A DNA stretch of 64,000 nt from Paenisporosarcina sp. FSL H8-0542 (lineage in GTDB: Bacteria; Bacillota; Bacilli; Bacillales_A; Planococcaceae): contig NZ_CP152050.1 of assembly GCF_038632915.1 (NCBI RefSeq), positions 1,829,001 to 1,893,000 on the forward strand, read 5' to 3'. The notes beneath the pieces were generated by a model. That model ran no database searches. It had not been told where the DNA came from and worked only from the letters and a program-made list of their open reading frames with translations. The position numbers and the translations under genes were made by a program. Below are positions 1 to 64,000 of this stretch, in pieces (the stretch's first letter is position 1; every line of letters begins with the position of its first letter).

Positions 1-156
1 ACTGCGGAGCTTATTGAAAGTGCTGATTTAGTAATGATCACAACTGCCCATACAAAGGTAGATTATGATTTCGTTCAGCAACATGCGAAGGCAATCTTTG
101 ATACGAAAAATGCCATGCAGAATGTTTTGAATCGAGAAAAAATCGAATTGTTGTAA
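1..156 (+). CDS. Nucleotide-sugar dehydrogenase, C-terminal fragment (WbpA-like)
   Basis: This is the last 51 codons of a gene whose start lies before the window. The translation ends with a segment like the C-terminal domain of UDP-glucose/UDP-N-acetylhexosamine 6-dehydrogenases: an ESADLVMITTAH strand followed by FDTKNAM, the family's D-T-[KR]-N element near the C-terminus. Such enzymes oxidise C6 of a UDP-sugar to a uronic acid using NAD+. The downstream genes (WlbA/WbpB-like and WbpE-like) act on UDP-N-acetylglucosaminuronic acid, so a WbpA-type UDP-GlcNAc 6-dehydrogenase is the likeliest identity. The substrate cannot be read from this fragment. Confidence 0.72.
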   Translation, partial: TAELIESADLVMITTAHTKVDYDFVQQHAKAIFDTKNAMQNVLNREKIELL

Positions 157-167
157 GGGGAGACGAA

Positions 168-899
168 ATGGAATTTACAACAAAAGCCTACATCGAGCTG
201 CTGGAATTATTAAGACACAACGGGTATTACTTTTGCATGTATCGCGAAAGTGAAACTGTCAAAAAATCGGTCATCATCAGGCACGATGTTGATTTCTCAC
301 TTGAAAAAGCACTAGAAATGGCCAGACTAGAACATGATCTAGCCGTGAAATCAACCTATTTCATTCTATTATCCACTAATTTTTATAATATCTTTTCAAA
401 AGAATCCTTCGAAAAGCTAAAACAAATCCAGTCGTTAGGTCACGAAATTGGCATTCATTTTGATGAAAAACGATATGATATTCAAACTATTGAAGATATG
501 CAGAAAGCTGTACAAATGGAAGCCAAAATTCTCGGTAACTTACTAAATACTGAAGTGAAGGTAGTTTCCATGCATCGACCTTCCAAACTCGTATTAGAAA
601 ATGATATTCAATTCCATCAAATCATCAACTCCTATTCCTCCAAATACTTCAAAAGCATGAAATACGTATCAGATTCAAGAATGAATTGGCGAGAAGATCC
701 GATTGAAACGATTGAATCTGGAAAATATGAAAAGCTGCACATTCTGACCCATCCTTTCTGGTATTCTACTGAAATTGAAACAATGGAAGTTAAGCTAAAG
801 GACTTCCTCAAACAATCGATAAGTGAACGATATAATTTTATGTATGACAATTTCACCGCATTAGATCAAGTGATTGATTGGAAGGAGATAACAGGGTGA
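168..899 (+). CDS. Polysaccharide deacetylase-like protein (NodB fold)
   Basis: A 243-residue protein with the metal motif HDVD at residues 39-42 and a later GHEIGIH segment, matching the Asp and two His that hold the metal in NodB/CE4 deacetylases. Members of this short branch are found in surface-glycan clusters and are thought to remove acyl groups from sugars. There is no signal peptide, so it would act in the cytoplasm on a precursor rather than on finished polymer. The ribosome site GGGGAG precedes the ATG, and the stop overlaps the GTG start of the next gene, indicating translational coupling. The substrate is unknown. Confidence 0.7.
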
Positions 900-1810
900 T
901 TCGTATAAAAGATATCACAGACTTTTTAGACACTACAGAAATGCCCTACACATTTATCGGTGATTCAGAACTCACGATTCATACCTATGTTTCCATTGAA
1001 AATATTGCTGCCAATTTAATTTCATGGATTAAAGACGAGAAAAAAATGCAAGCCATTATGGGAAAAGTCATTACAAATTCGCTCATTGTCTCACTACAAT
1101 TTGATACAAGTTCTTTTGAGAAGGCAAACTTTATTTTTTGTGACAATCCAAAAGCCATATACTTTACGATACTCAATCAATTTTTTCATGAAGAGACGAA
1201 GGTTGAATTTATTAGTGCAGCATCGGTTGTTGAAACGAGGAGTATCGGTAAACAGGTTTACATTGGTCACCATTGTTATATAGGGCCAGAAGTTGTGATT
1301 TCAGACAATGTACGAATCGAAAATAATGTTTCGATCCAAGGGAAAGTCACGATTGGAAAAGATACAATCATTCGTTCAGGTGCTGTGATTGGTACTGATG
1401 GGTTCGGCTATTTTGAAAATACTGACGGGATCAATGTTAGAGTTCCCCATTTTGGCGGTGTGATCATTGGCGAAGATGTGGAAATTGGGGCGAATACGTG
1501 TATTGACAGAGGAACGTTAGGGGATGTGGAAATCGGGAATCATGTAAAAATTAACAACCTTTGTCACATCGCCCATAATGTCATCATTGAAGATCATGTC
1601 ATGATTGCCGCGTTGGTCAATATCTCTGGAAGTGTGTGGATTAAGAAAAATGTTTATATCTCTCCTGCAGCGACGATTCGAAATCAAGTAACCATTGGCG
1701 CCAATAGTTTAATCGGCTTAGGTTCGGTCGTTGTAAAAGATGTGGAGGATAATGTGGTGATTGTCGGTGTGCCAGGAAAAAAAATAAGAAATCATGTGGG
1801 TGAGAAATGA
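896..1810 (+). CDS. LpxD-like left-handed beta-helix N-acyltransferase
   Basis: A protein of about 304 residues. An upstream TTG at 878 is in frame, but AAGGAG at 882-887 sits 8 bases before GTG 896, which also overlaps the previous stop (GTGA), so GTG is preferred. The first ~100 residues form an LpxD-like N-terminal domain. The rest is hexapeptide repeats (IG-D-V-I type), with [12 protein letters not shown] and the IAHNV segment that in LpxD carries the catalytic His. True LpxD makes lipid A, absent from Gram-positives, so this enzyme more probably acylates an amino group on a nucleotide sugar. It may do the job of WbpD, acetylating the 3-amino group made by the aminotransferase at 3879. 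The following gene starts inside its stop (ATGA). Confidence 0.72.
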
Positions 1811-2919
1811 CGAACTTACGATTTGCCATCATCGGTTGCGGGAGGATTTCACCGAATCATCTGGCCGCCGCTATTCAAAATAAGTTAGACATTGTCGCCA
1901 TTTGTGATCTCGATGAAAAGAAAATGGAGCAGACCTTTTCAACATTTGATTTAGGGGTTGCAGTAACTAAATATACGGATTATCGACAGATGCTGGCAAT
2001 TGAAAAACCTGATTTAGTGGCGATTTGTACAGAAAGCGGGAAACATGGACAAATTGCGTTGGATTGTATCGATTCGGGAAGCCATTTGATTATTGAAAAA
2101 CCCATCGCGCTTTCTTTAGAAGAAGCTGATCAGATTATTGAAAGGGCAGAGGCGAAAAATTTAAAAGTAAGTGCTTGCCACCAAAATCGGTTTAATAAAT
2201 CGGTTCAAAAATTGAGAGAAGCAGTAGAGGCAGGTCGTTTTGGTAGACTACTTCACGGAACAGCCCATATCCGCTGGAACCGTGGAGAGGACTACTACAT
2301 CCAGGCACCTTGGCGAGGGACTTGGCAGCAAGACGGTGGGGCACTCATGAATCAATGCATTCATAATATTGATCTTTTGCGGTGGATGATGGGTGACGAC
2401 ATTGTAGAAGTTGTTGGAATGACGGATAATTTAAAGCATCCATTTATCGAGGCAGAAGATCTTGGAATTGCGTTAGTTCGATTTTCGAACGGTAGTTACG
2501 GTGTAATTGAGGGAACAACAAACATTTATCCTCAAAATTTTGAGGAAACGCTCTATGTGTTCGGGGATCAAGGGACCGTTAAAATCGGTGGGAAATCAGT
2601 AAATATTATTGAAGAATGGCTGTTTGCGGATCAATTGGACGATTCACAGGAAGTAAAAGCCAAGTATCACGAGAATCCGCCAACCGTCTATGGCTTTGGA
2701 CATACGCCACTCTATGCAGACGTCATTGAGGCGATAAAACAGGACCGTGAACCATATGTGACGGCTGAAGATGGCAGAAGGGCATTAGAACTCGTCCTTG
2801 CCATTTATAAGTCAGCAGCTGAAAAGAAAAGTGTCCAACTCCCACTGGAGAAGGCGAGTACATTAGATTTTATTAATTTATTTCATCGAGTTAGTGGAAG
2901 TGGGCAGGGGCATGACTGA
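1807..2919 (+). CDS. Gfo/Idh/MocA-family UDP-N-acetylglucosaminuronate 3-dehydrogenase-like (WlbA/WbpB type)
   Basis: A 370-residue oxidoreductase. The N-terminal Rossmann motif reads [11 protein letters not shown] (residues ~6-16), a wording typical of WlbA/WbpB, followed by EKPIALS at ~95-101 with the conserved catalytic-region Lys-Pro. The C-terminal half is the alpha/beta substrate domain. WlbA/WbpB oxidise C3 of UDP-GlcNAc-uronic acid to the 3-keto sugar using tightly held NAD. The gene starts within the previous stop (ATGA) and overlaps the next gene. With the 6-dehydrogenase fragment at 1 and the aminotransferase at 3879 it forms the core of a UDP-2,3-diamino-uronic acid route. Substrate assignment is by family resemblance and context. 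Confidence 0.75.
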
Positions 2920-3823
2920 ACTCGAAAAGTATCTGCAATTCAGCGAGCAGGAAACGACCATTCCTTTATTTTCAAAAGGCTGGTGGATGGATGCGGTTTG
3001 TCCGAATGAATGGGATGCCATATTAATTAAAGAAAACGGCGAAATCCGTGCGTCTTTGCCATACTATCTCCAACAAATCGGAACCGAGAAAGAAATTAGA
3101 AAAGCGACGTTAACCCAAACGAATGGCATCTGGATGCGATACCCACCAGATCAAAAATACGAAAGAGCACTGACGTATGAAAAAAACATGATGAATACCA
3201 TCATAGATGAAATCGAGAAACTGGGGTTAACAAAATACCAACAATACTTTCATTATTCCTTTACAAACTGGCTTCCTTTTTATTGGCGTGGCTACTCGCA
3301 AACAACAAGGTATACGTATGTCATACACCATACTTCCAATTTGGATGAAGTCTATCAAAATTTCAATTCCAATATACGAAAGAATATAAGAAAAGCAGAG
3401 AAAAGCTTGCAGATTTATGAAGGTCTTGGAATCGATGAATTCTATCATTTAAATAAACTGACGTTTGAGAGGCAAAACTTAGAAATCCCCTATTCATTTG
3501 AAACGGTTTTGAGAATTGATGAAGCATGTGAACAAAGAAATGCTAGGAAAATATATTATTGTGCGGATGAGCAACATAAAATTCATGCCGCGGCTTATTT
3601 TGTTTGGGATGACGAGACGGTTTATTATTTAATGTCCGGTTCAAATCCTGACTATCGAAACAATCAATCTCTAACTTTACTGATTTATGAAGGCATTAAA
3701 TTAGCAAGTAGGTTGAATCGGAAGTTTGATTTTGAAGGAAGTATGAAGCAAAATATCGAGCAGTTTTTCAGACAATTTGGTTCAAGGCAAATGCCTTACC
3801 ATAATATTCATAAGGTTTTCTAG
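2912..3823 (+). CDS. FemAB/BioF2-like GNAT acyltransferase
   Basis: About 303 residues. An in-frame GTG at 2894 exists, but the ATG at 2912 overlaps the preceding stop and is favoured. The SNIRKNIRKAEK segment near the middle and the later YYLMSGSNPDYRNNQS and DFEGSM segments are typical of the FemAB-like/BioF2-like acetyltransferase group (lipid II glycyltransferase fold). Such proteins move an aminoacyl or acyl group from tRNA or CoA to an amine. In polysaccharide clusters they are thought to decorate an amino sugar. A fragment of a second gene of this family lies at 12289-12486. Donor and acceptor are unknown. Confidence 0.68.
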   Translation: MTELEKYLQFSEQETTIPLFSKGWWMDAVCPNEWDAILIKENGEIRASLPYYLQQIGTEKEIRKATLTQTNGIWMRYPPDQKYERALTYEKNMMNTIIDEIEKLGLTKYQQYFHYSFTNWLPFYWRGYSQTTRYTYVIHHTSNLDEVYQNFNSNIRKNIRKAEKSLQIYEGLGIDEFYHLNKLTFERQNLEIPYSFETVLRIDEACEQRNARKIYYCADEQHKIHAAAYFVWDDETVYYLMSGSNPDYRNNQSLTLLIYEGIKLASRLNRKFDFEGSMKQNIEQFFRQFGSRQMPYHNIHKVF

Positions 3824-3878
3824 GGTTACGGACGTAATGGGTTTTCCGGGTGGAATTTATGTGGATTGGAGAGTGGCT

Positions 3879-5018
3879 ATGCAGTATCGTGATTTACAGG
3901 CTCAATATCAAACCTATAAACATCAAATCGATTCAGCGATTCAAGGTGTATTATTTCATTCCAATTATATCGAAGGAAGAGAAGTAAAGGCACTCGAAGA
4001 ACGATTAGCTGAATATGTGGGCGTGAAGCATTGCATCACGTGTGCGAATGGAACAGAAGCGATGACCCTTGTGCTGATGGCGTGGGAGATTGGGGAAGGC
4101 GATGCCGTTTTCATTCCAGATTTAACATTTTTCTCAACAGGAGAAGTGGTTTCGTTTTGCGGTGCAACACCGGTGTTTGTGGATGTATGTAAAGATACCT
4201 TTAACATGGATCCAACGCAACTAGAGAAGGCCATTGTTAAAACGTTGAAAGAAGGGAAAGTCACACCAAAAGTGATTATTCCTGTTGATTTATTTGGGTT
4301 ACCTGCTGATCATCTTGAAATCGAGCGTATCGCAAAGAAATATCATTTACTTGTATTAGAAGACGCTGCCCAAGGCTTTGGGGGCAATATTCATGGGAAA
4401 CGAGCATGCAGTTTTGGTGATGCCGCAACAACTTCTTTCTTCCCAGCGAAGCCTTTAGGTTGTTATGGAGATGGTGGGGCAATTTTTACGGATGATGATG
4501 AATTAGCAGAGTTGTTAAAGTCTTTGAAGGTTCATGGAAAAGGCGAAAGTAAGTACGACAATATTCGCATTGGGTTGAATTCGCGACTTGATACGATCCA
4601 AGCAGCCATTTTACAAGTCAAGCTTGACGCGTTCATCCAGCATGAATTGGATGACGTAAACCGAATTTATCAACTTTATAATGAAAAATTGAGCGGAATG
4701 GTTGATACACCTGCCATCCCCGATGGATTTTTTTCTAGCTTTGCCCAGTATACTATTAAGCTTAAGAATAGGGAGCAACGGGATCAGTTACAACAACATC
4801 TCAATAAGAACGGGATTCCAAGTATGGTGTATTACGTGAATCCAATGCATAAACAGAAAGCATTTGTACATTTACAATTTAATGAAGAAGATTTTCAAGT
4901 TACTAACGAGCATTGTGATTGTGTTCTGTCGTTACCAATGCATCCATATTTGAAGGAAACGGATGTAGAACTTGTGGCAAAAGTGGTTTCAGACTATATC
5001 AAGAAGAGCAACTTATAG
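3879..5018 (+). CDS. DegT/DnrJ/EryC1 nucleotide-sugar aminotransferase (WbpE-like)
   Basis: About 379 residues from ATG 3879, which has GGAGAG shortly upstream; GTG 3873 and GTG 3861 are possible alternatives, and the open frame extends to 3777 without family similarity. The protein begins QYRDLQAQY, as in WbpE/PseC-type enzymes. It carries the nucleotide-sugar aminotransferase landmarks ANGTEA, LEDAAQGFGG, and SFFPAKPLGCYGDGGA, in which the Lys binds PLP. WbpE-type enzymes use glutamate to aminate the 3-keto sugar made by WbpB/WlbA. This completes, with the genes at 896 and 1807, a plausible path to a UDP-2,3-diacetamido-uronic acid. Confidence 0.8.
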   Translation: MQYRDLQAQYQTYKHQIDSAIQGVLFHSNYIEGREVKALEERLAEYVGVKHCITCANGTEAMTLVLMAWEIGEGDAVFIPDLTFFSTGEVVSFCGATPVFVDVCKDTFNMDPTQLEKAIVKTLKEGKVTPKVIIPVDLFGLPADHLEIERIAKKYHLLVLEDAAQGFGGNIHGKRACSFGDAATTSFFPAKPLGCYGDGGAIFTDDDELAELLKSLKVHGKGESKYDNIRIGLNSRLDTIQAAILQVKLDAFIQHELDDVNRIYQLYNEKLSGMVDTPAIPDGFFSSFAQYTIKLKNREQRDQLQQHLNKNGIPSMVYYVNPMHKQKAFVHLQFNEEDFQVTNEHCDCVLSLPMHPYLKETDVELVAKVVSDYIKKSNL

Positions 5019-5067
5019 AAGAGACAAATAGTGGAATATGTAATGAACGGATATTGGAGGGACCATC

Positions 5068-6180
5068 ATCAAAAAAGTATGTCATATAACGAGTGCTCAT
5101 GAACGTTATGATATTCGCATATTTGAAAAGGAATGTAAATCATTAGCAAGTCATGGCTATGATGTCTCCTTAATTGTAAATGATCAATTACCTAATGAAA
5201 CAGTGGATCAAGTAAAGATCATCTCGACCAATTTTAAGCCAAAGAGCCGACTTGATCGGATGTTGAACTCCAAGAAAAAGATATTTAAAAAAGCTGTGGA
5301 AGTAGATGCCGATATCTATCATTATCATGATCCTGAATTAATGCCAATCGGGAATAAGTTAAAAAAACGAGGAAAGAAAGTCATCTTTGATTCCCACGAA
5401 AATTATCCGATGCAAATTAAAGAAAAAGAATATATTCCAAAGTTTTTACGGAAGGTCATCGCAAAAATATATTTCATGTATGAAACCTATTCGATTAAAC
5501 GAATTGATGCGGTTGTCTTTCCATGTACGTATAGTTTGAAAAATCCTTTTGAAAACCGGGCGAAAAAAACGGCATTTATCGATAACTTTCCCATAGTACA
5601 CGAATTGTACGATCGTTTTAATGAAAAGGAAGAAAAACTAAAAAATACGATTTGTCATATTGGCACGCTAACCCATGATCGGGGTATTACTTATAACATT
5701 CAAGCTGCCTATAAAGCGAAGGTTAACTTGATATTGGGGGGCGTCTTATCCCCTGATCGTTATCTTCAAGACGTTCGTGGAATGAAAGAGTTTGCGTGTG
5801 TGGATTATAGAGGTCATGTAAATCGAGAAGAAGTAACGGATATTTTGCGAAAAAGTAGGATTGGTCTATGTACAGTTTTAAATGTTGGCCAATATAACAA
5901 AGGCGATCATTTTGCAACAAAAGTCTATGAATATATGGCGATGGGATTGCCCGTCATTATAACCGATTTTCCATATGCCAGGGAAGAATTGAAAAGATAC
6001 AAATTTGGCATCCCAGTTGACCCCGAAAATGTTGATGAAATCGCAGAGGCTATTTTGTATTTATTGAAAAACCCTGACATTGCAAAAGAAATGGGGAAAA
6101 ATGGCCGCTTAGCGGTGAAAGAAAAATACAATTGGAGTATCGAAGAACAAAAATTAATCCGTTTATATAAGAATCTATAA
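5068..6180 (+). CDS. Group 1 (GT4-like) glycosyltransferase with non-canonical start
   Basis: The reading frame is open from just after a stop at 5044-5046. The family-typical N-terminus (KKVCHITSAHERYDIRIFEK) begins at 5071, and upstream of it there is no ATG, GTG or TTG in frame. A strong site, TTGGAGGG at 5054-5061, is placed for an AUC codon at 5065 or 5068; the first ordinary start is GTG 5203, which would remove the first beta-alpha-beta unit. The C-terminal half has the donor-domain signature YEYMAMGLPVI and EEL(K) typical of GT4 enzymes. The product should be a cytoplasmic-face glycosyltransferase adding a sugar to the lipid-linked repeat unit. A start-codon mutation or an error in the sequence would also explain it. 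Confidence 0.72.
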   Translation: MKKVCHITSAHERYDIRIFEKECKSLASHGYDVSLIVNDQLPNETVDQVKIISTNFKPKSRLDRMLNSKKKIFKKAVEVDADIYHYHDPELMPIGNKLKKRGKKVIFDSHENYPMQIKEKEYIPKFLRKVIAKIYFMYETYSIKRIDAVVFPCTYSLKNPFENRAKKTAFIDNFPIVHELYDRFNEKEEKLKNTICHIGTLTHDRGITYNIQAAYKAKVNLILGGVLSPDRYLQDVRGMKEFACVDYRGHVNREEVTDILRKSRIGLCTVLNVGQYNKGDHFATKVYEYMAMGLPVIITDFPYAREELKRYKFGIPVDPENVDEIAEAILYLLKNPDIAKEMGKNGRLAVKEKYNWSIEEQKLIRLYKNL

Positions 6181-6213
6181 TACGTAAACCATCTGCCATC
6201 GAACACGTTAGTC

Positions 6214-6229
6214 TTGTGTGTACACACAA
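6214..6229. repeat. 16-bp perfect palindrome between glycosyltransferase and flippase genes
   Basis: TTGTGTGTACACACAA reads the same on both strands and is followed on the + strand by an A-run (a T-run on the - strand). It could be a protein-binding site or a weak hairpin. The surrounding gap 6181-6314 shows no other feature apart from the ribosome site AGGGAG of the next gene. Confidence 0.45.
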
Positions 6230-6314
6230 AAAAATGGTTAAGTAGGGAATGACTTCGTGGCTACAATCTAGAAAGCCGTTTTGGCACATCAATATTTAGT
6301 AGGGAGTACGCCAT

Positions 6315-7532
6315 TTGAGTAAGAAAAAGTTTTTGATTGATTCACTATTAAATATTGTCGCTACAGCCATACCGATTATTATTCTTCAATTATTCACTTT
6401 ACCGATTATTGGGGATCGATTAGGTGAAGAGCAATACGGTTTGGTCGTTACTTTAATCAGTCTCTTTACTGTATTGAGTTTTCCGTTCGGCAATGTGTTA
6501 AACAATATTCGATTATTAGTAGATGATGAATATAGTAAAAAGCGAATTTCTGGTGATTTCAATATTTTATTAATCAGCAGTATCGTGTTAAGCACGATTA
6601 TGATGATCATTGGAACAATCTATTATGATGGTAAGTTTTCTTTCATCAGTATTAGTTTAATCGTCCTCATCTCCTGTTTAAATTTATTAAGAGAATATTT
6701 AGGCGCCAGTTTTCGGCTACAGTTAAACTATAAAAAGATTGTAATCAATAATGTGATCTTAACCATTGGCTATATTTTGGGCACTTTTTTATTTAGTTTG
6801 ATGGGATACTGGCAATTCATCTTTATTTTTGGATACGGATTTAGTGTTCTCTATATCATCAAAAATTCAACTCTATTGAAAGAACCAGTTGTACGCACAG
6901 ACATATTTAACTCCACTACTTATAAAAGTATCGTTCTCCTCGGCTCCTCTCTACTAACAAACGTAATAAATTATGCAGATAAACTATTAATTTTCCCATT
7001 ACTTGGCCCAGCTGCGGTAACGATTTATTATACGGCGACCATCATCGGTAAAATCATGTCCATGGCCATCACGCCGATTAATGGGGTGATTTTGAGTTAT
7101 ATAGCGAGAATGGAAAAATTCAATCACAAAACATTCGGTTCGATTATGCTACTGACAGGGATTGTTTGCATCATTGGATATGTTTTTACGATTTGGATCA
7201 GTCCGTTTGTTCTAGGTTTTTTATATCCTGATTGGGCAAATGAGTCGTTAAAATATATTTATATTACAACCGCAACGGCTATTGTCGGTGTGATTAGTTC
7301 GGTCATCCAACCTTTTATTCTGAAATTTAACCATATCAATTGGCAGTTGATCATTAATGGCTCCAATGTGATTGTATATATGGTTTGTGCGTTTGTCTTG
7401 TATCAATTTTATGGATTAATGGGCTTTTGTATCGGGATTTTCATTTCAAGTGTGTATCAATTAATCCTCATGATTTGTATTTTTATTGTAAGTAATCGAA
7501 GAAATCACGAAGAACATGTAATGGGTGAATAA
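6315..7532 (+). CDS. Polysaccharide flippase (Wzx/MATE-like, 12-TM)
   Basis: A 405-residue, very hydrophobic protein starting at TTG, with AGGGAG at 6301-6306. It has roughly twelve membrane spans, the N-terminal Gly-Asp-Arg-Leu-Gly-Glu segment after span 1 (IGDRLGEEQYG) and the YADKLLIFPLLGP segment in span 7, as in Wzx-type O-unit and capsule flippases. It should move the undecaprenyl-linked repeat unit across the membrane. It is the only flippase in the window; no Wzy polymerase was recognised, so polymerisation genes may lie upstream of the window. Confidence 0.8.
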   Translation: MSKKKFLIDSLLNIVATAIPIIILQLFTLPIIGDRLGEEQYGLVVTLISLFTVLSFPFGNVLNNIRLLVDDEYSKKRISGDFNILLISSIVLSTIMMIIGTIYYDGKFSFISISLIVLISCLNLLREYLGASFRLQLNYKKIVINNVILTIGYILGTFLFSLMGYWQFIFIFGYGFSVLYIIKNSTLLKEPVVRTDIFNSTTYKSIVLLGSSLLTNVINYADKLLIFPLLGPAAVTIYYTATIIGKIMSMAITPINGVILSYIARMEKFNHKTFGSIMLLTGIVCIIGYVFTIWISPFVLGFLYPDWANESLKYIYITTATAIVGVISSVIQPFILKFNHINWQLIINGSNVIVYMVCAFVLYQFYGLMGFCIGIFISSVYQLILMICIFIVSNRRNHEEHVMGE

Positions 7533-7553
7533 TTCTTCAAAGGGTGGAAAACG

Positions 7554-8747
7554 GTGAGAAATCAAAGGTTGACGCATGATCACTTAGAAACACCTTATTT
7601 TTTAATCGATGAACAGGAATTACAGTCAAATCTCAAACAGCTAGAGGATGCACTTCACAAACATTGGGGTAACTCGATCATTGGCTATTCATTCAAAACG
7701 AACGGATTGCCTTGGTTATTGAATTACTTTAAAGAGCGCGGAATCTATGCAGAAGTGGTTTCAGACGATGAATATGAATTAGCGAAGAAGCTGGGGTATA
7801 AAAAAGAAAAAATCATTTATAACGGGGTCGCTAAATCAAAAGAAACGTTCATCGAAGCGGTTAAGAATGGATGTATTGTGAATGTTGATTCGCAAAGGGA
7901 GCTAGATTGGCTTAGGGAGTTGGATCGGTCTAGTGGGGAAATTTTTGAAGTTGGCATTCGCGTGAACTTTGATTTGGAGCGTGCCTGTCCTAATGAAACC
8001 GTTATGGGAGCAGAGGGTGGGCGATTTGGGTTTTGTTATGAAAATGGGGATTTGAAGAAAGCTATTGATACTGTCAATGCGCTAAAAACGATCAGCTTAA
8101 CAGGCCTGCATTTACATTGCAGTACAAAGACAAGAAGTTTAAATATCTATCGAGCGATTTCGAAAATGGCCTGTGAAATTACACAAAAATATTCACTAAA
8201 GCTAAAGTATGTGGATGTCGGTGGAGGGTTTTTTGGAGGGCTTAAAGATAAACCCCAGTTTGATGAATATATCGAAGTAATATCTTCTGAATTAAGCAAA
8301 GTCTTTAACAACGAAGATACGCTCTTAATTGTAGAACCAGGAACGTCGATCGTTTCCTCTCCATTTAGTTTTGTCACAAGTGTCGTTGATGTGAAGCAAA
8401 CGAGTGCGAATCATTTTGTCACAACGGATGGTAGTCACATTAATATCAATCCACTGAAAAATAAGGGGATCAAGTTTTTTAGGGTTCAGTATAAGAATAG
8501 TGAGTATAGAAAGCTTATCGACAAACAAGTCATCTCTGGATTTACCTGCATGGAGGATGACCGAATCATGGTGCTAGAGGACGCTCCTCAAGTTTTGGTT
8601 GGGGATCAAATCATTTATGAAAAAGTTGGCGCGTATTCCATGAGTCTATCTCCGTTATTTATTAAGTTCTTTCCTGCTGTCTATGTCGAGAAAGATGGCG
8701 TGATGATGGAAGCTCGTGAAAAATGGACAGCTGATCATTATTTGTGA
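7554..8747 (+). CDS. PLP-dependent decarboxylase, diaminopimelate/ornithine decarboxylase fold III
   Basis: A 397-residue enzyme from GTG 7554 with AAAGGGTGG upstream. It shows the fold-III marks: YSFKTN near residue 43 with the PLP Lys, HLHCSTKTR, the phosphate-binding VDVGGGFFGG, and FTCMEDDRI, the Cys-x-x-Asp of the other subunit's active site, then GAYSMSLSP near the end. The catalytic set is therefore intact. The location in a sugar cluster beside an ATP-grasp ligase argues against lysine synthesis. It more likely makes an amine, or a modified amino acid, to be attached to the glycan. The substrate cannot be read from sequence. Confidence 0.72.
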   Translation: MRNQRLTHDHLETPYFLIDEQELQSNLKQLEDALHKHWGNSIIGYSFKTNGLPWLLNYFKERGIYAEVVSDDEYELAKKLGYKKEKIIYNGVAKSKETFIEAVKNGCIVNVDSQRELDWLRELDRSSGEIFEVGIRVNFDLERACPNETVMGAEGGRFGFCYENGDLKKAIDTVNALKTISLTGLHLHCSTKTRSLNIYRAISKMACEITQKYSLKLKYVDVGGGFFGGLKDKPQFDEYIEVISSELSKVFNNEDTLLIVEPGTSIVSSPFSFVTSVVDVKQTSANHFVTTDGSHININPLKNKGIKFFRVQYKNSEYRKLIDKQVISGFTCMEDDRIMVLEDAPQVLVGDQIIYEKVGAYSMSLSPLFIKFFPAVYVEKDGVMMEAREKWTADHYL

Positions 8748-8777
8748 AGATATTTCTTTGGCAATTTGGAGGAGGAA

Positions 8778-8998
8778 GGCGCGCTCATAACGGGGAAAGG
8801 TGCACATAGATACGTGCGGCGTGCTTATAACCGAGGAAAAGGCGCTCATAAACCGGAAATCGGCGTTCAAAAATGGGTGATGCGCTCATAACCGGGGAAA
8901 AGATGCTCAGAAATGACAGGTCGTTGCTCATAAACCCGAAATCGGTGCTCATAAGTAGTAGCACCGCTCAGCAACTAAAGGTTCGCGCTCAAAAGAAA
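8778..8998. repeat. Eleven degenerate tandem units of ~20 bp (GCTCATAA core)
   Basis: The core GCTCATAA or a close variant begins at 8783, 8802, 8823, 8844, 8864, 8884, 8905, 8926, 8947, 8966 and 8987, spacings of 19-21 bases. Between cores the best units read ACCGGAAATCG or CCGGGGAAA. The spacing is not a multiple of three and no frame is open throughout, so this is not a protein repeat. The array fills the whole gap between the decarboxylase gene and the ATP-grasp gene and ends at the latter's ribosome site. The function is unknown. It is too short and too irregular for a CRISPR array. Confidence 0.8.
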
Positions 8999-9015
8999 TG
9001 AGAGGAGCTTTTCAA

Positions 9016-9975
9016 ATGAACATATTGATTCTTAGTTGTGGAACTAGGAATAAAATCGTTCAATACTTCAAAAAAGAGCTTGAAGGAATCGGCAAGGTCT
9101 ACGCGACAGATTGTAGTCCTCTCGCACCAGCACTTTATGATGCGGACCAGTACTTCATCGTTCCAAGGATGGATCATCAAGATTATTTAAGTACGATTCT
9201 AGCAATTTGTAAAAATAATGATGTCAAGGCTGTGTTTACGTTAATCGACCCGGAAATCAGTTTGTTAGCAAAACATCGAGAAGAATTTTTAAACGTAGGC
9301 ACCATCCCGATTGTGTCTGATTTAGAAAACGTTGAGATGTGCTTTGATAAGTTTTCGCTGAATACATTTCTAGTAAAAAACGGTTTTCATTCAATCAAAA
9401 GCTATATTGATAAAGAAGAATTTTATCGAAATGTGGATGCTGGGGTTGTAGATTTTCCCGTATTTGTTAAACCAGTAAAGGGCAGCGCAAGTATCAATAT
9501 CAATAAAGTGACATCAAAAGAGGAAGTTGAATTATTATTTAAAAACTATAAGAATATGATGATTCAGGAATTTATAGATGGGGTTGAAATCGGCGCGGAT
9601 GTGTATATAGATCTCCATTCAGGTGAACCCGTCGCCATTTTTACAAAAGAAAAGCTTGCGATGAGAGCAGGAGAAACGGATAAATCCATTTCTATCAAAG
9701 ACGAAAAACTGTTTGATCTCATTAAAGATTTTGTGAAAGTGATTGGTTTTAGAGGAATCATTGACATCGACATTTTTAAAGTAAATGGGGAATATATCAT
9801 TTCGGAAGTGAATCCACGTTTTGGTGGAGGTTACCCGCATGCCTATGAAAGTGGTGTCAACATACCGAAGATGATCGTCCATAATTTACACAATCAAGTG
9901 AATGAAAATGTCATTGGTCGGTACGAAGAACGTATTCGGATGATGAAATACAACGAAATCAAGATTATTAGATAA
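9016..9975 (+). CDS. ATP-grasp ligase (carbamoyl-phosphate-synthase-like)
   Basis: About 319 residues from ATG 9016, which has AGAGGAGC 7 bases upstream; the in-frame ATG 8998 would lie within that site. The N-terminal pre-ATP-grasp domain begins MNILILSCGTRNK. The ATP-grasp core shows FVKPVKGSAS, MIQEFIDGVEIG, the metal ligand stretch IDIDIFK and SEVNPRFGGGYP. Relatives in surface-glycan clusters join a carboxylate to an amine. Next to the decarboxylase-like gene at 7554 and the uronic-acid genes, formation of an amide on a uronic acid carboxyl is a reasonable guess. No specificity residues could be judged. Confidence 0.72.
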   Translation: MNILILSCGTRNKIVQYFKKELEGIGKVYATDCSPLAPALYDADQYFIVPRMDHQDYLSTILAICKNNDVKAVFTLIDPEISLLAKHREEFLNVGTIPIVSDLENVEMCFDKFSLNTFLVKNGFHSIKSYIDKEEFYRNVDAGVVDFPVFVKPVKGSASININKVTSKEEVELLFKNYKNMMIQEFIDGVEIGADVYIDLHSGEPVAIFTKEKLAMRAGETDKSISIKDEKLFDLIKDFVKVIGFRGIIDIDIFKVNGEYIISEVNPRFGGGYPHAYESGVNIPKMIVHNLHNQVNENVIGRYEERIRMMKYNEIKIIR

Positions 9976-10027
9976 CTAGATGTTGAGAATTCAGTGGTTT
10001 GGAACGAAGATGAAGGAGCTGTGGAAT

Positions 10028-10621
10028 ATGTACACAGTCAGTAATCTGAATCTGTTTTTTAAAAGACTGATTGATCTAGTTGGTAGTGGTTTAGGATTGC
10101 TATTGTTATCACCACTGATTGTTGTGATTGTCTTGCTTATGAAAATCACAATGCCTGGTCCCGTTTTTTTTAAGCAGGAAAGGGTGGGGAAAAGCGGGGT
10201 AGACTTCCATATATTTAAATTCCGAACGATGAAGGTTGACGTGGAAGCAGAGAGAAATTTAGATTTTTCAAAGGATGATAATCGAATTACTACATTAGGA
10301 AAATTTTTAAGAAGGACCAAAATAGACGAACTTCCGCAGCTTGTTAATGTTTTGGTAGGAGAGATGAGCTTAGTAGGACCTAGACCAACAGTTCATATAC
10401 AAGTGGAGGAATATACACCGATTCAGATGCAACGCCTTCAGATGAAACCAGGAATGACAGGTCTTGCCCAAGTGAACGGAAACAATTCTATATCATGGGA
10501 ACAACGAATTGAATACGATCTTTCATATATTCAAAATTATTCCATTTCACTCGATGTTAAAATCATCTGTAAAACAGTCGCGATTGTTTTATTTGGTGAA
10601 GAGAAATATAAAAGAGGTTAA
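10028..10621 (+). CDS. Undecaprenyl-phosphate sugar phosphotransferase, short form
   Basis: About 197 residues. ATG 10028 has AAGGAG at 10013-10018 and is preferred over ATG 9980. One hydrophobic span (GLGLLLLSPLIVVIVLLMK) is followed by the catalytic core: GPVFFKQERVGKSG, FKFRTM, KIDELPQL and GEMSLVGPRPT, all hallmarks of the bacterial sugar-transferase family. These enzymes start repeat-unit synthesis by moving a sugar-1-phosphate to undecaprenyl phosphate. The protein lacks the extra four spans of WbaP/WcaJ and resembles the EpsL/PglC-like monotopic form. The donor could be a diNAc-bacillosamine-like or diamino sugar, or a hexose; this is not resolved. Confidence 0.85.
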   Translation: MYTVSNLNLFFKRLIDLVGSGLGLLLLSPLIVVIVLLMKITMPGPVFFKQERVGKSGVDFHIFKFRTMKVDVEAERNLDFSKDDNRITTLGKFLRRTKIDELPQLVNVLVGEMSLVGPRPTVHIQVEEYTPIQMQRLQMKPGMTGLAQVNGNNSISWEQRIEYDLSYIQNYSISLDVKIICKTVAIVLFGEEKYKRG

Positions 10622-10675
10622 TTCTAAGAGCGCAATTCGACGATTAAATTGTTTTAAAACGGTAAGGAGATGGAA

Positions 10676-11575
10676 ATGAAGACAATCCTAATTGGCTCTG
10701 TTGATTCAAGTAAAGTGGTACTTGAAGAAATGATTAGACTGAACTTTCCCGTGGATCTCGTATTTTCATTGGATGAAAAATATTCAAAAAATGTTTCTGG
10801 ATATGAGCCAATTCATGAGTTGGCCGAAGCTCATCACATTCCATTTCGGAAGTTTAGAAATATAAACGAAGATCTCTATGTGAAAGAGATTACTGATCAC
10901 CATCCAGATTATATTTTTGTGGTCGGATTGTCCCAACTCATAAAACCAGAAATTATTCATGCTGCAAGAATTGGAACAATCGGATTTCATCCCACTCCCC
11001 TTCCAAAATTCAGAGGAAGAGCCGCTTTAGTTTGGCAAGTCTTATTAGGCGTACGAGAAACAAAATGCTCTCTATTTTTTATAGATGAAGGCATGGACTC
11101 TGGCGATATTGTTGCACAGGAAGTGTATGTAATTGAAGATTCTGATTATGCGATTGATGTTCAAGAAAAGAGTAATGAAGCGCTTCAACGCATGATGCAT
11201 CGGGTGCTACCTCAGATGTTGGATGGAACCGTTACATCGGTTAAACAGAATGAGGAAGAAGCGACCTATCTACTAAAGAGAACACCTGAAGATGGACGAA
11301 TCGATTGGCAAGAACCTGTAGAAGCAATTCAACGATTAATAAGGGCGGTTTCAAAACCATACCCAGGTGCTTTTTCTCATTATAATGGTCAGCATAAATT
11401 GATCTTTTGGCGAGCGGATTATTTGGAAAATAAAAAATATGTCGGGATACCGGGGCAAATTGCACAAATTACGAGCGACTATATCGATATTGTTTGTAAA
11501 GGTGGGCTACTTCGAGTTACCGAGTTTGAGAATATTGATGTTGTGCAAATGAGAGCGGGCTATAAATTTAAGTGA
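10676..11575 (+). CDS. Formyltransferase-family protein (sugar N-formyltransferase-like)
   Basis: About 299 residues. ATG 10676 lies 7 bases after AAGGAG and is preferred over ATG 10670. The N-terminal domain is of the methionyl-tRNA formyltransferase type, with GFHPTPLPKFRGRAA and DEGMDSGDIV; the second carries the catalytic Asp. In Fmt the first motif has Asn two residues before His (N-x-H). Here that position is Gly (G-F-H), so one member of the Asn-His-Asp set is missing, as in a subgroup often found beside PIG-L deacetylases. The adjacent PIG-L gene suggests deacetylation followed by formylation of an amino sugar. The cofactor is presumably 10-formyl-tetrahydrofolate. Confidence 0.72.
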   Translation: MKTILIGSVDSSKVVLEEMIRLNFPVDLVFSLDEKYSKNVSGYEPIHELAEAHHIPFRKFRNINEDLYVKEITDHHPDYIFVVGLSQLIKPEIIHAARIGTIGFHPTPLPKFRGRAALVWQVLLGVRETKCSLFFIDEGMDSGDIVAQEVYVIEDSDYAIDVQEKSNEALQRMMHRVLPQMLDGTVTSVKQNEEEATYLLKRTPEDGRIDWQEPVEAIQRLIRAVSKPYPGAFSHYNGQHKLIFWRADYLENKKYVGIPGQIAQITSDYIDIVCKGGLLRVTEFENIDVVQMRAGYKFK

Positions 11576-11616
11576 TATTTCCCTTGGAAAGTTAAGAAAC
11601 AATCAGAGGTGAATGG

Positions 11617-12267
11617 ATGAAGGTGTTGGTATTTGCACCACACAATGATGATGAGGTATTAGGTGTTGGCGGCACGATTGCGAAGTATGCAGCGCAAGGT
11701 CATGAAGTGTTTATTTGTGAGGTCACTAAAAGTAATACAGATGAAGAGATCAAAGAAGAACGTTCAGAAGCATTAGCTGCTCATCACCTATTAGGTGTTA
11801 AGGAAACAATCTTTTTAGATTTTCCCATTGTGACTTTAAGAGAAACTCCTTTAGTGAAAATAAATGCTGAATTTCTAAAAGTTGTGGAAGATATTCGACC
11901 AAACATTGCATTTATTCCTCATAAAGGTGATATGCATATGGACCATACAGTTGTCTCTCACAGTGCAATGGTTGCATTAAGACCAATTAATGGCATTAAG
12001 GTGGAGAATATTTATGCATATGAAACCCTTTCAGAAACAGAATGGAATCTTCCCACAGTAGACAATGCCTATATGCCAAATGTATGGAGTGATATCTCGA
12101 AATTCATCGACATAAAGAAAGAAGCAATGAACTGTTATCAATCACAACTAAAACAACCGCCTCATCCTCGAACACTTGAAATCATTGAAGCATTGGCAAA
12201 GCTTAGAGGCTCAACAGTTGGTGTACCATTTGCGGAAAGTTTTATGTTAGTTAGAAGATTAATTTAA
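11617..12267 (+). CDS. PIG-L family (LmbE-like) deacetylase
   Basis: A 216-residue protein with the zinc motif APHNDDE at residues 7-13 (family consensus AHPDDE) and HKGDMHMDHTVV at about residue 105, carrying the further His/Asp ligands. PIG-L enzymes remove acetyl groups from N-acetylglucosaminyl compounds. The gene follows the formyltransferase in the same direction with a 41-base gap and is the last intact gene of the polysaccharide cluster. The sugar substrate is unknown. Confidence 0.82.
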   Translation: MKVLVFAPHNDDEVLGVGGTIAKYAAQGHEVFICEVTKSNTDEEIKEERSEALAAHHLLGVKETIFLDFPIVTLRETPLVKINAEFLKVVEDIRPNIAFIPHKGDMHMDHTVVSHSAMVALRPINGIKVENIYAYETLSETEWNLPTVDNAYMPNVWSDISKFIDIKKEAMNCYQSQLKQPPHPRTLEIIEALAKLRGSTVGVPFAESFMLVRRLI

Positions 12268-12288
12268 TTTTTTTTCTTAAACGGCTAA

Positions 12289-12486
12289 ACCAGCACAATT
12301 GAATGGTATGATTTTTCAGGTATATTTATAGATCCACATAAAGAGCAAGAACAGAACATTAATGAGTTTAAAAGAAGCTTTGGTGGACAAGAAGTTGACG
12401 AGATAAAAGTGCTTAAAGCTCATAGTTTAAAAGGGGAAATATTCCTTCTATATGGAGGAATAAGCTTGAATATTTACGGGCAATAA
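12289..12486 (+). pseudogene. C-terminal remnant of a FemAB/GNAT-like acyltransferase
   Basis: This frame is open from a stop at 12286 to TAA 12484 and has no start. It encodes EWYDFSGI, FKRSFGG and a short C-terminal beta segment, which matches the ends of FemAB/BioF2-like transferases such as the gene at 2912. Everything upstream of this C-terminus is gone. It marks the decayed right edge of the polysaccharide cluster. Confidence 0.55.
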
Positions 12487-14196
<1,710 letters not shown>

Positions 14197-14223
14197 TCAT
14201 TTTACACAAGGCAATGTCAGTAT

Positions 14224-14252
14224 TTGATACACAGCTAAGAAATTGGTATACT
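14224..14252 (+). promoter_or_regulatory. Strong sigma-A promoter for the antisense RNA
   Basis: TTGATA (14224-14229) and TATACT (14247-14252) are separated by exactly 17 bases. The start of transcription would be near 14259. No LexA-like box is present, so this promoter is probably constitutive, as expected of a type I antitoxin. Confidence 0.68.
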
Positions 14253-14270
14253 GATTGTAAGATATGAGTA

Positions 14271-14308
14271 AAATAAAAAAGATCGCTGGTGCGCTAACAC
14301 CAACGATC
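14271..14308 (-). terminator. Rho-independent terminator of the toxin mRNA
   Basis: The stem GATCGTTGGTG/CACCAGCGATC (one mismatch) has a 6-base loop and is followed on the - strand by TTTTTTATTT. It ends a transcript started near 14533, giving a toxin mRNA of about 260 nt. Confidence 0.75.
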
Positions 14309-14356
14309 GACGTAATAGCAGGTTCCCATCAAGGGGATTGGCTACAAAATGGTAGG

Positions 14357-14400
14357 AATAACCCATCTGAGCGGCTAACTCAAGGATGGGTTATTTTTTA
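14357..14400 (+). terminator. Terminator of the antisense RNA, overlapping the toxin stop codon
   Basis: AATAACCCATC (14357-14367) pairs with GATGGGTTATT (14385-14395). An inner TGAG/CTCA stem extends the hairpin, and the sequence then runs into TTTTTTA. The toxin's stop and last two Lys codons lie within this element on the opposite strand. Confidence 0.8.
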
Positions 14401-14474
14401 TGGTTAAAAGACAGAATTGACACAATCAATGCTGCGAACGATAATGCAAACATTAATGCTTCAAATACTGACAT
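14391..14474 (-). CDS. 27-residue holin-like membrane peptide (type I toxin)
   Basis: This tiny gene reads MSVFEALMFALSFAALIVSI and ends SFNHKK. It has one hydrophobic helix and a positively charged tail, as in the putative holin-like toxin family of Firmicutes (TxpA/BsrG-like type I toxins). GAAAGGGGGTGG lies just upstream as a ribosome site. Such peptides insert in the membrane and halt growth when over-produced. Transcription probably starts at an extended -10 promoter (14540-14548), and the mRNA ends at 14271. An antisense RNA covers its 3' half. Family assignment is by recognition; the toxic effect is inferred. Confidence 0.7.
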   Translation of the reverse strand: MSVFEALMFALSFAALIVSILSFNHKK

Positions 14475-14539
14475 GGCACCACCCCCTTTCTAACGGGAGT
14501 GAGCCAACCACCCTTGAGTACCTATTCTATTACCTTGCT

Positions 14540-14560
14540 ATTATAACATACGTATGTTCG
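14540..14560 (-). promoter_or_regulatory. Extended -10 promoter with palindromic, LexA-like operator, toxin side
   Basis: On the - strand, CGAACATACGTATG (14560-14547) is followed after one base by TATAAT (14545-14540), with TGT before it giving an extended -10 (TGnTATAAT). The -35 is poor. AACATACGTATGTT (14545-14558) is a perfect 14-bp palindrome. Compared with the Bacillus LexA consensus one half-site (CGAAC) is perfect and the other (GTAT against GTTC) is degenerate, 12 of 14 overall. The box-to-TATAAT layout mirrors that at 14144-14163. Confidence 0.5.
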
Positions 14561-14619
14561 TAGTTAGAGGAGCCAATGGAACCTTTTTTAATACGTGATT
14601 TCCCACAATTTATTACTTA

Positions 14620-15432
14620 CTATTTCTTCTTCCCTATATAAAGCAAATGCGAAGAAACGCCTAACATATGCGGATTACTCGCTGTTTCTTTCAGAAGCTC
14701 CAGCAATTGAGTGTACTCTTCATCCCCACGATTTCTCCAATAATCCCATTGTTCGCTCGTCAAAAGCGTTCCAATATTGGTCGATCCAATCAAATCCAAA
14801 GTCTCAAACCCTTGGGACTCCATAAATGGTTTAATATCCTCTACATTAAAGTAATATGCTCCCGTAAACCGGCCTTCATCGCTATGATTAAACTCACCGG
14901 TCTTCATGAATTCCACTATCGCATCCATCTTATCGTTTGGACTCCAGTTCCAAGGATTCATTAAAGAGGTCAGGACATGCTTGCTTCTTGGCATAAAGGC
15001 AACAAACACAATACCTTCCTGTTTGGTCACGCGGTACAGTTCCTGAATCGCTTTTTGTCGGTCATCTTCTTTTTGCAAATGGTACATAGGTCCAAGCGCA
15101 AGTGCAGCATCAAATTTCTCATCAGCCAAAACAGACAGATCTCTGGCGTCGGCCACGTGAAAACCTTTAAAGTGTGCATCTAGATCCATTTCTATTGCTT
15201 TATCTTGAGCAACTTCAACCAATCTAGGGACTAAATCCGTCAATGTCACTTCATACCCTTGGTGTGCCAACCTCATGGCATATTTTCCAGGTCCCGCTCC
15301 GTTATCCAGCACACTGCCTGTTGCCGGCATATATTTCTGAATGAAATGCCAATTAATCTGAAACTCTAATGGTTCTCGGTCAAGTCTTCCCCATTCATCA
15401 AACTTGGAATAGTACTCAATAATTTTACTCAT
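14620..15432 (-). CDS. SAM-dependent methyltransferase, class I
   Basis: About 270 residues from ATG 15432 with AGGGGATT 8 bases upstream; an earlier in-frame start at 15456 would lie before that site. The SAM-binding motif I reads VLDNGAGPGKYA at about residue 42, followed by the acidic loop (TLTDLVPRLVEVA) and ALALGPMYHL as motif IV. The substrate cannot be deduced. It is the second gene after the T-box leader at 15985-16245 and lies 24 bases behind the acetyltransferase, so the two are probably co-transcribed and answer to uncharged tRNA. Confidence 0.78.
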   Translation of the reverse strand: MSKIIEYYSKFDEWGRLDREPLEFQINWHFIQKYMPATGSVLDNGAGPGKYAMRLAHQGYEVTLTDLVPRLVEVAQDKAIEMDLDAHFKGFHVADARDLSVLADEKFDAALALGPMYHLQKEDDRQKAIQELYRVTKQEGIVFVAFMPRSKHVLTSLMNPWNWSPNDKMDAIVEFMKTGEFNHSDEGRFTGAYYFNVEDIKPFMESQGFETLDLIGSTNIGTLLTSEQWDYWRNRGDEEYTQLLELLKETASNPHMLGVSSHLLYIGKKK

Positions 15433-15456
15433 TTTCAAATCCCCTTTTTTGATCAC

Positions 15457-15966
15457 TTATATGTTTCCCCAACCATACCCTATTAAATTTAACTGTTTGC
15501 CGCCGATTGTAATGTCTTTTTGGTTTTCAATGACTTTGGCACCCATTGCTTCGTAGAAATATTTTGAAGGATTATCTTCCAATACCCATACGAGCGCGGA
15601 TGTCATATTATTTTCCTTAAGCTTCAAAAAGACTTGTTGCAGCAATTGCCTGCCCATTCCTATGCCTTGAAATTCTTCCAAGATATATAGCGTCGTAATA
15701 TCAGCCATATAACCTGGATATTCTCCTGACTTTTCTTTTCCACCATCAGTAAAACCAACGATTTTCCCGTCCAGTTCAGCTACGAACACATAATTAGTTT
15801 CGTTTGAAATATTTTGAATCCACAGCTGGGTACGATTTTCATAGGAGAGTTTATTCAAAAACACTTCCGGGACGATGTCTTTATAAGTAGTTCTCCAGCA
15901 ATCCACATGCACACGTGCGATCCCTTCTGCATCCGTAACGTTAGCCTCTCTGATTATCATCTTCAT
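15457..15966 (-). CDS. GNAT family N-acetyltransferase
   Basis: About 169 residues; ATG 15966 or ATG 15960 both suit the site GGGAAGGAA. It begins MIIREANVTDAEGIARVHVDCWRT as in common GNAT enzymes. The acetyl-CoA-binding motif is seen at about residue 90, LEEFQGIGMGRQLLQ (Q-x-x-G-x-G/A), and NPSKYFYEAMGAK is near the C-terminus. The acceptor is unknown. It is the first gene behind a T-box leader, an unusual place for a GNAT. Confidence 0.8.
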   Translation of the reverse strand: MKMIIREANVTDAEGIARVHVDCWRTTYKDIVPEVFLNKLSYENRTQLWIQNISNETNYVFVAELDGKIVGFTDGGKEKSGEYPGYMADITTLYILEEFQGIGMGRQLLQQVFLKLKENNMTSALVWVLEDNPSKYFYEAMGAKVIENQKDITIGGKQLNLIGYGWGNI

Positions 15967-15984
15967 CGTTCCTTCCCTTTTTTT

Positions 15985-16245
15985 AGACGCAAAAAAACCC
16001 ATCGCTCAAAAGAGACGACAGGTTTACCCTTCGTGGTACCACTCTTATTGGTTTGCAAACTGAACAAACCTTCTTAAGACTTTATTACGGAAGTGAACCG
16101 TTCAGACCTACATGTCAGCCTGACCTCTCATAAGCGAGTTGGGGAGTTTATTGACTGTCTTTCACCGACCGACAGCTCTCTGAGCAATAAATATTCCTTA
16201 ATACTCTTAATCTCTGAGTTTAATTTATGGGAAAATTTTCTTAAT
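15985..16245 (-). promoter_or_regulatory. T-box riboswitch, probably leucine-responsive
   Basis: Read on the - strand, this leader has an AGAGAG box and GGTCGGTGAAAG loop (16180-16150 region), the T-box core AGTGGTACCACG (16043-16032) and a terminator (16025-15991) ending in seven U. TTTATTG and CAATAAA close the upper part of Stem I, leaving CTC after AA as the best specifier. CTC is the Leu specifier of Bacillus ilv-leu and leuS leaders. The T-box UGGUACC would pair a tRNA with discriminator A, which fits Leu and not Ser. The controlled genes are the acetyltransferase and methyltransferase at 15966-14620. Confidence 0.82.
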
Positions 16246-16370
16246 GATACAATTGTTGAAATATTTAGTCAAGAATTTTTTTTAGAAAATCAATAATTCC
16301 AAAACAACGAAACCTTCCAGTCTGTTCCTGCGTACACTTAAATAGGAGTTCGAAGGACGGTAAGAAAATA

Positions 16371-16973
16371 ATGAAAATCAATAAAATTAAATCTCTACTG
16401 CCAGCAAGCCTTTTGGTCAGCACCTTTTTGTTTATATGGATGTCAGGTCTACTGGGCACATGGACAACAGGCATGCCGTTTATTGTTGGCGACACGAAGA
16501 AATATCATGATGAAAAAGGTCACACTGTCAAAGGTACCTACTCACTAACCGTAGATCTCACCAATTTGGAAAGTAATCTTGGCAAAGATTTGTACAATGA
16601 TGGAACTCACCGCATTTATGTGACCCACATTCGAACGTCTGATCATGATGGTGTGTATGAAATTATTTTCAGATCAAGTGGAACATATTCGCAGAGTGGA
16701 GCTTCACTAATCTCAGGAATTCATCATGCCGGGATAAATGGAAATACATTTACATCCGAAATGTCTGCAAAAATGTCTACAGAAATTGATGGTAAGACCT
16801 ATGAAAACTACCCTTTAAGTACGAGTGGGATCAATTTTAGAGACGGCGATGAATTTGGATTTTATACTGGCCCAACAGATGTCCAAGAAACTGATGGTAA
16901 TATTCCGGGTGAAGTAGAATCGATGAAAATTACCGTAAGCAATCTTTATCAAAACCTCTGGAGCAAGAAGTAA
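16371..16973 (+). CDS. Uncharacterised membrane-anchored or secreted protein
   Basis: 200 residues. A hydrophobic N-terminal stretch (LLPASLLVSTFLFIWMSGLLG) follows a Lys-rich start and looks like a signal anchor. The rest appears beta-rich and outside the cell, with repeated Thr/Ser and no Cys. No family was recognised. GAAGGACGG lies before the ATG. It converges with the gene at 16991, leaving only 17 bases between the two stops. Confidence 0.55.
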   Translation: MKINKIKSLLPASLLVSTFLFIWMSGLLGTWTTGMPFIVGDTKKYHDEKGHTVKGTYSLTVDLTNLESNLGKDLYNDGTHRIYVTHIRTSDHDGVYEIIFRSSGTYSQSGASLISGIHHAGINGNTFTSEMSAKMSTEIDGKTYENYPLSTSGINFRDGDEFGFYTGPTDVQETDGNIPGEVESMKITVSNLYQNLWSKK

Positions 16974-16990
16974 TCACGATTTAAAGACAA

Positions 16991-17836
16991 TTAACATCTT
17001 TCTGCAACATGTTCTGCTTCATCGTGCAGCCCCATTGAAGTCAGCAATTCCTGTATCAATTCCCAGACCGCTTCATCATAACCAGATGTCACGATGTACC
17101 AATAATTTGCATTACGGATGAATGCCAGCTTTTCTAATTCATTGGCTTGACTCAAAAATAGACGCATTCGTTTCATTTCCTTTTCATCGCACTTTCGTTC
17201 TTCAGAAAAAGTGAAGCTCGCTTTTGAAGTCGTTTCCGAATTTTGATCCGTCACGCCGAGTCCATCCAAAGTAGCCATATGGATAGACTCAGCTCTTTCT
17301 TTTTTCACTTCATGTAAATAACTGACTACATCCACTTTCTTTGTCCCAAAAACTTCACGACAACGGGTAAGAATACGCTCTCGATCTTTTTTCCATTTTC
17401 TTGGCGCATCTTTCCCGAATTCTTTTGCCAGTTCTTGAGCTTGTTGTTCATTCTCATAACTCCATATGGTTTCCAACATCTCCACATAGGGTACTGAAAA
17501 AGCCAAATCTAAAAACTCTCGAATATTCCTTGCCATGTATCGAATCGGCGGATCATTGGTTGGCGTTACACATACAATTGGGGCTTCGGTTAAATCTGAT
17601 AAGGAATGAAAATCAGTCAAAAACCCGAAATGAATTCCATCACCGCCAGTGCTAGCAAACGCAATTAAATCAGGAGGCGTAATCGCATAAGGATCAAATT
17701 GGTTGAATGGTTGAAAACCAATTTGACTAAGTGAAAGGCCTTTTTCCGCAAACTCTTCTTCCAGTTGGAACAATTGATGGATTTCACGTGGTATTTCATA
17801 GGAACCATATGATTCTTTCAATTCAACATTCCCCAT
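16991..17836 (-). CDS. SUKH/SMI1-KNR4-like protein of unknown function
   Basis: 281 residues, no signal peptide. The segment FASTGGDGIHFGFLTDF (about residues 60-76) resembles the beta-sheet core of SMI1/KNR4 (SUKH) domains, often immunity proteins for contact-dependent toxins in other bacteria. The C-terminal half is helical and charged. No partner toxin gene is beside it, so an immunity role is not supported by context. GGGGGAAGAG precedes the start. Confidence 0.45.
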   Translation of the reverse strand: MGNVELKESYGSYEIPREIHQLFQLEEEFAEKGLSLSQIGFQPFNQFDPYAITPPDLIAFASTGGDGIHFGFLTDFHSLSDLTEAPIVCVTPTNDPPIRYMARNIREFLDLAFSVPYVEMLETIWSYENEQQAQELAKEFGKDAPRKWKKDRERILTRCREVFGTKKVDVVSYLHEVKKERAESIHMATLDGLGVTDQNSETTSKASFTFSEERKCDEKEMKRMRLFLSQANELEKLAFIRNANYWYIVTSGYDEAVWELIQELLTSMGLHDEAEHVAERC

Positions 17837-17917
17837 TGAACTCTTCCCCCTATCTTCGTCCTTTTACATTTGTTCGATGAATTAACTGGTTAATCCTGCA
17901 TTTTATGGAAAACAAAA

Positions 17918-17949
17918 AACAGGAAAGAATGGGTTATCTCTTTCCTGTT
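17918..17949 (-). terminator. Rho-independent terminator
   Basis: AACAGGAAAGA pairs with TCTTTCCTGTT across a 10-base loop, followed on the - strand by TTTTTTGTTTT. Together with 18018-18056 it insulates the sigma/anti-sigma unit from the gene at 17836. Confidence 0.7.
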
Positions 17950-18017
17950 ACATAAAATGTTCTTGTTGGGGTCCCTTCAGGAAAATGCAGATTTTCAACG
18001 TTAAGAAAATATAATGT

Positions 18018-18056
18018 GAAAAAGCCGCATTCCAATGGCTATGGAATCCGGCTTTC
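18018..18056 (-). terminator. Terminator of the sigma/DUF4179 operon
   Basis: GAAAGCCGGATTCC pairs with GGAATGCGGCTTTTTC on the - strand, with a short loop. The T-run is part of the downstream arm. Confidence 0.65.
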
Positions 18057-18150
18057 ATGACGTTTTTTAATAAAACCCGTTATTCAACTATCGCGTGTTC
18101 GTTAGCTTAAGGTACTTCCGCGATATGAGTAAACAAAGCAAACGAGGTCA

Positions 18151-19179
18151 TTATTTACTTTTATTTAAAGGAACGACTAATTCTAATTCCTTTATTTCTT
18201 CATTAAATCCTTGACTATTTGCTCGACTTGGCTTGAGTGTAAATGATTTTGGTATGGTATCCATTGGAGGCAAAGTCAGTACCATATGATGACCATAGTT
18301 CCCATCAGCCATGCCTTCCTGTAGTTTTAGTTTATCATATACATGACCATTATCATCGACTACAGAGAAATTAAACCATGGCCAACTATCGTTTTTATCC
18401 ATTTCGGCAGGGTAATCAATCGTTAGGTCTATTCTTGTTGATAAAGGTGAGAATGTTACTTTGTCGGCTGTTAGTGTATACACTTCATCGACCGTTTGAG
18501 TTGTAACTTCTGGATAAAACTCAAATACATCACCTTTTATTTTTTCAAGTGGGAAAGCCACCTTCAACTTACCTTCATAGCCAAATAAATCTTCTCCATG
18601 GACCTCAATCTCAATGTTATCGCCATATTCATTATACTTAGAAAAGGTAAATTGATGATGTTCAATTATTGTTTTCGAGTTTACGTCATCTTGCCCTATT
18701 GAACCCATCGCTGGTTTAATTTCTTGTTGTCCATTAATTGTTATATAGCTAAAGCCGGCCTTTTCTTCTTTCATCGAAAGTTCTTTTTGACCTGTGTAAA
18801 CAACTGTTACGATTATCCGGTTTCCATCATAAGCTGCTTCTTTTACAGTCATTGTTAAGCCGTTTTTACTATCTTGTTTATCAATTACTTTCGTAAGTTG
18901 ATCGTGTTCAATTTTATCTGAGGCAATGTCTCTAAAGTCCTTATAAATTGGACCGATCACGGGGATATTTGATAATGCTTCTGCCATGCCTGTTGAAACA
19001 AATCCAGAACCAAGCAAAGATATACATAACCCACATGCAACCAAGATTGACCGTTTTGTGGTTCTTCCTATTTTTCTTTTTTTCTTGGCTTGAAAGATAG
19101 CCTCTTTCTCCCTTGCCATTAGCTTTTCAACAGGTAGATTTATATTGTCGATAGATCGATTGAATTTGTCCTTATTCAT
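18151..19179 (-). CDS. DUF4179-type anti-sigma factor candidate
   Basis: 342 residues. A short cytoplasmic N-terminus (~45 residues, rich in Lys/Arg) precedes one membrane span (SILVACGLCISLLGSGFVSTG) and a large external beta-rich domain starting after IPVIGPIYKDF, a segment typical of DUF4179 proteins. These are nearly always encoded directly behind an ECF sigma gene and are taken to hold that sigma factor at the membrane. Here the ATG lies 8 bases inside the end of the sigma gene, so production is coupled. What signal it senses is unknown. Confidence 0.78.
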   Translation of the reverse strand: MNKDKFNRSIDNINLPVEKLMAREKEAIFQAKKKRKIGRTTKRSILVACGLCISLLGSGFVSTGMAEALSNIPVIGPIYKDFRDIASDKIEHDQLTKVIDKQDSKNGLTMTVKEAAYDGNRIIVTVVYTGQKELSMKEEKAGFSYITINGQQEIKPAMGSIGQDDVNSKTIIEHHQFTFSKYNEYGDNIEIEVHGEDLFGYEGKLKVAFPLEKIKGDVFEFYPEVTTQTVDEVYTLTADKVTFSPLSTRIDLTIDYPAEMDKNDSWPWFNFSVVDDNGHVYDKLKLQEGMADGNYGHHMVLTLPPMDTIPKSFTLKPSRANSQGFNEEIKELELVVPLNKSK

Positions 19180-19705
19180 AAAGATACCCCTCCTTTAAAA
19201 TGGGTCTTAGCTCTTTTTTCGCTCTATTTAAGTGTGATTTCACGGTTCCTTCCGGATAATTCATGATGGTGGCAATTTCCTTAATGGACAGATCGTGATA
19301 ATACCTCAACAAAATAATGGTTTTAACAGTAGGATTTAAGAATTTAAAGGCTTCTGATAAATCCATAGAATGCATTATAAAATCAACATTTTCAGAAGCG
19401 ATTAATTCAGTAAAGATTTCCTCATCATCTGTAGAAAAATGGCGGGATTCTTTGCGAATAAAATCAATCGCTTTAAAAACTAGAATTTTTGTAATCCAAC
19501 TCGCAAAGCTTTCAGGTTTTTTTAATGTCTTTATTGAAATATAGGCTGTGTAAATAGTATCTTGATAGATATCAAGAGCATCTTGTTCATTTCTAACATA
19601 TGCATAGGCTGTCCGATACAACTTTTGTCGAACAGAACTAATCAATTGTTCAAATGCTTCATCTTCCCCTTTTTTTGCTTTTTGTACTAATTTTGCTATA
19701 TCCAT
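19172..19705 (-). CDS. ECF RNA polymerase sigma factor
   Basis: About 177 residues from ATG 19705 with GGAGAGGAGAG upstream; the open frame to 19777 lacks a ribosome site. Region 2 is seen as YVRNEQDALDIYQDTIYTAY and FASWITKI. Region 4 carries the recognition helix IKEIATIMNYPEGTVKSHLNRAKK. It should direct RNA polymerase to envelope-stress-type promoters, controlled by the DUF4179 protein encoded next. A TGCAAC-N17-CGAC element upstream suggests self-activation. Confidence 0.88.
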   Translation of the reverse strand: MDIAKLVQKAKKGEDEAFEQLISSVRQKLYRTAYAYVRNEQDALDIYQDTIYTAYISIKTLKKPESFASWITKILVFKAIDFIRKESRHFSTDDEEIFTELIASENVDFIMHSMDLSEAFKFLNPTVKTIILLRYYHDLSIKEIATIMNYPEGTVKSHLNRAKKELRPILKEGYLYE

Positions 19706-19734
19706 TCTGGCTCTCCTCTCCGTTACACAATAAA

Positions 19735-19761
19735 GTCGAATGAGGAAGTAAATCGGTTGCA
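19735..19761 (-). promoter_or_regulatory. Candidate autoregulated ECF promoter
   Basis: On the - strand TGCAAC (19761-19756) and CGAC (19738-19735) are separated by 17 bases, like the AAC / CGnC elements of Bacillus ECF sigma promoters. It lies 30 bases before the sigma start codon. Confidence 0.5.
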
Positions 19762-19786
19762 AAATAATTAAATGCATTAAAAATTG

Positions 19787-20347
19787 TTATACATTATCTT
19801 TTTCCAATTCCCTTATTCTACGATAAATTGCCGCCTGACTGATTCCTGTAATTGCACATAACTCCTTTACAGTTTTATCGGTAGTTTTACTTAATTCAAT
19901 GGCATGATTCATAACTTGATGCTTATCAGTATATTTTTAACCATTCCGCGATATTTCCCCTTTGCTTGGCTAATTTAATTCCTGAACGCTGCTTCTCCTT
20001 AATCATTTCTCGATCTAGTTCATTAAAGGCTACCATTACCGTTAAAAGAGCTTTACCAGTTTGTGGTCATTCCCAAGTTTAAAATAACAAAGTGTATGTC
20101 TCTTTTCGAAGTTGTTCAACTAATTGCAGTAGCTGAACAGTATTTCGACCAAAACGACCCATTCGTTTCACAACTACCGTATCATTAGAAGCTATCTTGG
20201 AAAGAAGTTCTTCTAATAGTGGCTTTTGTTTAGAAACGCCACTTATTTTTTCCTTTACAAGTTCATCTACTCCATATTTTGTAAGTTGATCAATCTAGCT
20301 ATCTAGATTTTGATCTTGTGTACTTACCCGAGCTAACCAAAGATCAT
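19787..20347 (-). pseudogene. Broken serine recombinase (Tn3-type resolvase)
   Basis: The pieces in order are MIFG, ARVSTQDQNLD with the catalytic Ser, IDQLTKYGVDELVKEKISGV, VVVKRMGRFGRNTVQL, and a C-terminal helix-turn-helix (VKELCAITGISQAAIYRRI). The pieces are interrupted by a frameshift after codon 4, a TAG within the N-terminal domain, and at least one more shift near 20070. This matches Tn3-family resolvases and shows the element is dead. A transposase fragment follows at 20415. Confidence 0.75.
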
Positions 20348-20414
20348 TTTTATCCCTCTTTTAATCTATAATTTTGATAAGTGTTATTGAGAGTCTTTTA
20401 AGCTACAAATATCA

Positions 20415-20561
20415 ATGAGCCAAATTCCTGCCCTTCGTGACTTTCATGAAAATAAGCGTTATTCAATATTAACCGTATATTTATTACATCTTACTCATGA
20501 GTTAACAGATACAGCAACATTTATCATTGCCTTGATTAAATTAGTCAGTCTATATGGATAA
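20415..20561 (+). pseudogene. Tn3-family transposase fragment
   Basis: A 48-codon frame reading MSQIPALRDFHENKRYSILT and then LLHLTHELTDTA. It matches an internal piece of Tn3 TnpA proteins, where ...LR-x-Y-H-x-x-RRY... precedes helical repeats. The rest of the roughly 980-residue gene is missing. With the resolvase remnant it marks a former Tn3-type insertion. Confidence 0.6.
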
Positions 20562-20642
20562 AACGCATAGTGGTATACTTACAATAGTGTTGGACTATTT
20601 TCAAAATATTAAAACACTATTAAAACTAGAGGAGTGACATGA

Positions 20643-21065
20643 ATGGCTATTGAAGTTTATTTGAATTTTAAAGGGAATTGTCGGGAAGCTGTAGAGTATT
20701 ATGCGCAGGTATTTAAAACAGAAGAACCAAAAATAATGACATTTGGTGAAATGCCGCCAAATGAAGAGTATCCATTGCCTGAAGAAGCTAAAAACCTTAT
20801 TATGCACACACGTTTAAACATGTGTGGTAGCGTCGTCATGTTTTCTGATACATTCCCTGGTATGCCCTTCGTTGAAGGAAATAACATTAGCCTAGCAATA
20901 GTCAGTGAGGATCTGGACGAAATCAAATCACTGTTTGATCAACTGAAAACAGGCGGAACTGTAGGCATGGATTTACAGGAAACGTTCTGGAGTAAATGTT
21001 ACGGCAGTGTGAAAGATAAGTTTGGAATCGAATGGCAGTTTAATTATGGCAATGGTGGCATGTAA
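20643..21065 (+). CDS. VOC (glyoxalase/PhnB-like) superfamily protein
   Basis: 140 residues beginning MAIEVYLNFKGNCREAVEYYAQVF, the usual opening of PhnB-like VOC proteins. The paired beta-alpha-beta-beta-beta units end with DKFGIEWQFNYG. The metal-site His of classical glyoxalases is not clearly present in the first module. Members are commonly annotated as PhnB or 3-demethylubiquinone methyltransferase-like, without proven function. GAGGAG precedes the start, and a terminator follows at 21105. Confidence 0.75.
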   Translation: MAIEVYLNFKGNCREAVEYYAQVFKTEEPKIMTFGEMPPNEEYPLPEEAKNLIMHTRLNMCGSVVMFSDTFPGMPFVEGNNISLAIVSEDLDEIKSLFDQLKTGGTVGMDLQETFWSKCYGSVKDKFGIEWQFNYGNGGM

Positions 21066-21104
21066 ATACCTCCTATCTAATAATTAAATACAAAAATCCA
21101 AATA

Positions 21105-21137
21105 GAAACCCCGTTGAATAATGTTCAACGGGGTTTC
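21105..21137. terminator. Bidirectional rho-independent terminator
   Basis: GAAACCCCGTTGAA pairs with TTCAACGGGGTTTC around a 5-base loop. It lies between the convergent genes at 20643 (+) and 21581 (-) and can serve both. Confidence 0.78.
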
Positions 21138-21146
21138 AACTCATTT

Positions 21147-21581
21147 CTAAATTCTGTTATGGTCTGCTTTCCAAGAAACAATTGCTTTCTTTATATCATC
21201 TGGGGACAGGTTTTCATTGACTGCACGTTCACAAAGAGTTGGAAACTCTTGTTCACCGGCAAAACGTAAGGCAATAATTTGACCGTTACTTAGATTTGAA
21301 TCTAATAATTTACCTGTTAACACAAAATGGCGCAGGTTTTCTTCTGCTCGAATTGTTCGATCTTGGTTTTTTAATGGGCTCATTCTTACCAGAATTGCGA
21401 CAATTATAATACACACAACCATAAGTAACAATAGAATAGATTGCAAGATGTTTTCCCCTGCATTAAATGAGCGGACCACATTAATGATCGACAAGACCAA
21501 AGTCGCAACTATTAATAACGACAATACATAATGATAAAGCGGGTCTACTTTTACATGTGTTTTGTAATTTTGATTTTCCAT
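21147..21581 (-). CDS. DUF6526-type small membrane protein
   Basis: About 144 residues from ATG 21581 with GAAGGAG upstream. Two adjacent membrane spans lie at residues ~20-65. A cytoplasmic tail follows with LRHFVLTGKLLDSNLSNGQIIALRFA and CERAVNENLSPDDIKKAI. The tail wording is typical of a Bacillales family annotated as DUF6526. No function is known. It is encoded 28 bases after the ABC permease gene, so it may be co-transcribed with the exporter. Confidence 0.62.
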   Translation of the reverse strand: MENQNYKTHVKVDPLYHYVLSLLIVATLVLSIINVVRSFNAGENILQSILLLLMVVCIIIVAILVRMSPLKNQDRTIRAEENLRHFVLTGKLLDSNLSNGQIIALRFAGEQEFPTLCERAVNENLSPDDIKKAIVSWKADHNRI

Positions 21582-21608
21582 CAGTATCTCCTTCATAATC
21601 ATTAATTC

Positions 21609-22706
21609 TTATTCCCATTTAAATGTATAACTAGCCATGATGAAAGCTCCAACTAACCAACAGCCTAATATTAGAGCATCCGCACCAAGTTCCATAAACG
21701 AAGTCCCAACATTCATCGTCTCCCGTAATGCATGGCTTAAATGAGAGATCGGTAAAACGTTAACAATCGGCTGAAGAAATTCTGGCATTTCGCGAATTGG
21801 GAAAAATACGCCTCCTAAAAACAACATGGGAAAGGATAAAAATCCTGCAATCGGTCCGGCACTTTCAGGTGTTTTAGCCACCCCTGCAATGATGAAGCCT
21901 ATCGCCATAAAAGCAAGTGTCCCTAAAATAACGAATGTTATTAAACTAAGCCAAGACCCGTTTACTTGGGTTCCGTAAATAAGGTGAGCCACTCCTAATA
22001 CGATAAGTGCTTGCATGCCGTTCAGCAGTAATCTCGCTGTAATTTGAGCAGCGATAAAAGTGGATGCTTTTAACGTGGTACCTTGCATTCTTCGCAAAAT
22101 CCCGCGCTCTCTCCATGCGGCAATCTGACCTGCTACGCCATTCATGTTGTTGCTCATAATCATCATGGCCAGAATTCCTGGCACCAAGAAATCAATATAC
22201 TTTAAGTCTAAGGCTTCAATACCACTTGCATGGGTCACAATGACTGGCGAGTACTTTGCTTTTTCCTTACTAATCCCATCCACGACACTATTGACAATAG
22301 TTAAACCTATTTGCGAAACCGCGACATCGGTTTCGTTGTAATATAATGGTAGCTCAAACGGCGTTGTGTTTGAAGCTGCCTTCATTTTTTTCTCATACCC
22401 TTGAGGTATCACAACAACGAGTTGAAGATTTCCATTTTTTACTTGTTCAAGTGCTTTATCTTTATTGTGGATAATTTCAAGGTTAACTGTTTCAATCTTA
22501 CCCATCGTATTTGAGAATTCTTTTGAAAGTGGTGTTTTGTCCTGATCCACTACACCGATCGAGACTGAAACTCCATTGCCGTCTCCTAAAAAAGAACCAA
22601 GCATAACCATTAGAAAAATAGGGAATGCAAGCGTCCAGAAAAGAACTTGGCGATTGCGAAAAAATATTCGTAATTGTGATAACGTTAATTGCAAATAAGC
22701 TTTCAT
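21609..22706 (-). CDS. ABC-2 type exporter permease
   Basis: 365 residues. One span near the N-terminus, a large extracytoplasmic loop (residues ~45-170) and five C-terminal spans form the ABC2_membrane_3/YhaP-type layout. FLVPGILAMMIMSNNMNG and FLGGVFFPIREMPEF are family-typical. It overlaps the ATPase gene by 4 bases and would form the membrane part of a drug or lipid exporter. The cargo is unknown. Confidence 0.85.
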   Translation of the reverse strand: MKAYLQLTLSQLRIFFRNRQVLFWTLAFPIFLMVMLGSFLGDGNGVSVSIGVVDQDKTPLSKEFSNTMGKIETVNLEIIHNKDKALEQVKNGNLQLVVVIPQGYEKKMKAASNTTPFELPLYYNETDVAVSQIGLTIVNSVVDGISKEKAKYSPVIVTHASGIEALDLKYIDFLVPGILAMMIMSNNMNGVAGQIAAWRERGILRRMQGTTLKASTFIAAQITARLLLNGMQALIVLGVAHLIYGTQVNGSWLSLITFVILGTLAFMAIGFIIAGVAKTPESAGPIAGFLSFPMLFLGGVFFPIREMPEFLQPIVNVLPISHLSHALRETMNVGTSFMELGADALILGCWLVGAFIMASYTFKWE

Positions 22707-23635
22707 TCTTCTCTCAGACTCCTTCCTGTCATATGGATAAAGACATCTTCCAACGTTGAAGTTCTGGTCTGAAGATTGATCAATTGGATCTGTTTTTCAG
22801 ATGTAAATTGAATCAAGTTAATCAAGGTCTTTTGCAGATTATCGGTATAAAGTACATAGGTATCCTTATGCTTCCCAACTTGCTTCACCCCATCGAGCGT
22901 TTCAAGCTCTTCTGTCAGGAAATTCCCTTCATACTGAAATTCTACTGCACTATCAGACTCTAAACCTTTTATGAGTCCTGAAGGAGTATCTAAAGCAATC
23001 AGATTCCCTTTATCCATAATGGCAATCCGATCACAAAGAACTTGCGCTTCATCCATGTAATGGGTGGTTAAAACAGTGGTCTTTCCTTTTTCTTTTAATT
23101 TCAATACGATATCCCAGAGCGTCCTTCTTGCCTGAGGATCAAGTCCAGTTGTCGGTTCATCCAAAAATAGAATCCAAGGATCATGTACAAGGGCAAGCGC
23201 AATTGCTAGTCGTTGTTTTTGCCCACCCGATAGAGTCTTGATACGACTCTTTGTTTTCTCTGTTAATACCATATCCTCTATCAACTCAGGAATCGAGACG
23301 TTTTTTTGATAAAAACTTGCATACAACCTCAAAATTTCTTCAACGGTAAGTAATTCAAACAATGTGGTTGATTGTAGCTGGATCCCGATGACTTCTTTCA
23401 CTTTTAACAAGTCTTTTGCAATATCAAATCCTCCGATAATCGCTGTTCCCCCATCAGTTTTTCGAAGCCCAACCATCATTTCTAAAGTGGTCGATTTTCC
23501 TGCACCATTGGGTCCGAGAAGTCCGAAAATTTCCCCTTTTTTAACGGAAAAATCAATAGCATTAACAGCTGTAAAACTTCCATATTTCTTCACTAATTTG
23601 TTTACTTCGATCATCGTTTCCGTCTGATTTTGCAT
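22703..23635 (-). CDS. ABC exporter ATP-binding protein
   Basis: 310 residues with Walker A GPNGAGKST (~residue 39), signature LSGGQKQR, Walker B ILFLDEPTTGLDP and switch His in TTHYMDEA. The extra ~80 residues at the C-terminus are typical of DrrA/CcmA-like ABC-2 exporters. It pairs with the permease at 22706. Upstream at 23707-23722 is a GAACGTTCGTTCGTTG stretch that may bind a TetR-type regulator, though no such gene is adjacent. Confidence 0.88.
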   Translation of the reverse strand: MQNQTETMIEVNKLVKKYGSFTAVNAIDFSVKKGEIFGLLGPNGAGKSTTLEMMVGLRKTDGGTAIIGGFDIAKDLLKVKEVIGIQLQSTTLFELLTVEEILRLYASFYQKNVSIPELIEDMVLTEKTKSRIKTLSGGQKQRLAIALALVHDPWILFLDEPTTGLDPQARRTLWDIVLKLKEKGKTTVLTTHYMDEAQVLCDRIAIMDKGNLIALDTPSGLIKGLESDSAVEFQYEGNFLTEELETLDGVKQVGKHKDTYVLYTDNLQKTLINLIQFTSEKQIQLINLQTRTSTLEDVFIHMTGRSLREE

Positions 23636-23706
23636 TGTTCACACCCCCATCGAGTTCGTATCCAATTTTGAATTTTGCTCATAAAATGCAAGATTCCCTC
23701 TCAACA

Positions 23707-23722
23707 GAACGTTCGTTCGTTG
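23707..23722. promoter_or_regulatory. Possible TetR-type operator upstream of the ABC exporter
   Basis: GAACGTTC is a perfect 8-bp palindrome and is extended by a further GTTCGTTG. It lies 72 bases before the ATPase start. The call rests only on resemblance to AACG/CGTT-type TetR operators. Confidence 0.28.
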
Positions 23723-23816
23723 TTGGGGTGTTTTCAAGTGGATTCCTCCTTGATAACTGATTGATGATTCATCATAGATTCCTCACTTTCTGAAACATTG
23801 ACGACTTATTTCACAC

Positions 23817-23850
23817 TGATAAAAGCACAGCAATCGCTGTGCTTTTATCA
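23817..23850. terminator. Long perfect hairpin, terminator of the YhgE remnant
   Basis: TGATAAAAGCACAGC pairs exactly with GCTGTGCTTTTATCA around a 4-base loop. It lies just downstream of the broken YhgE gene on the - strand; the T-run is inside the arm. Confidence 0.62.
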
Positions 23851-23889
23851 ATTTATATGCATTTAATGACTCAGTAATTCAATCAATTA

Positions 23890-24282
23890 TTAAACCGATA
23901 CTGCAACTTGCGCATGCCCCTTTTTATAGAAGAAGAGGAATGCTCCCATCGTTAAGATAGCAAAACCAATCAAGAAGAAGGACAGTACGAAGACATTTGC
24001 CAATAAGAAACTAGTATCCCCTTATGAAATGATGGACTTAAAGCCTGCATTAGAATACGTCAATGGCAAGAATCGGCTAAGTGCTTGTAAATTCACTGGT
24101 AACATAGGAATCGGTAAGTCAGAACCCGTTGTAGATAATTGCAATACCAGTAAGGCCAGGGCTACAAATCGCCCAACGTTACCTCCAACTGTTACTAAAA
24201 AGAACGCAATGGCCATGAAAGTCAAACTTGTAAAAACGGAAAATAATATAAAGGAAGGCATTCTTGCTACTTGAAGATGCAA
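23890..24282 (-). pseudogene. YhgE/Pip-family membrane protein, C-terminal remnant with in-frame stop
   Basis: The frame reads LQLSTTGSDLPIPMLPVNLQ and FLPLTYSNAGFKSIIS, meets TAA at 24022-24024, then continues in the same frame with GDTSFLLANVFV and FLFFYKKGHAQVAVSV to a stop at 23890. This is the conserved C-terminus of YhgE/Pip proteins (ABC-2-like, normally 700-900 residues). Both the large N-terminal part and the reading frame are lost. It may once have belonged with the ABC exporter downstream. Confidence 0.75.
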
Positions 24283-24432
24283 GAATATTAATTGGTATAT
24301 TCTGAATAAAGAGATGAAAATCCTGCATTATTTAGTTTCTAGCAAAAATAATTATTTTTCACATTAATCTAGCACTATAGTGATGAACATAAAAAAACCC
24401 TTTGAACTATTTTAAAGTTCAAAGGGGTAATG

Positions 24433-24849
24433 TCAATATGTCAAACTTGCTGCAACAAGCAATCCTACAACGATAGAAATCGAAAACAAACTGAATCCAA
24501 TAGCTAAATTGCCATTTTCCACTTCTTTCGCCAAGTCAGTTTTTGGCGTGAGCCCATATTCCACAATCCAGTATGCGATTACTTGAGTCGCAATACCCAC
24601 CAGACCCCAGATAAAGGCGTCAAGCAAATTCACGCTCCCAGCCCAGACGGTATAGATGACAATGCCCAGACCGATTGCTTTCCCCCACAATTTTAAAGCC
24701 ACTGCAATATTGCCTTCTTTAATCAATTTTAATTCAGAAAACTTTGTGGTAAAAGCAAAAACAGTAAGCCCCAAAAGCATGAGCAAGACGCCAACTCCAA
24801 AGTGTGCTAAAAAGTTTCCAACAGTTTCTCCTGTAATATATTCCATCAT
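24433..24849 (-). CDS. DUF350 family membrane protein
   Basis: About 138 residues with four membrane spans, from ATG 24849 (GAAGGG 9 bases upstream). The repeated pattern GLTVFAFTTKFSELKLIKEGN and GNLAIGFSLFSISIVVGLLVA is typical of DUF350 (E. coli YjfL). It is the last gene of a four-gene unit with a GSP-synthase-like enzyme and a lipoprotein, the same partnership as yjfL-yjfM-yjfC in E. coli. An A-rich stretch 24391-24425 may hold its terminator. Function unknown. Confidence 0.75.
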   Translation of the reverse strand: MMEYITGETVGNFLAHFGVGVLLMLLGLTVFAFTTKFSELKLIKEGNIAVALKLWGKAIGLGIVIYTVWAGSVNLLDAFIWGLVGIATQVIAYWIVEYGLTPKTDLAKEVENGNLAIGFSLFSISIVVGLLVAASLTY

Positions 24850-24854
24850 CGTTA

Positions 24855-26138
24855 TCATCCCTTCAATCTATCTTCTATGCCAATCGGTAAAAAATATGAT
24901 AAGTTATTCGTTATTGCTCCACCTGCACGTATACCAATTGCTCCCGCTTGATCATTCAGCAAAAAGCAGCCATACATCAAATGGACCTGTTTTCTGCCAG
25001 AAGTCGTCTGGACCTCTGTTTCTGGCAATGGATAAAAAGCTTGATAGACTGGTAAATTATCGACGTAAGTTTTCTGGGGCTCTTCGTCAATGGTTTCGCC
25101 AGCTCCGTTGAATATCTCTACCGTATCGCCTTCACGTCCAAAAGAGGGCTTTCGGACATAGGGCATATTCATTTTTAAGAATTCATCAGGTTCCAAATAA
25201 GTTGGTAAAAAGTATTGCTCAATCACTTGATGTTCTTCAGCGGTGAAATACTGGTCATCCTCATGTAAGCCCCATATAAGTGCCTGGACTGCCTTTGATT
25301 GCAATAAAAAAGCAGAAGGAGGATTGATGACCATCACTTTTTTCTCAATAATGAGTTTGATCAGTTCCTGCCCAATGTTCTCGTCGGTCGTTGGGTCTTT
25401 GTCATTCACTAAATGTTCGACCGGGTACGTTTGTCGGTATAAAATATCGATCCGTTCCCCACTTGGCGTAAAAAGGCCAGAATCCGTGATAACCCCATTC
25501 ACCTCCAAAGGTTCCGTCAGTACTTGAAGCTGGTCCAGACTAACGTATTCTGATGGCAAATCAAGGTGCTCCTGTAAGAAACGTGTTGTCCATAGATCTT
25601 CTATATTGTCACCATGGGAAGTGAAGACGATCTTAGGCGTACCAGGACGGTCTAAATGCTTCCAGGAAGCGGCAACAGCTTTCCTCATTTCTTTACGTAA
25701 CAAGTCCACGCATGATTTATTCGGATTTTCAACTCCATAGTAATTACATACATACTCGTTCGCCTGAAAAGCTTCCTTGATAAACGTCGGGGTATCGGAA
25801 TTGAATTCCATCAGTTTGATTCCAGAATGTGAAACTACAAAATCAAGACGGCCAATAATGGTTTCTTGGGGAATTGTTTTCAAGCGACAATATGCTAGAG
25901 CTTCACTCGGAAAACCAAGTTGTATGAGCGTATTATCATCTAGTTCCCTTAATAGAGGAACCGCTTTTCTGAATATTGCCCCAACTCGTTCCGCCGCAGT
26001 TCTGATTTCTTGTAATTCAGCATGTGAGTGTTTCCGAATATCCAATAAAGCATATTCTACTTCGTATAAGTCCGGGAAAAAGTAAGGAACTTGTTCATAT
26101 ACTTTTTGTCTATCCAAATGAAATAGTGGGTCACTCAC
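24855..26138 (-). CDS. Glutathionylspermidine synthase-like ATP-grasp protein (YjfC/YgiC type)
   Basis: 427 residues matching the C-terminal synthetase domain of glutathionylspermidine synthase: RLDFVVSHSGIKLMEFNSDTPT (substrate/ATP region), NPPSAFLLQSKA, and YVRKPSFGREGDTV with the ATP-grasp loop. The N-terminal amidase domain of true GspSA is absent. E. coli YgiC and YjfC have this form and can hydrolyse ATP, but their ligase substrate is unknown. Glutathione is usually lacking in this bacterial group, so glutathionylspermidine is unlikely to be the product. Confidence 0.8.
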   Translation of the reverse strand: MSDPLFHLDRQKVYEQVPYFFPDLYEVEYALLDIRKHSHAELQEIRTAAERVGAIFRKAVPLLRELDDNTLIQLGFPSEALAYCRLKTIPQETIIGRLDFVVSHSGIKLMEFNSDTPTFIKEAFQANEYVCNYYGVENPNKSCVDLLRKEMRKAVAASWKHLDRPGTPKIVFTSHGDNIEDLWTTRFLQEHLDLPSEYVSLDQLQVLTEPLEVNGVITDSGLFTPSGERIDILYRQTYPVEHLVNDKDPTTDENIGQELIKLIIEKKVMVINPPSAFLLQSKAVQALIWGLHEDDQYFTAEEHQVIEQYFLPTYLEPDEFLKMNMPYVRKPSFGREGDTVEIFNGAGETIDEEPQKTYVDNLPVYQAFYPLPETEVQTTSGRKQVHLMYGCFLLNDQAGAIGIRAGGAITNNLSYFLPIGIEDRLKG

Positions 26139-26491
26139 CCGCCAAATCCTCCTTTGGAGCCACTGCCGATTCCTGATTTATAGCCACTTGTACTGCTTTG
26201 TGTGTTTTTGTAGTTATTGAAGTTAGTCGAATAATGTGGTGATTTTCTTAACGCAGATTTGTTACTGAACATGTTGCCGAAAAGATAATATGCACCAAAA
26301 TGTGAGGATCTGCTATCGTCACAATAGTAGGTTGCTTCGTTTTCATCCCATTCCCAGTCATCGCAATCGTACTCAGTAGGTTCTGGTGGCAATGAGGAAT
26401 TAGATTCGTATTCATCTTGGCCACAACCGGTCATCCCTAAGGCCATAACCGACGTCGCTACGCCTGCCATCAATTTTTTTGTCTTATTCAT
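26135..26491 (-). CDS. Small lipoprotein with Gly/Ser-rich C-terminus
   Basis: 118 residues. The signal sequence ends in the lipobox LGMTGC, so the mature protein is attached to the membrane by Cys23. An acidic, Cys-containing segment (YDCDDWEWDENEATYYCDD) is followed by a Gly/Ser-rich tail ending GSGSKGGFGG. It occupies the place of YjfM/YgiB (DUF1190) in the E. coli module. It overlaps both neighbours by 4 bases, so the three genes are tightly coupled. Confidence 0.68.
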   Translation of the reverse strand: MNKTKKLMAGVATSVMALGMTGCGQDEYESNSSLPPEPTEYDCDDWEWDENEATYYCDDSRSSHFGAYYLFGNMFSNKSALRKSPHYSTNFNNYKNTQSSTSGYKSGIGSGSKGGFGG

Positions 26492-26964
26492 TTATTGAGT
26501 CCCTCCATTTTATATCCGGTCTCCATTAGGTAAAGAACATAGACACGACGATCTTCATCGATTTCCGCGGAATCTTTTTCCCACTCTTGACCATTTATAT
26601 AGTGGTAAACGGAACCGATTCGGGAAAGAATGTCGATGTGGTGTTCGAACTCCAGCGTTTGCAGGAGTGGATAGTTTTCTCTTTCATTAAATCTACGCAT
26701 TTCCAATTTCAACGTATTGTTAAGATTGAATTCTTCTTTGTCCTTTTCGCCTTCTTTGTGCTTTTCTACATAAATTACATGCCATTCGCCTTCTATAGCA
26801 GATGATGTCTGCTTATAGACTGTTCCTTCTTTCACATAAAAATCGCATTCTCTGCGCGCAAGAACTTGATGTAAATCTATCACTTCATAGTGAAATAAAG
26901 GTTTATATGAACTTGTACGGTCATATAAACGGTATTCAAGTGACGTATTCACTTTTTCATCCAT
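26488..26964 (-). CDS. Uncharacterised protein, first gene of the DUF350/GSP-synthase unit
   Basis: 158 residues, soluble, acidic and beta-rich, with no signal peptide. Its conserved-looking parts are LFHYEVIDLHQVLARRECDF and YHYINGQEWEKDSAEIDEDR. No family was recognised. The stop overlaps the start of the lipoprotein gene (ATGA), so it belongs to the same unit and probably acts with it. Confidence 0.6.
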   Translation of the reverse strand: MDEKVNTSLEYRLYDRTSSYKPLFHYEVIDLHQVLARRECDFYVKEGTVYKQTSSAIEGEWHVIYVEKHKEGEKDKEEFNLNNTLKLEMRRFNERENYPLLQTLEFEHHIDILSRIGSVYHYINGQEWEKDSAEIDEDRRVYVLYLMETGYKMEGLNK

Positions 26965-27049
26965 CCTTTCACAAACCTATGAATACATATACGAATCTCA
27001 TCTTCATTGGTTTCATTAAAACAAAAGTCGTCAGCTTCCATTGTATAAC

Positions 27050-27096
27050 AGGAAAAAAGAAAAAAGCGAAATCCTTGAAAAAAAGGAGTTCGCTTA
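27050..27096 (-). terminator. Terminator of the hpa operon
   Basis: On the - strand AAGCGAACTCCTT pairs with AAGGATTTCGCTT around a 6-base loop, then TTTTTCTTTTTTCC. It lies 31 bases after the hpaD stop. Confidence 0.78.
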
Positions 27097-27126
27097 CTTT
27101 ATAAGCAATCAATCAATTACATACAC

Positions 27127-28110
27127 TCAAGCCATAATTTCTGGTTTTCTTTGTTCTAAAACCGGTTCTTTGTAAGAGATTTCCTCACCAGTTTCAATAT
27201 CAATAAACGAACTCGTTTCATTGAACCAGCGGTCTGGTGCTTCGTGTCCCCAAAATGTCTGACGAAGTGGATCATTCAAATCCCAGCGTTTCGGTTTCAA
27301 GTCTGGGTCGGTAGTTAAGTAATCACCAGTGTAGAGTTCAATACGATGGCCATCCGGATCTCTCAAGTATAGGAAGAAGGCATTTGATAAGCCATGACGT
27401 CCTGGACCGCGTTCAATGGATTGTGCATAGCCCATACTGGCAAGAACGTCACAACAATCAAGAATGCTGATTCGGTCTGTCAGAGAGTATGCAAAATGAT
27501 GAAGTTTTGGTCCTGGACCACTCATGAATGCATGGTCATGAACGGTTGGCTTGCGGTAAAGCCACGCAGCCCACAAGTCGCCATTTTCAGTTTCCGTATA
27601 TTCTGAACAGGAGAAGCCTAAGTGGTCAACGTAGAAATCATAAGCTCTTTGAACGTCAGGCACTGCGCAATTAACGTGGTCAATCCGCTGAATTTTCGCT
27701 CCGCGGTATAAGTCATAGCGTTGGAGCATGCGATCGGTTGTCTTCATTTCCGCAAAAAACTCCAATGGAATTCCAGAGTTATCATGCACACGAAGTGTTC
27801 TTCCGATCGCATGCTGCGTTCCGGAAGGCAGCCATTTTGTTTTCAATCCTTTGGATGTAAAGAGCTTTTCGATTTCGTCAAGATCCTGTTCTTTCGCCAC
27901 CTTGTAACTGAGTACTTCCACCATTGCTTTTTCTGCTTGTTTTAATAAAAGACTATGATGAGCATGTTCTTCGAGACCTCTTAAGTAAATATGTTGGTCA
28001 TCACTTTCTGTTTCAATCATGCCTAAACCATTGACGTAAAACTCACGGGAAGCATGTAAATTGGTTACATGAAGAACTGTCCTCGCGATTCGAATGATAG
28101 AAAAATCCAT
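27127..28110 (-). CDS. hpaD: 3,4-Dihydroxyphenylacetate (homoprotocatechuate) 2,3-dioxygenase
   Basis: About 327 residues from ATG 28110 (AGGGGGG upstream); GTG 28119 is an alternative. A two-module VOC extradiol dioxygenase: the metal ligands are seen as IDHVNCA (His ~145), KLHHFAY (His ~204) and HRIELYTGDY (Glu ~258), matching the His-His-Glu set of Brevibacterium HPCD. The second-sphere His in TVHDHAF (~191) is also kept. It opens the ring of homoprotocatechuate beside the hydroxyls, giving 5-carboxymethyl-2-hydroxymuconate semialdehyde, the substrate of hpaE upstream. It is the last gene of the operon. Confidence 0.9.
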   Translation of the reverse strand: MDFSIIRIARTVLHVTNLHASREFYVNGLGMIETESDDQHIYLRGLEEHAHHSLLLKQAEKAMVEVLSYKVAKEQDLDEIEKLFTSKGLKTKWLPSGTQHAIGRTLRVHDNSGIPLEFFAEMKTTDRMLQRYDLYRGAKIQRIDHVNCAVPDVQRAYDFYVDHLGFSCSEYTETENGDLWAAWLYRKPTVHDHAFMSGPGPKLHHFAYSLTDRISILDCCDVLASMGYAQSIERGPGRHGLSNAFFLYLRDPDGHRIELYTGDYLTTDPDLKPKRWDLNDPLRQTFWGHEAPDRWFNETSSFIDIETGEEISYKEPVLEQRKPEIMA

Positions 28111-28131
28111 TGTGGTCACCCCCCTCTGCCG

Positions 28132-29640
28132 TTATTTTCCGAATTGTTGAATATGATGATCGGTTATGGAAACATGAATAATTTTTTGCTCGGTATAAAA
28201 TTCGAAACCGTAATGTCCGCCTTCACGACCGATTCCCGAATACTTCGAGCCTCCAAATGGAGTTCTTAAATCACGCACATTTTGAGCGTTCACCCATAAC
28301 ATGCCAGCTTCCACTTTATGCGCTACACGGTGACCACGTTTGATGTCATTTGTCCATACATATCCTGCCAGCCCGTAATTGATTTCGTTAGCCAGTTTAA
28401 TAGCTTCTTCCTCATCCTTAAATGTCATGACCGTCAGTACCGGCCCGAAAATTTCTTCCTGGGCGATGCGCATATGATTTTCTGCATTTAACAGTAGAGT
28501 CGGTGCAACAAAATTCCCTTTCGCCATTTCTTCAGGGATATCTGCCGTAATGACTTCCGCGCCTTCTTCTTTGGCAATATCCAAGTAGCTTTTCACTTTT
28601 TGATAATGACCTTTATCGATTAAGGGCCCCACTTCTGTGTCGGCTTCTAGTGGATCACCCATCTTGATTTTTGCTACACGTTTTTTCAGCGCTTCAATAA
28701 ATTCATCTTTTATGGATTCCTGCACAAACAAGCGGGAGTTCGCGGTACATCTTTCCCCATTAAAGGAATAAATCCCCCAGACGCATGCATCCATTGCCCG
28801 CTCGAATTCAGCGTCGTCAAAGACGATAATCGGTGACTTCCCACCTAGTTCCATCGAACAGCTTTTCAAAGTATCAGCACTATTTTTAATAATAGTCGAG
28901 CCGGTTTTTGTCTCCCCTGTAAATGAAATCAGTTGAACTTCAGGATGCTTAACGAGCGCATCCCCCGCTGTCTCTCCATAGCCATGAACCACGTTGAAGA
29001 CACCTTTTGGCAGGTCTGCTTTATGAATGATTTCAGCTAACAAGTTCGCCGACAGTGGCGACAGTTCTGCTGGCTTCAACACAACCGTGTTGCCGGTTGC
29101 CAGTGCTGGAGCCACTTTCCATGTTTCCAGCATAAATGGTGCATTCCACGGAGTGATTAACCCTGCTACACCAACAGGCGTGTTGATTGTATAATTGATA
29201 AATTCATCGTCCACTTGATAGGCATCGCCGACGAGGCGGCTTTCCACCATGCGTGCATAAAACCGGAAGTTTTCCGAAGCACGGCCAACCATTTTTTTGG
29301 TCTGGCTGATTGGAAGTCCCGTATCGAGCGCTTCCAAGTAAGCAATTCTCTCTACTTCTTCATCAATCAAGTCCGCTATCCGATAAATGTATTCCATTCT
29401 TTTTGTAAGTTTCATCGTCTTCCAAGGACCATGGTCAAAGGCATCACGTGCAGCAGCTACTGCTTTATAAATGTCTTCTGCTTGTCCTTCAGCAACTTCG
29501 TTGATTTGTTCATTTGTAAAAGGATTCATATTGATTATCGTATTGCCACTAGTAGCAGAAGTGAATTCCCCATTGATATAGAGTAGGATATTGTCTTGCG
29601 TTTCATGTTTAAACGCCACTTTTTCTCGTGAAGATACCAT
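28132..29640 (-). CDS. hpaE: 5-Carboxymethyl-2-hydroxymuconate semialdehyde dehydrogenase
   Basis: About 502 residues from ATG 29640. This NAD-dependent aldehyde dehydrogenase shows PWNAPFMLETWK, the Glu motif MELGGKSP and the catalytic Cys in FNGERCTANSR. Similarity to HpaE and its place between the ring-cleavage dioxygenase and the aldolase-like gene support the role: oxidation of the semialdehyde to 5-carboxymethyl-2-hydroxymuconate. It is closely followed by hpaD (21-base gap). Other ALDH substrates cannot be excluded from sequence alone. Confidence 0.87.
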   Translation of the reverse strand: MVSSREKVAFKHETQDNILLYINGEFTSATSGNTIINMNPFTNEQINEVAEGQAEDIYKAVAAARDAFDHGPWKTMKLTKRMEYIYRIADLIDEEVERIAYLEALDTGLPISQTKKMVGRASENFRFYARMVESRLVGDAYQVDDEFINYTINTPVGVAGLITPWNAPFMLETWKVAPALATGNTVVLKPAELSPLSANLLAEIIHKADLPKGVFNVVHGYGETAGDALVKHPEVQLISFTGETKTGSTIIKNSADTLKSCSMELGGKSPIIVFDDAEFERAMDACVWGIYSFNGERCTANSRLFVQESIKDEFIEALKKRVAKIKMGDPLEADTEVGPLIDKGHYQKVKSYLDIAKEEGAEVITADIPEEMAKGNFVAPTLLLNAENHMRIAQEEIFGPVLTVMTFKDEEEAIKLANEINYGLAGYVWTNDIKRGHRVAHKVEAGMLWVNAQNVRDLRTPFGGSKYSGIGREGGHYGFEFYTEQKIIHVSITDHHIQQFGK

Positions 29641-29687
29641 ACTTATCACCTATATTCTTAAGTTTGTAGTGATCATCAACTAAGTTA

Positions 29688-30617
29688 TTAGTTTACAGCC
29701 GCTTCCTTTGGAAGTTTCCCAAGGTCGACGAGTGTTTCGCGAACTTCTCTTTTTAGAGCCTCTGAAGGGAATCCTAAAGGCAGTCGAAGTTTCGGATTGA
29801 TTTTCCCCATCATGCCAAGCGCTACTTTTGCAGGTCCTGGGTTGGTATCTTTAAACAACACATCGTTTAATGGCATTAATTCGAAGTGCAAATCCTGACA
29901 TCTTGCTACGTCGCCCGCTTCCCATGCATTGTATAATTCGGCCACTTTGACCGGTTCAACGTTCGCTGTTGCGCTGATGAATCCGGCCCCACCAATTGCA
30001 AGCATCGGATAGCACAGCAGTTCGATTCCTGAATACAAAAGGAAGTCTCTGCCGCAGTTCAGCAATACACGGTTGACATGCTCGAAGTCTTTATTCGCTT
30101 CTTTTACACCGACGATATTCGGACAATCTTCCACTAAACGTTTCATCGTGCTTACTTCCATATTGACTGCAGAACGACCCGGGATATTGTAAATGATAAT
30201 CGGTGTTGTCACTGAATCAGCGACTGTTTTAAAATGCTGGTAAAGGGCTTCCTGATTTGGCCTGTTGTAATAAGGCACAATTACCATCGCAGCATCAGCA
30301 CCGATTTCTTCAGCGTACTTTGTCAATTCCATTGTTTCGTCATGGTTTGTCGACCCTGTTCCAGGCGCGAAAAAGACACGGCCGTCTATAGTTTCTTTTG
30401 CAAGGGCCATCACTCTTTTTCGTTCAGACATTGTCAAAGAGCTCGGTTCCCCGCTAGTTCCCGTAACGGAAATCCCATGACTGCCACTTTCAATTTGCCA
30501 GTTAATTAACTCAATAAATGCTTTTTCATCAATTGCGCCGTCTTCTGTAAACGGGGTAACGACAGGACAAATGGACCCTCTTAATTTTCTTTTCGCTTCT
30601 GTGTATGCCAAATTCAT
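29688..30617 (-). CDS. DapA-family class I aldolase, likely HpaI replacement
   Basis: 309 residues of the dihydrodipicolinate synthase/N-acetylneuraminate lyase family. The Schiff-base Lys is in NIVGVKEAN (~171), and the partner Tyr is in IIIYNIPGRS with the DapA-type Arg. The GTTGE loop reads GTSGEPSSLT. Lysine synthesis is unlikely inside an hpa operon. The pathway needs a 2,4-dihydroxyhept-2-enedioate aldolase (normally HpaI, a metal enzyme of a different fold), and no HpaI is present. This gene probably supplies that retro-aldol step, yielding pyruvate and succinate semialdehyde. That assignment is inference from position. Confidence 0.72.
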   Translation of the reverse strand: MNLAYTEAKRKLRGSICPVVTPFTEDGAIDEKAFIELINWQIESGSHGISVTGTSGEPSSLTMSERKRVMALAKETIDGRVFFAPGTGSTNHDETMELTKYAEEIGADAAMVIVPYYNRPNQEALYQHFKTVADSVTTPIIIYNIPGRSAVNMEVSTMKRLVEDCPNIVGVKEANKDFEHVNRVLLNCGRDFLLYSGIELLCYPMLAIGGAGFISATANVEPVKVAELYNAWEAGDVARCQDLHFELMPLNDVLFKDTNPGPAKVALGMMGKINPKLRLPLGFPSEALKREVRETLVDLGKLPKEAAVN

Positions 30618-30649
30618 CTACTCCTTTAAGGAATTAATGTACGTCAATG

Positions 30650-31141
30650 TTATTCCTGAAGTTCTTTCAGTTCACGATATTTTCCCTGGCTGTAGAGCAA
30701 CGGGTCATGTTGTTCCAGTTTGACGCCCGTTACTTGCCCGATAAAAATGGTATGATCGCCAGCTACATATTCGCTATGCAGTTTACACGTCACAACTGCC
30801 AGTGAATCCGGAAGAACAGGAAGTCCTTTATATGAAGAGAACGTTATATCATCCTCTAAATTTAACTGACCGGAGAATTGCTTGGACTCATTTACTTGTT
30901 TGGTTGTCAGGATATTGACAGCAAATTGTTTTGCTTCTTTGATATGTTGCAGCATTCTAGCTCTTTCACCAATACTGACGGCGATAAGTTTCGGGTTTAA
31001 TGAAATCGACATGAACGCATTTGCGGTCATGCCATGTACCTCACCAGCGACTTCGGTCGTTATGACTGTGACACCGGTTGCGAAACTTCCCATTGCATTG
31101 CGAAACAATCGATCATCCACTTCATGTTCATCGTTGTGCAT
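30650..31141 (-). CDS. hpaC: Flavin reductase component of 4-hydroxyphenylacetate 3-monooxygenase
   Basis: 163 residues with the HpaC/RutF-type flavin reductase fold: FRNAMGSFATGVTVIT at the start, GMTANAFMSISLNP, and FAVNILTTKQ. It uses NADH to reduce FAD or FMN, which HpaB consumes. It lies 43 bases behind hpaB in the same unit. The C-terminus (YSQGKYREL) is also family-typical. Confidence 0.87.
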   Translation of the reverse strand: MHNDEHEVDDRLFRNAMGSFATGVTVITTEVAGEVHGMTANAFMSISLNPKLIAVSIGERARMLQHIKEAKQFAVNILTTKQVNESKQFSGQLNLEDDITFSSYKGLPVLPDSLAVVTCKLHSEYVAGDHTIFIGQVTGVKLEQHDPLLYSQGKYRELKELQE

Positions 31142-31184
31142 ATTCTAATCTCCCTTCCACTAACTTAACGAGACTATTATTTGA

Positions 31185-32669
31185 TTAAGATAAAATACCC
31201 GCTTCTTTTTTCGCTCTGTTCAGGAAGTCTTTCACCATGTTTTTATATGGTTGCTTGTCGAATTGATCGTAATAAGCATTTGACATCCGCACTGGATCTC
31301 CGAAGAAATAGTACTCATACAGTGCTTGGCGGTTACCGAAGGCACTGATTGAAATATCCCAAGCTAAGCGGAATAATTGAACTTTTTCCTCACCATTGAT
31401 GTTGGCACCTTGCGTGTAACGATGAACTAATGTTCCGACATCCGTACTACTGAAGTCTGCTTCTGTTGGCAATGCCATCAAGCCGGATGCGCCAAGAATT
31501 TTAATGATTTCATTCATCCGTTGGTACATTTTCGGGTACCAGTTACGGGCTGCGTTCAACGGTTCAAAGTCAGGTGTCATATTGCCATATTGATCGATTT
31601 TGGCGTTGTGTTCGGCGCGGTATAGGTGAGAACGCATCACTTCCAAAATGACCATGATTTCGCTCGCTTTTTCTTTTACATGCATGAACTGATCAATTCC
31701 GATTGCTTCCATCATGTTGACGACCACACCTAGAATGAACTCTGTTTTCACCGTGTTTTTGGCGATGACTTGATGCGTCATATGTATGACCGCATTCGTT
31801 TCCGTATACGTACGATTACAGATGTTTGTACTTTCGCTTACAAATACTCTTTCCCATGGAACAAACACGTCTTCAAACGAGATAATCGCATCACTTTCGT
31901 CAAAACGGGCACCGAGCGGATGATCCCATTTGCTCTTCCCATAGTCGAATGACTCACGAGACAAGAATTTCAGCCCTGCCGTATTATTTGGAATAGCGAA
32001 TGCGAAAGCATACGGATCGTCCGTCGTTCCTGGAGTCCGATTGATAGTGGAAGGGAAAACGACCAGTTCGTCAGTGATACCACCTAAAGTGGCCAACAGG
32101 CGGCAACCGTTCACGATAATTCCGTCTGGAGTCTTTTTGGTTATACGTGCGGATAGTGTAGGATCTTTTTGATCCGATTGAGTCAATGTCGATCGGTTCA
32201 CTTGTGGATGGATTAATGTATGAGTTAAGCTGATGTCATTTTCACGTGCATATTCATAATAGTCTCTGGCATTTTTGGCAAATTGCTTACTGCCGCCACC
32301 TTCTTGTGCGAAGAATTCACTGGCAGTACCAAAAGCCATAATGCTTGTATTTAAATAGTCTGGAGAACGTCCCATCATGCCGCCGGAAAAACCAGCCCAT
32401 TCGGAATGCATTTCACGTCTTCTAAATAAATCTTCTTTGGTTTTCGGTGCAATAAAGGAAAGCCCAACTTTTTTGCCTGAAGTCGGTGAAGTATAAAGCA
32501 TCTTCTCTGGCTTCTCATGTTGCAGATCATATAGTCCAGCTACACTTTCCACAACGTTTTTAAAGGCAGGGTGTGTCGTGACGTCTTCCACTTTCTCCCC
32601 GTGAATCCACACTTCAGTGTTCCGTTTTTTTATGCCTTCGATATATTCTTTTCCTGTACGAGCGCCCAT
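31185..32669 (-). CDS. hpaB: 4-Hydroxyphenylacetate 3-monooxygenase, oxygenase component
   Basis: 494 residues of the HpaB/PvcC family (acyl-CoA-dehydrogenase-like fold). It begins RTGKEYIEGI and contains HAGHDFTHALIHPQ-like LTHTLIHPQVNRS, GCRLLATLGGITDELVVFPS, and VFVPWERVF near the middle. It hydroxylates 4-hydroxyphenylacetate to homoprotocatechuate using reduced flavin from HpaC. AGGAGGG precedes the ATG. Among HpaB types, the length and the presence of a separate HpaC match the Bacillus/Thermus form. Confidence 0.9.
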   Translation of the reverse strand: MGARTGKEYIEGIKKRNTEVWIHGEKVEDVTTHPAFKNVVESVAGLYDLQHEKPEKMLYTSPTSGKKVGLSFIAPKTKEDLFRRREMHSEWAGFSGGMMGRSPDYLNTSIMAFGTASEFFAQEGGGSKQFAKNARDYYEYARENDISLTHTLIHPQVNRSTLTQSDQKDPTLSARITKKTPDGIIVNGCRLLATLGGITDELVVFPSTINRTPGTTDDPYAFAFAIPNNTAGLKFLSRESFDYGKSKWDHPLGARFDESDAIISFEDVFVPWERVFVSESTNICNRTYTETNAVIHMTHQVIAKNTVKTEFILGVVVNMMEAIGIDQFMHVKEKASEIMVILEVMRSHLYRAEHNAKIDQYGNMTPDFEPLNAARNWYPKMYQRMNEIIKILGASGLMALPTEADFSSTDVGTLVHRYTQGANINGEEKVQLFRLAWDISISAFGNRQALYEYYFFGDPVRMSNAYYDQFDKQPYKNMVKDFLNRAKKEAGILS

Positions 32670-32771
32670 TTAATTCCCTCCTATTTCGGTTCTATCTATA
32701 CTGACTTTGATAGTAATTTTTATTTTCAGATTTTCGCATCTAAAACGATGCATAAATCAGAGCATAGTCTT

Positions 32772-33155
32772 CTATTTAAATCGTGCATGGATATTATTTT
32801 GCTTATATGTGCCGGCCTCACTGAATTCGATCAGTTCCATCGACAATGCCAAGTAACGTTTGGACATGAGTTCCGAAAAATGATTTTTCAATACGGCAAA
32901 TAATGCATCGCAAGCTTCTTTTTTAACTTCTGCCGAACGTCCTGCTCCTATTTTCAACACGGCATGGACAAAAGCATCGTCTTCAGCCCCGTCAGCAACC
33001 CGGTAATCTTTTAATACAATTGCCCTTGAACGGATGCCCCCTATAGGGAAAACGGAGTCCCGTGAAATGAGGACTTTATGAACTTCTTCAAATAGCAGCG
33101 CGATATTCGCCTCATTTTTGATATTATCCGTATATTCCACTGTAAAATGCGGCAT
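32772..33155 (-). CDS. hpaF: 5-Carboxymethyl-2-hydroxymuconate delta-isomerase
   Basis: 127 residues beginning MPHFTVEYTDNIK, the hallmark of CHMI, a tautomerase-fold enzyme whose catalytic residue is the N-terminal Pro exposed after Met removal. It converts 5-carboxymethyl-2-hydroxymuconate to the 2-oxo-3-ene isomer. It lies between hpaG2 and hpaB; the 102-base gap to hpaB holds no clear terminator. Confidence 0.88.
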   Translation of the reverse strand: MPHFTVEYTDNIKNEANIALLFEEVHKVLISRDSVFPIGGIRSRAIVLKDYRVADGAEDDAFVHAVLKIGAGRSAEVKKEACDALFAVLKNHFSELMSKRYLALSMELIEFSEAGTYKQNNIHARFK

Positions 33156-33175
33156 GCGGTTTCCTCCTGTTCACG

Positions 33176-33934
33176 TTACCGGTTCGAGAACGCTTCATCC
33201 CCGATAATGGTATTGACCAATCGTCCGATTCCTTCAATTTCTGTCACGACTTCATCACCGACAGCAGTATCGACGGACCCTTTAGGAGTGCCTGTAAGAA
33301 TGACATCATTCTCACTCAATGTCATGAAGCTGCTTAAATATTCTATGAGCGTCGGAATATCAAAAATCATATCCGCTGTCGTTCCTTCTTGAACAAGCTT
33401 GTTATTGACATGGGTAGTCAACTTAAGTTCCATCGGATTGGCCACATCATTCGCATCGATGAGCCAAGGACCAAATGGTGTACACGTATCGCGGTTTTTG
33501 ACACGCAAATTCGGACGGTAATAGTTTTCAAGATAATCTCGAATCGCATAATCATTTGCTACACTGTAACCTTTGACATACTGATAAGCCTCTTCTTTTT
33601 TTACATTGCGAGCAGTCTTTCCGATAATGACGGCCAACTCACATTCATAATGCATGTACGTGACGTCAGAAGGGCGACGGGTATATGCATTATGGCCGAT
33701 AAACGTATTCGGTCCCTTCAGAAAAACCAATGGTTCTGATGGTGCATCAAATGCCAGTTCGGCTGCGTGATCCGCGTAGTTAAGCCCTAAAGCAAATACG
33801 GTACGCGGGACGATTGGCGTCAACCATACAACATCACGTTCTTCTACAATCCGTCCGTCATCAAGCTTCAGGCGGCCTTCCCATTCAATCGCTTTGTGGA
33901 TTGCGCCTTCACAGGATATCCGTGCTGTTCTCAT
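33176..33934 (-). CDS. hpaG2: Fumarylacetoacetate-hydrolase-fold decarboxylase/isomerase, catalytic half (HpaG2-like)
   Basis: About 252 residues from ATG 33934, behind GGAGGTGG. The metal-binding motif HYECELAVIIGK (E-x-E, residues ~91-102) is intact, as is LTGTPKGS near the end. E. coli HpaG is one chain of two such domains; its metal site lies in the second. This gene equals that active half. It should remove CO2 from 5-oxopent-3-ene-1,2,5-tricarboxylate and act as isomerase. It overlaps hpaG1 by 4 bases, suggesting that the two subunits assemble together. Confidence 0.8.
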   Translation of the reverse strand: MRTARISCEGAIHKAIEWEGRLKLDDGRIVEERDVVWLTPIVPRTVFALGLNYADHAAELAFDAPSEPLVFLKGPNTFIGHNAYTRRPSDVTYMHYECELAVIIGKTARNVKKEEAYQYVKGYSVANDYAIRDYLENYYRPNLRVKNRDTCTPFGPWLIDANDVANPMELKLTTHVNNKLVQEGTTADMIFDIPTLIEYLSSFMTLSENDVILTGTPKGSVDTAVGDEVVTEIEGIGRLVNTIIGDEAFSNR

Positions 33935-34722
33935 TGCGACCACCTCCGGTTGAAAGATTCTTCGTCAACCAGTTCATTTTCTAGTTTGCCGACACCCTCT
34001 ATCTCAATCCGGACTTTATCTCCGACTATTGCAAGTGGCGCATCTTCTGGTACCCCTACGAGCAATACGTCTCCTGGACTCAATGTCATAAATTCAGTCA
34101 CGTCAGCAAGTAAACGGGCAACGGGGCGAATTAAATTCTTTGTTGAATTTTCCTGTCGCAGTTCATTGTTGATGAACACACGGATGGTTACATCATCCGG
34201 ATTTTTCATTTCGTCCCTATCAATAACCCATGGTCCGATTGGACAAAATCCATCGCGGCATTTTTGTTGTACAGCTGGACGGAATAGGCTTGTATGCGGA
34301 ACGCTCACGTCGTTAACGATCGTATAGCCTGCCACATAATCCATTGCTGTTTCTTCCGTTACCGCAACTGCTGTTTTGCCGATGACAATTCCAAGTGAAG
34401 CACCCATTTCAAGTTTCGATTCGCTTTTAGGAACTGGTATGCCTGCTCCATATCGATTCAATGTATTTTCAGGTTTAATGTATAAAACAGGAGCAACTGG
34501 AGGCGAAAGGTATGGTTTATCATTGACCTTATCACCAAGTCTTTCAAGGCCACCATGAAAGTTCAATAATGTACCATAAACCGTTCCAGTAACGGGGTTG
34601 TCCAAGGGTATATCGTTTATACCAAACTCATTACCTTCAAATTCGATTGAATTTGTTTCTGTATTCACAGATACGGAAGATAATTCTCTTGAATCAGTTC
34701 TTTTGATCTTTGCATTAAGCAT
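33931..34722 (-). CDS. hpaG1: Fumarylacetoacetate-hydrolase-fold protein, probably non-metal half (HpaG1-like)
   Basis: About 263 residues from ATG 34722 with AAGGAG 8 bases upstream. It has the FAH fold, including VYGTLLNFHG, PVAPVLYIKPENT and LLVGVPEDAP. The metal motif E-x-E aligned with the hpaG2 ECE reads GAS (EMGASLGIVIGK), so both Glu are lost. It probably acts as the structural partner of HpaG2, equal to the N-terminal domain of the fused HpaG. It is the first gene of the operon, behind a promoter with a 15-bp palindrome. Confidence 0.75.
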   Translation of the reverse strand: MLNAKIKRTDSRELSSVSVNTETNSIEFEGNEFGINDIPLDNPVTGTVYGTLLNFHGGLERLGDKVNDKPYLSPPVAPVLYIKPENTLNRYGAGIPVPKSESKLEMGASLGIVIGKTAVAVTEETAMDYVAGYTIVNDVSVPHTSLFRPAVQQKCRDGFCPIGPWVIDRDEMKNPDDVTIRVFINNELRQENSTKNLIRPVARLLADVTEFMTLSPGDVLLVGVPEDAPLAIVGDKVRIEIEGVGKLENELVDEESFNRRWSQ

Positions 34723-34775
34723 TCGAATCACTCCTTAAGTTATTAAACTAGTTGTTTATCGGTTCAATAACTACA

Positions 34776-34815
34776 AGTATATAAAATTGAACATGTTTAA
34801 GAATGAGACTCATTC
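34776..34815 (-). promoter_or_regulatory. hpa operon promoter with 15-bp palindromic operator
   Basis: On the - strand TATACT (34781-34776) is a good -10. The -35 region 17 bases upstream (ATTCTT) is poor. The perfect palindrome GAATGAG-N-CTCATTC (34801-34815) overlaps that -35, so a regulator binding here could repress or activate. No hpa regulator gene is found in the window. Confidence 0.5.
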
Positions 34816-34843
34816 AGAACTCACTTTGAAAAGGCATCCTGAA

Positions 34844-35641
34844 TCAAACAGACAATAAGGCTTTATCACTGGTAAGTTTTTCGCCACGTATACGTTGGAA
34901 TTCATCCATTAGTTTAGGAATGGTCAAATTCTTCTTCTCTTGTGCGTCAAATTCCAAAATAAATTGTCCTTTGTCCATCATGATTAATCTATTTCCTAAG
35001 TCCAAAGCTTGTTGCATATTATGCGTGATCATCAGCGTGGTTAGTTGATCCTTTTCAACCAGTTGTTTTGTTAAATTGGTAATCAGTTCCGCACGGGAAG
35101 GATCCAGTGCCGCTGTATGTTCATCCAATAGTAAAATCGACGGTTGTGTAAAGGTTGCCATTAATAGAGAAAGAGCTTGTCTTTCACCACCTGAAAGCAA
35201 ACCCACTTTCGCATTCAAGCGGTTTTCAAGATTTAAATGAAGTGTTTCAAGAGATGTACGAAATAATTCCCGTCGTTTCCTGTCAACACCGATTCTTAAT
35301 AAACGTTTCTTATTGCGTGAATAGGCCATTGCTAGATTTTCTTCGATTGTCATCGAAGGTGCTGTACCAGCCATCGGGTCTTGAAATACACGTCCAATCA
35401 TCTGCGAACGCTTATACTCCGGCATTCTTGTAACATTTTTATTGGAGATTTCTATTTCACCAAAATCAGGAGACAAAGCGCCGGAAATCATATTCAACAT
35501 AGTGGATTTCCCTGCGCCATTGCTTCCGATAACCGTCATGAAATCACCTGGATTTAAATGGAGATTAATCTGGTCCAAAGCGATTTTTTCATCTGGTGTG
35601 GCTTCATTGAATAATTTGTTAATCTGGACGAGTTTCAGCAA
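34844..35641 (-). CDS. ABC importer ATP-binding protein (TrpX/YZ-like system)
   Basis: 265 residues from TTG 35641 (GGGGGAG upstream), overlapping the permease gene by 23 bases. Walker A GSNGAGKST, signature LSGGERQA and Walker B ILLLDEHTAALDP are present; the D-E-H in Walker B (instead of D-E-P) is typical of this importer group. It powers the permease at 36665 and belongs with the binding protein at 37664. Confidence 0.85.
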   Translation of the reverse strand: MLKLVQINKLFNEATPDEKIALDQINLHLNPGDFMTVIGSNGAGKSTMLNMISGALSPDFGEIEISNKNVTRMPEYKRSQMIGRVFQDPMAGTAPSMTIEENLAMAYSRNKKRLLRIGVDRKRRELFRTSLETLHLNLENRLNAKVGLLSGGERQALSLLMATFTQPSILLLDEHTAALDPSRAELITNLTKQLVEKDQLTTLMITHNMQQALDLGNRLIMMDKGQFILEFDAQEKKNLTIPKLMDEFQRIRGEKLTSDKALLSV

Positions 35642-36665
35642 CTGCAGCTCCCCCTTTTGAACGCGATTGAAACTCCATTAACCGTTCCGCATGCCGTTTG
35701 GCTTTTCTGCTTTTCTCTCTTCGTTTATCAAAGTATTGAGGGAGGATCAATGCGCCGATTACAATAACCGCTGTAATCAATTTCATGTCTCCCGTATCAA
35801 GAAAGTCCACTCTCAGTGCCCATCCGAGTACAATTCGATAAATAATAGCTCCTGCTATAACGGCAAATGTCGTACGGACAATGGTTTTCGTCCCGAATAT
35901 TGCTTCACCGATAATTACGGAAGCTAGACCAATGATGATCATTCCTATTCCCATCCCAATATCGGCAAACTTCGCATATTGAGCAATCAATGCACCTGAG
36001 AATGCCACCAGAGCATTGGAGAAACCAAGTCCTACAATAATGAGTGTGTCAGTATTGGCTGACAGGCTACGGATCATTTTCTTATTATCGCCGGTCGCTC
36101 TAATCGCTAAGCCAATTTCGGTTCTTAAGAACCAATCAACCACAAATTTAATGAGCAACACGATGATGGTCATAATGAATAATGTACCCCAGGTAGCTGG
36201 CAAATGCTGTATCCCCAGCATGCTGAGGAAATTATTCACCGCGGTGTCGATTCCTAGAGGTCCCCAAAAAGATTGGAATTGATTGAACATTGACTCTGCA
36301 TTTAGTAAAGGGATATTCGGACGACCTATGGAATTTTCCGAGGTCAGTCCCATTATTCGAAGATTAAGGGAATACAACGCAATCATCATCAAAATCCCGG
36401 AAAGTAGAGCATTGATTTTCCCTTTCGTATGTAGAAGGCCGGTGACACAGCCTGCAAGAAAACCGACAATGACGGCAAGCGCCGTCGCTGCCACTGGATG
36501 ATATCCTAAGGTGATCATCGTGGCAGCAACCGCAGCTCCTGATACAAAACTTCCGTCAACGGTTAAATCCGGAAAATCCAAAACACGAAATGAAATATAT
36601 ACACCAAGTGCCATGATTGCATAGATGATTCCTTGCTCCACAGAGCCAAATACTGCTGAAAACAT
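35619..36665 (-). CDS. ABC importer permease (branched-chain/BMP-like fold)
   Basis: 348 residues with about nine membrane spans. It begins VEQGIIYAIMALGVYISFRVLDFPDLTVDGSF, wording seen in permeases that partner PF04392-type binding proteins. RTEIGLAIRATGDNKKMIRSL is the loop that contacts the ATPase. AGGAGGTGAT precedes the ATG. Some relatives are called TrpY and linked to tryptophan uptake; here the aromatic catabolic genes on both sides suggest aromatic amino acids or aromatic acids as cargo. Confidence 0.82.
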   Translation of the reverse strand: MFSAVFGSVEQGIIYAIMALGVYISFRVLDFPDLTVDGSFVSGAAVAATMITLGYHPVAATALAVIVGFLAGCVTGLLHTKGKINALLSGILMMIALYSLNLRIMGLTSENSIGRPNIPLLNAESMFNQFQSFWGPLGIDTAVNNFLSMLGIQHLPATWGTLFIMTIIVLLIKFVVDWFLRTEIGLAIRATGDNKKMIRSLSANTDTLIIVGLGFSNALVAFSGALIAQYAKFADIGMGIGMIIIGLASVIIGEAIFGTKTIVRTTFAVIAGAIIYRIVLGWALRVDFLDTGDMKLITAVIVIGALILPQYFDKRREKSRKAKRHAERLMEFQSRSKGGAAVAETRPD

Positions 36666-36683
36666 GTAGAATCACCTCCTGAT

Positions 36684-37664
36684 TTATTTGCTGAATTCAG
36701 CTTTCCACTCGTCTTTTATCTCAAGTCCGATTGTTTCTGCTGTATCTTTGTTCATGATGAATTTTAACTTTTGTGGAATGTCTACTGGAATTTCGGCTGG
36801 CTTACTTTCACCTTTAAGGATTTTCACAGCTTTTTGACCAGCTTCGTACCCGATGTCATAGTATTCAAATCCATATGCAGCTAAACCGCCTCGTTTAACA
36901 GAATCGAATTCACCGACCATCATCGGCAATTTATTTTCATTTGCGACGGCAATGACCGATTCAAGCGCAGAAACAACAGTATTATCTGTAATGATGTACA
37001 AAGAGTCTACTTTGCCGATCAATGATTCTGTTGCTTGTTTTACATCTGCAGACGTTGCAACCGATGCCTCTACAACTGTCATATCCATATCTTTTAGCAT
37101 CGCCTTGACCGCATCCACTTGGGCACGTGAATTTTGCTCTCCTGAGTTGAAAACCATCCCAACTTTTTTAGCTCCTAATTCCTCTTTCAGGAACTTCATC
37201 GTATTGGAAATCGCATCAGGATGACTATCAATCGTTCCAGTTACATTGCCGCCCGGTTTTTCCATCGATTCGACAAGCTCAGCCCCAACTGCATCTGTTA
37301 CTGAAGTGAAGACAATTGGAATATCGCTTGTTTTACTCAAAGCAGCCTGTGCACTTGGTGTTGAATTTGCAAAAATTAAATCAACATTCGCACTGACAAG
37401 GTTGTCTGCTATAGTCGTGTTGATACTTGAATCACCTTGTGCAATTTGAACATCGTACTCTGCTTCAATCCCTGCATCTTCCAAAGCTTTTTTGAAGCCA
37501 TCGTAAGCTGCATTTAAGGAAGGGTGCTCGACAATTTGTGTTACACCAATCTTAAATGTCTTATTTTCACTTGATGAATTCGTCTTTTCCCCATCTCCAC
37601 ATGCCCCTAGAAGCAATGCTGAACCGAGTAGTACAACTCCGATTTTTTTCAGACCATACTTCAT
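36684..37664 (-). CDS. ABC substrate-binding lipoprotein (PF04392/TrpX-like)
   Basis: About 326 residues from ATG 37664, which follows GTAGGGGGAATTGTA; the frame upstream to 37751 has no signal-peptide character. A lipoprotein signal ends in LLLGAC. The mature part reads KIGVTQIVEHPSLNAAYDGFK and AQGDSSINTTIADNLV, characteristic of the PF04392 binding proteins. It would deliver a small ligand to the permease encoded next. It begins 83 bases after the dihydrolipoamide dehydrogenase gene, so importer and dehydrogenase complex may share a transcript. Confidence 0.83.
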   Translation of the reverse strand: MKYGLKKIGVVLLGSALLLGACGDGEKTNSSSENKTFKIGVTQIVEHPSLNAAYDGFKKALEDAGIEAEYDVQIAQGDSSINTTIADNLVSANVDLIFANSTPSAQAALSKTSDIPIVFTSVTDAVGAELVESMEKPGGNVTGTIDSHPDAISNTMKFLKEELGAKKVGMVFNSGEQNSRAQVDAVKAMLKDMDMTVVEASVATSADVKQATESLIGKVDSLYIITDNTVVSALESVIAVANENKLPMMVGEFDSVKRGGLAAYGFEYYDIGYEAGQKAVKILKGESKPAEIPVDIPQKLKFIMNKDTAETIGLEIKDEWKAEFSK

Positions 37665-37747
37665 TACAATTCCCCCTACTAGATTAGTTATATTTTCAAA
37701 CTTGAAACCAAAGAAATGAATGCTACTGTGAAAAATTGTTTCTCGAT

Positions 37748-39187
37748 TCAAATGATTAATAAATCTTTCTTCTTAGCAGGTGCGGCATGGATGGCTTGTC
37801 CGATTAGTCCTTCCACCGCTTCAAGCATGCTCTCACCCATTCCCGGATGAGCATAATGAGGGAATTTGACGTCTTCTTCTTTTGCGGCCATTTCTAGTAA
37901 TTGCACAAAGGAACTGGACATTTCGATAGCCCCTTCTCCGATCATATGAATCCCGCTAATAATTTCTGTTGCGGGATCGGAAATCACTTTGATGAAACCA
38001 TCCTTTTTTCCAGTTAGGGCTGCGTAGCCGTTGCCGCCAAGAGGGAATTGACTGACCCGAACATCAATCCCAAAGTTGCGGGCGTTCACTTCAGTAAGAC
38101 CAACCGAAACAACAGGTGGAATGGTATGTGCCACAACTGGCATGAAAGTCATGTCGACTTCAGGTTTATGTCCGACAATCGCTTCAACCGCAGCTTTTCC
38201 TTGTTTAATTGCTTTAATTGCCATCAAAGGACCTTCGGTTACGTCTCCTATTGCGTAAATGGATGGAATCGATGAACGCATGGATGCGTCGACGTGAATG
38301 TAGCCTTCCTCCGTTTGTGCAACACCAATGCGTCCTATGCCAAGAGGTTTAATATTTGGTGTTCGGTATCCCGTTACAAAAAGATGTGAGCCTTGAATCG
38401 TTTCTTCGACGTTTTTGTCATTTTTAAACGTAACAGCAATTTCATGATTATGATCTTCAGTAGAGAGCAAATGAGCATCTTTATAGATATTTATTTTTCT
38501 ACGTTTAAATAAACGCAGCAATTCTTTATAGATGGATTCATCAAAAGCAAAATTTGCTTTGTCCTCAAATAGAATGCTCACTTTTGCACCAAGTGCCGCA
38601 AAACTAGAAGCCACTTCAAGGGCAATATAATCCTGTCCTGAAACGACCAAGTGCTCTGGCATTTCATTGAGTTCAAATATTTCGTGTGATAACAGTATTC
38701 GTTTACTTTTTACTTTGATGGAGTCTGGCAGAATCGGAGAACTCCCGGTTGCAATGATCGCCTGCTCGAATTCAAAAATATCGAACTGATGACCATTTTC
38801 TACACCGATTTTGTCTGCTCCGAGAAAAGTAGCTTTGCCTTGAATCACTTCAATTTTATTGTTTTTACAGAGACTTTCGACGCCTGTTCTAAGACCATTA
38901 ATTGCTTTGTCTTTATAACTCAGCAGCTTAGTCAAATTGAAAGTATCATCACCTTCACCAATCCCAAGTTCGTGTAAATGGTCCGTTTCTTCCCGTTTCT
39001 TTGCCGCGTGGGTAAAGATTTTTGATGGGATACAGCCTTTGTTCAGACAAACCCCGCCCATGTAGGACTGTTCAATCAAAGTAACCGACAAGCCAAGCTG
39101 CGCACCTCGTATCGCTGCAGAATATCCACCCGGCCCCCCGCCGATGATGATGAGATTTCGTTGTTGACTGATTTCACCGACAACCAT
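37748..39187 (-). CDS. Dihydrolipoamide dehydrogenase (E3) with altered NAD motif
   Basis: 479 residues. The FAD motif IIGGGPGGYSAA and redox pair GGVCLNKGCIPSK are intact, and the C-terminal base is kept as HPGMGES (usual HPTLSE). The NAD-binding fingerprint, normally V-I-G-G-G-Y-I-G-x-E, reads VVSGQDYIALE; two of the glycines are replaced by Asp and Ala. Either NAD binding is changed or the protein is partly degenerate. As the fourth gene of the complex it should re-oxidise the E2 lipoyl group. Confidence 0.82.
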   Translation of the reverse strand: MVVGEISQQRNLIIIGGGPGGYSAAIRGAQLGLSVTLIEQSYMGGVCLNKGCIPSKIFTHAAKKREETDHLHELGIGEGDDTFNLTKLLSYKDKAINGLRTGVESLCKNNKIEVIQGKATFLGADKIGVENGHQFDIFEFEQAIIATGSSPILPDSIKVKSKRILLSHEIFELNEMPEHLVVSGQDYIALEVASSFAALGAKVSILFEDKANFAFDESIYKELLRLFKRRKINIYKDAHLLSTEDHNHEIAVTFKNDKNVEETIQGSHLFVTGYRTPNIKPLGIGRIGVAQTEEGYIHVDASMRSSIPSIYAIGDVTEGPLMAIKAIKQGKAAVEAIVGHKPEVDMTFMPVVAHTIPPVVSVGLTEVNARNFGIDVRVSQFPLGGNGYAALTGKKDGFIKVISDPATEIISGIHMIGEGAIEMSSSFVQLLEMAAKEEDVKFPHYAHPGMGESMLEAVEGLIGQAIHAAPAKKKDLLII

Positions 39188-39188
39188 A

Positions 39189-40415
39189 TTAAATCATCTC
39201 CATCATCAATTTATGTGGGTGTTCAATAAGGCTCGCAAAGCGGTTTGTAAATGCTACAGCGGTTGCACCATCTGCGACTCTGTGGTCAAAAGCCATGGAG
39301 AGTGTCATGATATGACCGATGACAATTTCATCCAGCTCATTGACAATTGGTTGTTTTTTAGTTTTATGGAAAGCAATCAATGCCGTTTCCGGATAGTTGA
39401 TAATAGGTGTAGCGCCTGTACTGCCAAGCGGACCGACATTACTTACAGTAAATGTGCTGTTCTGCATTTCAAACGGTTGTAGTTTCCCGGCGACCGCTCT
39501 TTCTGTCAAACCTTTTACATCTGAATGGATCGTTTTAATCGATTTCTTATCCGCATCGTGAACGACCGGAACAATCAAGCCGCTATCTGTGTTTGTAGCG
39601 ATTCCGATATGATAATTTTTCTTAAGAAGAATCCGATTATTTTCTTCATCAAGTTCGGCATTGAAAATTGGGAAGTCTTTTAATGAAATGACTAGAGCTT
39701 TAATGAGGAAAGCAGAGACGCTGACCGATTCACCGGACGCTTTCAATTCTTCTCTCATTTTAAATAAGTTCGTCATGTTCACTTCATCAAAATGGGTAAC
39801 ATGCGGAATTGTGAATAATGATTTCGTCATCTTTTCCGCGATTTTTTTGCGTATGCCTTTAAACGGAATTTCATCAGGTGTTTCCTGACGAACTGCTGAC
39901 TGAGGGACCGCCATAACTGATTCTTGATAAGTTTCAGTTTGATGACCTTTCAGGAATCGATAAACATCTTCCTCCGTCACTCTTCCAGATGGATCAGATG
40001 CTTGGACATCTTCTATATTAATGTTATGTTCACGCGCAATTTTACGAGTGTATGGCGCTGCCAAGACACGGGTGAAAGTCGTCTGCATATTCTTCTCTTT
40101 AAAGACAGTTGGAGTAATCATTTCGTTTTTTACTTCCTGTTTCATTTCAGGGGATGTTTTTTGTACTGTTTTTACTGATTCATCCGCTTCGATATAAATC
40201 AGGCTAGTTCCGACTCTAACCGTTTCGCCGGCATCGATAATGATTTTTTTTACGATACCTGAGCAGGGAGAAGTAAGTTCTGCAACCATTTTATCGGTCT
40301 GTACTTCAACAAGTGGTTGATCCGTACGTACGGAGTCCCCAACTTTAACCAAGTAATGGACAATCTCTCCTTCGGTCATCCCTTCTCCAATGTCATGTAG
40401 TTTTACTTCGAGCAT
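39189..40415 (-). CDS. Dihydrolipoamide acyltransferase (E2) of a branched-chain-type 2-oxoacid dehydrogenase complex
   Basis: 408 residues in the usual order: one lipoyl domain (VEVQTDKMVAELTSP, Lys ~44), linker, subunit-binding domain (APYTRKIAREHNINIEDVQA, about residues 120-155), and catalytic domain ending in AFDHRVADGATAVAF with the catalytic His-Asp. It transfers the acyl group made by E1 to CoA. In a Phe-dehydrogenase operon the acyl group is likely phenylacetyl. The stop is one base from the E3 start. Confidence 0.87.
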   Translation of the reverse strand: MLEVKLHDIGEGMTEGEIVHYLVKVGDSVRTDQPLVEVQTDKMVAELTSPCSGIVKKIIIDAGETVRVGTSLIYIEADESVKTVQKTSPEMKQEVKNEMITPTVFKEKNMQTTFTRVLAAPYTRKIAREHNINIEDVQASDPSGRVTEEDVYRFLKGHQTETYQESVMAVPQSAVRQETPDEIPFKGIRKKIAEKMTKSLFTIPHVTHFDEVNMTNLFKMREELKASGESVSVSAFLIKALVISLKDFPIFNAELDEENNRILLKKNYHIGIATNTDSGLIVPVVHDADKKSIKTIHSDVKGLTERAVAGKLQPFEMQNSTFTVSNVGPLGSTGATPIINYPETALIAFHKTKKQPIVNELDEIVIGHIMTLSMAFDHRVADGATAVAFTNRFASLIEHPHKLMMEMI

Positions 40416-40427
40416 GGCATTTCCCCC

Positions 40428-41444
40428 TTAAAAATGAACCACTTTTTCAATCCCTTCAACAATACGGGCAGGTGTAGGAAGGTAATGTTCTTCCAAAGTG
40501 AAGAAAGGAACAGGAACATCAAAGCCCGTAACTCTTTCGATTGGAGCACGTAAATATAGGAACGACGTGTCATTGATTATGGACACAATATCATTACCGA
40601 GCCCTCCGGTATGATGCGCTTCATGAATAATAACCGCTCTTGTCGTCTTTTGGACGGACTGTGCAATAATGTCCCGATCAATCGGATAGAGTGTACGAAG
40701 ATCGATAATTTCACAACTGATGCCTTTTTTCTCTGCCTGTACGGCCGCTTTTTCAGCGATTGCAACCATGGCACCCCATGCAATCAAAGTGACATCCGTA
40801 CCTTCACGGACGACTTTTCCTTTGCCAATTTCCACCGTATATTTTCCAACAGGTACTTCTTCTCTTTGCGAACGATAGTTTTTCATCGTTTCCAGGACCA
40901 GTACCGGGTCTGGATCTTCCATAGCTGCAATCAGTAACCCTTTTGCATCATACGGATTTGAAGGGCAGACAACTTTTATTCCCGGCATATGAGTGAACAA
41001 AGTTTCTGTACTATCGGAATGGATTTCAGGTGCACGAATTCCCGCTCCGTATGGGGCCCTGATGACCATAGGTACCGTAAAATGTGACATTGAACGCATA
41101 CGGATACGGGAAACATGGGTCATGATTTGTTCGTATGCGGGATAGATAAAACCAAGGAACTGTATTTCCGCAATCGGTTTGAATCCGTTAACAGCAAGAC
41201 CAATGGACGTTCCAATGATGCCGGATTCAGCTAGTGGGGTATCCACTACACGGTCGGCTCCGAACTTTTCCTGAAGCCCTTCTGTCGCACGGAACACTCC
41301 TCCATTTTTCCCGATGTCTTCACCCAGGATGATGGTACGATCATCCTCTTCGAGCAATAATCGCATGCCATCATTAATTGCCTGGATCATCGTCATCTGG
41401 GTTGTCTGTGCCTCTTCATGATTTGATTCTTTCATTGTCGTCAT
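40428..41444 (-). CDS. 2-Oxoacid dehydrogenase E1 beta subunit
   Basis: About 338 residues from ATG 41444, 4 bases after the E1 alpha stop; the longer open frame to 41591 lies inside E1 alpha. Typical E1 beta segments are MIQAINDGMRLLLEED, ILGEDIGKNGGVFRAT, FLGFIYPAYEQI, and HEAHHTGGLGND. It completes the thiamine-diphosphate site with E1 alpha. Overall closest in style to branched-chain (BkdAB) subunits; specificity for aromatic 2-oxoacids is inferred from the operon. Confidence 0.87.
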   Translation of the reverse strand: MTTMKESNHEEAQTTQMTMIQAINDGMRLLLEEDDRTIILGEDIGKNGGVFRATEGLQEKFGADRVVDTPLAESGIIGTSIGLAVNGFKPIAEIQFLGFIYPAYEQIMTHVSRIRMRSMSHFTVPMVIRAPYGAGIRAPEIHSDSTETLFTHMPGIKVVCPSNPYDAKGLLIAAMEDPDPVLVLETMKNYRSQREEVPVGKYTVEIGKGKVVREGTDVTLIAWGAMVAIAEKAAVQAEKKGISCEIIDLRTLYPIDRDIIAQSVQKTTRAVIIHEAHHTGGLGNDIVSIINDTSFLYLRAPIERVTGFDVPVPFFTLEEHYLPTPARIVEGIEKVVHF

Positions 41445-41448
41445 CCTG

Positions 41449-42504
41449 TCACCGCCTCCCCAAATGTGCAAGATATGCTTCTTTCTGTTCAGCGAGTTGA
41501 ACGGGCAATACTGCGAATACATGATTGAAAACATCTTCCACGTTTGGCGGTGGGTAGTTTTCCATTTCATCGACAGCCGCTTCGACTTCATTCGCTGTTT
41601 TTTCTGTCATTTCCTTAATCCACTGTTCATCCCAGTAGCCATAGTTTTTCATGAACAATTCCATTCGTTCCATAGGGTCAACAATATGCTGGCCTTGTTC
41701 CGCAGGGCGATATTTCGATGGATCATCCGCAGTCGTGTGAGCACCTTTTCGCCATGTAACTGCTTCTATTAATGTCGGTCCATCTCCATTACGTGCACGG
41801 TCAAATGCTTTTTTCGTTTCAAAGTAGACCGCCAGACAATCATTTCCGTCAATACGGACACCTGGTATTCCATAAGCAACTGACTTTTGTGCAATCGTCT
41901 TGGAATTCATTTGTTTTTCCATCGGAACTGAAATCGCATAGCCGTTATTTTGATTGAAGAAAACGACTGGAACTTTGAATACGCTCGCAAAATTCAGTCC
42001 TTCATGAAAGTCACCTTCTGAAGTGGCTCCGTCCCCGAAATAAGCAATGGAGGCATTTTTTGTTCCTTTCAGCTTTTCTGCCCAAGCTGCACCCGCAGCA
42101 TGAGGCAGTTGAGTAGCAATCGGTACAGCCGGAGGAAAGATATTTCTACCTTCAGGTGGTACACACCCTTCTACTCTTCCATTCCAATACAAAAATGTTC
42201 TAGTCATGCTTTTTCCAAAAGTCAGAGTCGCACCATGGTCACGATAAGTCGGGAAGACCCAGTCATTCTCCTCAAGCGCTAACGCACTTCCTACCTGTGC
42301 TGCTTCTTGCCCTTCGAAAGGCGCATATGTACCAAGTCGCCCTTGTCGTTGCAAGTTAATAGATTTTCTGTCATAAGTGCGGATACGCAGCATGTTGTAA
42401 TACAATTCTTTTACCAATTTTTCATCAATCGTATTTTTATAACTTTCATCAACGAGAACGCCTTGATCGTCTATTATTCTTTTGATCGGATAGTTTTGTT
42501 CCAC
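41449..42504 (-). CDS. 2-Oxoacid dehydrogenase E1 alpha subunit
   Basis: 351 residues with the thiamine-diphosphate motif GDGATSEGDFHEGLNFA ending FFNQNNGYAIS (GDG...NN, residues ~168-200). YRDHGATLTFGKS and the phosphorylation-loop-like RKGAHTTADDPSKYR are also typical of BCKDH-type E1. It decarboxylates a 2-oxo acid and passes the acyl group to E2. Its start is 15 bases behind the phenylalanine dehydrogenase at 42520, so phenylpyruvate from that enzyme is the natural candidate substrate. Confidence 0.87.
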   Translation of the reverse strand: MEQNYPIKRIIDDQGVLVDESYKNTIDEKLVKELYYNMLRIRTYDRKSINLQRQGRLGTYAPFEGQEAAQVGSALALEENDWVFPTYRDHGATLTFGKSMTRTFLYWNGRVEGCVPPEGRNIFPPAVPIATQLPHAAGAAWAEKLKGTKNASIAYFGDGATSEGDFHEGLNFASVFKVPVVFFNQNNGYAISVPMEKQMNSKTIAQKSVAYGIPGVRIDGNDCLAVYFETKKAFDRARNGDGPTLIEAVTWRKGAHTTADDPSKYRPAEQGQHIVDPMERMELFMKNYGYWDEQWIKEMTEKTANEVEAAVDEMENYPPPNVEDVFNHVFAVLPVQLAEQKEAYLAHLGRR

Positions 42505-42519
42505 TTAACTTGCCTCCAT

Positions 42520-43668
42520 TCAGGATAAGTTGCGTATGGACCACTTTGGTTTAGCTGGTGCTGTGTAGAAGCTATTTCGCTTCGATCTTTCCACAATTCG
42601 TTTTTCACACATCTCATTTGCGGATTCTTCTGTTGTTTTGCCGCTGCTGCTCGCTTCCTTGAACACTTCCAAAATCGCATCATAAATATGTTTTGTTTTG
42701 GCAAGTACACGTTCATGATTAATCCCGTACAATTCATCAGCTACTTGAATAAGGCCGCCGGAATTGACGATATAATCAGGAGCGTATAAAATTCCTTTTT
42801 CGTGTAACATTTTCCCGTGAGTGTCATTCAATAGTTGATTGTTAGCTGCACCAACGATTGCTTTTACTTTAAACTGAGCGATTGTATTGTCATTGATGAT
42901 TCCACCAAATGCACAAGGAACGAATATATCTGCCTGCTGTGAATAAATATCTTCTTTTGCTATCACGGTCACTTTGCCGGCAGTTGTTGCTGCTTTCGCT
43001 TTAATGGCATCTATACTATCCTGATGGATATCTGTTACGAAAATTTCAGCACCAGCTTCAAGCAATCCGCATGCAACTTTAAATCCAACCTTTCCAAGGC
43101 CTTGAATGGCATAGGTGTGTCCGCCCAATTCATCGTTTCCAAAGAGCATATGATTGGTCGCTTTAATGCCGTATAGGACACCTGCTGCCGTCGGAATAGA
43201 TGAATCCCCGCCACCACCATATTCGACCGGAAGGCCGTTGATAAAATTGGTTTCTTTTGAAGCGTGTATGAAATCATCCATTGCCGTACCCATATCTGTT
43301 CCAGTATAAAAACGGCCACCTAAAGAATTGACAAATTGACCGAATGCACGGAACAGTTCAGGTGACTTATCTGTTTTCGGATCCCCGATTATGACTGCTT
43401 TTCCGCCTCCAAAATCAACATCAGCGGCAGCGCATTTGTAAGTCATCCCTTTTGACAATCGCAGAACATCTTCCAGTGCCTCGTCCATACTGTTATAAGG
43501 TTGCATACGGCATCCGCCGAGTGCAGGACCGAGAGTTGTATTATGGATTGCAATGATGGCACGCAAACCAGTGGAAGGATCGTTACAAAAAACCACTTGT
43601 TCATGTGCACTCATTTTATCGAAGAGTTCAAATTCTTTAGCCATTGATGTTCTTTCTGCAACTTTCAT
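42520..43668 (-). CDS. Phenylalanine dehydrogenase, copy 1
   Basis: About 382 residues from ATG 43668, 8 bases behind AAGGAGG. Catalytic Lys are at ~78 and ~90 ([15 protein letters not shown]) and Asp ~125 in TGTDMGT. The NAD fold shows IQGLGKVG. Gly ~123 (TGTDMG) and Leu ~306 (GGLIQVADE) match Gly124/Leu307 of Lysinibacillus sphaericus PheDH, where leucine dehydrogenases have Ala and Val (TAEDVG, GGVINVADE). It should convert Phe, and possibly Tyr, to the 2-oxo acid with NAD+. Located in one unit with the thioesterase and the dehydrogenase complex. Confidence 0.85.
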
Positions 43669-43710
43669 TCGAAAAGCCTCCTTAAAATCTATCACTTGAA
43701 TTTGCTAAAT

Positions 43711-44106
43711 TTAGACTGACGCTTCTTTTAACTTATTGGCTATTGTTTCTTTTGATAGGATGACTTGCATGACTTCACCTTTCCCAATTACACCTAAATG
43801 GTTTCGTGCCGTTACTTTTGTCTTAACAAAATTGTCGCGAAGTTCGATCACATTAGCTGTCAAAGACACGACTGAACCAAGAGGTGATGCAGCAATATGT
43901 TTCAGTTGGACTGATGCACCCATTCCCTCTTCATGCTCTTCCAAAAAAGGAAGAATGATTTTTCTTGAAACCCACTCCATATGGTATGTCATTGCTACTG
44001 TTGAATAGACAGGGTGAACGACTTCACCTTCAAATGCAGCATACATATCCTCTGTCACAATGATTTCGATCGATTCTTCTCTGCCTAACTCCAGTCCTCG
44101 TTTCAT
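43711..44106 (-). CDS. FlK-like hot-dog thioesterase
   Basis: 131 residues beginning MKRGLELGREESIEIIVTEDM. EVVHPVYSTVAMTYHMEW and the GASVQLKHIAASPLG segment are typical of the fluoroacetyl-CoA thioesterase (FlK)-like family, where the Thr/Glu/His set sits in V-x-S-T, and EE-G-x-x-V. It would split acyl-CoA thioesters in the cytoplasm. Set between two phenylalanine dehydrogenase genes and in front of a 2-oxoacid dehydrogenase complex, it may free 4-hydroxyphenylacetate from its CoA ester or clear excess phenylacetyl-CoA. AGGAGAT precedes the ATG. Confidence 0.72.
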   Translation of the reverse strand: MKRGLELGREESIEIIVTEDMYAAFEGEVVHPVYSTVAMTYHMEWVSRKIILPFLEEHEEGMGASVQLKHIAASPLGSVVSLTANVIELRDNFVKTKVTARNHLGVIGKGEVMQVILSKETIANKLKEASV

Positions 44107-44216
44107 GATCTATCTCCTACTTACTATTTAGTTTATGTACATGTTATGAACGAAATCGTAGATTAATAGAAAAAAGTTTATATTCCAGAAAGATTTTCAA
44201 ATAATCAACACATAAA

Positions 44217-44230
44217 TGTAAACGTTTACA
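44217..44230. promoter_or_regulatory. cre site (CcpA), perfect palindrome
   Basis: TGTAAACGTTTACA fits the Bacillus catabolite-responsive element at every consensus position and is fully symmetric. It lies in the 139-base gap between Phe dehydrogenase copy 2 and the thioesterase, so it could act as a roadblock or on a promoter for the downstream genes. It implies glucose repression of this operon. Confidence 0.62.
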
Positions 44231-44245
44231 AAGCGATTTTGAAAA

Positions 44246-45388
44246 TCATTTGCGGAATGCCCACTTTGGTTTCATTGCTGTAGTGAAAAAGCCATTTCTA
44301 TTCCTTTTGTTTTCAATTCTTTTGTCACACATCATATTTGCAGCTTCCATCGTCGAAATCCCATTTTTTATAGCCATCTCGTATACTTCTAAAATGGCAT
44401 CATAGATATGCCTTGTTTTAGCAAGGACTCTTGCGTGATTAATGCCATACAATTCATCAGCCACCTGAATCAGTCCGCCTGAATTGATAATATAATCTGG
44501 TGCGTACAGAATGCCCTTTTGCTGAAGTCTTCTGCCATGCGTTTCATTTAGCAATTGATTGTTTGCAGATCCTGCTATTGCTTTCACCTGGAACTGTTCA
44601 ATTGTCTGATCGTTAATGATTCCTCCAAGTGCACAAGGGACAAATACATCCGCTTCCTGTGAATAGATATCTTCACTTCCAACAACCTTCACTGTTCCCG
44701 ATGTAGTTGAGGCTAATTCTTCTATTATTCTCAGACTTTCATGACTGATATCGGTAACATAGAGATGTGCCCCTTCTTCAAGTAAACCGATGGCAACTTT
44801 AGATCCTACTTTTCCTAAACCTTGAATGGCGTATGTTCTTCCACCCAAGTCTGGCTTGCCAAAAAGAGATTGATTCGTTGCCTTTATGCCATAAAGAACA
44901 CCCGCTGCCGTAGGAACAGAGGAATCGCCCCCACCTCCATATGCCACTGGTAGACCTACAATGTAATGTGTCTCTTTTGAAGCGTGTATGAAATCTTCCA
45001 TGGTCGTACCCATATCCGTCCCAGTATAAAATCTGCCGCCTAATGAATTTATAAATTGACCGAATGCCCGAAACAACTCAGGTGATTTATCTGATTTCGG
45101 ATCCCCGATAATAACTGCTTTTCCACCACCAAAATCCACACCTGCAGCCGCACATTTATAGCTCATTCCTTTGGATAATCTGAGGGCATCTTCGAGTGCC
45201 TCTTCGACGCTTCGATATGGATGCATCCGACACCCCCCTAAAGCGGGTCCTACCGTTGTGTTATGGATGGCAATAATCGCACGGAGACCGGTTGAAGGAT
45301 CATTACAAAAAACTACTTGTTCATGCTCTGCCATCCTTTCAAAGAGTTCAAATTCGCCAGACAATGGAATGCTTTTAGCAGTTTCCAT
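44246..45388 (-). CDS. Phenylalanine dehydrogenase, copy 2
   Basis: 380 residues, closely similar to copy 1 over the whole length, with the same Lys pair, [16 protein letters not shown] and NAD motif IQGLGKVG. By the same two specificity positions it is a phenylalanine and not a leucine dehydrogenase. AAGAGGGGGATTG precedes the ATG. Differences from copy 1 lie mainly in surface stretches and the C-terminus. It is the first gene after a good sigma-A promoter. One copy may prefer Phe and the other Tyr or the reverse reaction; this is speculation. Confidence 0.84.
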
Positions 45389-45522
45389 CCATCAATCCCC
45401 CTCTTAAGCCAAAGATGTAACATTCACTTTACTTTACATAATAAAATTATCGACATTTATATTCATTTATTTCTTTAATCCATTGTATGATGCACTTCAT
45501 CGTATAACACTATTTCAACGTA

Positions 45523-45551
45523 ATATTATCAAAATGTAATATTATAGTCAA
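45523..45551 (-). promoter_or_regulatory. Sigma-A promoter of the Phe dehydrogenase operon
   Basis: On the - strand TTGACT (45551-45546) and TAATAT (45528-45523) are spaced by 17 bases. The leader to ATG 45388 is about 130 nt. The direct repeat GTAATATTAT covers the spacer and -10 and may be a regulator site. Confidence 0.65.
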
Positions 45552-45692
45552 TACAATAATCGGAAAACTCTATATTTTTGGAATTAATAGATACTTATTT
45601 TTAACAAGTCATCTTTTGCATTTTCAATTCGTTCAACAAGTGCTTATTGTACGTAGTTTTATAATGTTAAAGGAACAATTAGATAGAGAAAG

Positions 45693-45728
45693 AGCCCTTC
45701 CTTTGTTAGCGACTTGGAAGGGCTTTTG
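45693..45728. terminator. Hairpin downstream of the NMO-like gene
   Basis: AGCCCTTCC pairs with GGAAGGGCT across an 18-base loop. The T-rich tail is better on the + strand (TTTTGATTT) than on the - strand (CTTTCTC), so termination of the - strand NMO-like transcript is likely but not certain. Confidence 0.5.
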
Positions 45729-45805
45729 ATTTACGGTGTACGACTCACGATTCATCTGGATCTGTGAGAAATACTGGAACAAATAACAAATATGATGTGT
45801 TCCCA

Positions 45806-46780
45806 TTATTCATATTTTCTATTAAGCATTTGATTCAATTCTTTTGAAGTTCGGTTGATTTGATGGTTTGCTTCATCCAACATGCTCTCTACCAATTCCT
45901 TGACACTCGGGATATGGTCAATCAAACCAGCTATCTGACCGCTATTGATAAAACCGTTTTCCAAATCACCATCCATTGCACCTTTGACGTGATGCTTTTC
46001 GGTAGTCATTTCACCGTATTGTGCAAAGGTCATGCCTTGTTGTTCATGTTCGTCCAGTTTCTGTGAATAAGGTGTCTTCAAGATTCTTCTCAGCATTCCT
46101 ACACTGCGTCCTACAATAATCGTTGCTGTATCACTCGCATTCACTAAACTGTTCTTATAGTTGTCGTGGAATGGTGCTTCTTTGGTGGCAATCAATCGTG
46201 TTCCAATTTGAACACCGCTCGCCCCCAGCATCAGTGCAGCCGCGAGTCCTTTACCGTCTCCGATACCACCAGCTGCAATAACGGGGAGTTGGACATTTTT
46301 CACAATCTGAGGAATGAGTGTGAATGTCGTCAATTCAAGATTGGAATTGATACCCGCAGCTTCAAATCCTTCCGCCACTAGAAGATCGGCACCTGCCGCT
46401 TCCGCTTTTTGTGCATGTTTTACGGAAGCTACAAGAACAATCACTTTCACACCATGCTCATGTAAAGTCTGAATAAAAGGAACTGGGTTTCCAGCTGATA
46501 AAGAAACAATCGGAATGCCATGTTTAATAACGAGCTCAATTAATTCTTTTGTATATGGAGAGACATTAATGGCGATGTTGATCGCGAAGTTTCGTTTCGT
46601 CTGTTGTTTCGTTTGAAGGATAATTTGTTCCACTTCGTCAGGTGTCATCGTTCCACACCCGATCGTTCCTAATCCACCAGCTTCGGACACAGCAGAAGTT
46701 AACGGGGCATTGCTTATATTCCCCATCCCCCCCTGTATAATTGGGTAGTCAATTTGCAACATCTCACAAACATATTTCAT
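45806..46780 (-). CDS. Nitronate monooxygenase/FabK-like FMN protein lacking the usual His
   Basis: About 324 residues from ATG 46780 (AGGTGAATGG upstream); the open frame to 46978 overlaps paaY. A TIM-barrel FMN protein: IIQGGMGNISNAPL at the start, AAGGIGDGKGLAAALMLGASGVQIGTR for phosphate binding. The catalytic motif of nitronate monooxygenases, E-G-x-E-A-G-G-H, reads EGFEAAGIN, so the His is replaced. Members next to paa genes are annotated as NMO or enoyl-ACP reductase II without proof. It may reduce or oxidise a CoA intermediate of the island. Divergent from paaY. Confidence 0.72.
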   Translation of the reverse strand: MKYVCEMLQIDYPIIQGGMGNISNAPLTSAVSEAGGLGTIGCGTMTPDEVEQIILQTKQQTKRNFAINIAINVSPYTKELIELVIKHGIPIVSLSAGNPVPFIQTLHEHGVKVIVLVASVKHAQKAEAAGADLLVAEGFEAAGINSNLELTTFTLIPQIVKNVQLPVIAAGGIGDGKGLAAALMLGASGVQIGTRLIATKEAPFHDNYKNSLVNASDTATIIVGRSVGMLRRILKTPYSQKLDEHEQQGMTFAQYGEMTTEKHHVKGAMDGDLENGFINSGQIAGLIDHIPSVKELVESMLDEANHQINRTSKELNQMLNRKYE

Positions 46781-46859
46781 TTTCCATTCACCTCTACTAG
46801 AATATGTTATAGTAATTGTAGTTGAAAGACAATTGCGTGAATTTGAATTGGGGGTAATA

Positions 46860-47390
46860 ATGTTGATTATTTCATTTAAAGGAAATACACCTAAACTAGC
46901 TTCAACGGTATTCGTTGCGCCAGGAGCGAAAATTATCGGAGAAGTAATAGTAGGGGAAGAATCAACTATTTGGTTCAACGCCGTTTTACGTGGAGATGAA
47001 GGACTTATTTCGATTGGAAAAAGATGCAGTATTCAAGACAATTCTACGATTCATTTGTATGAAGATGCACCTGTTATAGTTGAAGACGAAGTAACAGTTG
47101 GCCATAATGTCATCTTACACGGCTGTAAAATTGGAAAACGTTCGATCATCGGCATGGGTTCCACCATACTGGATCATGCTGAAATCGGGGAAGAATGCAT
47201 CATCGGTGCCAATACATTAATTCCTCCCGGCAAAAAATTCCCACCGCGTTCATTAGTTGTGGGATCGCCAGGAAAAGTAGTTAGGGAACTGAGCGATAAA
47301 GACTTTGAAATTATCCAGCTTTCCATTGATACGTATGTTCAAAAAGGATACGACTACCGAGAAATTCTTCAAAGCAAAGAAACTGAATAA
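46860..47390 (+). CDS. paaY: Gamma-carbonic-anhydrase-fold thioesterase (PaaY-like)
   Basis: About 176 residues from ATG 46860 with TTGGGGGT upstream. Left-handed beta-helix hexapeptides run from residue ~15 to ~140. The three zinc His are seen in STIHLYED, TVGHNVILHGC. PaaY of E. coli has this fold and splits the dead-end CoA ester formed when the phenylacetate ring intermediate rearranges. Housekeeping gamma-carbonic anhydrase-like proteins look alike, so PaaY is chosen from the neighbouring paa genes. It is the only + strand gene of the island. Confidence 0.68.
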   Translation: MLIISFKGNTPKLASTVFVAPGAKIIGEVIVGEESTIWFNAVLRGDEGLISIGKRCSIQDNSTIHLYEDAPVIVEDEVTVGHNVILHGCKIGKRSIIGMGSTILDHAEIGEECIIGANTLIPPGKKFPPRSLVVGSPGKVVRELSDKDFEIIQLSIDTYVQKGYDYREILQSKETE

Positions 47391-47473
47391 GTAAAAACTG
47401 GGAACTGGGCCAACGGGTAACTTGTTCCGGTTTACATTAAAAATGATCAGCAAAATGCACCGTATTTTTCTAA

Positions 47474-47520
47474 AGGGTTCTATTGAGAGGTGTATCATCT
47501 CAATAGAACCCTGTTTTCTT
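47474..47520 (+). terminator. Terminator after paaY
   Basis: AGGGTTCTATTGAGA (47474-47488) pairs perfectly with TCTCAATAGAACCCT (47498-47512), followed by GTTTTCTT. Confidence 0.8.
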
Positions 47521-47597
47521 CATCTAATTATCCCCCTTTAATTAGACAGTAAAGTTTCAATACTTTTTCTTCAAAAATACATATTTTATTCCACATA

Positions 47598-48248
47598 TCA
47601 CTTCTTGTAACCTAATACCTTTCCTTTCACATTTTCAATCGGTAAGACTCCAAAATCTTTACTATCAGTACTTCTCCACCAGTTATCTCCCAAGACAAAT
47701 ACAGTGTTCGCTTCAACTTTTACAGGCTCCATAGTTGTTGCAAAGTATTCTTTCCAATATTCATCGTCACTTCTAGTAGCAAGGTCGGATTCTTTGAAAA
47801 ATCCCTCTTCATTCTGACCTCTTCTCAACACTTTAGAATAAAAAGTATCTAGTTTCTTGCCATCTATAAATACTTGACCCTTCTTAATCTCTACGGTTTC
47901 GCCCTCTAGCCCAACTACTCTTGAAATGTAATACTCAGGCATATTGAAGTCTGGATTGCTTTCTATTGTGAAGTCGGGTGATTTGAAGTAAATAACATCT
48001 CCGCGTTTAATTTCCTTGTCTTCAGGATCAACAACTAAACGGGGATGAGCCGATGTTTCATAATCGTGGTCACCTCTATCCATATTGTCGTAATCCCATT
48101 CCAATAACAACGAATTTTCAAGAGGTTCTACCAATTCGACTTCTGGTTTTGTGTCTTTGTCTGTAATCGTTTCCATATCATTCGAAGCAACCTCTGGTGA
48201 ACACGCAGTCAATAATACTGCCACTCCAATCAGTAAATACTTTTTCAA
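47598..48248 (-). CDS. Signal peptidase I-like lipoprotein, probably inactive
   Basis: About 216 residues from TTG 48248 (AAGGAG 9 bases upstream); ATG 48266 lies before that site. The N-terminus is a lipoprotein signal ending LLTAC. The rest is the S26 fold: KRGDVIYFKSPDF, YYISRVVGLEGETVEIKKG and GDNWWRSTDSKDFGVLP. Active enzymes have Ser in S-M-x-P-T and Lys in K-R-V-V-G. Here no S-M-x-P is found and the Lys position is Ser (SRVVG). It is likely a non-catalytic relative held at the membrane. Confidence 0.7.
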   Translation of the reverse strand: MKKYLLIGVAVLLTACSPEVASNDMETITDKDTKPEVELVEPLENSLLLEWDYDNMDRGDHDYETSAHPRLVVDPEDKEIKRGDVIYFKSPDFTIESNPDFNMPEYYISRVVGLEGETVEIKKGQVFIDGKKLDTFYSKVLRRGQNEEGFFKESDLATRSDDEYWKEYFATTMEPVKVEANTVFVLGDNWWRSTDSKDFGVLPIENVKGKVLGYKK

Positions 48249-48326
48249 CTCAACCATCTCCTTCATTTATGTTATACCAAAAATATCCATTTAATCATTA
48301 AAAATAATGAATATTCCGTGAACAAT

Positions 48327-48360
48327 AAAAATAAAAAAACGCTGAACTTTAATCAGCGTC
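48327..48360 (-). terminator. Terminator of the YitT-family gene
   Basis: ACGCTGA pairs with TCAGCGT around a 7-base loop, then TTTTTTTATTTTTATTG on the - strand. Confidence 0.75.
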
Positions 48361-48421
48361 TGTCTAACATTTATAAATAATATCTTCCCAAGAATACACT
48401 TTGTCAGTGATTCAAAGAAGA

Positions 48422-49318
48422 TTAATGAATATCTTTCTTTTTGAACCTACCGCCACTAACTTCCACCACTTCATATATCGTTACAAATGCATTGACGTCA
48501 ATTTCCTGTATGATTTCTTTCATTTTACTTTCTTCCAAGCGATTAATTACACAAGTGATTTCTTTAAATTGCTCATTTGAGTAGCCGCCTTCAACGATGC
48601 TATATGTGGCTCCACGGCCTAAGCGGTCACGAATTGTCTCTACCATGATTTCGGGTTGATTCGTAATAATTTTAAAGGTTTTAGAACCACTTAAACCTTC
48701 TTCAACAATGTGAATAACTTTAGAAGCAATAAAGTAAGCGATTGCCGATAAGATAGCCCCTTGAAAACCGAAAACTAACGAAACAACAATAAAGACAAAG
48801 ACGTTTAAAAATAAGATAAGATCGCTTGTTCCAAAAGGTAATTTTCTGGATAGTAATACGGCTAACATATCAATTCCATCTAAGGCGCCACCATTTCGTA
48901 AGGCTAAACCCATACCGAAACCAATTATAATACCGCCGACAACGGTTACTAACAAAGTATCGCCATGAATGATGGTTGATACTCCGTGCATAAGGATCGT
49001 GCCAACTGCTAAGGATGCTATCCCGATTACTGAGTATATAGCAAAACGCTTACCGATTTGCTTATAACCTAAAAATACGAACGGGAGATTCAGTATTGCA
49101 ATAAGTGCTCCTAAAGGCAAATCGAACAATTCTGACCCAACAATACTTAGGCCTGTCACACCACCATCTGAGACATTGTTCGGGATTAATACCGCTTCTA
49201 GTCCATATGCAGTAATAAAGCCCCCAATAATGACCAATAGTGCTCGCAAAATAATTTTAAGATTTTTTTGCTTTGCGATTGTTTTCTTTTTAATTTTCTC
49301 GTTTAATGTCTCTTTCAT
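48422..49318 (-). CDS. YitT family membrane protein
   Basis: About 298 residues from ATG 49318 (AAGGGGAAATTTG upstream). Five or six membrane spans (residues ~30-200) begin with AYGLEAVLIPNNVSDGGVTGLSI, the YitT signature. The C-terminal DUF2179 domain (TYSIVEGGYSNEQFKEITCVINRLE) is cytoplasmic. The function of the family is unknown. It is not obviously related to aromatic degradation. Confidence 0.85.
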   Translation of the reverse strand: MKETLNEKIKKKTIAKQKNLKIILRALLVIIGGFITAYGLEAVLIPNNVSDGGVTGLSIVGSELFDLPLGALIAILNLPFVFLGYKQIGKRFAIYSVIGIASLAVGTILMHGVSTIIHGDTLLVTVVGGIIIGFGMGLALRNGGALDGIDMLAVLLSRKLPFGTSDLILFLNVFVFIVVSLVFGFQGAILSAIAYFIASKVIHIVEEGLSGSKTFKIITNQPEIMVETIRDRLGRGATYSIVEGGYSNEQFKEITCVINRLEESKMKEIIQEIDVNAFVTIYEVVEVSGGRFKKKDIH

Positions 49319-49518
49319 CAAATTTCCCCTTACATAAATTACACGGATTGATAACATATTTTTTACCTTGTTTTAGTTATTTTAACATACCAATAAAGTA
49401 AAGAACCGTATTTTCACCTTAATAACACCTGATTCAAGCTTTCAATCATCCATTATTATCGTCCTCATTTAGATTATTATTTTCATGGGAGTTATATAAG
49501 GATGAGTCCCTCCGAACT

Positions 49519-49626
49519 TTAAAACAATTGTAATTTCGTATTAAATTCCTCGTAATTATATTTAAATTCTTCTTCAGTTACTGCATCGACATTTTTTGCT
49601 CGGTCGTCCGAAACGACAAGGTATCC
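49519..49626 (-). pseudogene. C-terminal remnant of an unidentified gene
   Basis: A startless frame ending at TAA 49519 reads GYLVVSDDRAKNVDAVTEEE and then FKYNYEEFNTKLQLF, with normal coding character. Upstream sequence is not open in the same frame. The parent family is not recognised with confidence. The rest of the gap 49319-49692 is AT-rich, with a CCCC/GGGG hairpin at 49670-49687. Confidence 0.4.
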
Positions 49627-49692
49627 ACCTAGCATTATTTAGGTGAGAACTGTACGACGACCATTAGACCCCCCCCTAAAAGGGGAACCCGA

Positions 49693-50151
49693 TTACAGCA
49701 TTTTTTTGGATATCCATTCATATTGAATATCAGGTAAATTCTCTTCATTTTCATGTCCTCTGCCGATGATTTCAAATCCATGTTTTTCATAAAATCGTTG
49801 TGCATTCTCATTTACTTCAAATGTGTATAATGTTAATCTCCCACTTGATTGTGCTTTTACTTTATCTAGTAATGAATGACCTATACCAATTCCTTGGTAA
49901 TCTATATGAATATATAATTGGCTTATTTCCATTTCATTATAGACAATCATTCCAACTACGTTTTCATCAATTAACGCTAAATCTATTTGAAACTGTTCAG
50001 GTAATATATGATTTAAAAAATATACGTGATTTTCAAAGCTGTGAATTTCTTTCTGACCAATAGCCTGTTCCTTACTTTCTCGCCACATATCCACTGTTTG
50101 TTCAGCATATTTAGCGTTGTACTGAGTAATTATCAATTTATGATGGTTCAT
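49693..50151 (-). CDS. GNAT family N-acetyltransferase
   Basis: 152 residues, AAGGAG before the ATG. The acetyl-CoA site is read as IDYQGIGIGHSLLDKVK (Q-x-x-G-I-G), preceded by the strand ISQLYIH. FYEKHGFEIIGRGHENEENLPDIQYEW is the usual C-terminal end. The acceptor is unknown, and the gene has no clear tie to its neighbours. Confidence 0.8.
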   Translation of the reverse strand: MNHHKLIITQYNAKYAEQTVDMWRESKEQAIGQKEIHSFENHVYFLNHILPEQFQIDLALIDENVVGMIVYNEMEISQLYIHIDYQGIGIGHSLLDKVKAQSSGRLTLYTFEVNENAQRFYEKHGFEIIGRGHENEENLPDIQYEWISKKML

Positions 50152-50254
50152 TACAAAATCTCCTTTAGTTTTGTTAACTGCTCTATATGTTGTTTTATGT
50201 TAGTAAGTCGGATTAGAAAAAGAGCTGACTATGCAGCTCACTGATTTAAATTGA

Positions 50255-50533
50255 TTATTTAACGAGTGGAGATGTCTGTTTTTCCCATTCGGTAGGTCCT
50301 TCGTTAGTTTCAATAAATTTTCTCCAATAATCTCCACTTTGTTTATCAAAAATAATAATATTGCTGTCGTTTGGTGAAATTAATTCATATCTGTTTTGCT
50401 CTTCATCCTTAGTTGTTCCATTGGTTGAAGTATCTCTTATTGCTCCTGAAATTTGAAATGATGAATAAAGAATGGAAATACTTAAAACTACAATTGCCCC
50501 TGTTAAAGCTAATCTCGTCGTTTTCTCGTTCAA
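50255..50533 (-). CDS. Small membrane-anchored protein of unknown function
   Basis: 92 residues from TTG 50533 with GGGGGT upstream. One membrane span near the N-terminus (LALTGAIVVLSISILYSSF) precedes a hydrophilic outer part containing NIIIFDKQSGDYWRKFIETNEGPTEW. That pattern, a strand that presents D-x-x-x-G-x-x-W, occurs in many small Bacillales proteins of unknown role. Probably monocistronic. Confidence 0.58.
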   Translation of the reverse strand: MNEKTTRLALTGAIVVLSISILYSSFQISGAIRDTSTNGTTKDEEQNRYELISPNDSNIIIFDKQSGDYWRKFIETNEGPTEWEKQTSPLVK

Positions 50534-50680
50534 TATGTAACCCCCATTTATTTTTGAATAAACTTCAGTAACCTAATTTTGGTTTTACATGAACATTCTA
50601 CATAGTTGATTAGTTATCCTGTTTTTTATATTCTTCAACTAATCAAGCTCCACACAATGGCTATTATTTTAGTTTTCATA

Positions 50681-50722
50681 TAAATAAAAAATGACCAACA
50701 AATCAATTTAAAATTTGTTGGT
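50681..50722 (-). terminator. Terminator of the paaX unit
   Basis: ACCAACAAAT pairs with ATTTGTTGGT across a 9-base loop, then TCATTTTTTATTTA on the - strand. It lies 88 bases after the paaX stop. Confidence 0.78.
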
Positions 50723-50809
50723 AGTCTTTATTACATATTTATTGTTTGAGAGGAATGGTTTAGTTGGTCAGCGATGTTTCTAATTTGTTAATTAAAAATT
50801 CCTTTTGAC

Positions 50810-51688
50810 TCATTCACTCATTAAAGGATGGTCATCCGCATCATATGATTTGTCTTTCCACCGCATATCATTGTCTTCTTGGAAGACCTCTTCGAAGAAT
50901 TGACTTGCTGATTGAGCAAGCAATTTATAGTATTGTTCGAACAACAGTGCCGCATGATGACCATTCCATATTTCCGGAAGCAACTCTTTTGGAAGTCCAG
51001 GATCTGCGAAGAGAAATTTTCGGTATTCATGAACAAGCTTCGTGCGTTCCACAAAACATTCGGCATCCGACATCTGGCCTTTGCTCATCATGCTTTGATG
51101 GACGATGAACTGTTTGCTGTAGGTCGAAATGAATTCCTGATATTTCATTTCTATCTCTTGAAGGGGCCAGCTTTTTTCGACGAGTGATCGATCTGCTTGC
51201 GGTCCTTTATATGAGGACACGAAGAAATCTGCATAATCTTGAATCTCGTACTTTTCAATTAGAAGATTCACTTCTTTTTCTAGATTGTTCGGTGAAATCC
51301 AGCAACCGTTTGAAAAGCTGCCAAACCCGCTCCATAACAGTTCTTTACGAAGTTCATCGCGAATCTGTCTCTTTTCTTCAGGAATCGTATACATCAGCAT
51401 ACGCCATTTTCCATCCCACTCGTCTGGTGTTAATTTGAATATGCGGACTGCCGCTTCTTCCATACGGGCTTCACCACGTGGGGTCAAGAAATAATAACTC
51501 TTATTGCCTTTTTTTTCAGACTCAATCCATCCTTGCTTCATCATTCTGGAAACCGCTACGCGCACGGATTGTTCATTATGTCCAAATTCTTTTAACAGGC
51601 GAATTAAACTACCAATCCATATTTTGTTTCCGTAATGCCGGATGTAATCACCATAAATTGTAAAAATCATGGATTGTGTGTTTGCCAA
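50810..51688 (-). CDS. paaX: PaaX family transcriptional regulator
   Basis: 292 residues. The N-terminal winged helix contains YGDYIRHYGNKIWIGSLIRL and SVRVAVSRMMKQGWIESEKKG. The middle domain reads WDGKWRMLMYTIPEEKRQIRDELRKEL, the PaaX signature. In E. coli PaaX represses the paa genes and is released by phenylacetyl-CoA. It is encoded just behind an enoyl-CoA hydratase gene at the far end of the cluster. A candidate operator lies at 60997-61013. Confidence 0.88.
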   Translation of the reverse strand: MANTQSMIFTIYGDYIRHYGNKIWIGSLIRLLKEFGHNEQSVRVAVSRMMKQGWIESEKKGNKSYYFLTPRGEARMEEAAVRIFKLTPDEWDGKWRMLMYTIPEEKRQIRDELRKELLWSGFGSFSNGCWISPNNLEKEVNLLIEKYEIQDYADFFVSSYKGPQADRSLVEKSWPLQEIEMKYQEFISTYSKQFIVHQSMMSKGQMSDAECFVERTKLVHEYRKFLFADPGLPKELLPEIWNGHHAALLFEQYYKLLAQSASQFFEEVFQEDNDMRWKDKSYDADDHPLMSE

Positions 51689-51775
51689 TTCATTTCACTC
51701 TTTCTTTTTTGCTATTCAACATATATCAAGATTTATTCCATTTTTCATTATATCGTTATATTACTAAAATGAACA

Positions 51776-52552
51776 TTAAATCCCAGTGAATATTGGACGA
51801 CGTTTTTCACTAAATGCGTTTAAAGCTTCGATACGATCAGTAGTCGGAATCACCAACTCATAAGCTTTCGACTCAATAGCTAACCCTGTCTGCAAGTCTG
51901 TATTCATTCCAGTTGAAATAGCGTACTTTGCCTGTTTAATCGCAACAGGACCATTTTTCATCATATTTAAAGCGAACTGCTCGCATGTTTCTAGCAACTG
52001 TTTTTTCTCTACGACTTTTAATACGATGCCAAGTTCGACACCTTCCTCAGCTGTGAACTTTCTAGCCGTGAAAATCAGTTCTTTTGCTTTCATTTCTCCT
52101 ACAAGTCTTGGAAGTCGTTGAGTACCCCCAGCACCTGGGATGATGGCCCAGCTTGTTTCGGTTAATCCCATCTGAACATCTTTTGCTGCAATTGAAAAAT
52201 CACAGGCAATCATCAATTCAAAACCCCCACCAAAAGCATAGCCATTTACGGCAGCAATCGTGGGCTGAGGAAGATTTGCGATGCTATTAAATACATCTCT
52301 AATAGCTCTCACATTTCTTCGAACTTCGGTTTCAGTCAGCGTCTTGCGTTCTTTTAAATCGGCTCCGGCACTGAATGCTTTATCCCCAGCTCCAGTGAAA
52401 ATAACAACACGAACATCTGGATCAAGAGAGATTGAATCTGTCACCGATTGCAGTTCCTGAAGCGTTTCGAAATTAAAGCAGTTCAAAGCTTGTTCTCTAT
52501 TAATGGTCACATACCCGATATGGTTTTCTTTTCTATATAGAACAGTTGACAT
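51776..52552 (-). CDS. Enoyl-CoA hydratase/isomerase family protein
   Basis: About 258 residues from ATG 52552 with GGAGGAG upstream; the frame to 52600 is rejected for lack of a site. Crotonase motifs are intact: oxyanion-hole loops AFSAGADLK and GYAFGGGFELMIACDF, catalytic Glu in both GGGFEL and LTETSWAIIPGAGGTQRL. It therefore looks like a true hydratase. It may take the PaaF role or hydrate another intermediate. It sits between paaX and the thiolase. Confidence 0.82.
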   Translation of the reverse strand: MSTVLYRKENHIGYVTINREQALNCFNFETLQELQSVTDSISLDPDVRVVIFTGAGDKAFSAGADLKERKTLTETEVRRNVRAIRDVFNSIANLPQPTIAAVNGYAFGGGFELMIACDFSIAAKDVQMGLTETSWAIIPGAGGTQRLPRLVGEMKAKELIFTARKFTAEEGVELGIVLKVVEKKQLLETCEQFALNMMKNGPVAIKQAKYAISTGMNTDLQTGLAIESKAYELVIPTTDRIEALNAFSEKRRPIFTGI

Positions 52553-52735
52553 ACTGCTCCTCCCTCCAAATAATAAGTGCAGCAGTTTTAAATCATTCAA
52601 GTCTTGCTTTATTCAATCTCGGAAATCGTTACAGAACTATTAGCATTATAAGTAAATGCTGGTGAATACCCCGTTTTCTCTGTGATATGTTGCCATTTTT
52701 ATAACTGAGGGGCAGCCTTATTTGGACATTTGAAC

Positions 52736-53941
52736 TTATTCCGATATATTCTCGATAATTGTTGCGATTCCCTGACCGACTCCGATACACATCGTAGCCA
52801 GGCCATATTGAACGTTCTCTCTTTTCATTTCATATAAAAGTGTGGTTAATATTCTTGCGCCACTGGCACCAAGAGGGTGACCAAAAGCAATCGCACCACC
52901 ATTAACATTCACTTTTTTATCGTCCAGCTCTAATTGCTTTATACACTCTAGCGACTGTGAGGCAAAAGCTTCATTTAATTCAACCAATCCAATATCATTT
53001 GCAGTCAGACCGGTTCGTTCCAATACTTTTCTCGTCGCGTAAATAGGACCTAGCCCCATCACATTTGGTTCGAGGCCAGCTGTAGCACCGGCCACGTATT
53101 TCGCCAGAGGTGTTAAGTTCAATTCTTTCGCTTTTTCTGCACTCATCAGCAACAAAGCAGACGCACCGTCATTCACCCCTGAAGCGTTCCCTGCCGTAAC
53201 CGTACCATCTTTAAAAATCGGTTTCAGCTGACTGAGTTTCTCAAAAGTAGTATCCGGACGAGGATGCTCATCCTGCTTCACCACTACGTTATTTCCTTTT
53301 CGGTCCACATAAACAACCGGAACAATCTCATCAGCAAAACGGTTTTCTTCCAATGCTTTTTTAGCTCGTTGCTGACTTTCAAAAGCAAATTGATCCTGAC
53401 TCGCTCGTGTAATTTTGAATCGCTGAGCTACATTTTCCGCAGTCTCGGGCATCGAGTCCGTTCCGTACATCTCTTTTAACTTACTATTGGTAAAGCGCCA
53501 ACCAATTGTAGTATCCTGCAATTCCATATTGCCTCTGGGGAATGCTTGAGTTGGTTTTGCCATGACCAGTGGTGCGCGCGTCATGCTTTCAGTTCCACCA
53601 GCGATGTAAACATCTCCATCTCCCACTGCAATGGCTCTCGCCGCATACATAACAGCGTCAAGACCTGAACCGCACAGACGATTTATCGTGGTGCCTGCCA
53701 CTTCAACCGGAAGTCCTGCTAATAATGCAGACATACGTGCAACATTGCGGTTATCTTCTCCTGCCTGATTGGCATTCCCTAAAACAACTTCTTCAATTTG
53801 TGAAGTTATCAGACCTGGATTACGCTCAATCAATGCCTTGATCACGACTGCCCCCAAGTCATCAGGTCGCACATCTTTTAATGCACCGTTATATCTTCCA
53901 ATAGGTGTTCTTACTGCGTCTACGATGACCACTTCTCTCAT
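52736..53941 (-). CDS. paaJ: Thiolase (3-oxoadipyl-CoA/3-oxo-5,6-dehydrosuberyl-CoA thiolase)
   Basis: About 401 residues from ATG 53941, which overlaps the paaH stop (ATGA). Catalytic residues are present: Cys in [11 protein letters not shown] (~92), His in [16 protein letters not shown], Cys in TMCIGVGQG. In the Paa route PaaJ acts twice, splitting acetyl-CoA from 3-oxo-5,6-dehydrosuberyl-CoA and 3-oxoadipyl-CoA. Position in the cluster supports that role; general acetyl-CoA acetyltransferases look similar. Confidence 0.85.
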
Positions 53942-54810
53942 TTCTTGACCCACTCTTCTTCTATTGTATAGTCGTATACACCCTTGCCGGTTTTTCGTCC
54001 GAGACGACCCGCTTTGACATATTGTTCAAGGAGCGGTGCCGGGCGGTATTTCTCCCCGAGCTTTGCATGTAAATAGTTTAAGTTGTTTAGGCGAGTGTCG
54101 AGTCCTACCAAATCTACAAGTTCGAATGGACCCATTGGATAATTTAAGCCGAGCTTAATTGCTTTATCAATTTCTTCAGGTGTGCCAAGTCCTTCCTGAA
54201 GCATGTAGAAGGCTTCGTTACCAACGAGGGCACTAATCCTACTAGTAACAAATCCCGGGAATTCATTGATAACAACCGTTTCTTTGCCCATCTTTTCTGC
54301 AACTTCTTTGATTGTTTTGGCAGTTTCATCACTGGTTTCCAAGCCACGGACAATTTCAACAAGCGGCATCTTATGTACAGGATTGAAAAAATGCATCGCT
54401 ATCGTTTTATCAGGTCGTTTTGCAAATGAAGCAATTTCTGTCGGACTCATCGTTGACGTATTCGTCGCGAAATAACAATGAGCAGGTGCGTGTTCTTCCA
54501 TTGTTTCAAACACTCGTTTTTTTATAGTAATCTCTTCAGGAACCGCTTCAATAATCAAATCCGCTTCTCGTGCAGCTTCGGATAAGTTTGGTTGAAAACT
54601 TAAGTTCCGCAATGCATTTGAAGCATGATCAGAAGATAATTTCCCAAGCGCTACCCCTTTTTCAAACATTCGTTCAATTTCCTTTTTTGCATTTTCCAAT
54701 GCATGTTCATGTATGTCGACTACAGTTACATCATAACCACCAACTGCGCCAACATAAGCAATTCCTCTGCCCATCAAACCTGAACCGACAACAACCATAC
54801 GGTTAATCAC
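53938..54810 (-). CDS. paaH: 3-Hydroxyadipyl-CoA dehydrogenase (3-hydroxyacyl-CoA dehydrogenase family)
   Basis: About 290 residues from GTG 54810, 8 bases behind AAGGAGG; the frame to 54879 covers a hairpin and is rejected. The NAD motif VVVGSGLMGRGIAYVGA opens the protein. MHFFNPVHKMPLVEIVRG holds the catalytic His, and NEFPGFVTSRI and GLNYPMGPFELVDLVGLD are family marks. In the pathway it oxidises 3-hydroxyadipyl-CoA to 3-oxoadipyl-CoA. Coupled to the thiolase gene by overlap. Confidence 0.86.
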   Translation of the reverse strand: MINRMVVVGSGLMGRGIAYVGAVGGYDVTVVDIHEHALENAKKEIERMFEKGVALGKLSSDHASNALRNLSFQPNLSEAAREADLIIEAVPEEITIKKRVFETMEEHAPAHCYFATNTSTMSPTEIASFAKRPDKTIAMHFFNPVHKMPLVEIVRGLETSDETAKTIKEVAEKMGKETVVINEFPGFVTSRISALVGNEAFYMLQEGLGTPEEIDKAIKLGLNYPMGPFELVDLVGLDTRLNNLNYLHAKLGEKYRPAPLLEQYVKAGRLGRKTGKGVYDYTIEEEWVKK

Positions 54811-54840
54811 GAGATATTCCTCCTTTTGAGGTGAAAGAAT

Positions 54841-54872
54841 ACGGACAGGGGGTTGGATAACTCCCTGTCCGT
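54841..54872 (-). terminator. Hairpin inside the paa operon
   Basis: ACGGACAGGG pairs exactly with CCCTGTCCGT around a 12-base loop, between the ALDH stop and paaH start. The tail on the - strand (ATTCTTTCACC) is only mildly T-rich. It may be an attenuator, a partial terminator, or a site that sets mRNA stability for upstream and downstream halves of the operon. Confidence 0.5.
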
Positions 54873-54885
54873 CATTCAAAAGATT

Positions 54886-56403
54886 TTATAGACCGAACGG
54901 ATTTAAAGGACGGCTACCATAGTACGATAAAATACTTTTCGTTTCTGTATAAAGGTCCAATGTTTCTATGCATAGTTCGCGCCCGAATCCGGATTGTTTA
55001 TAGCCGCCAAAAGGCGTTCCAGGGAAAGCAGAGAACGGACAGTTGACCATAACGATTCCAGCTTGAATCTGATTGGCAACGCGAGTAGCACGTGCTCCAT
55101 CTTTAGACCAGACAGCCGAACCTAATCCGAACTCAGTATCGTTTGCTAGGCGGATCGCTTCTTTTTCATCTTTGAATTTCATCACAACGACAACTGGTCC
55201 GAAGATTTCATCTGTTACAGCCTTCATGTCGTGATTTACGTTTGCGATGATTGTCGGCTCATACCAGAAACCATTTTCATAGCCTTCTGGTTTCGCGATA
55301 TTTCCTCCGACAAGGATTTCCGCTCCTTCTTTTTTAGCGGATTGGACATAGCCATCAATTGTTTCAAGTTGTGCTTGATCAATAATGGCCCCCACATGAG
55401 TTGCTTTATCAAACGGATTGCCCATCTGTAATTTCTTCGCTTTTTCTACAAACTTGTTCATGAATTCATCGTAAATGTCTTCATGGACGTATAAACGAGA
55501 ACGTGCCTCACATGATTGGCCCGAATTATAGAATATGCCAAATAATGATCCATCAACCGCAGCATCAATATCTGCATCTTCAAATACTAGACTTGGAGAT
55601 TTACCGCCAAGCTCCAATGTCACGCGTTTTAATGTTTCAGATGCTTTACCCATAATGTCTTTACCGATTGGTGTAGAACCTGTAAAGGCAACTTTATTTA
55701 CTCGTGGATGCTCCACTAAGAAGTTTCCGACTTCCGCTCCCGAACCTGGAATCACGTTCACTACACCTGCAGGAACCCCTGCTTCAAGACAGATTTCTCC
55801 AAGGATAATTGCAGTGAGTGGAGTAAGTGATGCCGGTTTGACAATTACTGAACATCCTACAGCTATTGCAGGTGCGATTTTCCATGCCGCCATCATTAAC
55901 GGATAGTTCCATGGAATGATTTGAGCGCAAACTCCAACGGGCTCTTTCTCAGTATAATTGTGGAATTGACCCGGAACGTTATTTACTGTGCCGCGATGCC
56001 CAACGATTGCGCCTGCGTAAAACTCAAAATCTTCGATAGCTTGAGACACTTGCCCTTGTGCTGCATGAAGCGATTTACCAGTATCAAGCATTTCCAATTC
56101 CACTAGCTCATTGAAACGAGAGCGCATGATTCCTGCAATTTTATTCAATACCTGCGCTCGGCGACCAATCGGATAGAGCTTCCACTTTCCATGGTCAAAA
56201 GAATTACGTGCCGCTTCAACTGCTTTTTCAGCATCTTCTTTAGAAGCTTTTGCCACTTCCGCAATCAATTCACCAGTAGCCGGATTGAAAGTTTTAATCG
56301 TATCACCATTGCTACTGTTCACTTTTTCACCATTAATAATTAAATGATAAAAATCACGTTTCATTGATTCTTGCTCAAGTTGATTTTCTTTGATCGTTGC
56401 CAT
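54886..56403 (-). CDS. Aldehyde dehydrogenase of the phenylacetyl-CoA pathway (PaaZ dehydrogenase equivalent)
   Basis: About 505 residues from ATG 56403. ALDH motifs: PWNYPLMMAAWKIAP, LELGGKSPSLVFED with catalytic Glu, NSGQSCEARSRLYV with catalytic Cys, and PFGGYKQSGFGREL. In E. coli PaaZ the ALDH is fused to a MaoC-type hydratase that opens the oxepin ring. Here only the ALDH is present and no MaoC domain lies in the window. It should oxidise 3-oxo-5,6-dehydrosuberyl-CoA semialdehyde. Betaine-aldehyde-type substrates are an alternative. Confidence 0.8.
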   Translation of the reverse strand: MATIKENQLEQESMKRDFYHLIINGEKVNSSNGDTIKTFNPATGELIAEVAKASKEDAEKAVEAARNSFDHGKWKLYPIGRRAQVLNKIAGIMRSRFNELVELEMLDTGKSLHAAQGQVSQAIEDFEFYAGAIVGHRGTVNNVPGQFHNYTEKEPVGVCAQIIPWNYPLMMAAWKIAPAIAVGCSVIVKPASLTPLTAIILGEICLEAGVPAGVVNVIPGSGAEVGNFLVEHPRVNKVAFTGSTPIGKDIMGKASETLKRVTLELGGKSPSLVFEDADIDAAVDGSLFGIFYNSGQSCEARSRLYVHEDIYDEFMNKFVEKAKKLQMGNPFDKATHVGAIIDQAQLETIDGYVQSAKKEGAEILVGGNIAKPEGYENGFWYEPTIIANVNHDMKAVTDEIFGPVVVVMKFKDEKEAIRLANDTEFGLGSAVWSKDGARATRVANQIQAGIVMVNCPFSAFPGTPFGGYKQSGFGRELCIETLDLYTETKSILSYYGSRPLNPFGL

Positions 56404-56416
56404 GTCATTACTCCCC

Positions 56417-57190
56417 CTATTGTCCTGAAAAGACAGGTTTTCGTTTTTCCATAAATGCATTGACACCTTCACGGTGATCTTTTGTAAGTCCTGCTATTCG
56501 TTGCCCTTGAGCTTCATGTTCAAGGTAATCTTCAAACGAAAGTTCTGGAACCGCTTTCAAATACCGTTTAATCAATCCGACTGCTTTCGTCGGTAAAGAG
56601 GCAATGCGTTTTGCAAAAGCAGTTACATCTTCTTCCCAACTTTCCGCTGAGATAAGTTGTGTTGCCAGTCCCATATTAAATGCATCTTCTGCTTTCACTT
56701 TTTCACCCAATATTGAAAGTTCTATAGCCTTCGCTTCACCCACCAGGCGTGTTAAATAATAGAGATTCCCTGAATCGGGAATGAGACCAACATGGATAAA
56801 CGCATTAATAAAACTTGCGCGCTCTGAGACAAGCCTGAAATCACAAGCAAGTGCTAAACTGAATCCAGCTCCCGCCGCAACTCCATTTACAGCTGCGATA
56901 AGTGGTTTTTCACACTGCCTGATTTGCTTCATCATCGGACCATAATGGTCACGCAAGACTTGACCGTGATCCATCTTTTCATCGACTTCCGATAAATCCT
57001 GTCCAGAACAAAATGCCCGTCCTTCTCCTGATATGACAATGCAGCGAACATGTTCATCGTTGGATGCAGTTTTGATTGCGTCTTTTACTTCACGGTTCAT
57101 TTGAGCGACAAATGCATTCAAACTGTCCGGTCTATTTAAATAGAGCCATGCAATACCGTCTTTGACGTCGTAACGGATTGTCTCAAACAT
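56417..57190 (-). CDS. paaG: Ring 1,2-epoxyphenylacetyl-CoA isomerase (PaaG-like crotonase)
   Basis: About 257 residues from ATG 57190 (GGGAG 8 bases upstream). Crotonase fold with AFCSGQDLSEV and AAGAGFSLALACDF. It lacks the two hydratase Glu: the first loop reads AGFSLAL and the second GLIPDSGNLYYL, with Asp in place of Glu, as in PaaG. PaaG turns the epoxide into the seven-membered oxepin-CoA and shifts double bonds later in the path. Confidence 0.83.
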   Translation of the reverse strand: MFETIRYDVKDGIAWLYLNRPDSLNAFVAQMNREVKDAIKTASNDEHVRCIVISGEGRAFCSGQDLSEVDEKMDHGQVLRDHYGPMMKQIRQCEKPLIAAVNGVAAGAGFSLALACDFRLVSERASFINAFIHVGLIPDSGNLYYLTRLVGEAKAIELSILGEKVKAEDAFNMGLATQLISAESWEEDVTAFAKRIASLPTKAVGLIKRYLKAVPELSFEDYLEHEAQGQRIAGLTKDHREGVNAFMEKRKPVFSGQ

Positions 57191-57202
57191 CCTACACACT
57201 CC

Positions 57203-57979
57203 CTACTTCCCTTTATAATCGGGTTTTCTCTTTTCAACAAACGCATTCATGCCTTCTTTTTGGTCCTGTGTTGAGAACAGCAGATAGAAGTTTTTCCGTT
57301 CATACTGCATGCCTTCAAATAAGGAAGAATCAACTGCCTTGTTTACAGAATCTTTGATAAGACGTAAGGATAGGGGCGGTTGCTTGGCAAGTTTGTTTGC
57401 GAACTTCATACACTCTTCCATTAGAAGTTCTGGTGCTACGATTTTATTAATGACTCCATATTTTAAAGCTTCATTCGCTGAAATACGCTCGCCCGTCCAT
57501 AGCCACTCCAAAGCTTTTGTCCGTCCGGCAAGTTTCGTCAAGCGCTGTGTTCCACCTGCTCCGGGCATGACACCAAGACCTACTTCAGGGAATGAAAACT
57601 CTGTCCCACTGGCTGTAATTAGAACGTCACAACATAGTGCAAGCTCGAATCCTCCGCCGAAAACAAATCCTTTTACAGCACCAATAATCGGCTTCTTAAT
57701 GAGGGCCAACCGATCCCAATCGGCAAATTGATTCAGCAGTTCCAGACTGATTGAATCATCATTCGTCATTTCGTCGATGTCCGCACCTGCCGAGAAAGCT
57801 CTGCCCTTACCAGTCAACACGATCACACGCACCTGGTCATCTCGATCAAAACCTTCCATCGCCTCGACCAGTTCCCTTACCATTTTCCTGTTCAAGGAAT
57901 TCAACTGACGCGGGCGATTCAGCTCGATTAACGCCACGTTTCCTTCAATGGAAGTTTCAATGAATTCAAACGCGTTCAT
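57203..57979 (-). CDS. paaF: 2,3-Dehydroadipyl-CoA hydratase (PaaF-like crotonase)
   Basis: 258 residues. Both catalytic Glu are kept, in FVFGGGFELALCCDV and FPEVGLGVMPGAGGTQRL, so this is a true enoyl-CoA hydratase. AFSAGADIDEM forms the oxyanion loop. In the Paa route PaaF hydrates 2,3-dehydroadipyl-CoA. The ATG shares its A with the stop of the EthD-like gene, so the two are coupled. The hydratase at 51776 could share or swap this role. Confidence 0.8.
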   Translation of the reverse strand: MNAFEFIETSIEGNVALIELNRPRQLNSLNRKMVRELVEAMEGFDRDDQVRVIVLTGKGRAFSAGADIDEMTNDDSISLELLNQFADWDRLALIKKPIIGAVKGFVFGGGFELALCCDVLITASGTEFSFPEVGLGVMPGAGGTQRLTKLAGRTKALEWLWTGERISANEALKYGVINKIVAPELLMEECMKFANKLAKQPPLSLRLIKDSVNKAVDSSLFEGMQYERKNFYLLFSTQDQKEGMNAFVEKRKPDYKGK

Positions 57980-58281
57980 TACGCATCTTCACCAATCATC
58001 AATGTAACTAGATTCCCTGCAAATCCCATTAGGTCTTTACCAGAAGCTTTTCCTTCAGCAGAACGTATACCTTGTTGCATCGATTCCATATCATCGTAGA
58101 TCATCTCGCACATAAGGTAATATTTACTTTCTCCTCCCATTGGAGAACCAGTGAATTTGGTCACTTTCATTTCGCGCAGACCAGGAATTTTTGCTGTCAG
58201 CGGTCCATGGACATTGAAGTAATGATCATCGAAAGCCTCTTTGTTTTCAGGGTGTTTGTATAATGCGATTAATTTAGCCAT
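57979..58281 (-). CDS. EthD family small protein
   Basis: 100 residues of the dimeric ferredoxin-like alpha/beta-barrel type: LIALYKHPENKEAFDDHYFNVHGPLTAKIPGLR opens it, with His in the H-G-P-L motif of EthD proteins. EthD relatives accompany oxidative degradation genes but their roles are poorly known. Its fixed place between paaD and paaF suggests a part in handling a reactive Paa intermediate. Confidence 0.75.
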   Translation of the reverse strand: MAKLIALYKHPENKEAFDDHYFNVHGPLTAKIPGLREMKVTKFTGSPMGGESKYYLMCEMIYDDMESMQQGIRSAEGKASGKDLMGFAGNLVTLMIGEDA

Positions 58282-58296
58282 TATTTTCTCCTCACT

Positions 58297-58797
58297 TTAC
58301 ATGTTGGTAGAGACCGGTTTCATGGCCTCGAATACGTTTTTGCAACTCTTGCAATATAGAATACTTCGACATGCGGTTGGTCCAAAGATATTGTCCATGG
58401 TCACGTAGGTGGACCCGCAATAGGCGCAATCAACATGCCAACTTCCATCTTCTTTAAAATGACGCGGAGGTGGTGCAATTCCAAACGCCCTCAAATTCTT
58501 ATGCCCTTTTTCTGTGATACGATCTGATGTCCATGGTGGATGTAATGCGAATTCCACTTCAACTTCACCGACATCTAGTAATTCTTTTATAGCACTTATG
58601 GTATTTTTCTTGATAATTTCTAGTGCGGGACAACCTAAAAAGGTTGGCAGAAGAACAACTTTCACATGATTTCCATCCGTTGTAACTTCACCGATCATGC
58701 CGAGATCAAAGATGCTGACCGTGTCTATTTCTGGATCTTTCACGTTCAGCAGAGCTTCATAAATCCGCTCAACCGACACTTCTGTAAATGCAGTCAT
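58297..58797 (-). CDS. paaD: Phenylacetyl-CoA epoxidase assembly protein PaaD
   Basis: 166 residues. The MIP18/DUF59 domain (DPEIDTVSIFDLGMIGEV, then FLGCPALEII with Cys) is followed by a C-terminal Cys-rich ribbon, CAYCGS ... CKSC, and an extra Cys in TACRS. PaaD is needed for epoxidase activity in E. coli and is thought to help mature the iron centre. It lies 24 bases behind paaC. Confidence 0.86.
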   Translation of the reverse strand: MTAFTEVSVERIYEALLNVKDPEIDTVSIFDLGMIGEVTTDGNHVKVVLLPTFLGCPALEIIKKNTISAIKELLDVGEVEVEFALHPPWTSDRITEKGHKNLRAFGIAPPPRHFKEDGSWHVDCAYCGSTYVTMDNIFGPTACRSILYCKSCKNVFEAMKPVSTNM

Positions 58798-58821
58798 GTT
58801 GCCTCCTCCTTTCCCGATCTT

Positions 58822-59634
58822 TTACCAGACGGCGGCTGTATCGAGCTTGTAAACTTCTGAAAGAGTTGTTAGAGCCTCCTCCAGATCTTTTGTGTGTTGT
58901 CCATTTCGTCCGTTTTTTACTGGATGATCAGGAATTTTCAACATTTGCATGTGAACCGCTAGCATCATTGGTTCGATGCTTATTTGCCATTTTTGTTTCA
59001 ATTCTTCCTCACTGCCTATAAGCCCACTAGATTCGATCGCTTGTTTTTGATCACCGTAAGAGAAAACATCTCCGAAATCATCCATCACACGGGAGATTGC
59101 GTCATTCATTTTCTTTTTTGCTACATCTGTAGAATTCATCAATTGCTTGAACCACGTATCCCAGTGCAGGCGGTGATAATAAAGTTCCATCCTCACTTTT
59201 ACAGCTACTTCCGCAAGAGGTTGGTAGGAGCTTTCGCATAAAGAGTCGATTTTCACTTTTTTCGCTTGTGTATATAAATAACTTCGTGCAACCGCATATG
59301 CCCAATCATAATGGGGAGTTTCCAAATAATATCCTTGCCCGTTCACGCGTTCTGTTAAAATACTGTTTTTTCTATCCGCTACCAGGCGAAAATGAGCCAG
59401 AGCATCAGCTTTTCCTGCACCCAGATTTTCAAGAAGTGAGTAATACATTGCCGCATGCCCCATCGTATCCTGGCTGATTGAAGAATAAGCGATATCAGCT
59501 TCGATATGAGGAGCAAGTCCTAACCATTCCGATCCACGAAACGAGTATAAAAAGTCATCATCAGCCAACTGGAATAACAAACTTTTTACAGCTTCTGTAT
59601 ATTCCGGGCTCATCACTGAGTCAGCATTGTTCAT
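58822..59634 (-). CDS. paaC: Phenylacetyl-CoA 1,2-epoxidase subunit PaaC
   Basis: 270 residues, mostly helical, of the ferritin-like PaaC family: LLFQLADDDFLYSFRGSEWLGLAPHIEADIAYSSI fragments at the start (residues ~18-52), DTMGHAAMYYSLLE and FRLVADRKNSILTERVNG. It is the structural partner of PaaA and lacks a complete di-iron site in known members. It overlaps paaB by 4 bases. Confidence 0.88.
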   Translation of the reverse strand: MNNADSVMSPEYTEAVKSLLFQLADDDFLYSFRGSEWLGLAPHIEADIAYSSISQDTMGHAAMYYSLLENLGAGKADALAHFRLVADRKNSILTERVNGQGYYLETPHYDWAYAVARSYLYTQAKKVKIDSLCESSYQPLAEVAVKVRMELYYHRLHWDTWFKQLMNSTDVAKKKMNDAISRVMDDFGDVFSYGDQKQAIESSGLIGSEEELKQKWQISIEPMMLAVHMQMLKIPDHPVKNGRNGQHTKDLEEALTTLSEVYKLDTAAVW

Positions 59635-59978
59635 TTTCTATCGCCTCCCCATGACAAGATTTCTTTTTCATCCAGCATTTCCTGTTCATATTGACGCCAT
59701 TTCTTTTTCAAGTAACCATACCCTTTGGTCGTGCGGTATTCTTTGTTTTCAAGCCGGTTAAGTGTCAATTTTTCTTCAGCATTCATTCGTTTAATGTGCT
59801 TACGGTTGACGATCCAAATGTCAGCAACAGGCTCACGTCGCATAAAGTTTTCCTGCGCTAAAATTAGCGCCATATCTTCATTCGGAGCCAGTAAACTGAA
59901 TTGGTGCTGGAAAGCTGAGCTCGGTGTTCGTTTGCTAAAAATTTCATATTCCTGATAAAATGTTTTCTCTTCTCCCAC
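59631..59978 (-). CDS. paaB: Phenylacetyl-CoA 1,2-epoxidase subunit PaaB
   Basis: 115 residues from GTG 59978, with GGAG 9 bases upstream. YEIFSKRTPSSAFQHQFSLLAPNEDMALILAQENFMRRE segments (residues ~11-50) are the PaaB hallmark. PaaB bridges two PaaAC heterodimers. The protein is slightly longer at the C-terminus than E. coli PaaB. Confidence 0.88.
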   Translation of the reverse strand: MGEEKTFYQEYEIFSKRTPSSAFQHQFSLLAPNEDMALILAQENFMRREPVADIWIVNRKHIKRMNAEEKLTLNRLENKEYRTTKGYGYLKKKWRQYEQEMLDEKEILSWGGDRK

Positions 59979-59996
59979 TTCACCTGACTCCTTTCA

Positions 59997-60950
59997 TTAA
60001 CTTATATTCGCACTAAGTGCATCCCGTACCCATGAATTATATTCATAAGAATGTCTGCGTAAATTCAGTCGCGCTTCCGAACGTTGCCCCTGATTTTTAA
60101 TGATTTTCTTAAATTCATTCCAATCCGGCTGCTGATAGGACCATAAATTGCCATCTTTGTCGAAATGGAAGGTCGGATCCGGTATGGTCAATCCCAGTGA
60201 AAGTATTCGTGGCATGTATTTATCAAAAAAGATTTGCCTGAATTCTTCATTTGTTTTCGTCCGGATTTTATATTTAATTGTTAAATCTTGTTTGGATGAA
60301 CCGGTCGTTTCCTTACTAGCTGGCCCGAAGAACATAAGAAGTGGTTCCCACCAACGATTCAGTGCCTCCTGAACCATCGCTTTTTGTTCATCTGTTCCTT
60401 CAGCTAACGCTAAGATGATGGATTCACCATGTTGAGCATGAAATACTTCTTCTGCACAGATTCGTTGCAGTGCTCTTGCGTACGGACCATATGAAGCTTT
60501 GAGCATATCTGTTTGGGTAATAATCGCGGCACCGTCAACTAGCCATCCAATAATCCCTGCATCCGCCCATGTTTTCGTTTCCATATGAAAAACATTATGA
60601 AACTTCAAATCTCCATTAAATAGATCCTGCATTAAGTCTGCACGGGTTTTGTTATATGGTGCCAGTAAGTCCTCCGTTACACGAAGCAGAAGCTGCCCAT
60701 GCCCCATCTCGTCCTGTACCTTAGCCATAATTCCGAGTTTTCGGTTCAAAGAAGGAGCTTTAGGTACCCATTCTTTTTCAGGTAAAGCTCCCATAATTTC
60801 GCTCATGCCATGCATCGAAATTAGCTTTATGAGTGTCTGTCTATATTCTTCCGGCATCCAGTCATCCGCTTCAATTTTGTCACCAGCTTCAATGCGTTTC
60901 ATAAAATGTGCATACTGTTTTTCTTCATTTGTGGTGTTTACATTTGTCAT
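59997..60950 (-). CDS. paaA: Phenylacetyl-CoA 1,2-epoxidase catalytic subunit PaaA
   Basis: 317 residues with the di-iron ligands of PaaA: QDEMGHGQLLLR (E-x-x-H) and CAEEVFHAQHGESII (E-E-x-x-H). YKIRTKTNEEFRQIFFDKYMPRIL and the C-terminal NLRRHSYEYNSWVRDA are family-typical. It inserts one oxygen of O2 into the ring of phenylacetyl-CoA. AAGGAGG lies before the ATG. It is the first gene of the operon and follows a candidate PaaX operator. Confidence 0.92.
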   Translation of the reverse strand: MTNVNTTNEEKQYAHFMKRIEAGDKIEADDWMPEEYRQTLIKLISMHGMSEIMGALPEKEWVPKAPSLNRKLGIMAKVQDEMGHGQLLLRVTEDLLAPYNKTRADLMQDLFNGDLKFHNVFHMETKTWADAGIIGWLVDGAAIITQTDMLKASYGPYARALQRICAEEVFHAQHGESIILALAEGTDEQKAMVQEALNRWWEPLLMFFGPASKETTGSSKQDLTIKYKIRTKTNEEFRQIFFDKYMPRILSLGLTIPDPTFHFDKDGNLWSYQQPDWNEFKKIIKNQGQRSEARLNLRRHSYEYNSWVRDALSANIS

Positions 60951-60996
60951 ATTGAACCCTCCTTGTCTAAAGATATGCGTAGTTGACCTTTCCCAT

Positions 60997-61013
60997 AACG
61001 TTATATATACGTT
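60997..61013. promoter_or_regulatory. Candidate PaaX operator upstream of paaA
   Basis: AACGTTATATATACGTT is an inverted repeat of AACGT and ACGTT half-sites 7 bases apart; on the - strand it covers a TATATA that can serve as -10. The ten bases TATATACGTT recur at 62166-62175 in front of the reductase gene. Assignment to PaaX is by position. Confidence 0.42.
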
Positions 61014-61061
61014 AATTAATTACTTTGTTACATTGAATCGAATGCCTATTTTAAATGTTTA

Positions 61062-62087
61062 TTATTTCACCAATTCTGCAGTTTCAGAATTCACCTTTTC
61101 CATAACTGACGTACTATGAAGTGGCTGAACTTTTGAAGATGGATCAATATAAACTTTTGCATTGCTAATTGCTGTTGGAGCCTCTCCAAAACCTGAAGCA
61201 ATCAGTTTTACTTTGCCTTCATATGTGCAAATATCTCCCGCAGCGAAAATGCCAGGAATACCAGTTTCCATTCTTGAATTTACGACAATGCTGTTTTTCT
61301 CAAGAGTCATGCCCCAGTTCTTGATGGGACCAAGTGACGATACAAATCCATAATTGACTAGTACAGCATCTACATCAATGATAGTTCTTTCGTTGCTTTT
61401 TACTTCTTTCAATACAACCTGTGTAATGCGGTCTTCTCCACTTAACTCTGCAGGGACGAAGGGAGTCAGCACTGTTACAGAGGAGTTTTTCATCTTTTCC
61501 ACTGTGTTTTCATGTGCTCGGAATTTATCGCGACGGTGAGCAATGGATACTTTCTGTGCGATTGGCTCCAGCATGAGTGCCCAGTCAACTGCAGAATCTC
61601 CCCCACCAAAAACATGTACTTTTTTCCCGGCAAATTGTTGTAAATCATTGATCAAATAATGAAGATTGCTTTCTTCAAATTTCAATGTATCTTCCAAATC
61701 CAGTTTCTTCGGATGGAATGCTCCATTACCTGCTGTTATCAATATGGTTTTTGAATAATGGATGCCCTTACTCGTTATAAGCTTAAATGTGCCATCGGCT
61801 TGTCTTTCAAGTGCCTCCACCTCTTGATTCAAACAAATCGTTTGTTCAAATTGACCCATTTGTTCTAGTAAGTTATCAATAAGTTTTTGTGCAGATATTT
61901 TCGGAAAACCGGCAACATCATAAATATATTTTTCTGGATACAACGCAGACAATTGCCCTCCAAGTTGCGGGAGGCTTTCAATAATTTTGCAGGACATATT
62001 ACGGAGTCCAGCATAAAAGGCGGAGAATAAACCGATGGGTCCTCCCCCAATAATCGTTACGTCATACACTTCCCGATCATGAGACAT
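61062..62087 (-). CDS. Ferredoxin/flavodoxin-NADP+ reductase, thioredoxin-reductase-like (YumC type)
   Basis: About 341 residues from ATG 62087, 8 bases behind AGGGGG. FAD motif [16 protein letters not shown] and NADP motif [15 protein letters not shown] with HRRDKFRAH are present, and [25 protein letters not shown] is near the end. The Cys-x-x-Cys of thioredoxin reductase is absent, which defines YumC-type FNR. The epoxidase PaaABC needs electrons, in E. coli from PaaE, which is missing here. This reductase, directly ahead of paaA, probably takes over that supply through a ferredoxin or flavodoxin. Confidence 0.82.
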
Positions 62088-62139
62088 TATCATTTCCCCC
62101 TACATTATCGTTCGTTCTTTAATAGCACAGTTAAAAAAA

Positions 62140-62175
62140 CATTTCGTTTTTATATATAACACTTTATATACGTTT
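62140..62175 (-). promoter_or_regulatory. Promoter/operator region of the reductase gene
   Basis: AAAACGTATATAAAG on the - strand shares AACGTATATA with the paaA operator. GTTATATATAAA next to it offers a -10-like TATATA. The common element suggests control of reductase and epoxidase by one regulator. Confidence 0.35.
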
Positions 62176-62332
62176 TGCTATAATTCTGTAATACTTACTT
62201 TAGATTAATAGCGGGAGAGTTAGATGTCAATAATAATTTCAGAAAATTCCAAATGGAATACTCCTTCATCTTTCATCGCAATTCCTAACCCCGTTCCAAG
62301 AATAGGGTTAATAATAGAAAATATTAAAATGA

Positions 62333-62369
62333 AGCCAAAATAAAAAGCCCCGCCAAATTTGGCGAGGCC
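62333..62369 (-). terminator. Terminator of the oligoendopeptidase gene
   Basis: GCCTCGCCAAATTTGGCGGGGC forms a tight hairpin on the - strand and is followed by TTTTTATTTTGG. It lies about 75 bases after the oligopeptidase stop. Confidence 0.78.
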
Positions 62370-62444
62370 TTGTCTCTTTTCTAGCTTTGTTAATCGATGT
62401 TGTTGGTTGCTTATCGTACATTTGCGCACATCATTAAACAGCCC

Positions 62445-64000
62445 TTAAAGTGCTTTATCGTCAATTGAATTTAACCATTGTTCAATTGGGCCGATTACGG
62501 ATTCAACGCAACCATCTTCGAATGGTGAAATCAAATTGGCTTCTTTTACAAGTCCTGTAAACGACAGACTTCCTCCAATTTTACATAAGTGTACATAATC
62601 TGCCCAAGCTTGCTCACGGTCTTCTAACGTTCGTTTGAAGAACTGGAATGCACAGATTTGAGCCAATGTATAATCAATATAATAGAACGGACTTTGATAA
62701 ATATGGCCTTGTCGTTGCCAGAACCCACCTCTGTTTAAGTAGTCATTACCGTCATAATCACGGTGTGGCAAATATTTTTCCTCAAGCTCACTCCAAGCCT
62801 TTTTACGTTCAGCTGGCGATGCCTCCGGATTTTCATAAACAAAGTGTTGGAATTCATCCACAGCCACCCCATATGGCAAGAATTCAAGCGAACTGCTTAA
62901 ATGGGAAAATTTGTATTTATCCGTATCCTCCTTAAAGAAGTTTTCCATCCATGGCCAAGTAAGAAATTCCATACTCATAGAATGAATTTCACACGCTTCG
63001 TATGTTGGCCAATTATATTCAGGGATTTCAAAATGACGACTTGAATACACTTGGAATGCGTGTCCCGCTTCATGTGTGAGAACATCTATATCTCCAGATG
63101 TACCGTTAAAGTTAGAAAAAATGAAAGGTGCTTTGTAATCTTCGATATACGAACAGTACCCACCGCTTGCTTTCCCTTTTTTCGCGACAAGATCCATCAA
63201 GTTATTGTCTATCATGAAATCAAAGAATTCACTTGTTTCCTTCGACAATTCATCATACATTTTTTTGCCACCATCTATGATCCACTCCGGTGAACCTTTT
63301 GGTGTGGCATTTCCGGTTTTGTAATTGATTGATTCATCGTAGTATTTGAAATCATCTACCCCGATGCGAGCCTGCTGACGTTCTTTTAACTTGGATGCCA
63401 ACGGAACAATGAAATCCTTGACCTGATCACGGAAGTTCATGACCATTTTCGCGTCATAATCTGTGCGAATCATACGATAATAGCCCAGTTCCACAAAGTT
63501 TTTGTATCCTAATGTACGGGCAATTTCCGTTCGAACTTTTACCAAATCATCAAAAATCCGATCGAGTTGCTGCTCGTTTTCTGCGAAAAAGCTAAAGTAG
63601 GCGTCTTTTGCCCGTTTCCTCATGTCACGGTCTGTAGATTCAGTGAATGGCTGCATCTGTGCCAAGGTACGCTCTTCATTTTCAAAATTGATTTTGGCAG
63701 ACGCAATCAATTGTTGATATTCTGATGAGAGTTTATTCTCTTTTTGCATCATTGGAATGACTTCAGAAGAAAAAGATTTAATCTGTGCTTCCGCAATGGC
63801 AAATAATTGAGTGCCCCACTTTTCTTCCAACTCGTTACGGAAAGATGAGCTCACCAGTGACTTATAATATTTTGTAATTAAATCATCTACTTTTGGACTT
63901 AGTTCATCGAAGTAGTCCCGTTCCGCTTTGTAAAACTCGTCATTCGTGTCAATTGAATTTCTGATGTAGACAATGTTCATCATCGTTCCCACATGGTTTC
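62445..64000 (-). CDS. M3 family oligoendopeptidase (PepF-like), 5' end outside the window
   Basis: At least 518 residues to TAA/stop 62445, open to the window edge. GTG 63992 is in frame but the family has about 45 further residues, and the codons before it keep the frame open, so the gene is treated as partial. Zinc motif LTHEAGHAF (HExxH) at mid-protein and the distant Glu in YEACEIHSMSMEFL are intact; PHRDYDGNDYLNRGGFWQRQGHIY is the substrate-binding region. It cleaves short peptides in the cytoplasm. It is not functionally tied to the paa genes. Confidence 0.88.
   Translation of the reverse strand, partial: NHVGTMMNIVYIRNSIDTNDEFYKAERDYFDELSPKVDDLITKYYKSLVSSSFRNELEEKWGTQLFAIAEAQIKSFSSEVIPMMQKENKLSSEYQQLIASAKINFENEERTLAQMQPFTESTDRDMRKRAKDAYFSFFAENEQQLDRIFDDLVKVRTEIARTLGYKNFVELGYYRMIRTDYDAKMVMNFRDQVKDFIVPLASKLKERQQARIGVDDFKYYDESINYKTGNATPKGSPEWIIDGGKKMYDELSKETSEFFDFMIDNNLMDLVAKKGKASGGYCSYIEDYKAPFIFSNFNGTSGDIDVLTHEAGHAFQVYSSRHFEIPEYNWPTYEACEIHSMSMEFLTWPWMENFFKEDTDKYKFSHLSSSLEFLPYGVAVDEFQHFVYENPEASPAERKKAWSELEEKYLPHRDYDGNDYLNRGGFWQRQGHIYQSPFYYIDYTLAQICAFQFFKRTLEDREQAWADYVHLCKIGGSLSFTGLVKEANLISPFEDGCVESVIGPIEQWLNSIDDKAL

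Follow-up and report, generated by a model that had tools for sequence, protein, structure and literature searches.

The gene island described here very probably encodes an aerobic route of aromatic amino acid catabolism in which CoA activation proceeds by oxidative decarboxylation instead of by a ligase. It lies within a 64,000-nucleotide stretch (the window) of the single-contig, 3.63-Mb genome of the soil-type bacterium Paenisporosarcina sp. FSL H8-0542 (99.8% complete), and its genes were identified from open reading frames (ORFs) and NCBIfam/Pfam scans of the island. In the proposed pathway, for which substrates and flux are predictions, Tyr and Phe would be taken up by an ABC importer, a phenylalanine dehydrogenase (PheDH) would convert Phe to phenylpyruvate, and a dedicated E1-E2-E3 complex with its own E1 subfamily would convert phenylpyruvate, CoA and NAD to phenylacetyl-CoA, to be degraded by PaaABC and the remaining Paa enzymes. 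Since the complex would make phenylacetyl-CoA directly from Phe carbon, the usual ATP-burning activating enzyme would be unneeded. The same complex may also convert 4-hydroxyphenylpyruvate to 4-hydroxyphenylacetyl-CoA, from which a FlK-type thioesterase would release 4-hydroxyphenylacetate, to be broken down by HpaBC and the enzymes of the Hpa meta-cleavage operon. The initial annotation had suggested a combined, ligase-free Phe and Tyr pathway of this kind. Good support for its Phe half comes from the lack of paaK anywhere in the genome, co-occurrence across 261 genomes, a conserved operon, PheDH residues and a shared promoter motif; its Tyr half is plausible and less secure.

Gene content of the island

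All island genes (hpa, importer, E1 to E3, PheDH, thioesterase, paa and FNR) lie on the minus strand, the exception being a plus-strand ORF (46833-47390) initially labeled paaY. That label needs correction: the ORF scores higher as a gamma carbonic anhydrase than as PaaY, and both models score below cut-off (PaaY: 125 bits, cut-off 319.6; gamma carbonic anhydrase: 208 bits, cut-off 250). The rest of the earlier inventory (hpa set, importer, E1-E2-E3, two PheDH, thioesterase, paaABCD, PaaX and FNR) was recovered with small corrections. The homoprotocatechuate (hpa) meta-cleavage pathway comprises HpaD (3,4-dihydroxyphenylacetate 2,3-dioxygenase; 27127..28119; TIGR02295, 425.8 bits, cut-off 321), HpaE (CHM semialdehyde dehydrogenase; 28132..29649; TIGR02299, 772.7 bits, cut-off 638), an HpaI-type aldolase of the DapA fold (29688..30617; TIGR02313, 482.5 bits, cut-off 397), HpaB-1 (4-hydroxyphenylacetate 3-monooxygenase; 31185..32669; TIGR02309, 725.7 bits, cut-off 480) and HpaG as two separate subunits, C-terminal-type (33176..33943; TIGR02303, 389 bits, cut-off 276) and N-terminal-type (33931..34731; TIGR02305, 268 bits, cut-off 229), together with an HpaC-like flavin reductase (30650..31141; NF042921, 132 bits) and an HpaF-like isomerase (32772..33155; NF011605, 145 bits), which fall below their cut-offs of 200 and 215. 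No HpaH hydratase was found among the island ORFs scanned. The importer (34844..37751) consists of an ATPase (34844-35641), a permease (35619-36665; PF02653) and a TrpX-type binding protein (36684-37751; PF04392; NF041285, 246 bits, below the cut-off of 390), whose solved homologues are aromatic amino acid binders and whose Glu281 aligns, with an inferred numbering offset, with the Tyr-selecting Glu of CD0873.

Adjacent genes encode E3 (dihydrolipoyl dehydrogenase; 37748..39187; TIGR01350, 405.2 bits, cut-off 408.8), E2 (dihydrolipoyl acyltransferase; 39189..40415; best E2 family 304 bits, below equivalog cut-offs), an E1-beta of aryl-pyruvate dehydrogenase type (40428..41444; PF02779 and PF02780) and an E1-alpha of its own subfamily (41449..42504). 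E1-beta probably starts at 41444 instead of 41591, as judged by the ribosome site, and solved homologues align from residue 57 onward only. What we take by role to be the ThDP motif, GDGATSEGDFHEGLNFA, is intact. Residues invariant in the E1-alpha subfamily differ from both PDH and BCKDH, for example Thr59 where both have Phe. The PDH_E1_alph_x model (TIGR03181) gives 472 bits for the island E1-alpha (cut-off 411) and 463 bits for the genome's own PDH, and does not separate the substrates of this E1 class with certainty. As the nearest solved structure is a PDH E1, from Bacillus, specificity is not readable from homology.

Two PheDH genes flank the thioesterase gene. Copy 1 (42520..43695; PF02812 and PF00208) and copy 2 (44246..45388) carry Gly and Leu in place of Ala113 and Val291 of LeuDH, a pair said to have been recognized by Seah in 1995 as the PheDH signature; it occurs in 128 of 128 aligned PheDH copies (a redundant set that includes both window copies), and the genome's LeuDH has Ala/Val. 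At what is presumably the Phe/Tyr-discriminating position, copy 1 has Asn153 and copy 2 has Val; copy 2 is perhaps more Phe-specific, and copy 1 may also take Tyr. Association of Asn with hpaB (two concordant, no discordant and three uninformative independent pairs) was nonsignificant after correction for kinship. The hot-dog thioesterase (43711..44106; PF22636, 112 bits, cut-off 27; related to 2cwz and FlK structures) aligns with structure 3kv7 at Thr, Glu and His, which we take to be the catalytic residues; a PaaI-type model gave no match at the thresholds used.

The paa block encodes PaaX (repressor; 50810..51688; TIGR02277, 331 bits, cut-off 265), a third enoyl-CoA hydratase (51776..52600; PRK07657, 344 bits, cut-off 363), a PaaJ-type thiolase (52736..53953; PRK09050, 604.9 bits, cut-off 605), a PaaH-type 3-hydroxyacyl-CoA dehydrogenase (53938..54879; PRK09260, 502 bits, cut-off 429), an aldehyde dehydrogenase (54886..56472; ALDH families below cut-off), a PaaG-type isomerase (56417..57199; TIGR02280, 255 bits, cut-off 345), a PaaF-type hydratase (57203..57979; NF007239, 260 bits, cut-off 371) and the phenylacetyl-CoA epoxidase proteins PaaD, PaaC, PaaB and PaaA (58297..60950; TIGR02159, 02158, 02157 and 02156, all over cut-off), followed by a TrxR-like FNR (61062..62093; Pyr_redox_2; TIGR01292, 175 bits, below cut-off). 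Genes of the PaaF, G, H and J types are thus present as first annotated, albeit below the strict PaaG/PaaF/PaaH/PcaF cut-offs. Neither a PaaZ fusion nor a classical PaaE was found among the island ORFs scanned. Their likely stand-ins are the aldehyde dehydrogenase (judging by position, for the PaaZ dehydrogenase step), the third enoyl-CoA hydratase and the FNR, which probably supplies the electrons that PaaE otherwise would.

PaaK absence and co-occurrence

The initial annotation saw no paaK in the window and named a paaK elsewhere as evidence against its reading. A profile search of the whole genome found none (best match 45.9 bits, cut-off 646.3, versus 607 to 642 bits for 32 intact copies in relatives), so the absence extends genome-wide for PaaK itself. 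"Ligase-free" applies to PaaK only: the genome has nine AMP-binding enzymes, namely acetate-CoA ligase and eight acyl/aryl-CoA-type enzymes including MbcS-like, FadD-type and MenE, and one of these eight, which are classed by family only, might accept phenylacetate. Neither indolepyruvate oxidoreductase nor 4-hydroxyphenylpyruvate dioxygenase scored over cut-off in the genome.

Across 261 genomes of the order (56 with and 205 without paaA), E1 was present in 48 of the paaA-positive and 1 of the paaA-negative genomes (Fisher P = 8 × 10−43, kinship ignored). The paaA-positive genomes divided into 23 with E1 only, 25 with E1 and paaK, 8 with paaK only and none with neither; E1 was therefore found in 23/23 lacking paaK (association of E1 with paaK absence: Fisher P = 0.016, kinship ignored). 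In the 25 genomes with both, the complex is not the sole way to phenylacetyl-CoA. On the E1-alpha tree (45 genomes), paaK presence switches at least nine times with the complex constant, five switches being forced by starred branches. Operon structure is conserved in many genera: in 42 of the order's 48 E1 loci, the gene immediately upstream of E1 is PheDH, and among 80 named loci, chosen for having the island-type E1, 75 carry PheDH on the same strand no more than 400 bp away, 68 include a paa gene, and 62 have a thioesterase within 3.5 kb (18 are without one). All 47 E1-bearing genomes reached through named loci have paaA, and paaK is absent in 14 of these 47 genomes of other genera.

Two genomes (G178 and G205) retain paa, thioesterase, PheDH, E1 to E3 and importer genes, with neither HpaB (E 1e-120) nor paaK found; this arrangement is the Phe-only form. 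In a third (G174), the thioesterase-PheDH-E1-E3 block adjoins hpa, and paa and paaK are on another contig, which favors the Tyr half of the pathway. That half is weakened by the thioesterase being kept where HpaB was not found; as it is also missing from some complex-bearing loci, the thioesterase is not Tyr-specific.

Alternative explanations

It is quite unlikely that the complex merely lies in an aromatic island and acts as another 2-oxoacid dehydrogenase of the branched-chain or general kind. Such a reading could draw on the generic PDH model that E1-alpha passes, on the Bacillus PDH as closest solved relative, and on subfamily members without an adjacent PheDH (four genus g18 genomes, L079-L082, all with paaK, and four further copies, L083, L084, L126 and L166). 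These PheDH-less copies keep most subfamily residues, including Thr59, so the residues are no proof of phenylpyruvate use. However, the genome has three E1-type 2-oxoacid dehydrogenases, and with PDH and a branched-chain ptb-LeuDH-buk-lpd-bkd operon already present elsewhere, the island complex would be surplus for those jobs. It has no LeuDH/ptb/buk linkage, being linked instead, in those 75 of 80 loci, to a dehydrogenase with the Phe signature; its invariant residues are unlike PDH/BCKDH, and its E1 is nearly restricted to paaA-positive genomes.

That last restriction, set against HpaB-1 matches (including a far paralogue) in 163 of 261 genomes versus E1 in 49, also makes it very unlikely that the complex serves Tyr only, via 4-hydroxyphenylpyruvate, 4-hydroxyphenylacetyl-CoA, the thioesterase and Hpa, with phenylacetyl-CoA supplied by a ligase of another family. 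The G174 arrangement and the nine AMP-binding enzymes are compatible with this division of labor, but the two Phe-only genomes have complex and paa with no HpaB match, and the 14 of 47 other-genus genomes lack paaK. Most improbable is a route from Phe by phenylpyruvate decarboxylase to phenylacetaldehyde and phenylacetate, activated by a non-PaaK ligase with the complex as an accessory. The aldehyde dehydrogenase within the paa block and the MbcS- and FadD-type ligases would suit it, but it leaves the strict E1-or-paaK pattern (56/56) unexplained, and the aldehyde dehydrogenase also occurs in PaaK-bearing paa blocks of E1-less genomes (G048, G049 and G191; L086-L088), which fits a PaaZ role. 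Direct oxidative decarboxylation of phenylpyruvate by the complex is the reading we prefer.

Promoter motifs and regulation

One operator-like motif is common to the PheDH-E1 and paaA promoters, here and in some relatives. In the window, a motif search placed it on the minus strand before the PheDH-thioesterase-E1 operon (ACGTNNNNANARYGTTAT; 45504..45521), before paaA (60995..61012) and before the FNR gene (62156..62173). In 0.99 Mb from relatives, 17 of 19 matches fall 47 to 270 bp before thioesterase, PheDH or paaA genes (~5 expected anywhere); the motif is missing from 33/52 loci in one relative set and 20/30 paaA loci in another. The repressor of both operons is most likely PaaX sensing phenylacetyl-CoA, which is the inducer of Escherichia coli PaaX in the available text of PMC9493321. 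The island motif is unlike the E. coli operator TGATTC(N27)GAATCA. A palindromic cre-like site lies upstream of the thioesterase gene (44216..44231), and such sites were seen by eye in 15 of the 18 relatives listed; CcpA probably adds catabolite repression.

Significance and comparison with known systems

If the proposed pathway is correct, the ligase's ATP-to-AMP cost would be saved and NADH gained, and paaK-less strains are predicted to grow on Phe and not on phenylacetate. The island may be the natural setting of the Bacillus PheDH used in industry; in Bacillus badius (L101), PheDH-E1-E2-E3 lies beside paa genes, with paaK also present. It is about an even call whether aryl-pyruvate dehydrogenase forms a widespread Bacillales complex class, a unit with PheDH and usually a FlK-type thioesterase under the paa repressor, such that paaK-less Paa would be an amino acid pathway never seeing free phenylacetate and one complex would supply both ring-cleavage routes, a thioesterase with a preference for the hydroxylated CoA ester directing the flow between them, with the PheDH Asn/Val choice setting Tyr entry. 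PaaK is taken to mark the phenylacetate pathway and to be its point of entry, for example in the available text of survey PMC13186573, where the pathway is found via the ligase and, across PAL-encoding genomes, PaaA/PaaC are upheld as markers. A genome that has paaABC and no paaK would be missed or read as broken, and the alternative is conserved in 23/56 paaA-positive genomes of the order and 14/47 E1-bearing genomes outside it.

The island shares PaaABC(D), F-, G-, H- and J-type enzymes and PaaX with the classical paa pathway, but differs in the lack of PaaK in the genome, an in-island FNR for PaaE and a separate aldehyde dehydrogenase for the PaaZ fusion. With the Bacillus bkd operon (ptb-LeuDH-buk-lpd-bkdAA-bkdAB-bkdB), which serves Leu/Val/Ile, it shares the logic of an amino acid dehydrogenase beside a 2-oxoacid dehydrogenase complex; E1-alpha is 38% and E1-beta 45% identical. 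Phaeobacter inhibens employs indolepyruvate:ferredoxin oxidoreductase, an enzyme type that, in contrast, gave nothing over cut-off in Paenisporosarcina. Its direct route from phenylpyruvate to phenylacetyl-CoA without free phenylacetate resembles the one proposed here, but serves secondary metabolism (tropodithietic acid/roseobacticide), according to the available text of PMC7497051. HpdDEFG-J-K of Clostridium scatologenes, as far as PMC13285125 was available, takes arylpyruvates through aryl-acetyl-CoA to free arylacetates, but is anaerobic and ferredoxin-dependent, its CoA ester giving ATP via phosphotransferase and kinase, where the island has an NAD-linked complex and a thioesterase. Of the precedents found, the closest is biosynthetic: PglB/PglC of Streptomyces pristinaespiralis (pristinamycin), two PDH-like E1 proteins that have been suggested to turn phenylpyruvate into phenylacetyl-CoA for L-phenylglycine, a likeness by description, not sequence (available text of PMC7089894). 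That operon includes an NRPS gene, and the pgl genes listed there encode the E1 pair, PglA (termed a dioxygenase), an aminotransferase and a thioesterase, with no PheDH, E2 or E3 among them, whereas the island is catabolic and has PheDH, E2, E3 and Paa. As a breakdown route the arrangement seems undescribed, and it recurs in many relatives.

Gene content of the island and of the genome

On a parsimonious reading of the island, phenylalanine would be converted to phenylpyruvate and, by the island's 2-oxoacid dehydrogenase complex, to phenylacetyl-CoA, which would enter the Paa pathway; tyrosine would pass through 4-hydroxyphenylacetyl-CoA to 4-hydroxyphenylacetate and the Hpa pathway. Support for the proposed phenylalanine line comes from several independent genomic facts. 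The lack of a phenylacetate-CoA ligase gene (paaK), which the initial annotation had noted for the island, was borne out for the whole genome (a single contig of 3,629,232 bases, 99.8% complete), where the best match to the PaaK model TIGR02155 scored 45.9 bits and fell to a FadD-like ligase of 544 aa. Nine AMP-binding enzymes are encoded in the genome, with long-chain and other acyl-CoA ligases, acetate-CoA ligase, MbcS and MenE as their nearest models, and a hidden paaK was rejected on the basis of the whole-genome search together with this family classing. An IorA-type oxidoreductase was likewise rejected (genome best 69 bits; cut-off 651), as was 4-hydroxyphenylpyruvate dioxygenase (genome best 43 bits; cut-off 277) and, because no match exceeded that cut-off, the homogentisate route for tyrosine.

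The catabolic genes are all on the minus strand. Read downward from 62093, the paa block comprises a TrxR-like FNR gene, paaABCD, paaFG-type genes, an aldehyde dehydrogenase gene, paaHJ-type genes, a further hydratase gene and paaX. GNAT, YitT-type membrane protein, signal peptidase and nitronate-monooxygenase-like genes separate it from the second block, which runs phenylalanine dehydrogenase (PheDH) copy 2 (PheDH2, 44246-45388), FlK-type thioesterase, PheDH copy 1 (PheDH1, 42520-43695), E1-alpha, E1-beta, E2, E3, TrpX-type ABC binding protein, permease and ATPase. The hpa genes follow down to 27127, in the order hpaG(N), hpaG(C), hpaF, hpaB, hpaC, aldolase, hpaE and hpaD. G+C content is 0.42-0.43 across most of both catabolic blocks and 0.35-0.39 in mid-island (44001-52000) and most of the remaining window. 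Among the order loci compared, only that of the same species (locus L085) was seen to have signal peptidase, YitT and GNAT homologues at this interval. The nitronate-monooxygenase-like gene (45806-46978, minus strand), located between paaX and the PheDH-E1 block, recurs there in most paa-linked loci of the relatives compared and has no obvious role in phenylalanine or tyrosine catabolism.

The FNR (61062-62093, minus strand), upstream of paaA, may replace PaaE; residues 120-159 of PaaD (58297-58797, minus strand) give a weak match (41 bits; cut-off 100) to the small haloarchaeal PaaE model. The plus-strand gene at 46833-47390 had initially been named paaY, an identity that was rejected on profile scores (125 bits to PaaY, cut-off 319.6; 208 bits to gamma carbonic anhydrase, cut-off 250). 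Directly downstream of hpaD, the gene at 24855-26138 (minus strand) has a partial glutathionylspermidine synthase match (58 bits; cut-off 882), and the two small genes adjoining it matched no NCBIfam model at 1 × 10−8. A second HpaB-1 relative lies far from the island (C1:2145735-2147162, 552 bits); HpaB-1 matches scoring about as high are frequent across the order, whether or not paa is present.

A third 2-oxoacid dehydrogenase complex

The island E1-alpha has two homologues in its own genome (41 and 40% identity), one in a complete ptb-LeuDH-buk-lpd-bkdAA-bkdAB-bkdB operon and the other in a pyruvate dehydrogenase (PDH) operon. Residue 59 is Thr in 119 of 119 PheDH-linked E1-alpha proteins (a redundant set) and Phe in four references (the genome's own PDH and BKD, Bacillus PDH and Thermus E1), and 21 more positions conserved in ≥95% of the PheDH-linked set are unlike all four. 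Thr59 is also present in nine aligned E1-alpha copies without adjacent PheDH, of which those at L082 and L142 belong to one genome. We take the Phe that Thr59 replaces to be Phe66-alpha of Thermus E1, which lines the substrate pocket, so that the exchange would make room there. Judged by sequence, the island E1 stands apart from the PDH and BKD types.

Conservation and co-occurrence

The operon was compared in the best 80 of 584 relatives from a search of genome contigs, which span >20 genera (Bacillus badius included) and are in some cases the same genomes as in our order survey. In 75 of these 80 loci a same-strand PheDH gene lies ≤400 bp from E1; in L108 and L110 it is slightly beyond 400 bp, and L126, L142 and L166 show none. 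The thioesterase is ≤3.5 kb from E1 in 62, and some paa gene is within the locus in 68. One of the loci, L161, on a contig labeled Pseudomonas sp. ISL-84, has a Bacillales-type block (E1 66% identical), and either label or assembly is probably wrong. Within the order, PheDH is the next recognized gene upstream of E1 in 42 of 48 loci, and the run from thioesterase through PheDH, E1-alpha, E1-beta, E2 and E3 to the binding protein is unbroken in 30, with hpa genes then following in 21 of the 30 over the stretch examined. E1-alpha, E1-beta and E2 genes without PheDH occur in four genomes of genus g18, in G147 and in one of the two G206 copies. Genomes G178 and G205 carry the block and paa, without an HpaB match and without paaK.

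Intact PaaK proteins across the order (n = 32) score 607-642 bits; as none of the 261 genomes exceeds the strict cut-off of 646, PaaK was called at an E value of 1 × 10−100. By this measure, paaA was found in 56 of the 261 genomes (19 genera), paaK in 33 (all inside the 56) and E1 in 49 (48 inside the 56). The paaA-positive genomes divide into 23 with E1 only, 25 with E1 and paaK, 8 with paaK only (seven of genus g8, plus G191) and 0 with neither; taking G137 as PaaK-lacking gives 24 with E1 only and 24 with both. The paaK of G137 (C4:60795-61628), counted among the 33, has internal stop codons and a match covering only 278 of 422 positions; this genome keeps the complex, and its paaK looks like decay in progress. 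E1 was associated with paaA (Fisher P = 8 × 10−43, 261 genomes) and, within the 56, with lack of paaK (Fisher P = 0.016), both uncorrected for kinship. On an E1 tree of 45 genomes (G137 entered as PaaK-lacking; G185, G224, G075 and G147 left out), paaK status changes at least nine times, five of them forced by starred branches. Outside the order, paaA was found in 47 of 47 and paaK in 33 of 47 genomes, some of which may be incomplete; they were selected on E1 and therefore test only the tie between E1 and paaA.

Specificity marks and the tyrosine line

When PheDH2 is aligned to Geobacillus LeuDH, Gly stands at Ala113 and Leu at Val291, the PheDH determinants; this pair is found in all 128 aligned PheDH copies, and the genome's own LeuDH has Ala/Val. 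The two PheDH copies are 74% alike, and two such copies were seen in five genomes of the order, G000, G073, G076, G077 and G075, the last being a second genome of the window's own species. At a position located by counting from a conserved Gly, PheDH1 has Asn and PheDH2 has Val; we take it to be Asn145 of Lysinibacillus sphaericus PheDH, mutants of which reportedly (Seah, in 2002) discriminate better against Tyr. Among 43 order genomes with PheDH in the examined locus (the window's own excluded), an Asn copy was found in 29 of the 32 that have island-type hpaB versus 1 of the 11 that lack it (Fisher P = 1.5 × 10−6), the exceptions being G077 (Asn without hpaB; 81% complete genome) and G172, G190 and G216 (hpaB without Asn). 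Starred branches yield only five independent pairs, of which 2 agree with this association, 0 run against it and 3 show no difference; shared ancestry by itself could therefore account for it.

Of the solved relatives of the binding protein, CD0873 holds Tyr, VC_1101 Phe and SP1069 Trp, as passages of PMC6816091 describe; we infer that structure 3lkv is VC_1101. Glu281 of the binding protein corresponds in the alignment to Glu263, the Tyr-selecting residue of CD0873 (numbering offset inferred); among 76 aligned binding proteins the equivalent residue is Glu in 74 and Asp in the other 2. As a marker of Tyr versus Phe this Glu was rejected, since it is present too in the hpaB-less G178 and G205 loci.

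The suggested tyrosine line draws on gene content, on the thioesterase and on G174, a genome in which the block adjoins hpa and a different contig carries paa and paaK. The thioesterase might instead free CoA under Paa overload, a relief already proposed for PaaI in the relevant passage of PMC9493321.

Regulation

A simple-palindrome search of the promoters returned no shared dyad. Read by eye from the window's own promoters, ACGTNNNNANARYGTTAT (≤1 mismatch) has three sites in the window, all exact, before PheDH2, paaA and FNR; these matches are circular because the motif was derived from them, and only relatives count as a test. Relatives outside the own species (51 loci, 989,573 bases) gave 19 matches at ≤1 mismatch, versus ∼5 expected anywhere when every fifth locus was shuffled with an order-1 Markov model, and 17 of the 19 stand 47-270 bp before the thioesterase, PheDH or paaA genes; in G205 the motif precedes both paaA and the thioesterase. 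At the same tolerance it was not found in 33 of 52 loci of relatives or in 20 of 30 paaA loci, two of the ten matching being from the own species. In 70 named loci (L099-L168), which are mostly of other genera and share a few genomes with the loci above, there were 64 matches versus ∼6 expected; 23 precede thioesterase, paaA, paaX, binding-protein or E1 genes on the same strand, and several of the remaining 41 come from reading the same palindrome on its other strand; the palindrome there is often ATAACGTT-N6-AACGTTAT. Upstream of the thioesterase gene lies a perfect cre-like palindrome; a further match falls inside paaA, and cre-like sequences were seen by eye before the thioesterase in 15 of 18 relatives compared.

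Comparison with known systems

PaaX was the only regulator identified among the scanned island ORFs. In E. coli it responds to phenylacetyl-CoA as inducer, but the operator known there, as given in part of PMC9493321, differs from ACGTNNNNANARYGTTAT. Regarding the pathway, the words "phenylpyruvate" and "Bacillus" are absent from the main text of two paa gene surveys (PMC13186573 and PMC2653477). Among the open-licence papers listed, no title or abstract opening described an aryl-pyruvate dehydrogenase complex tied to paa, or a Bacillus PheDH associated with Paa, and no paper was found that brings together PheDH, phenylacetyl-CoA and Bacillus; the catabolic, PheDH-linked, paa-coupled form therefore appears undescribed in the literature searched. 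The conversion of phenylpyruvate to phenylacetyl-CoA is itself known chemistry, given three precedents described in passages of the respective papers: the PDH-like PglB/C suggested for this step in pristinamycin producers (PMC7089894), the direct route in Phaeobacter (reviewed in PMC7497051) and, in Clostridium, a ferredoxin enzyme that performs the conversion of arylpyruvates to CoA esters (PMC13285125).
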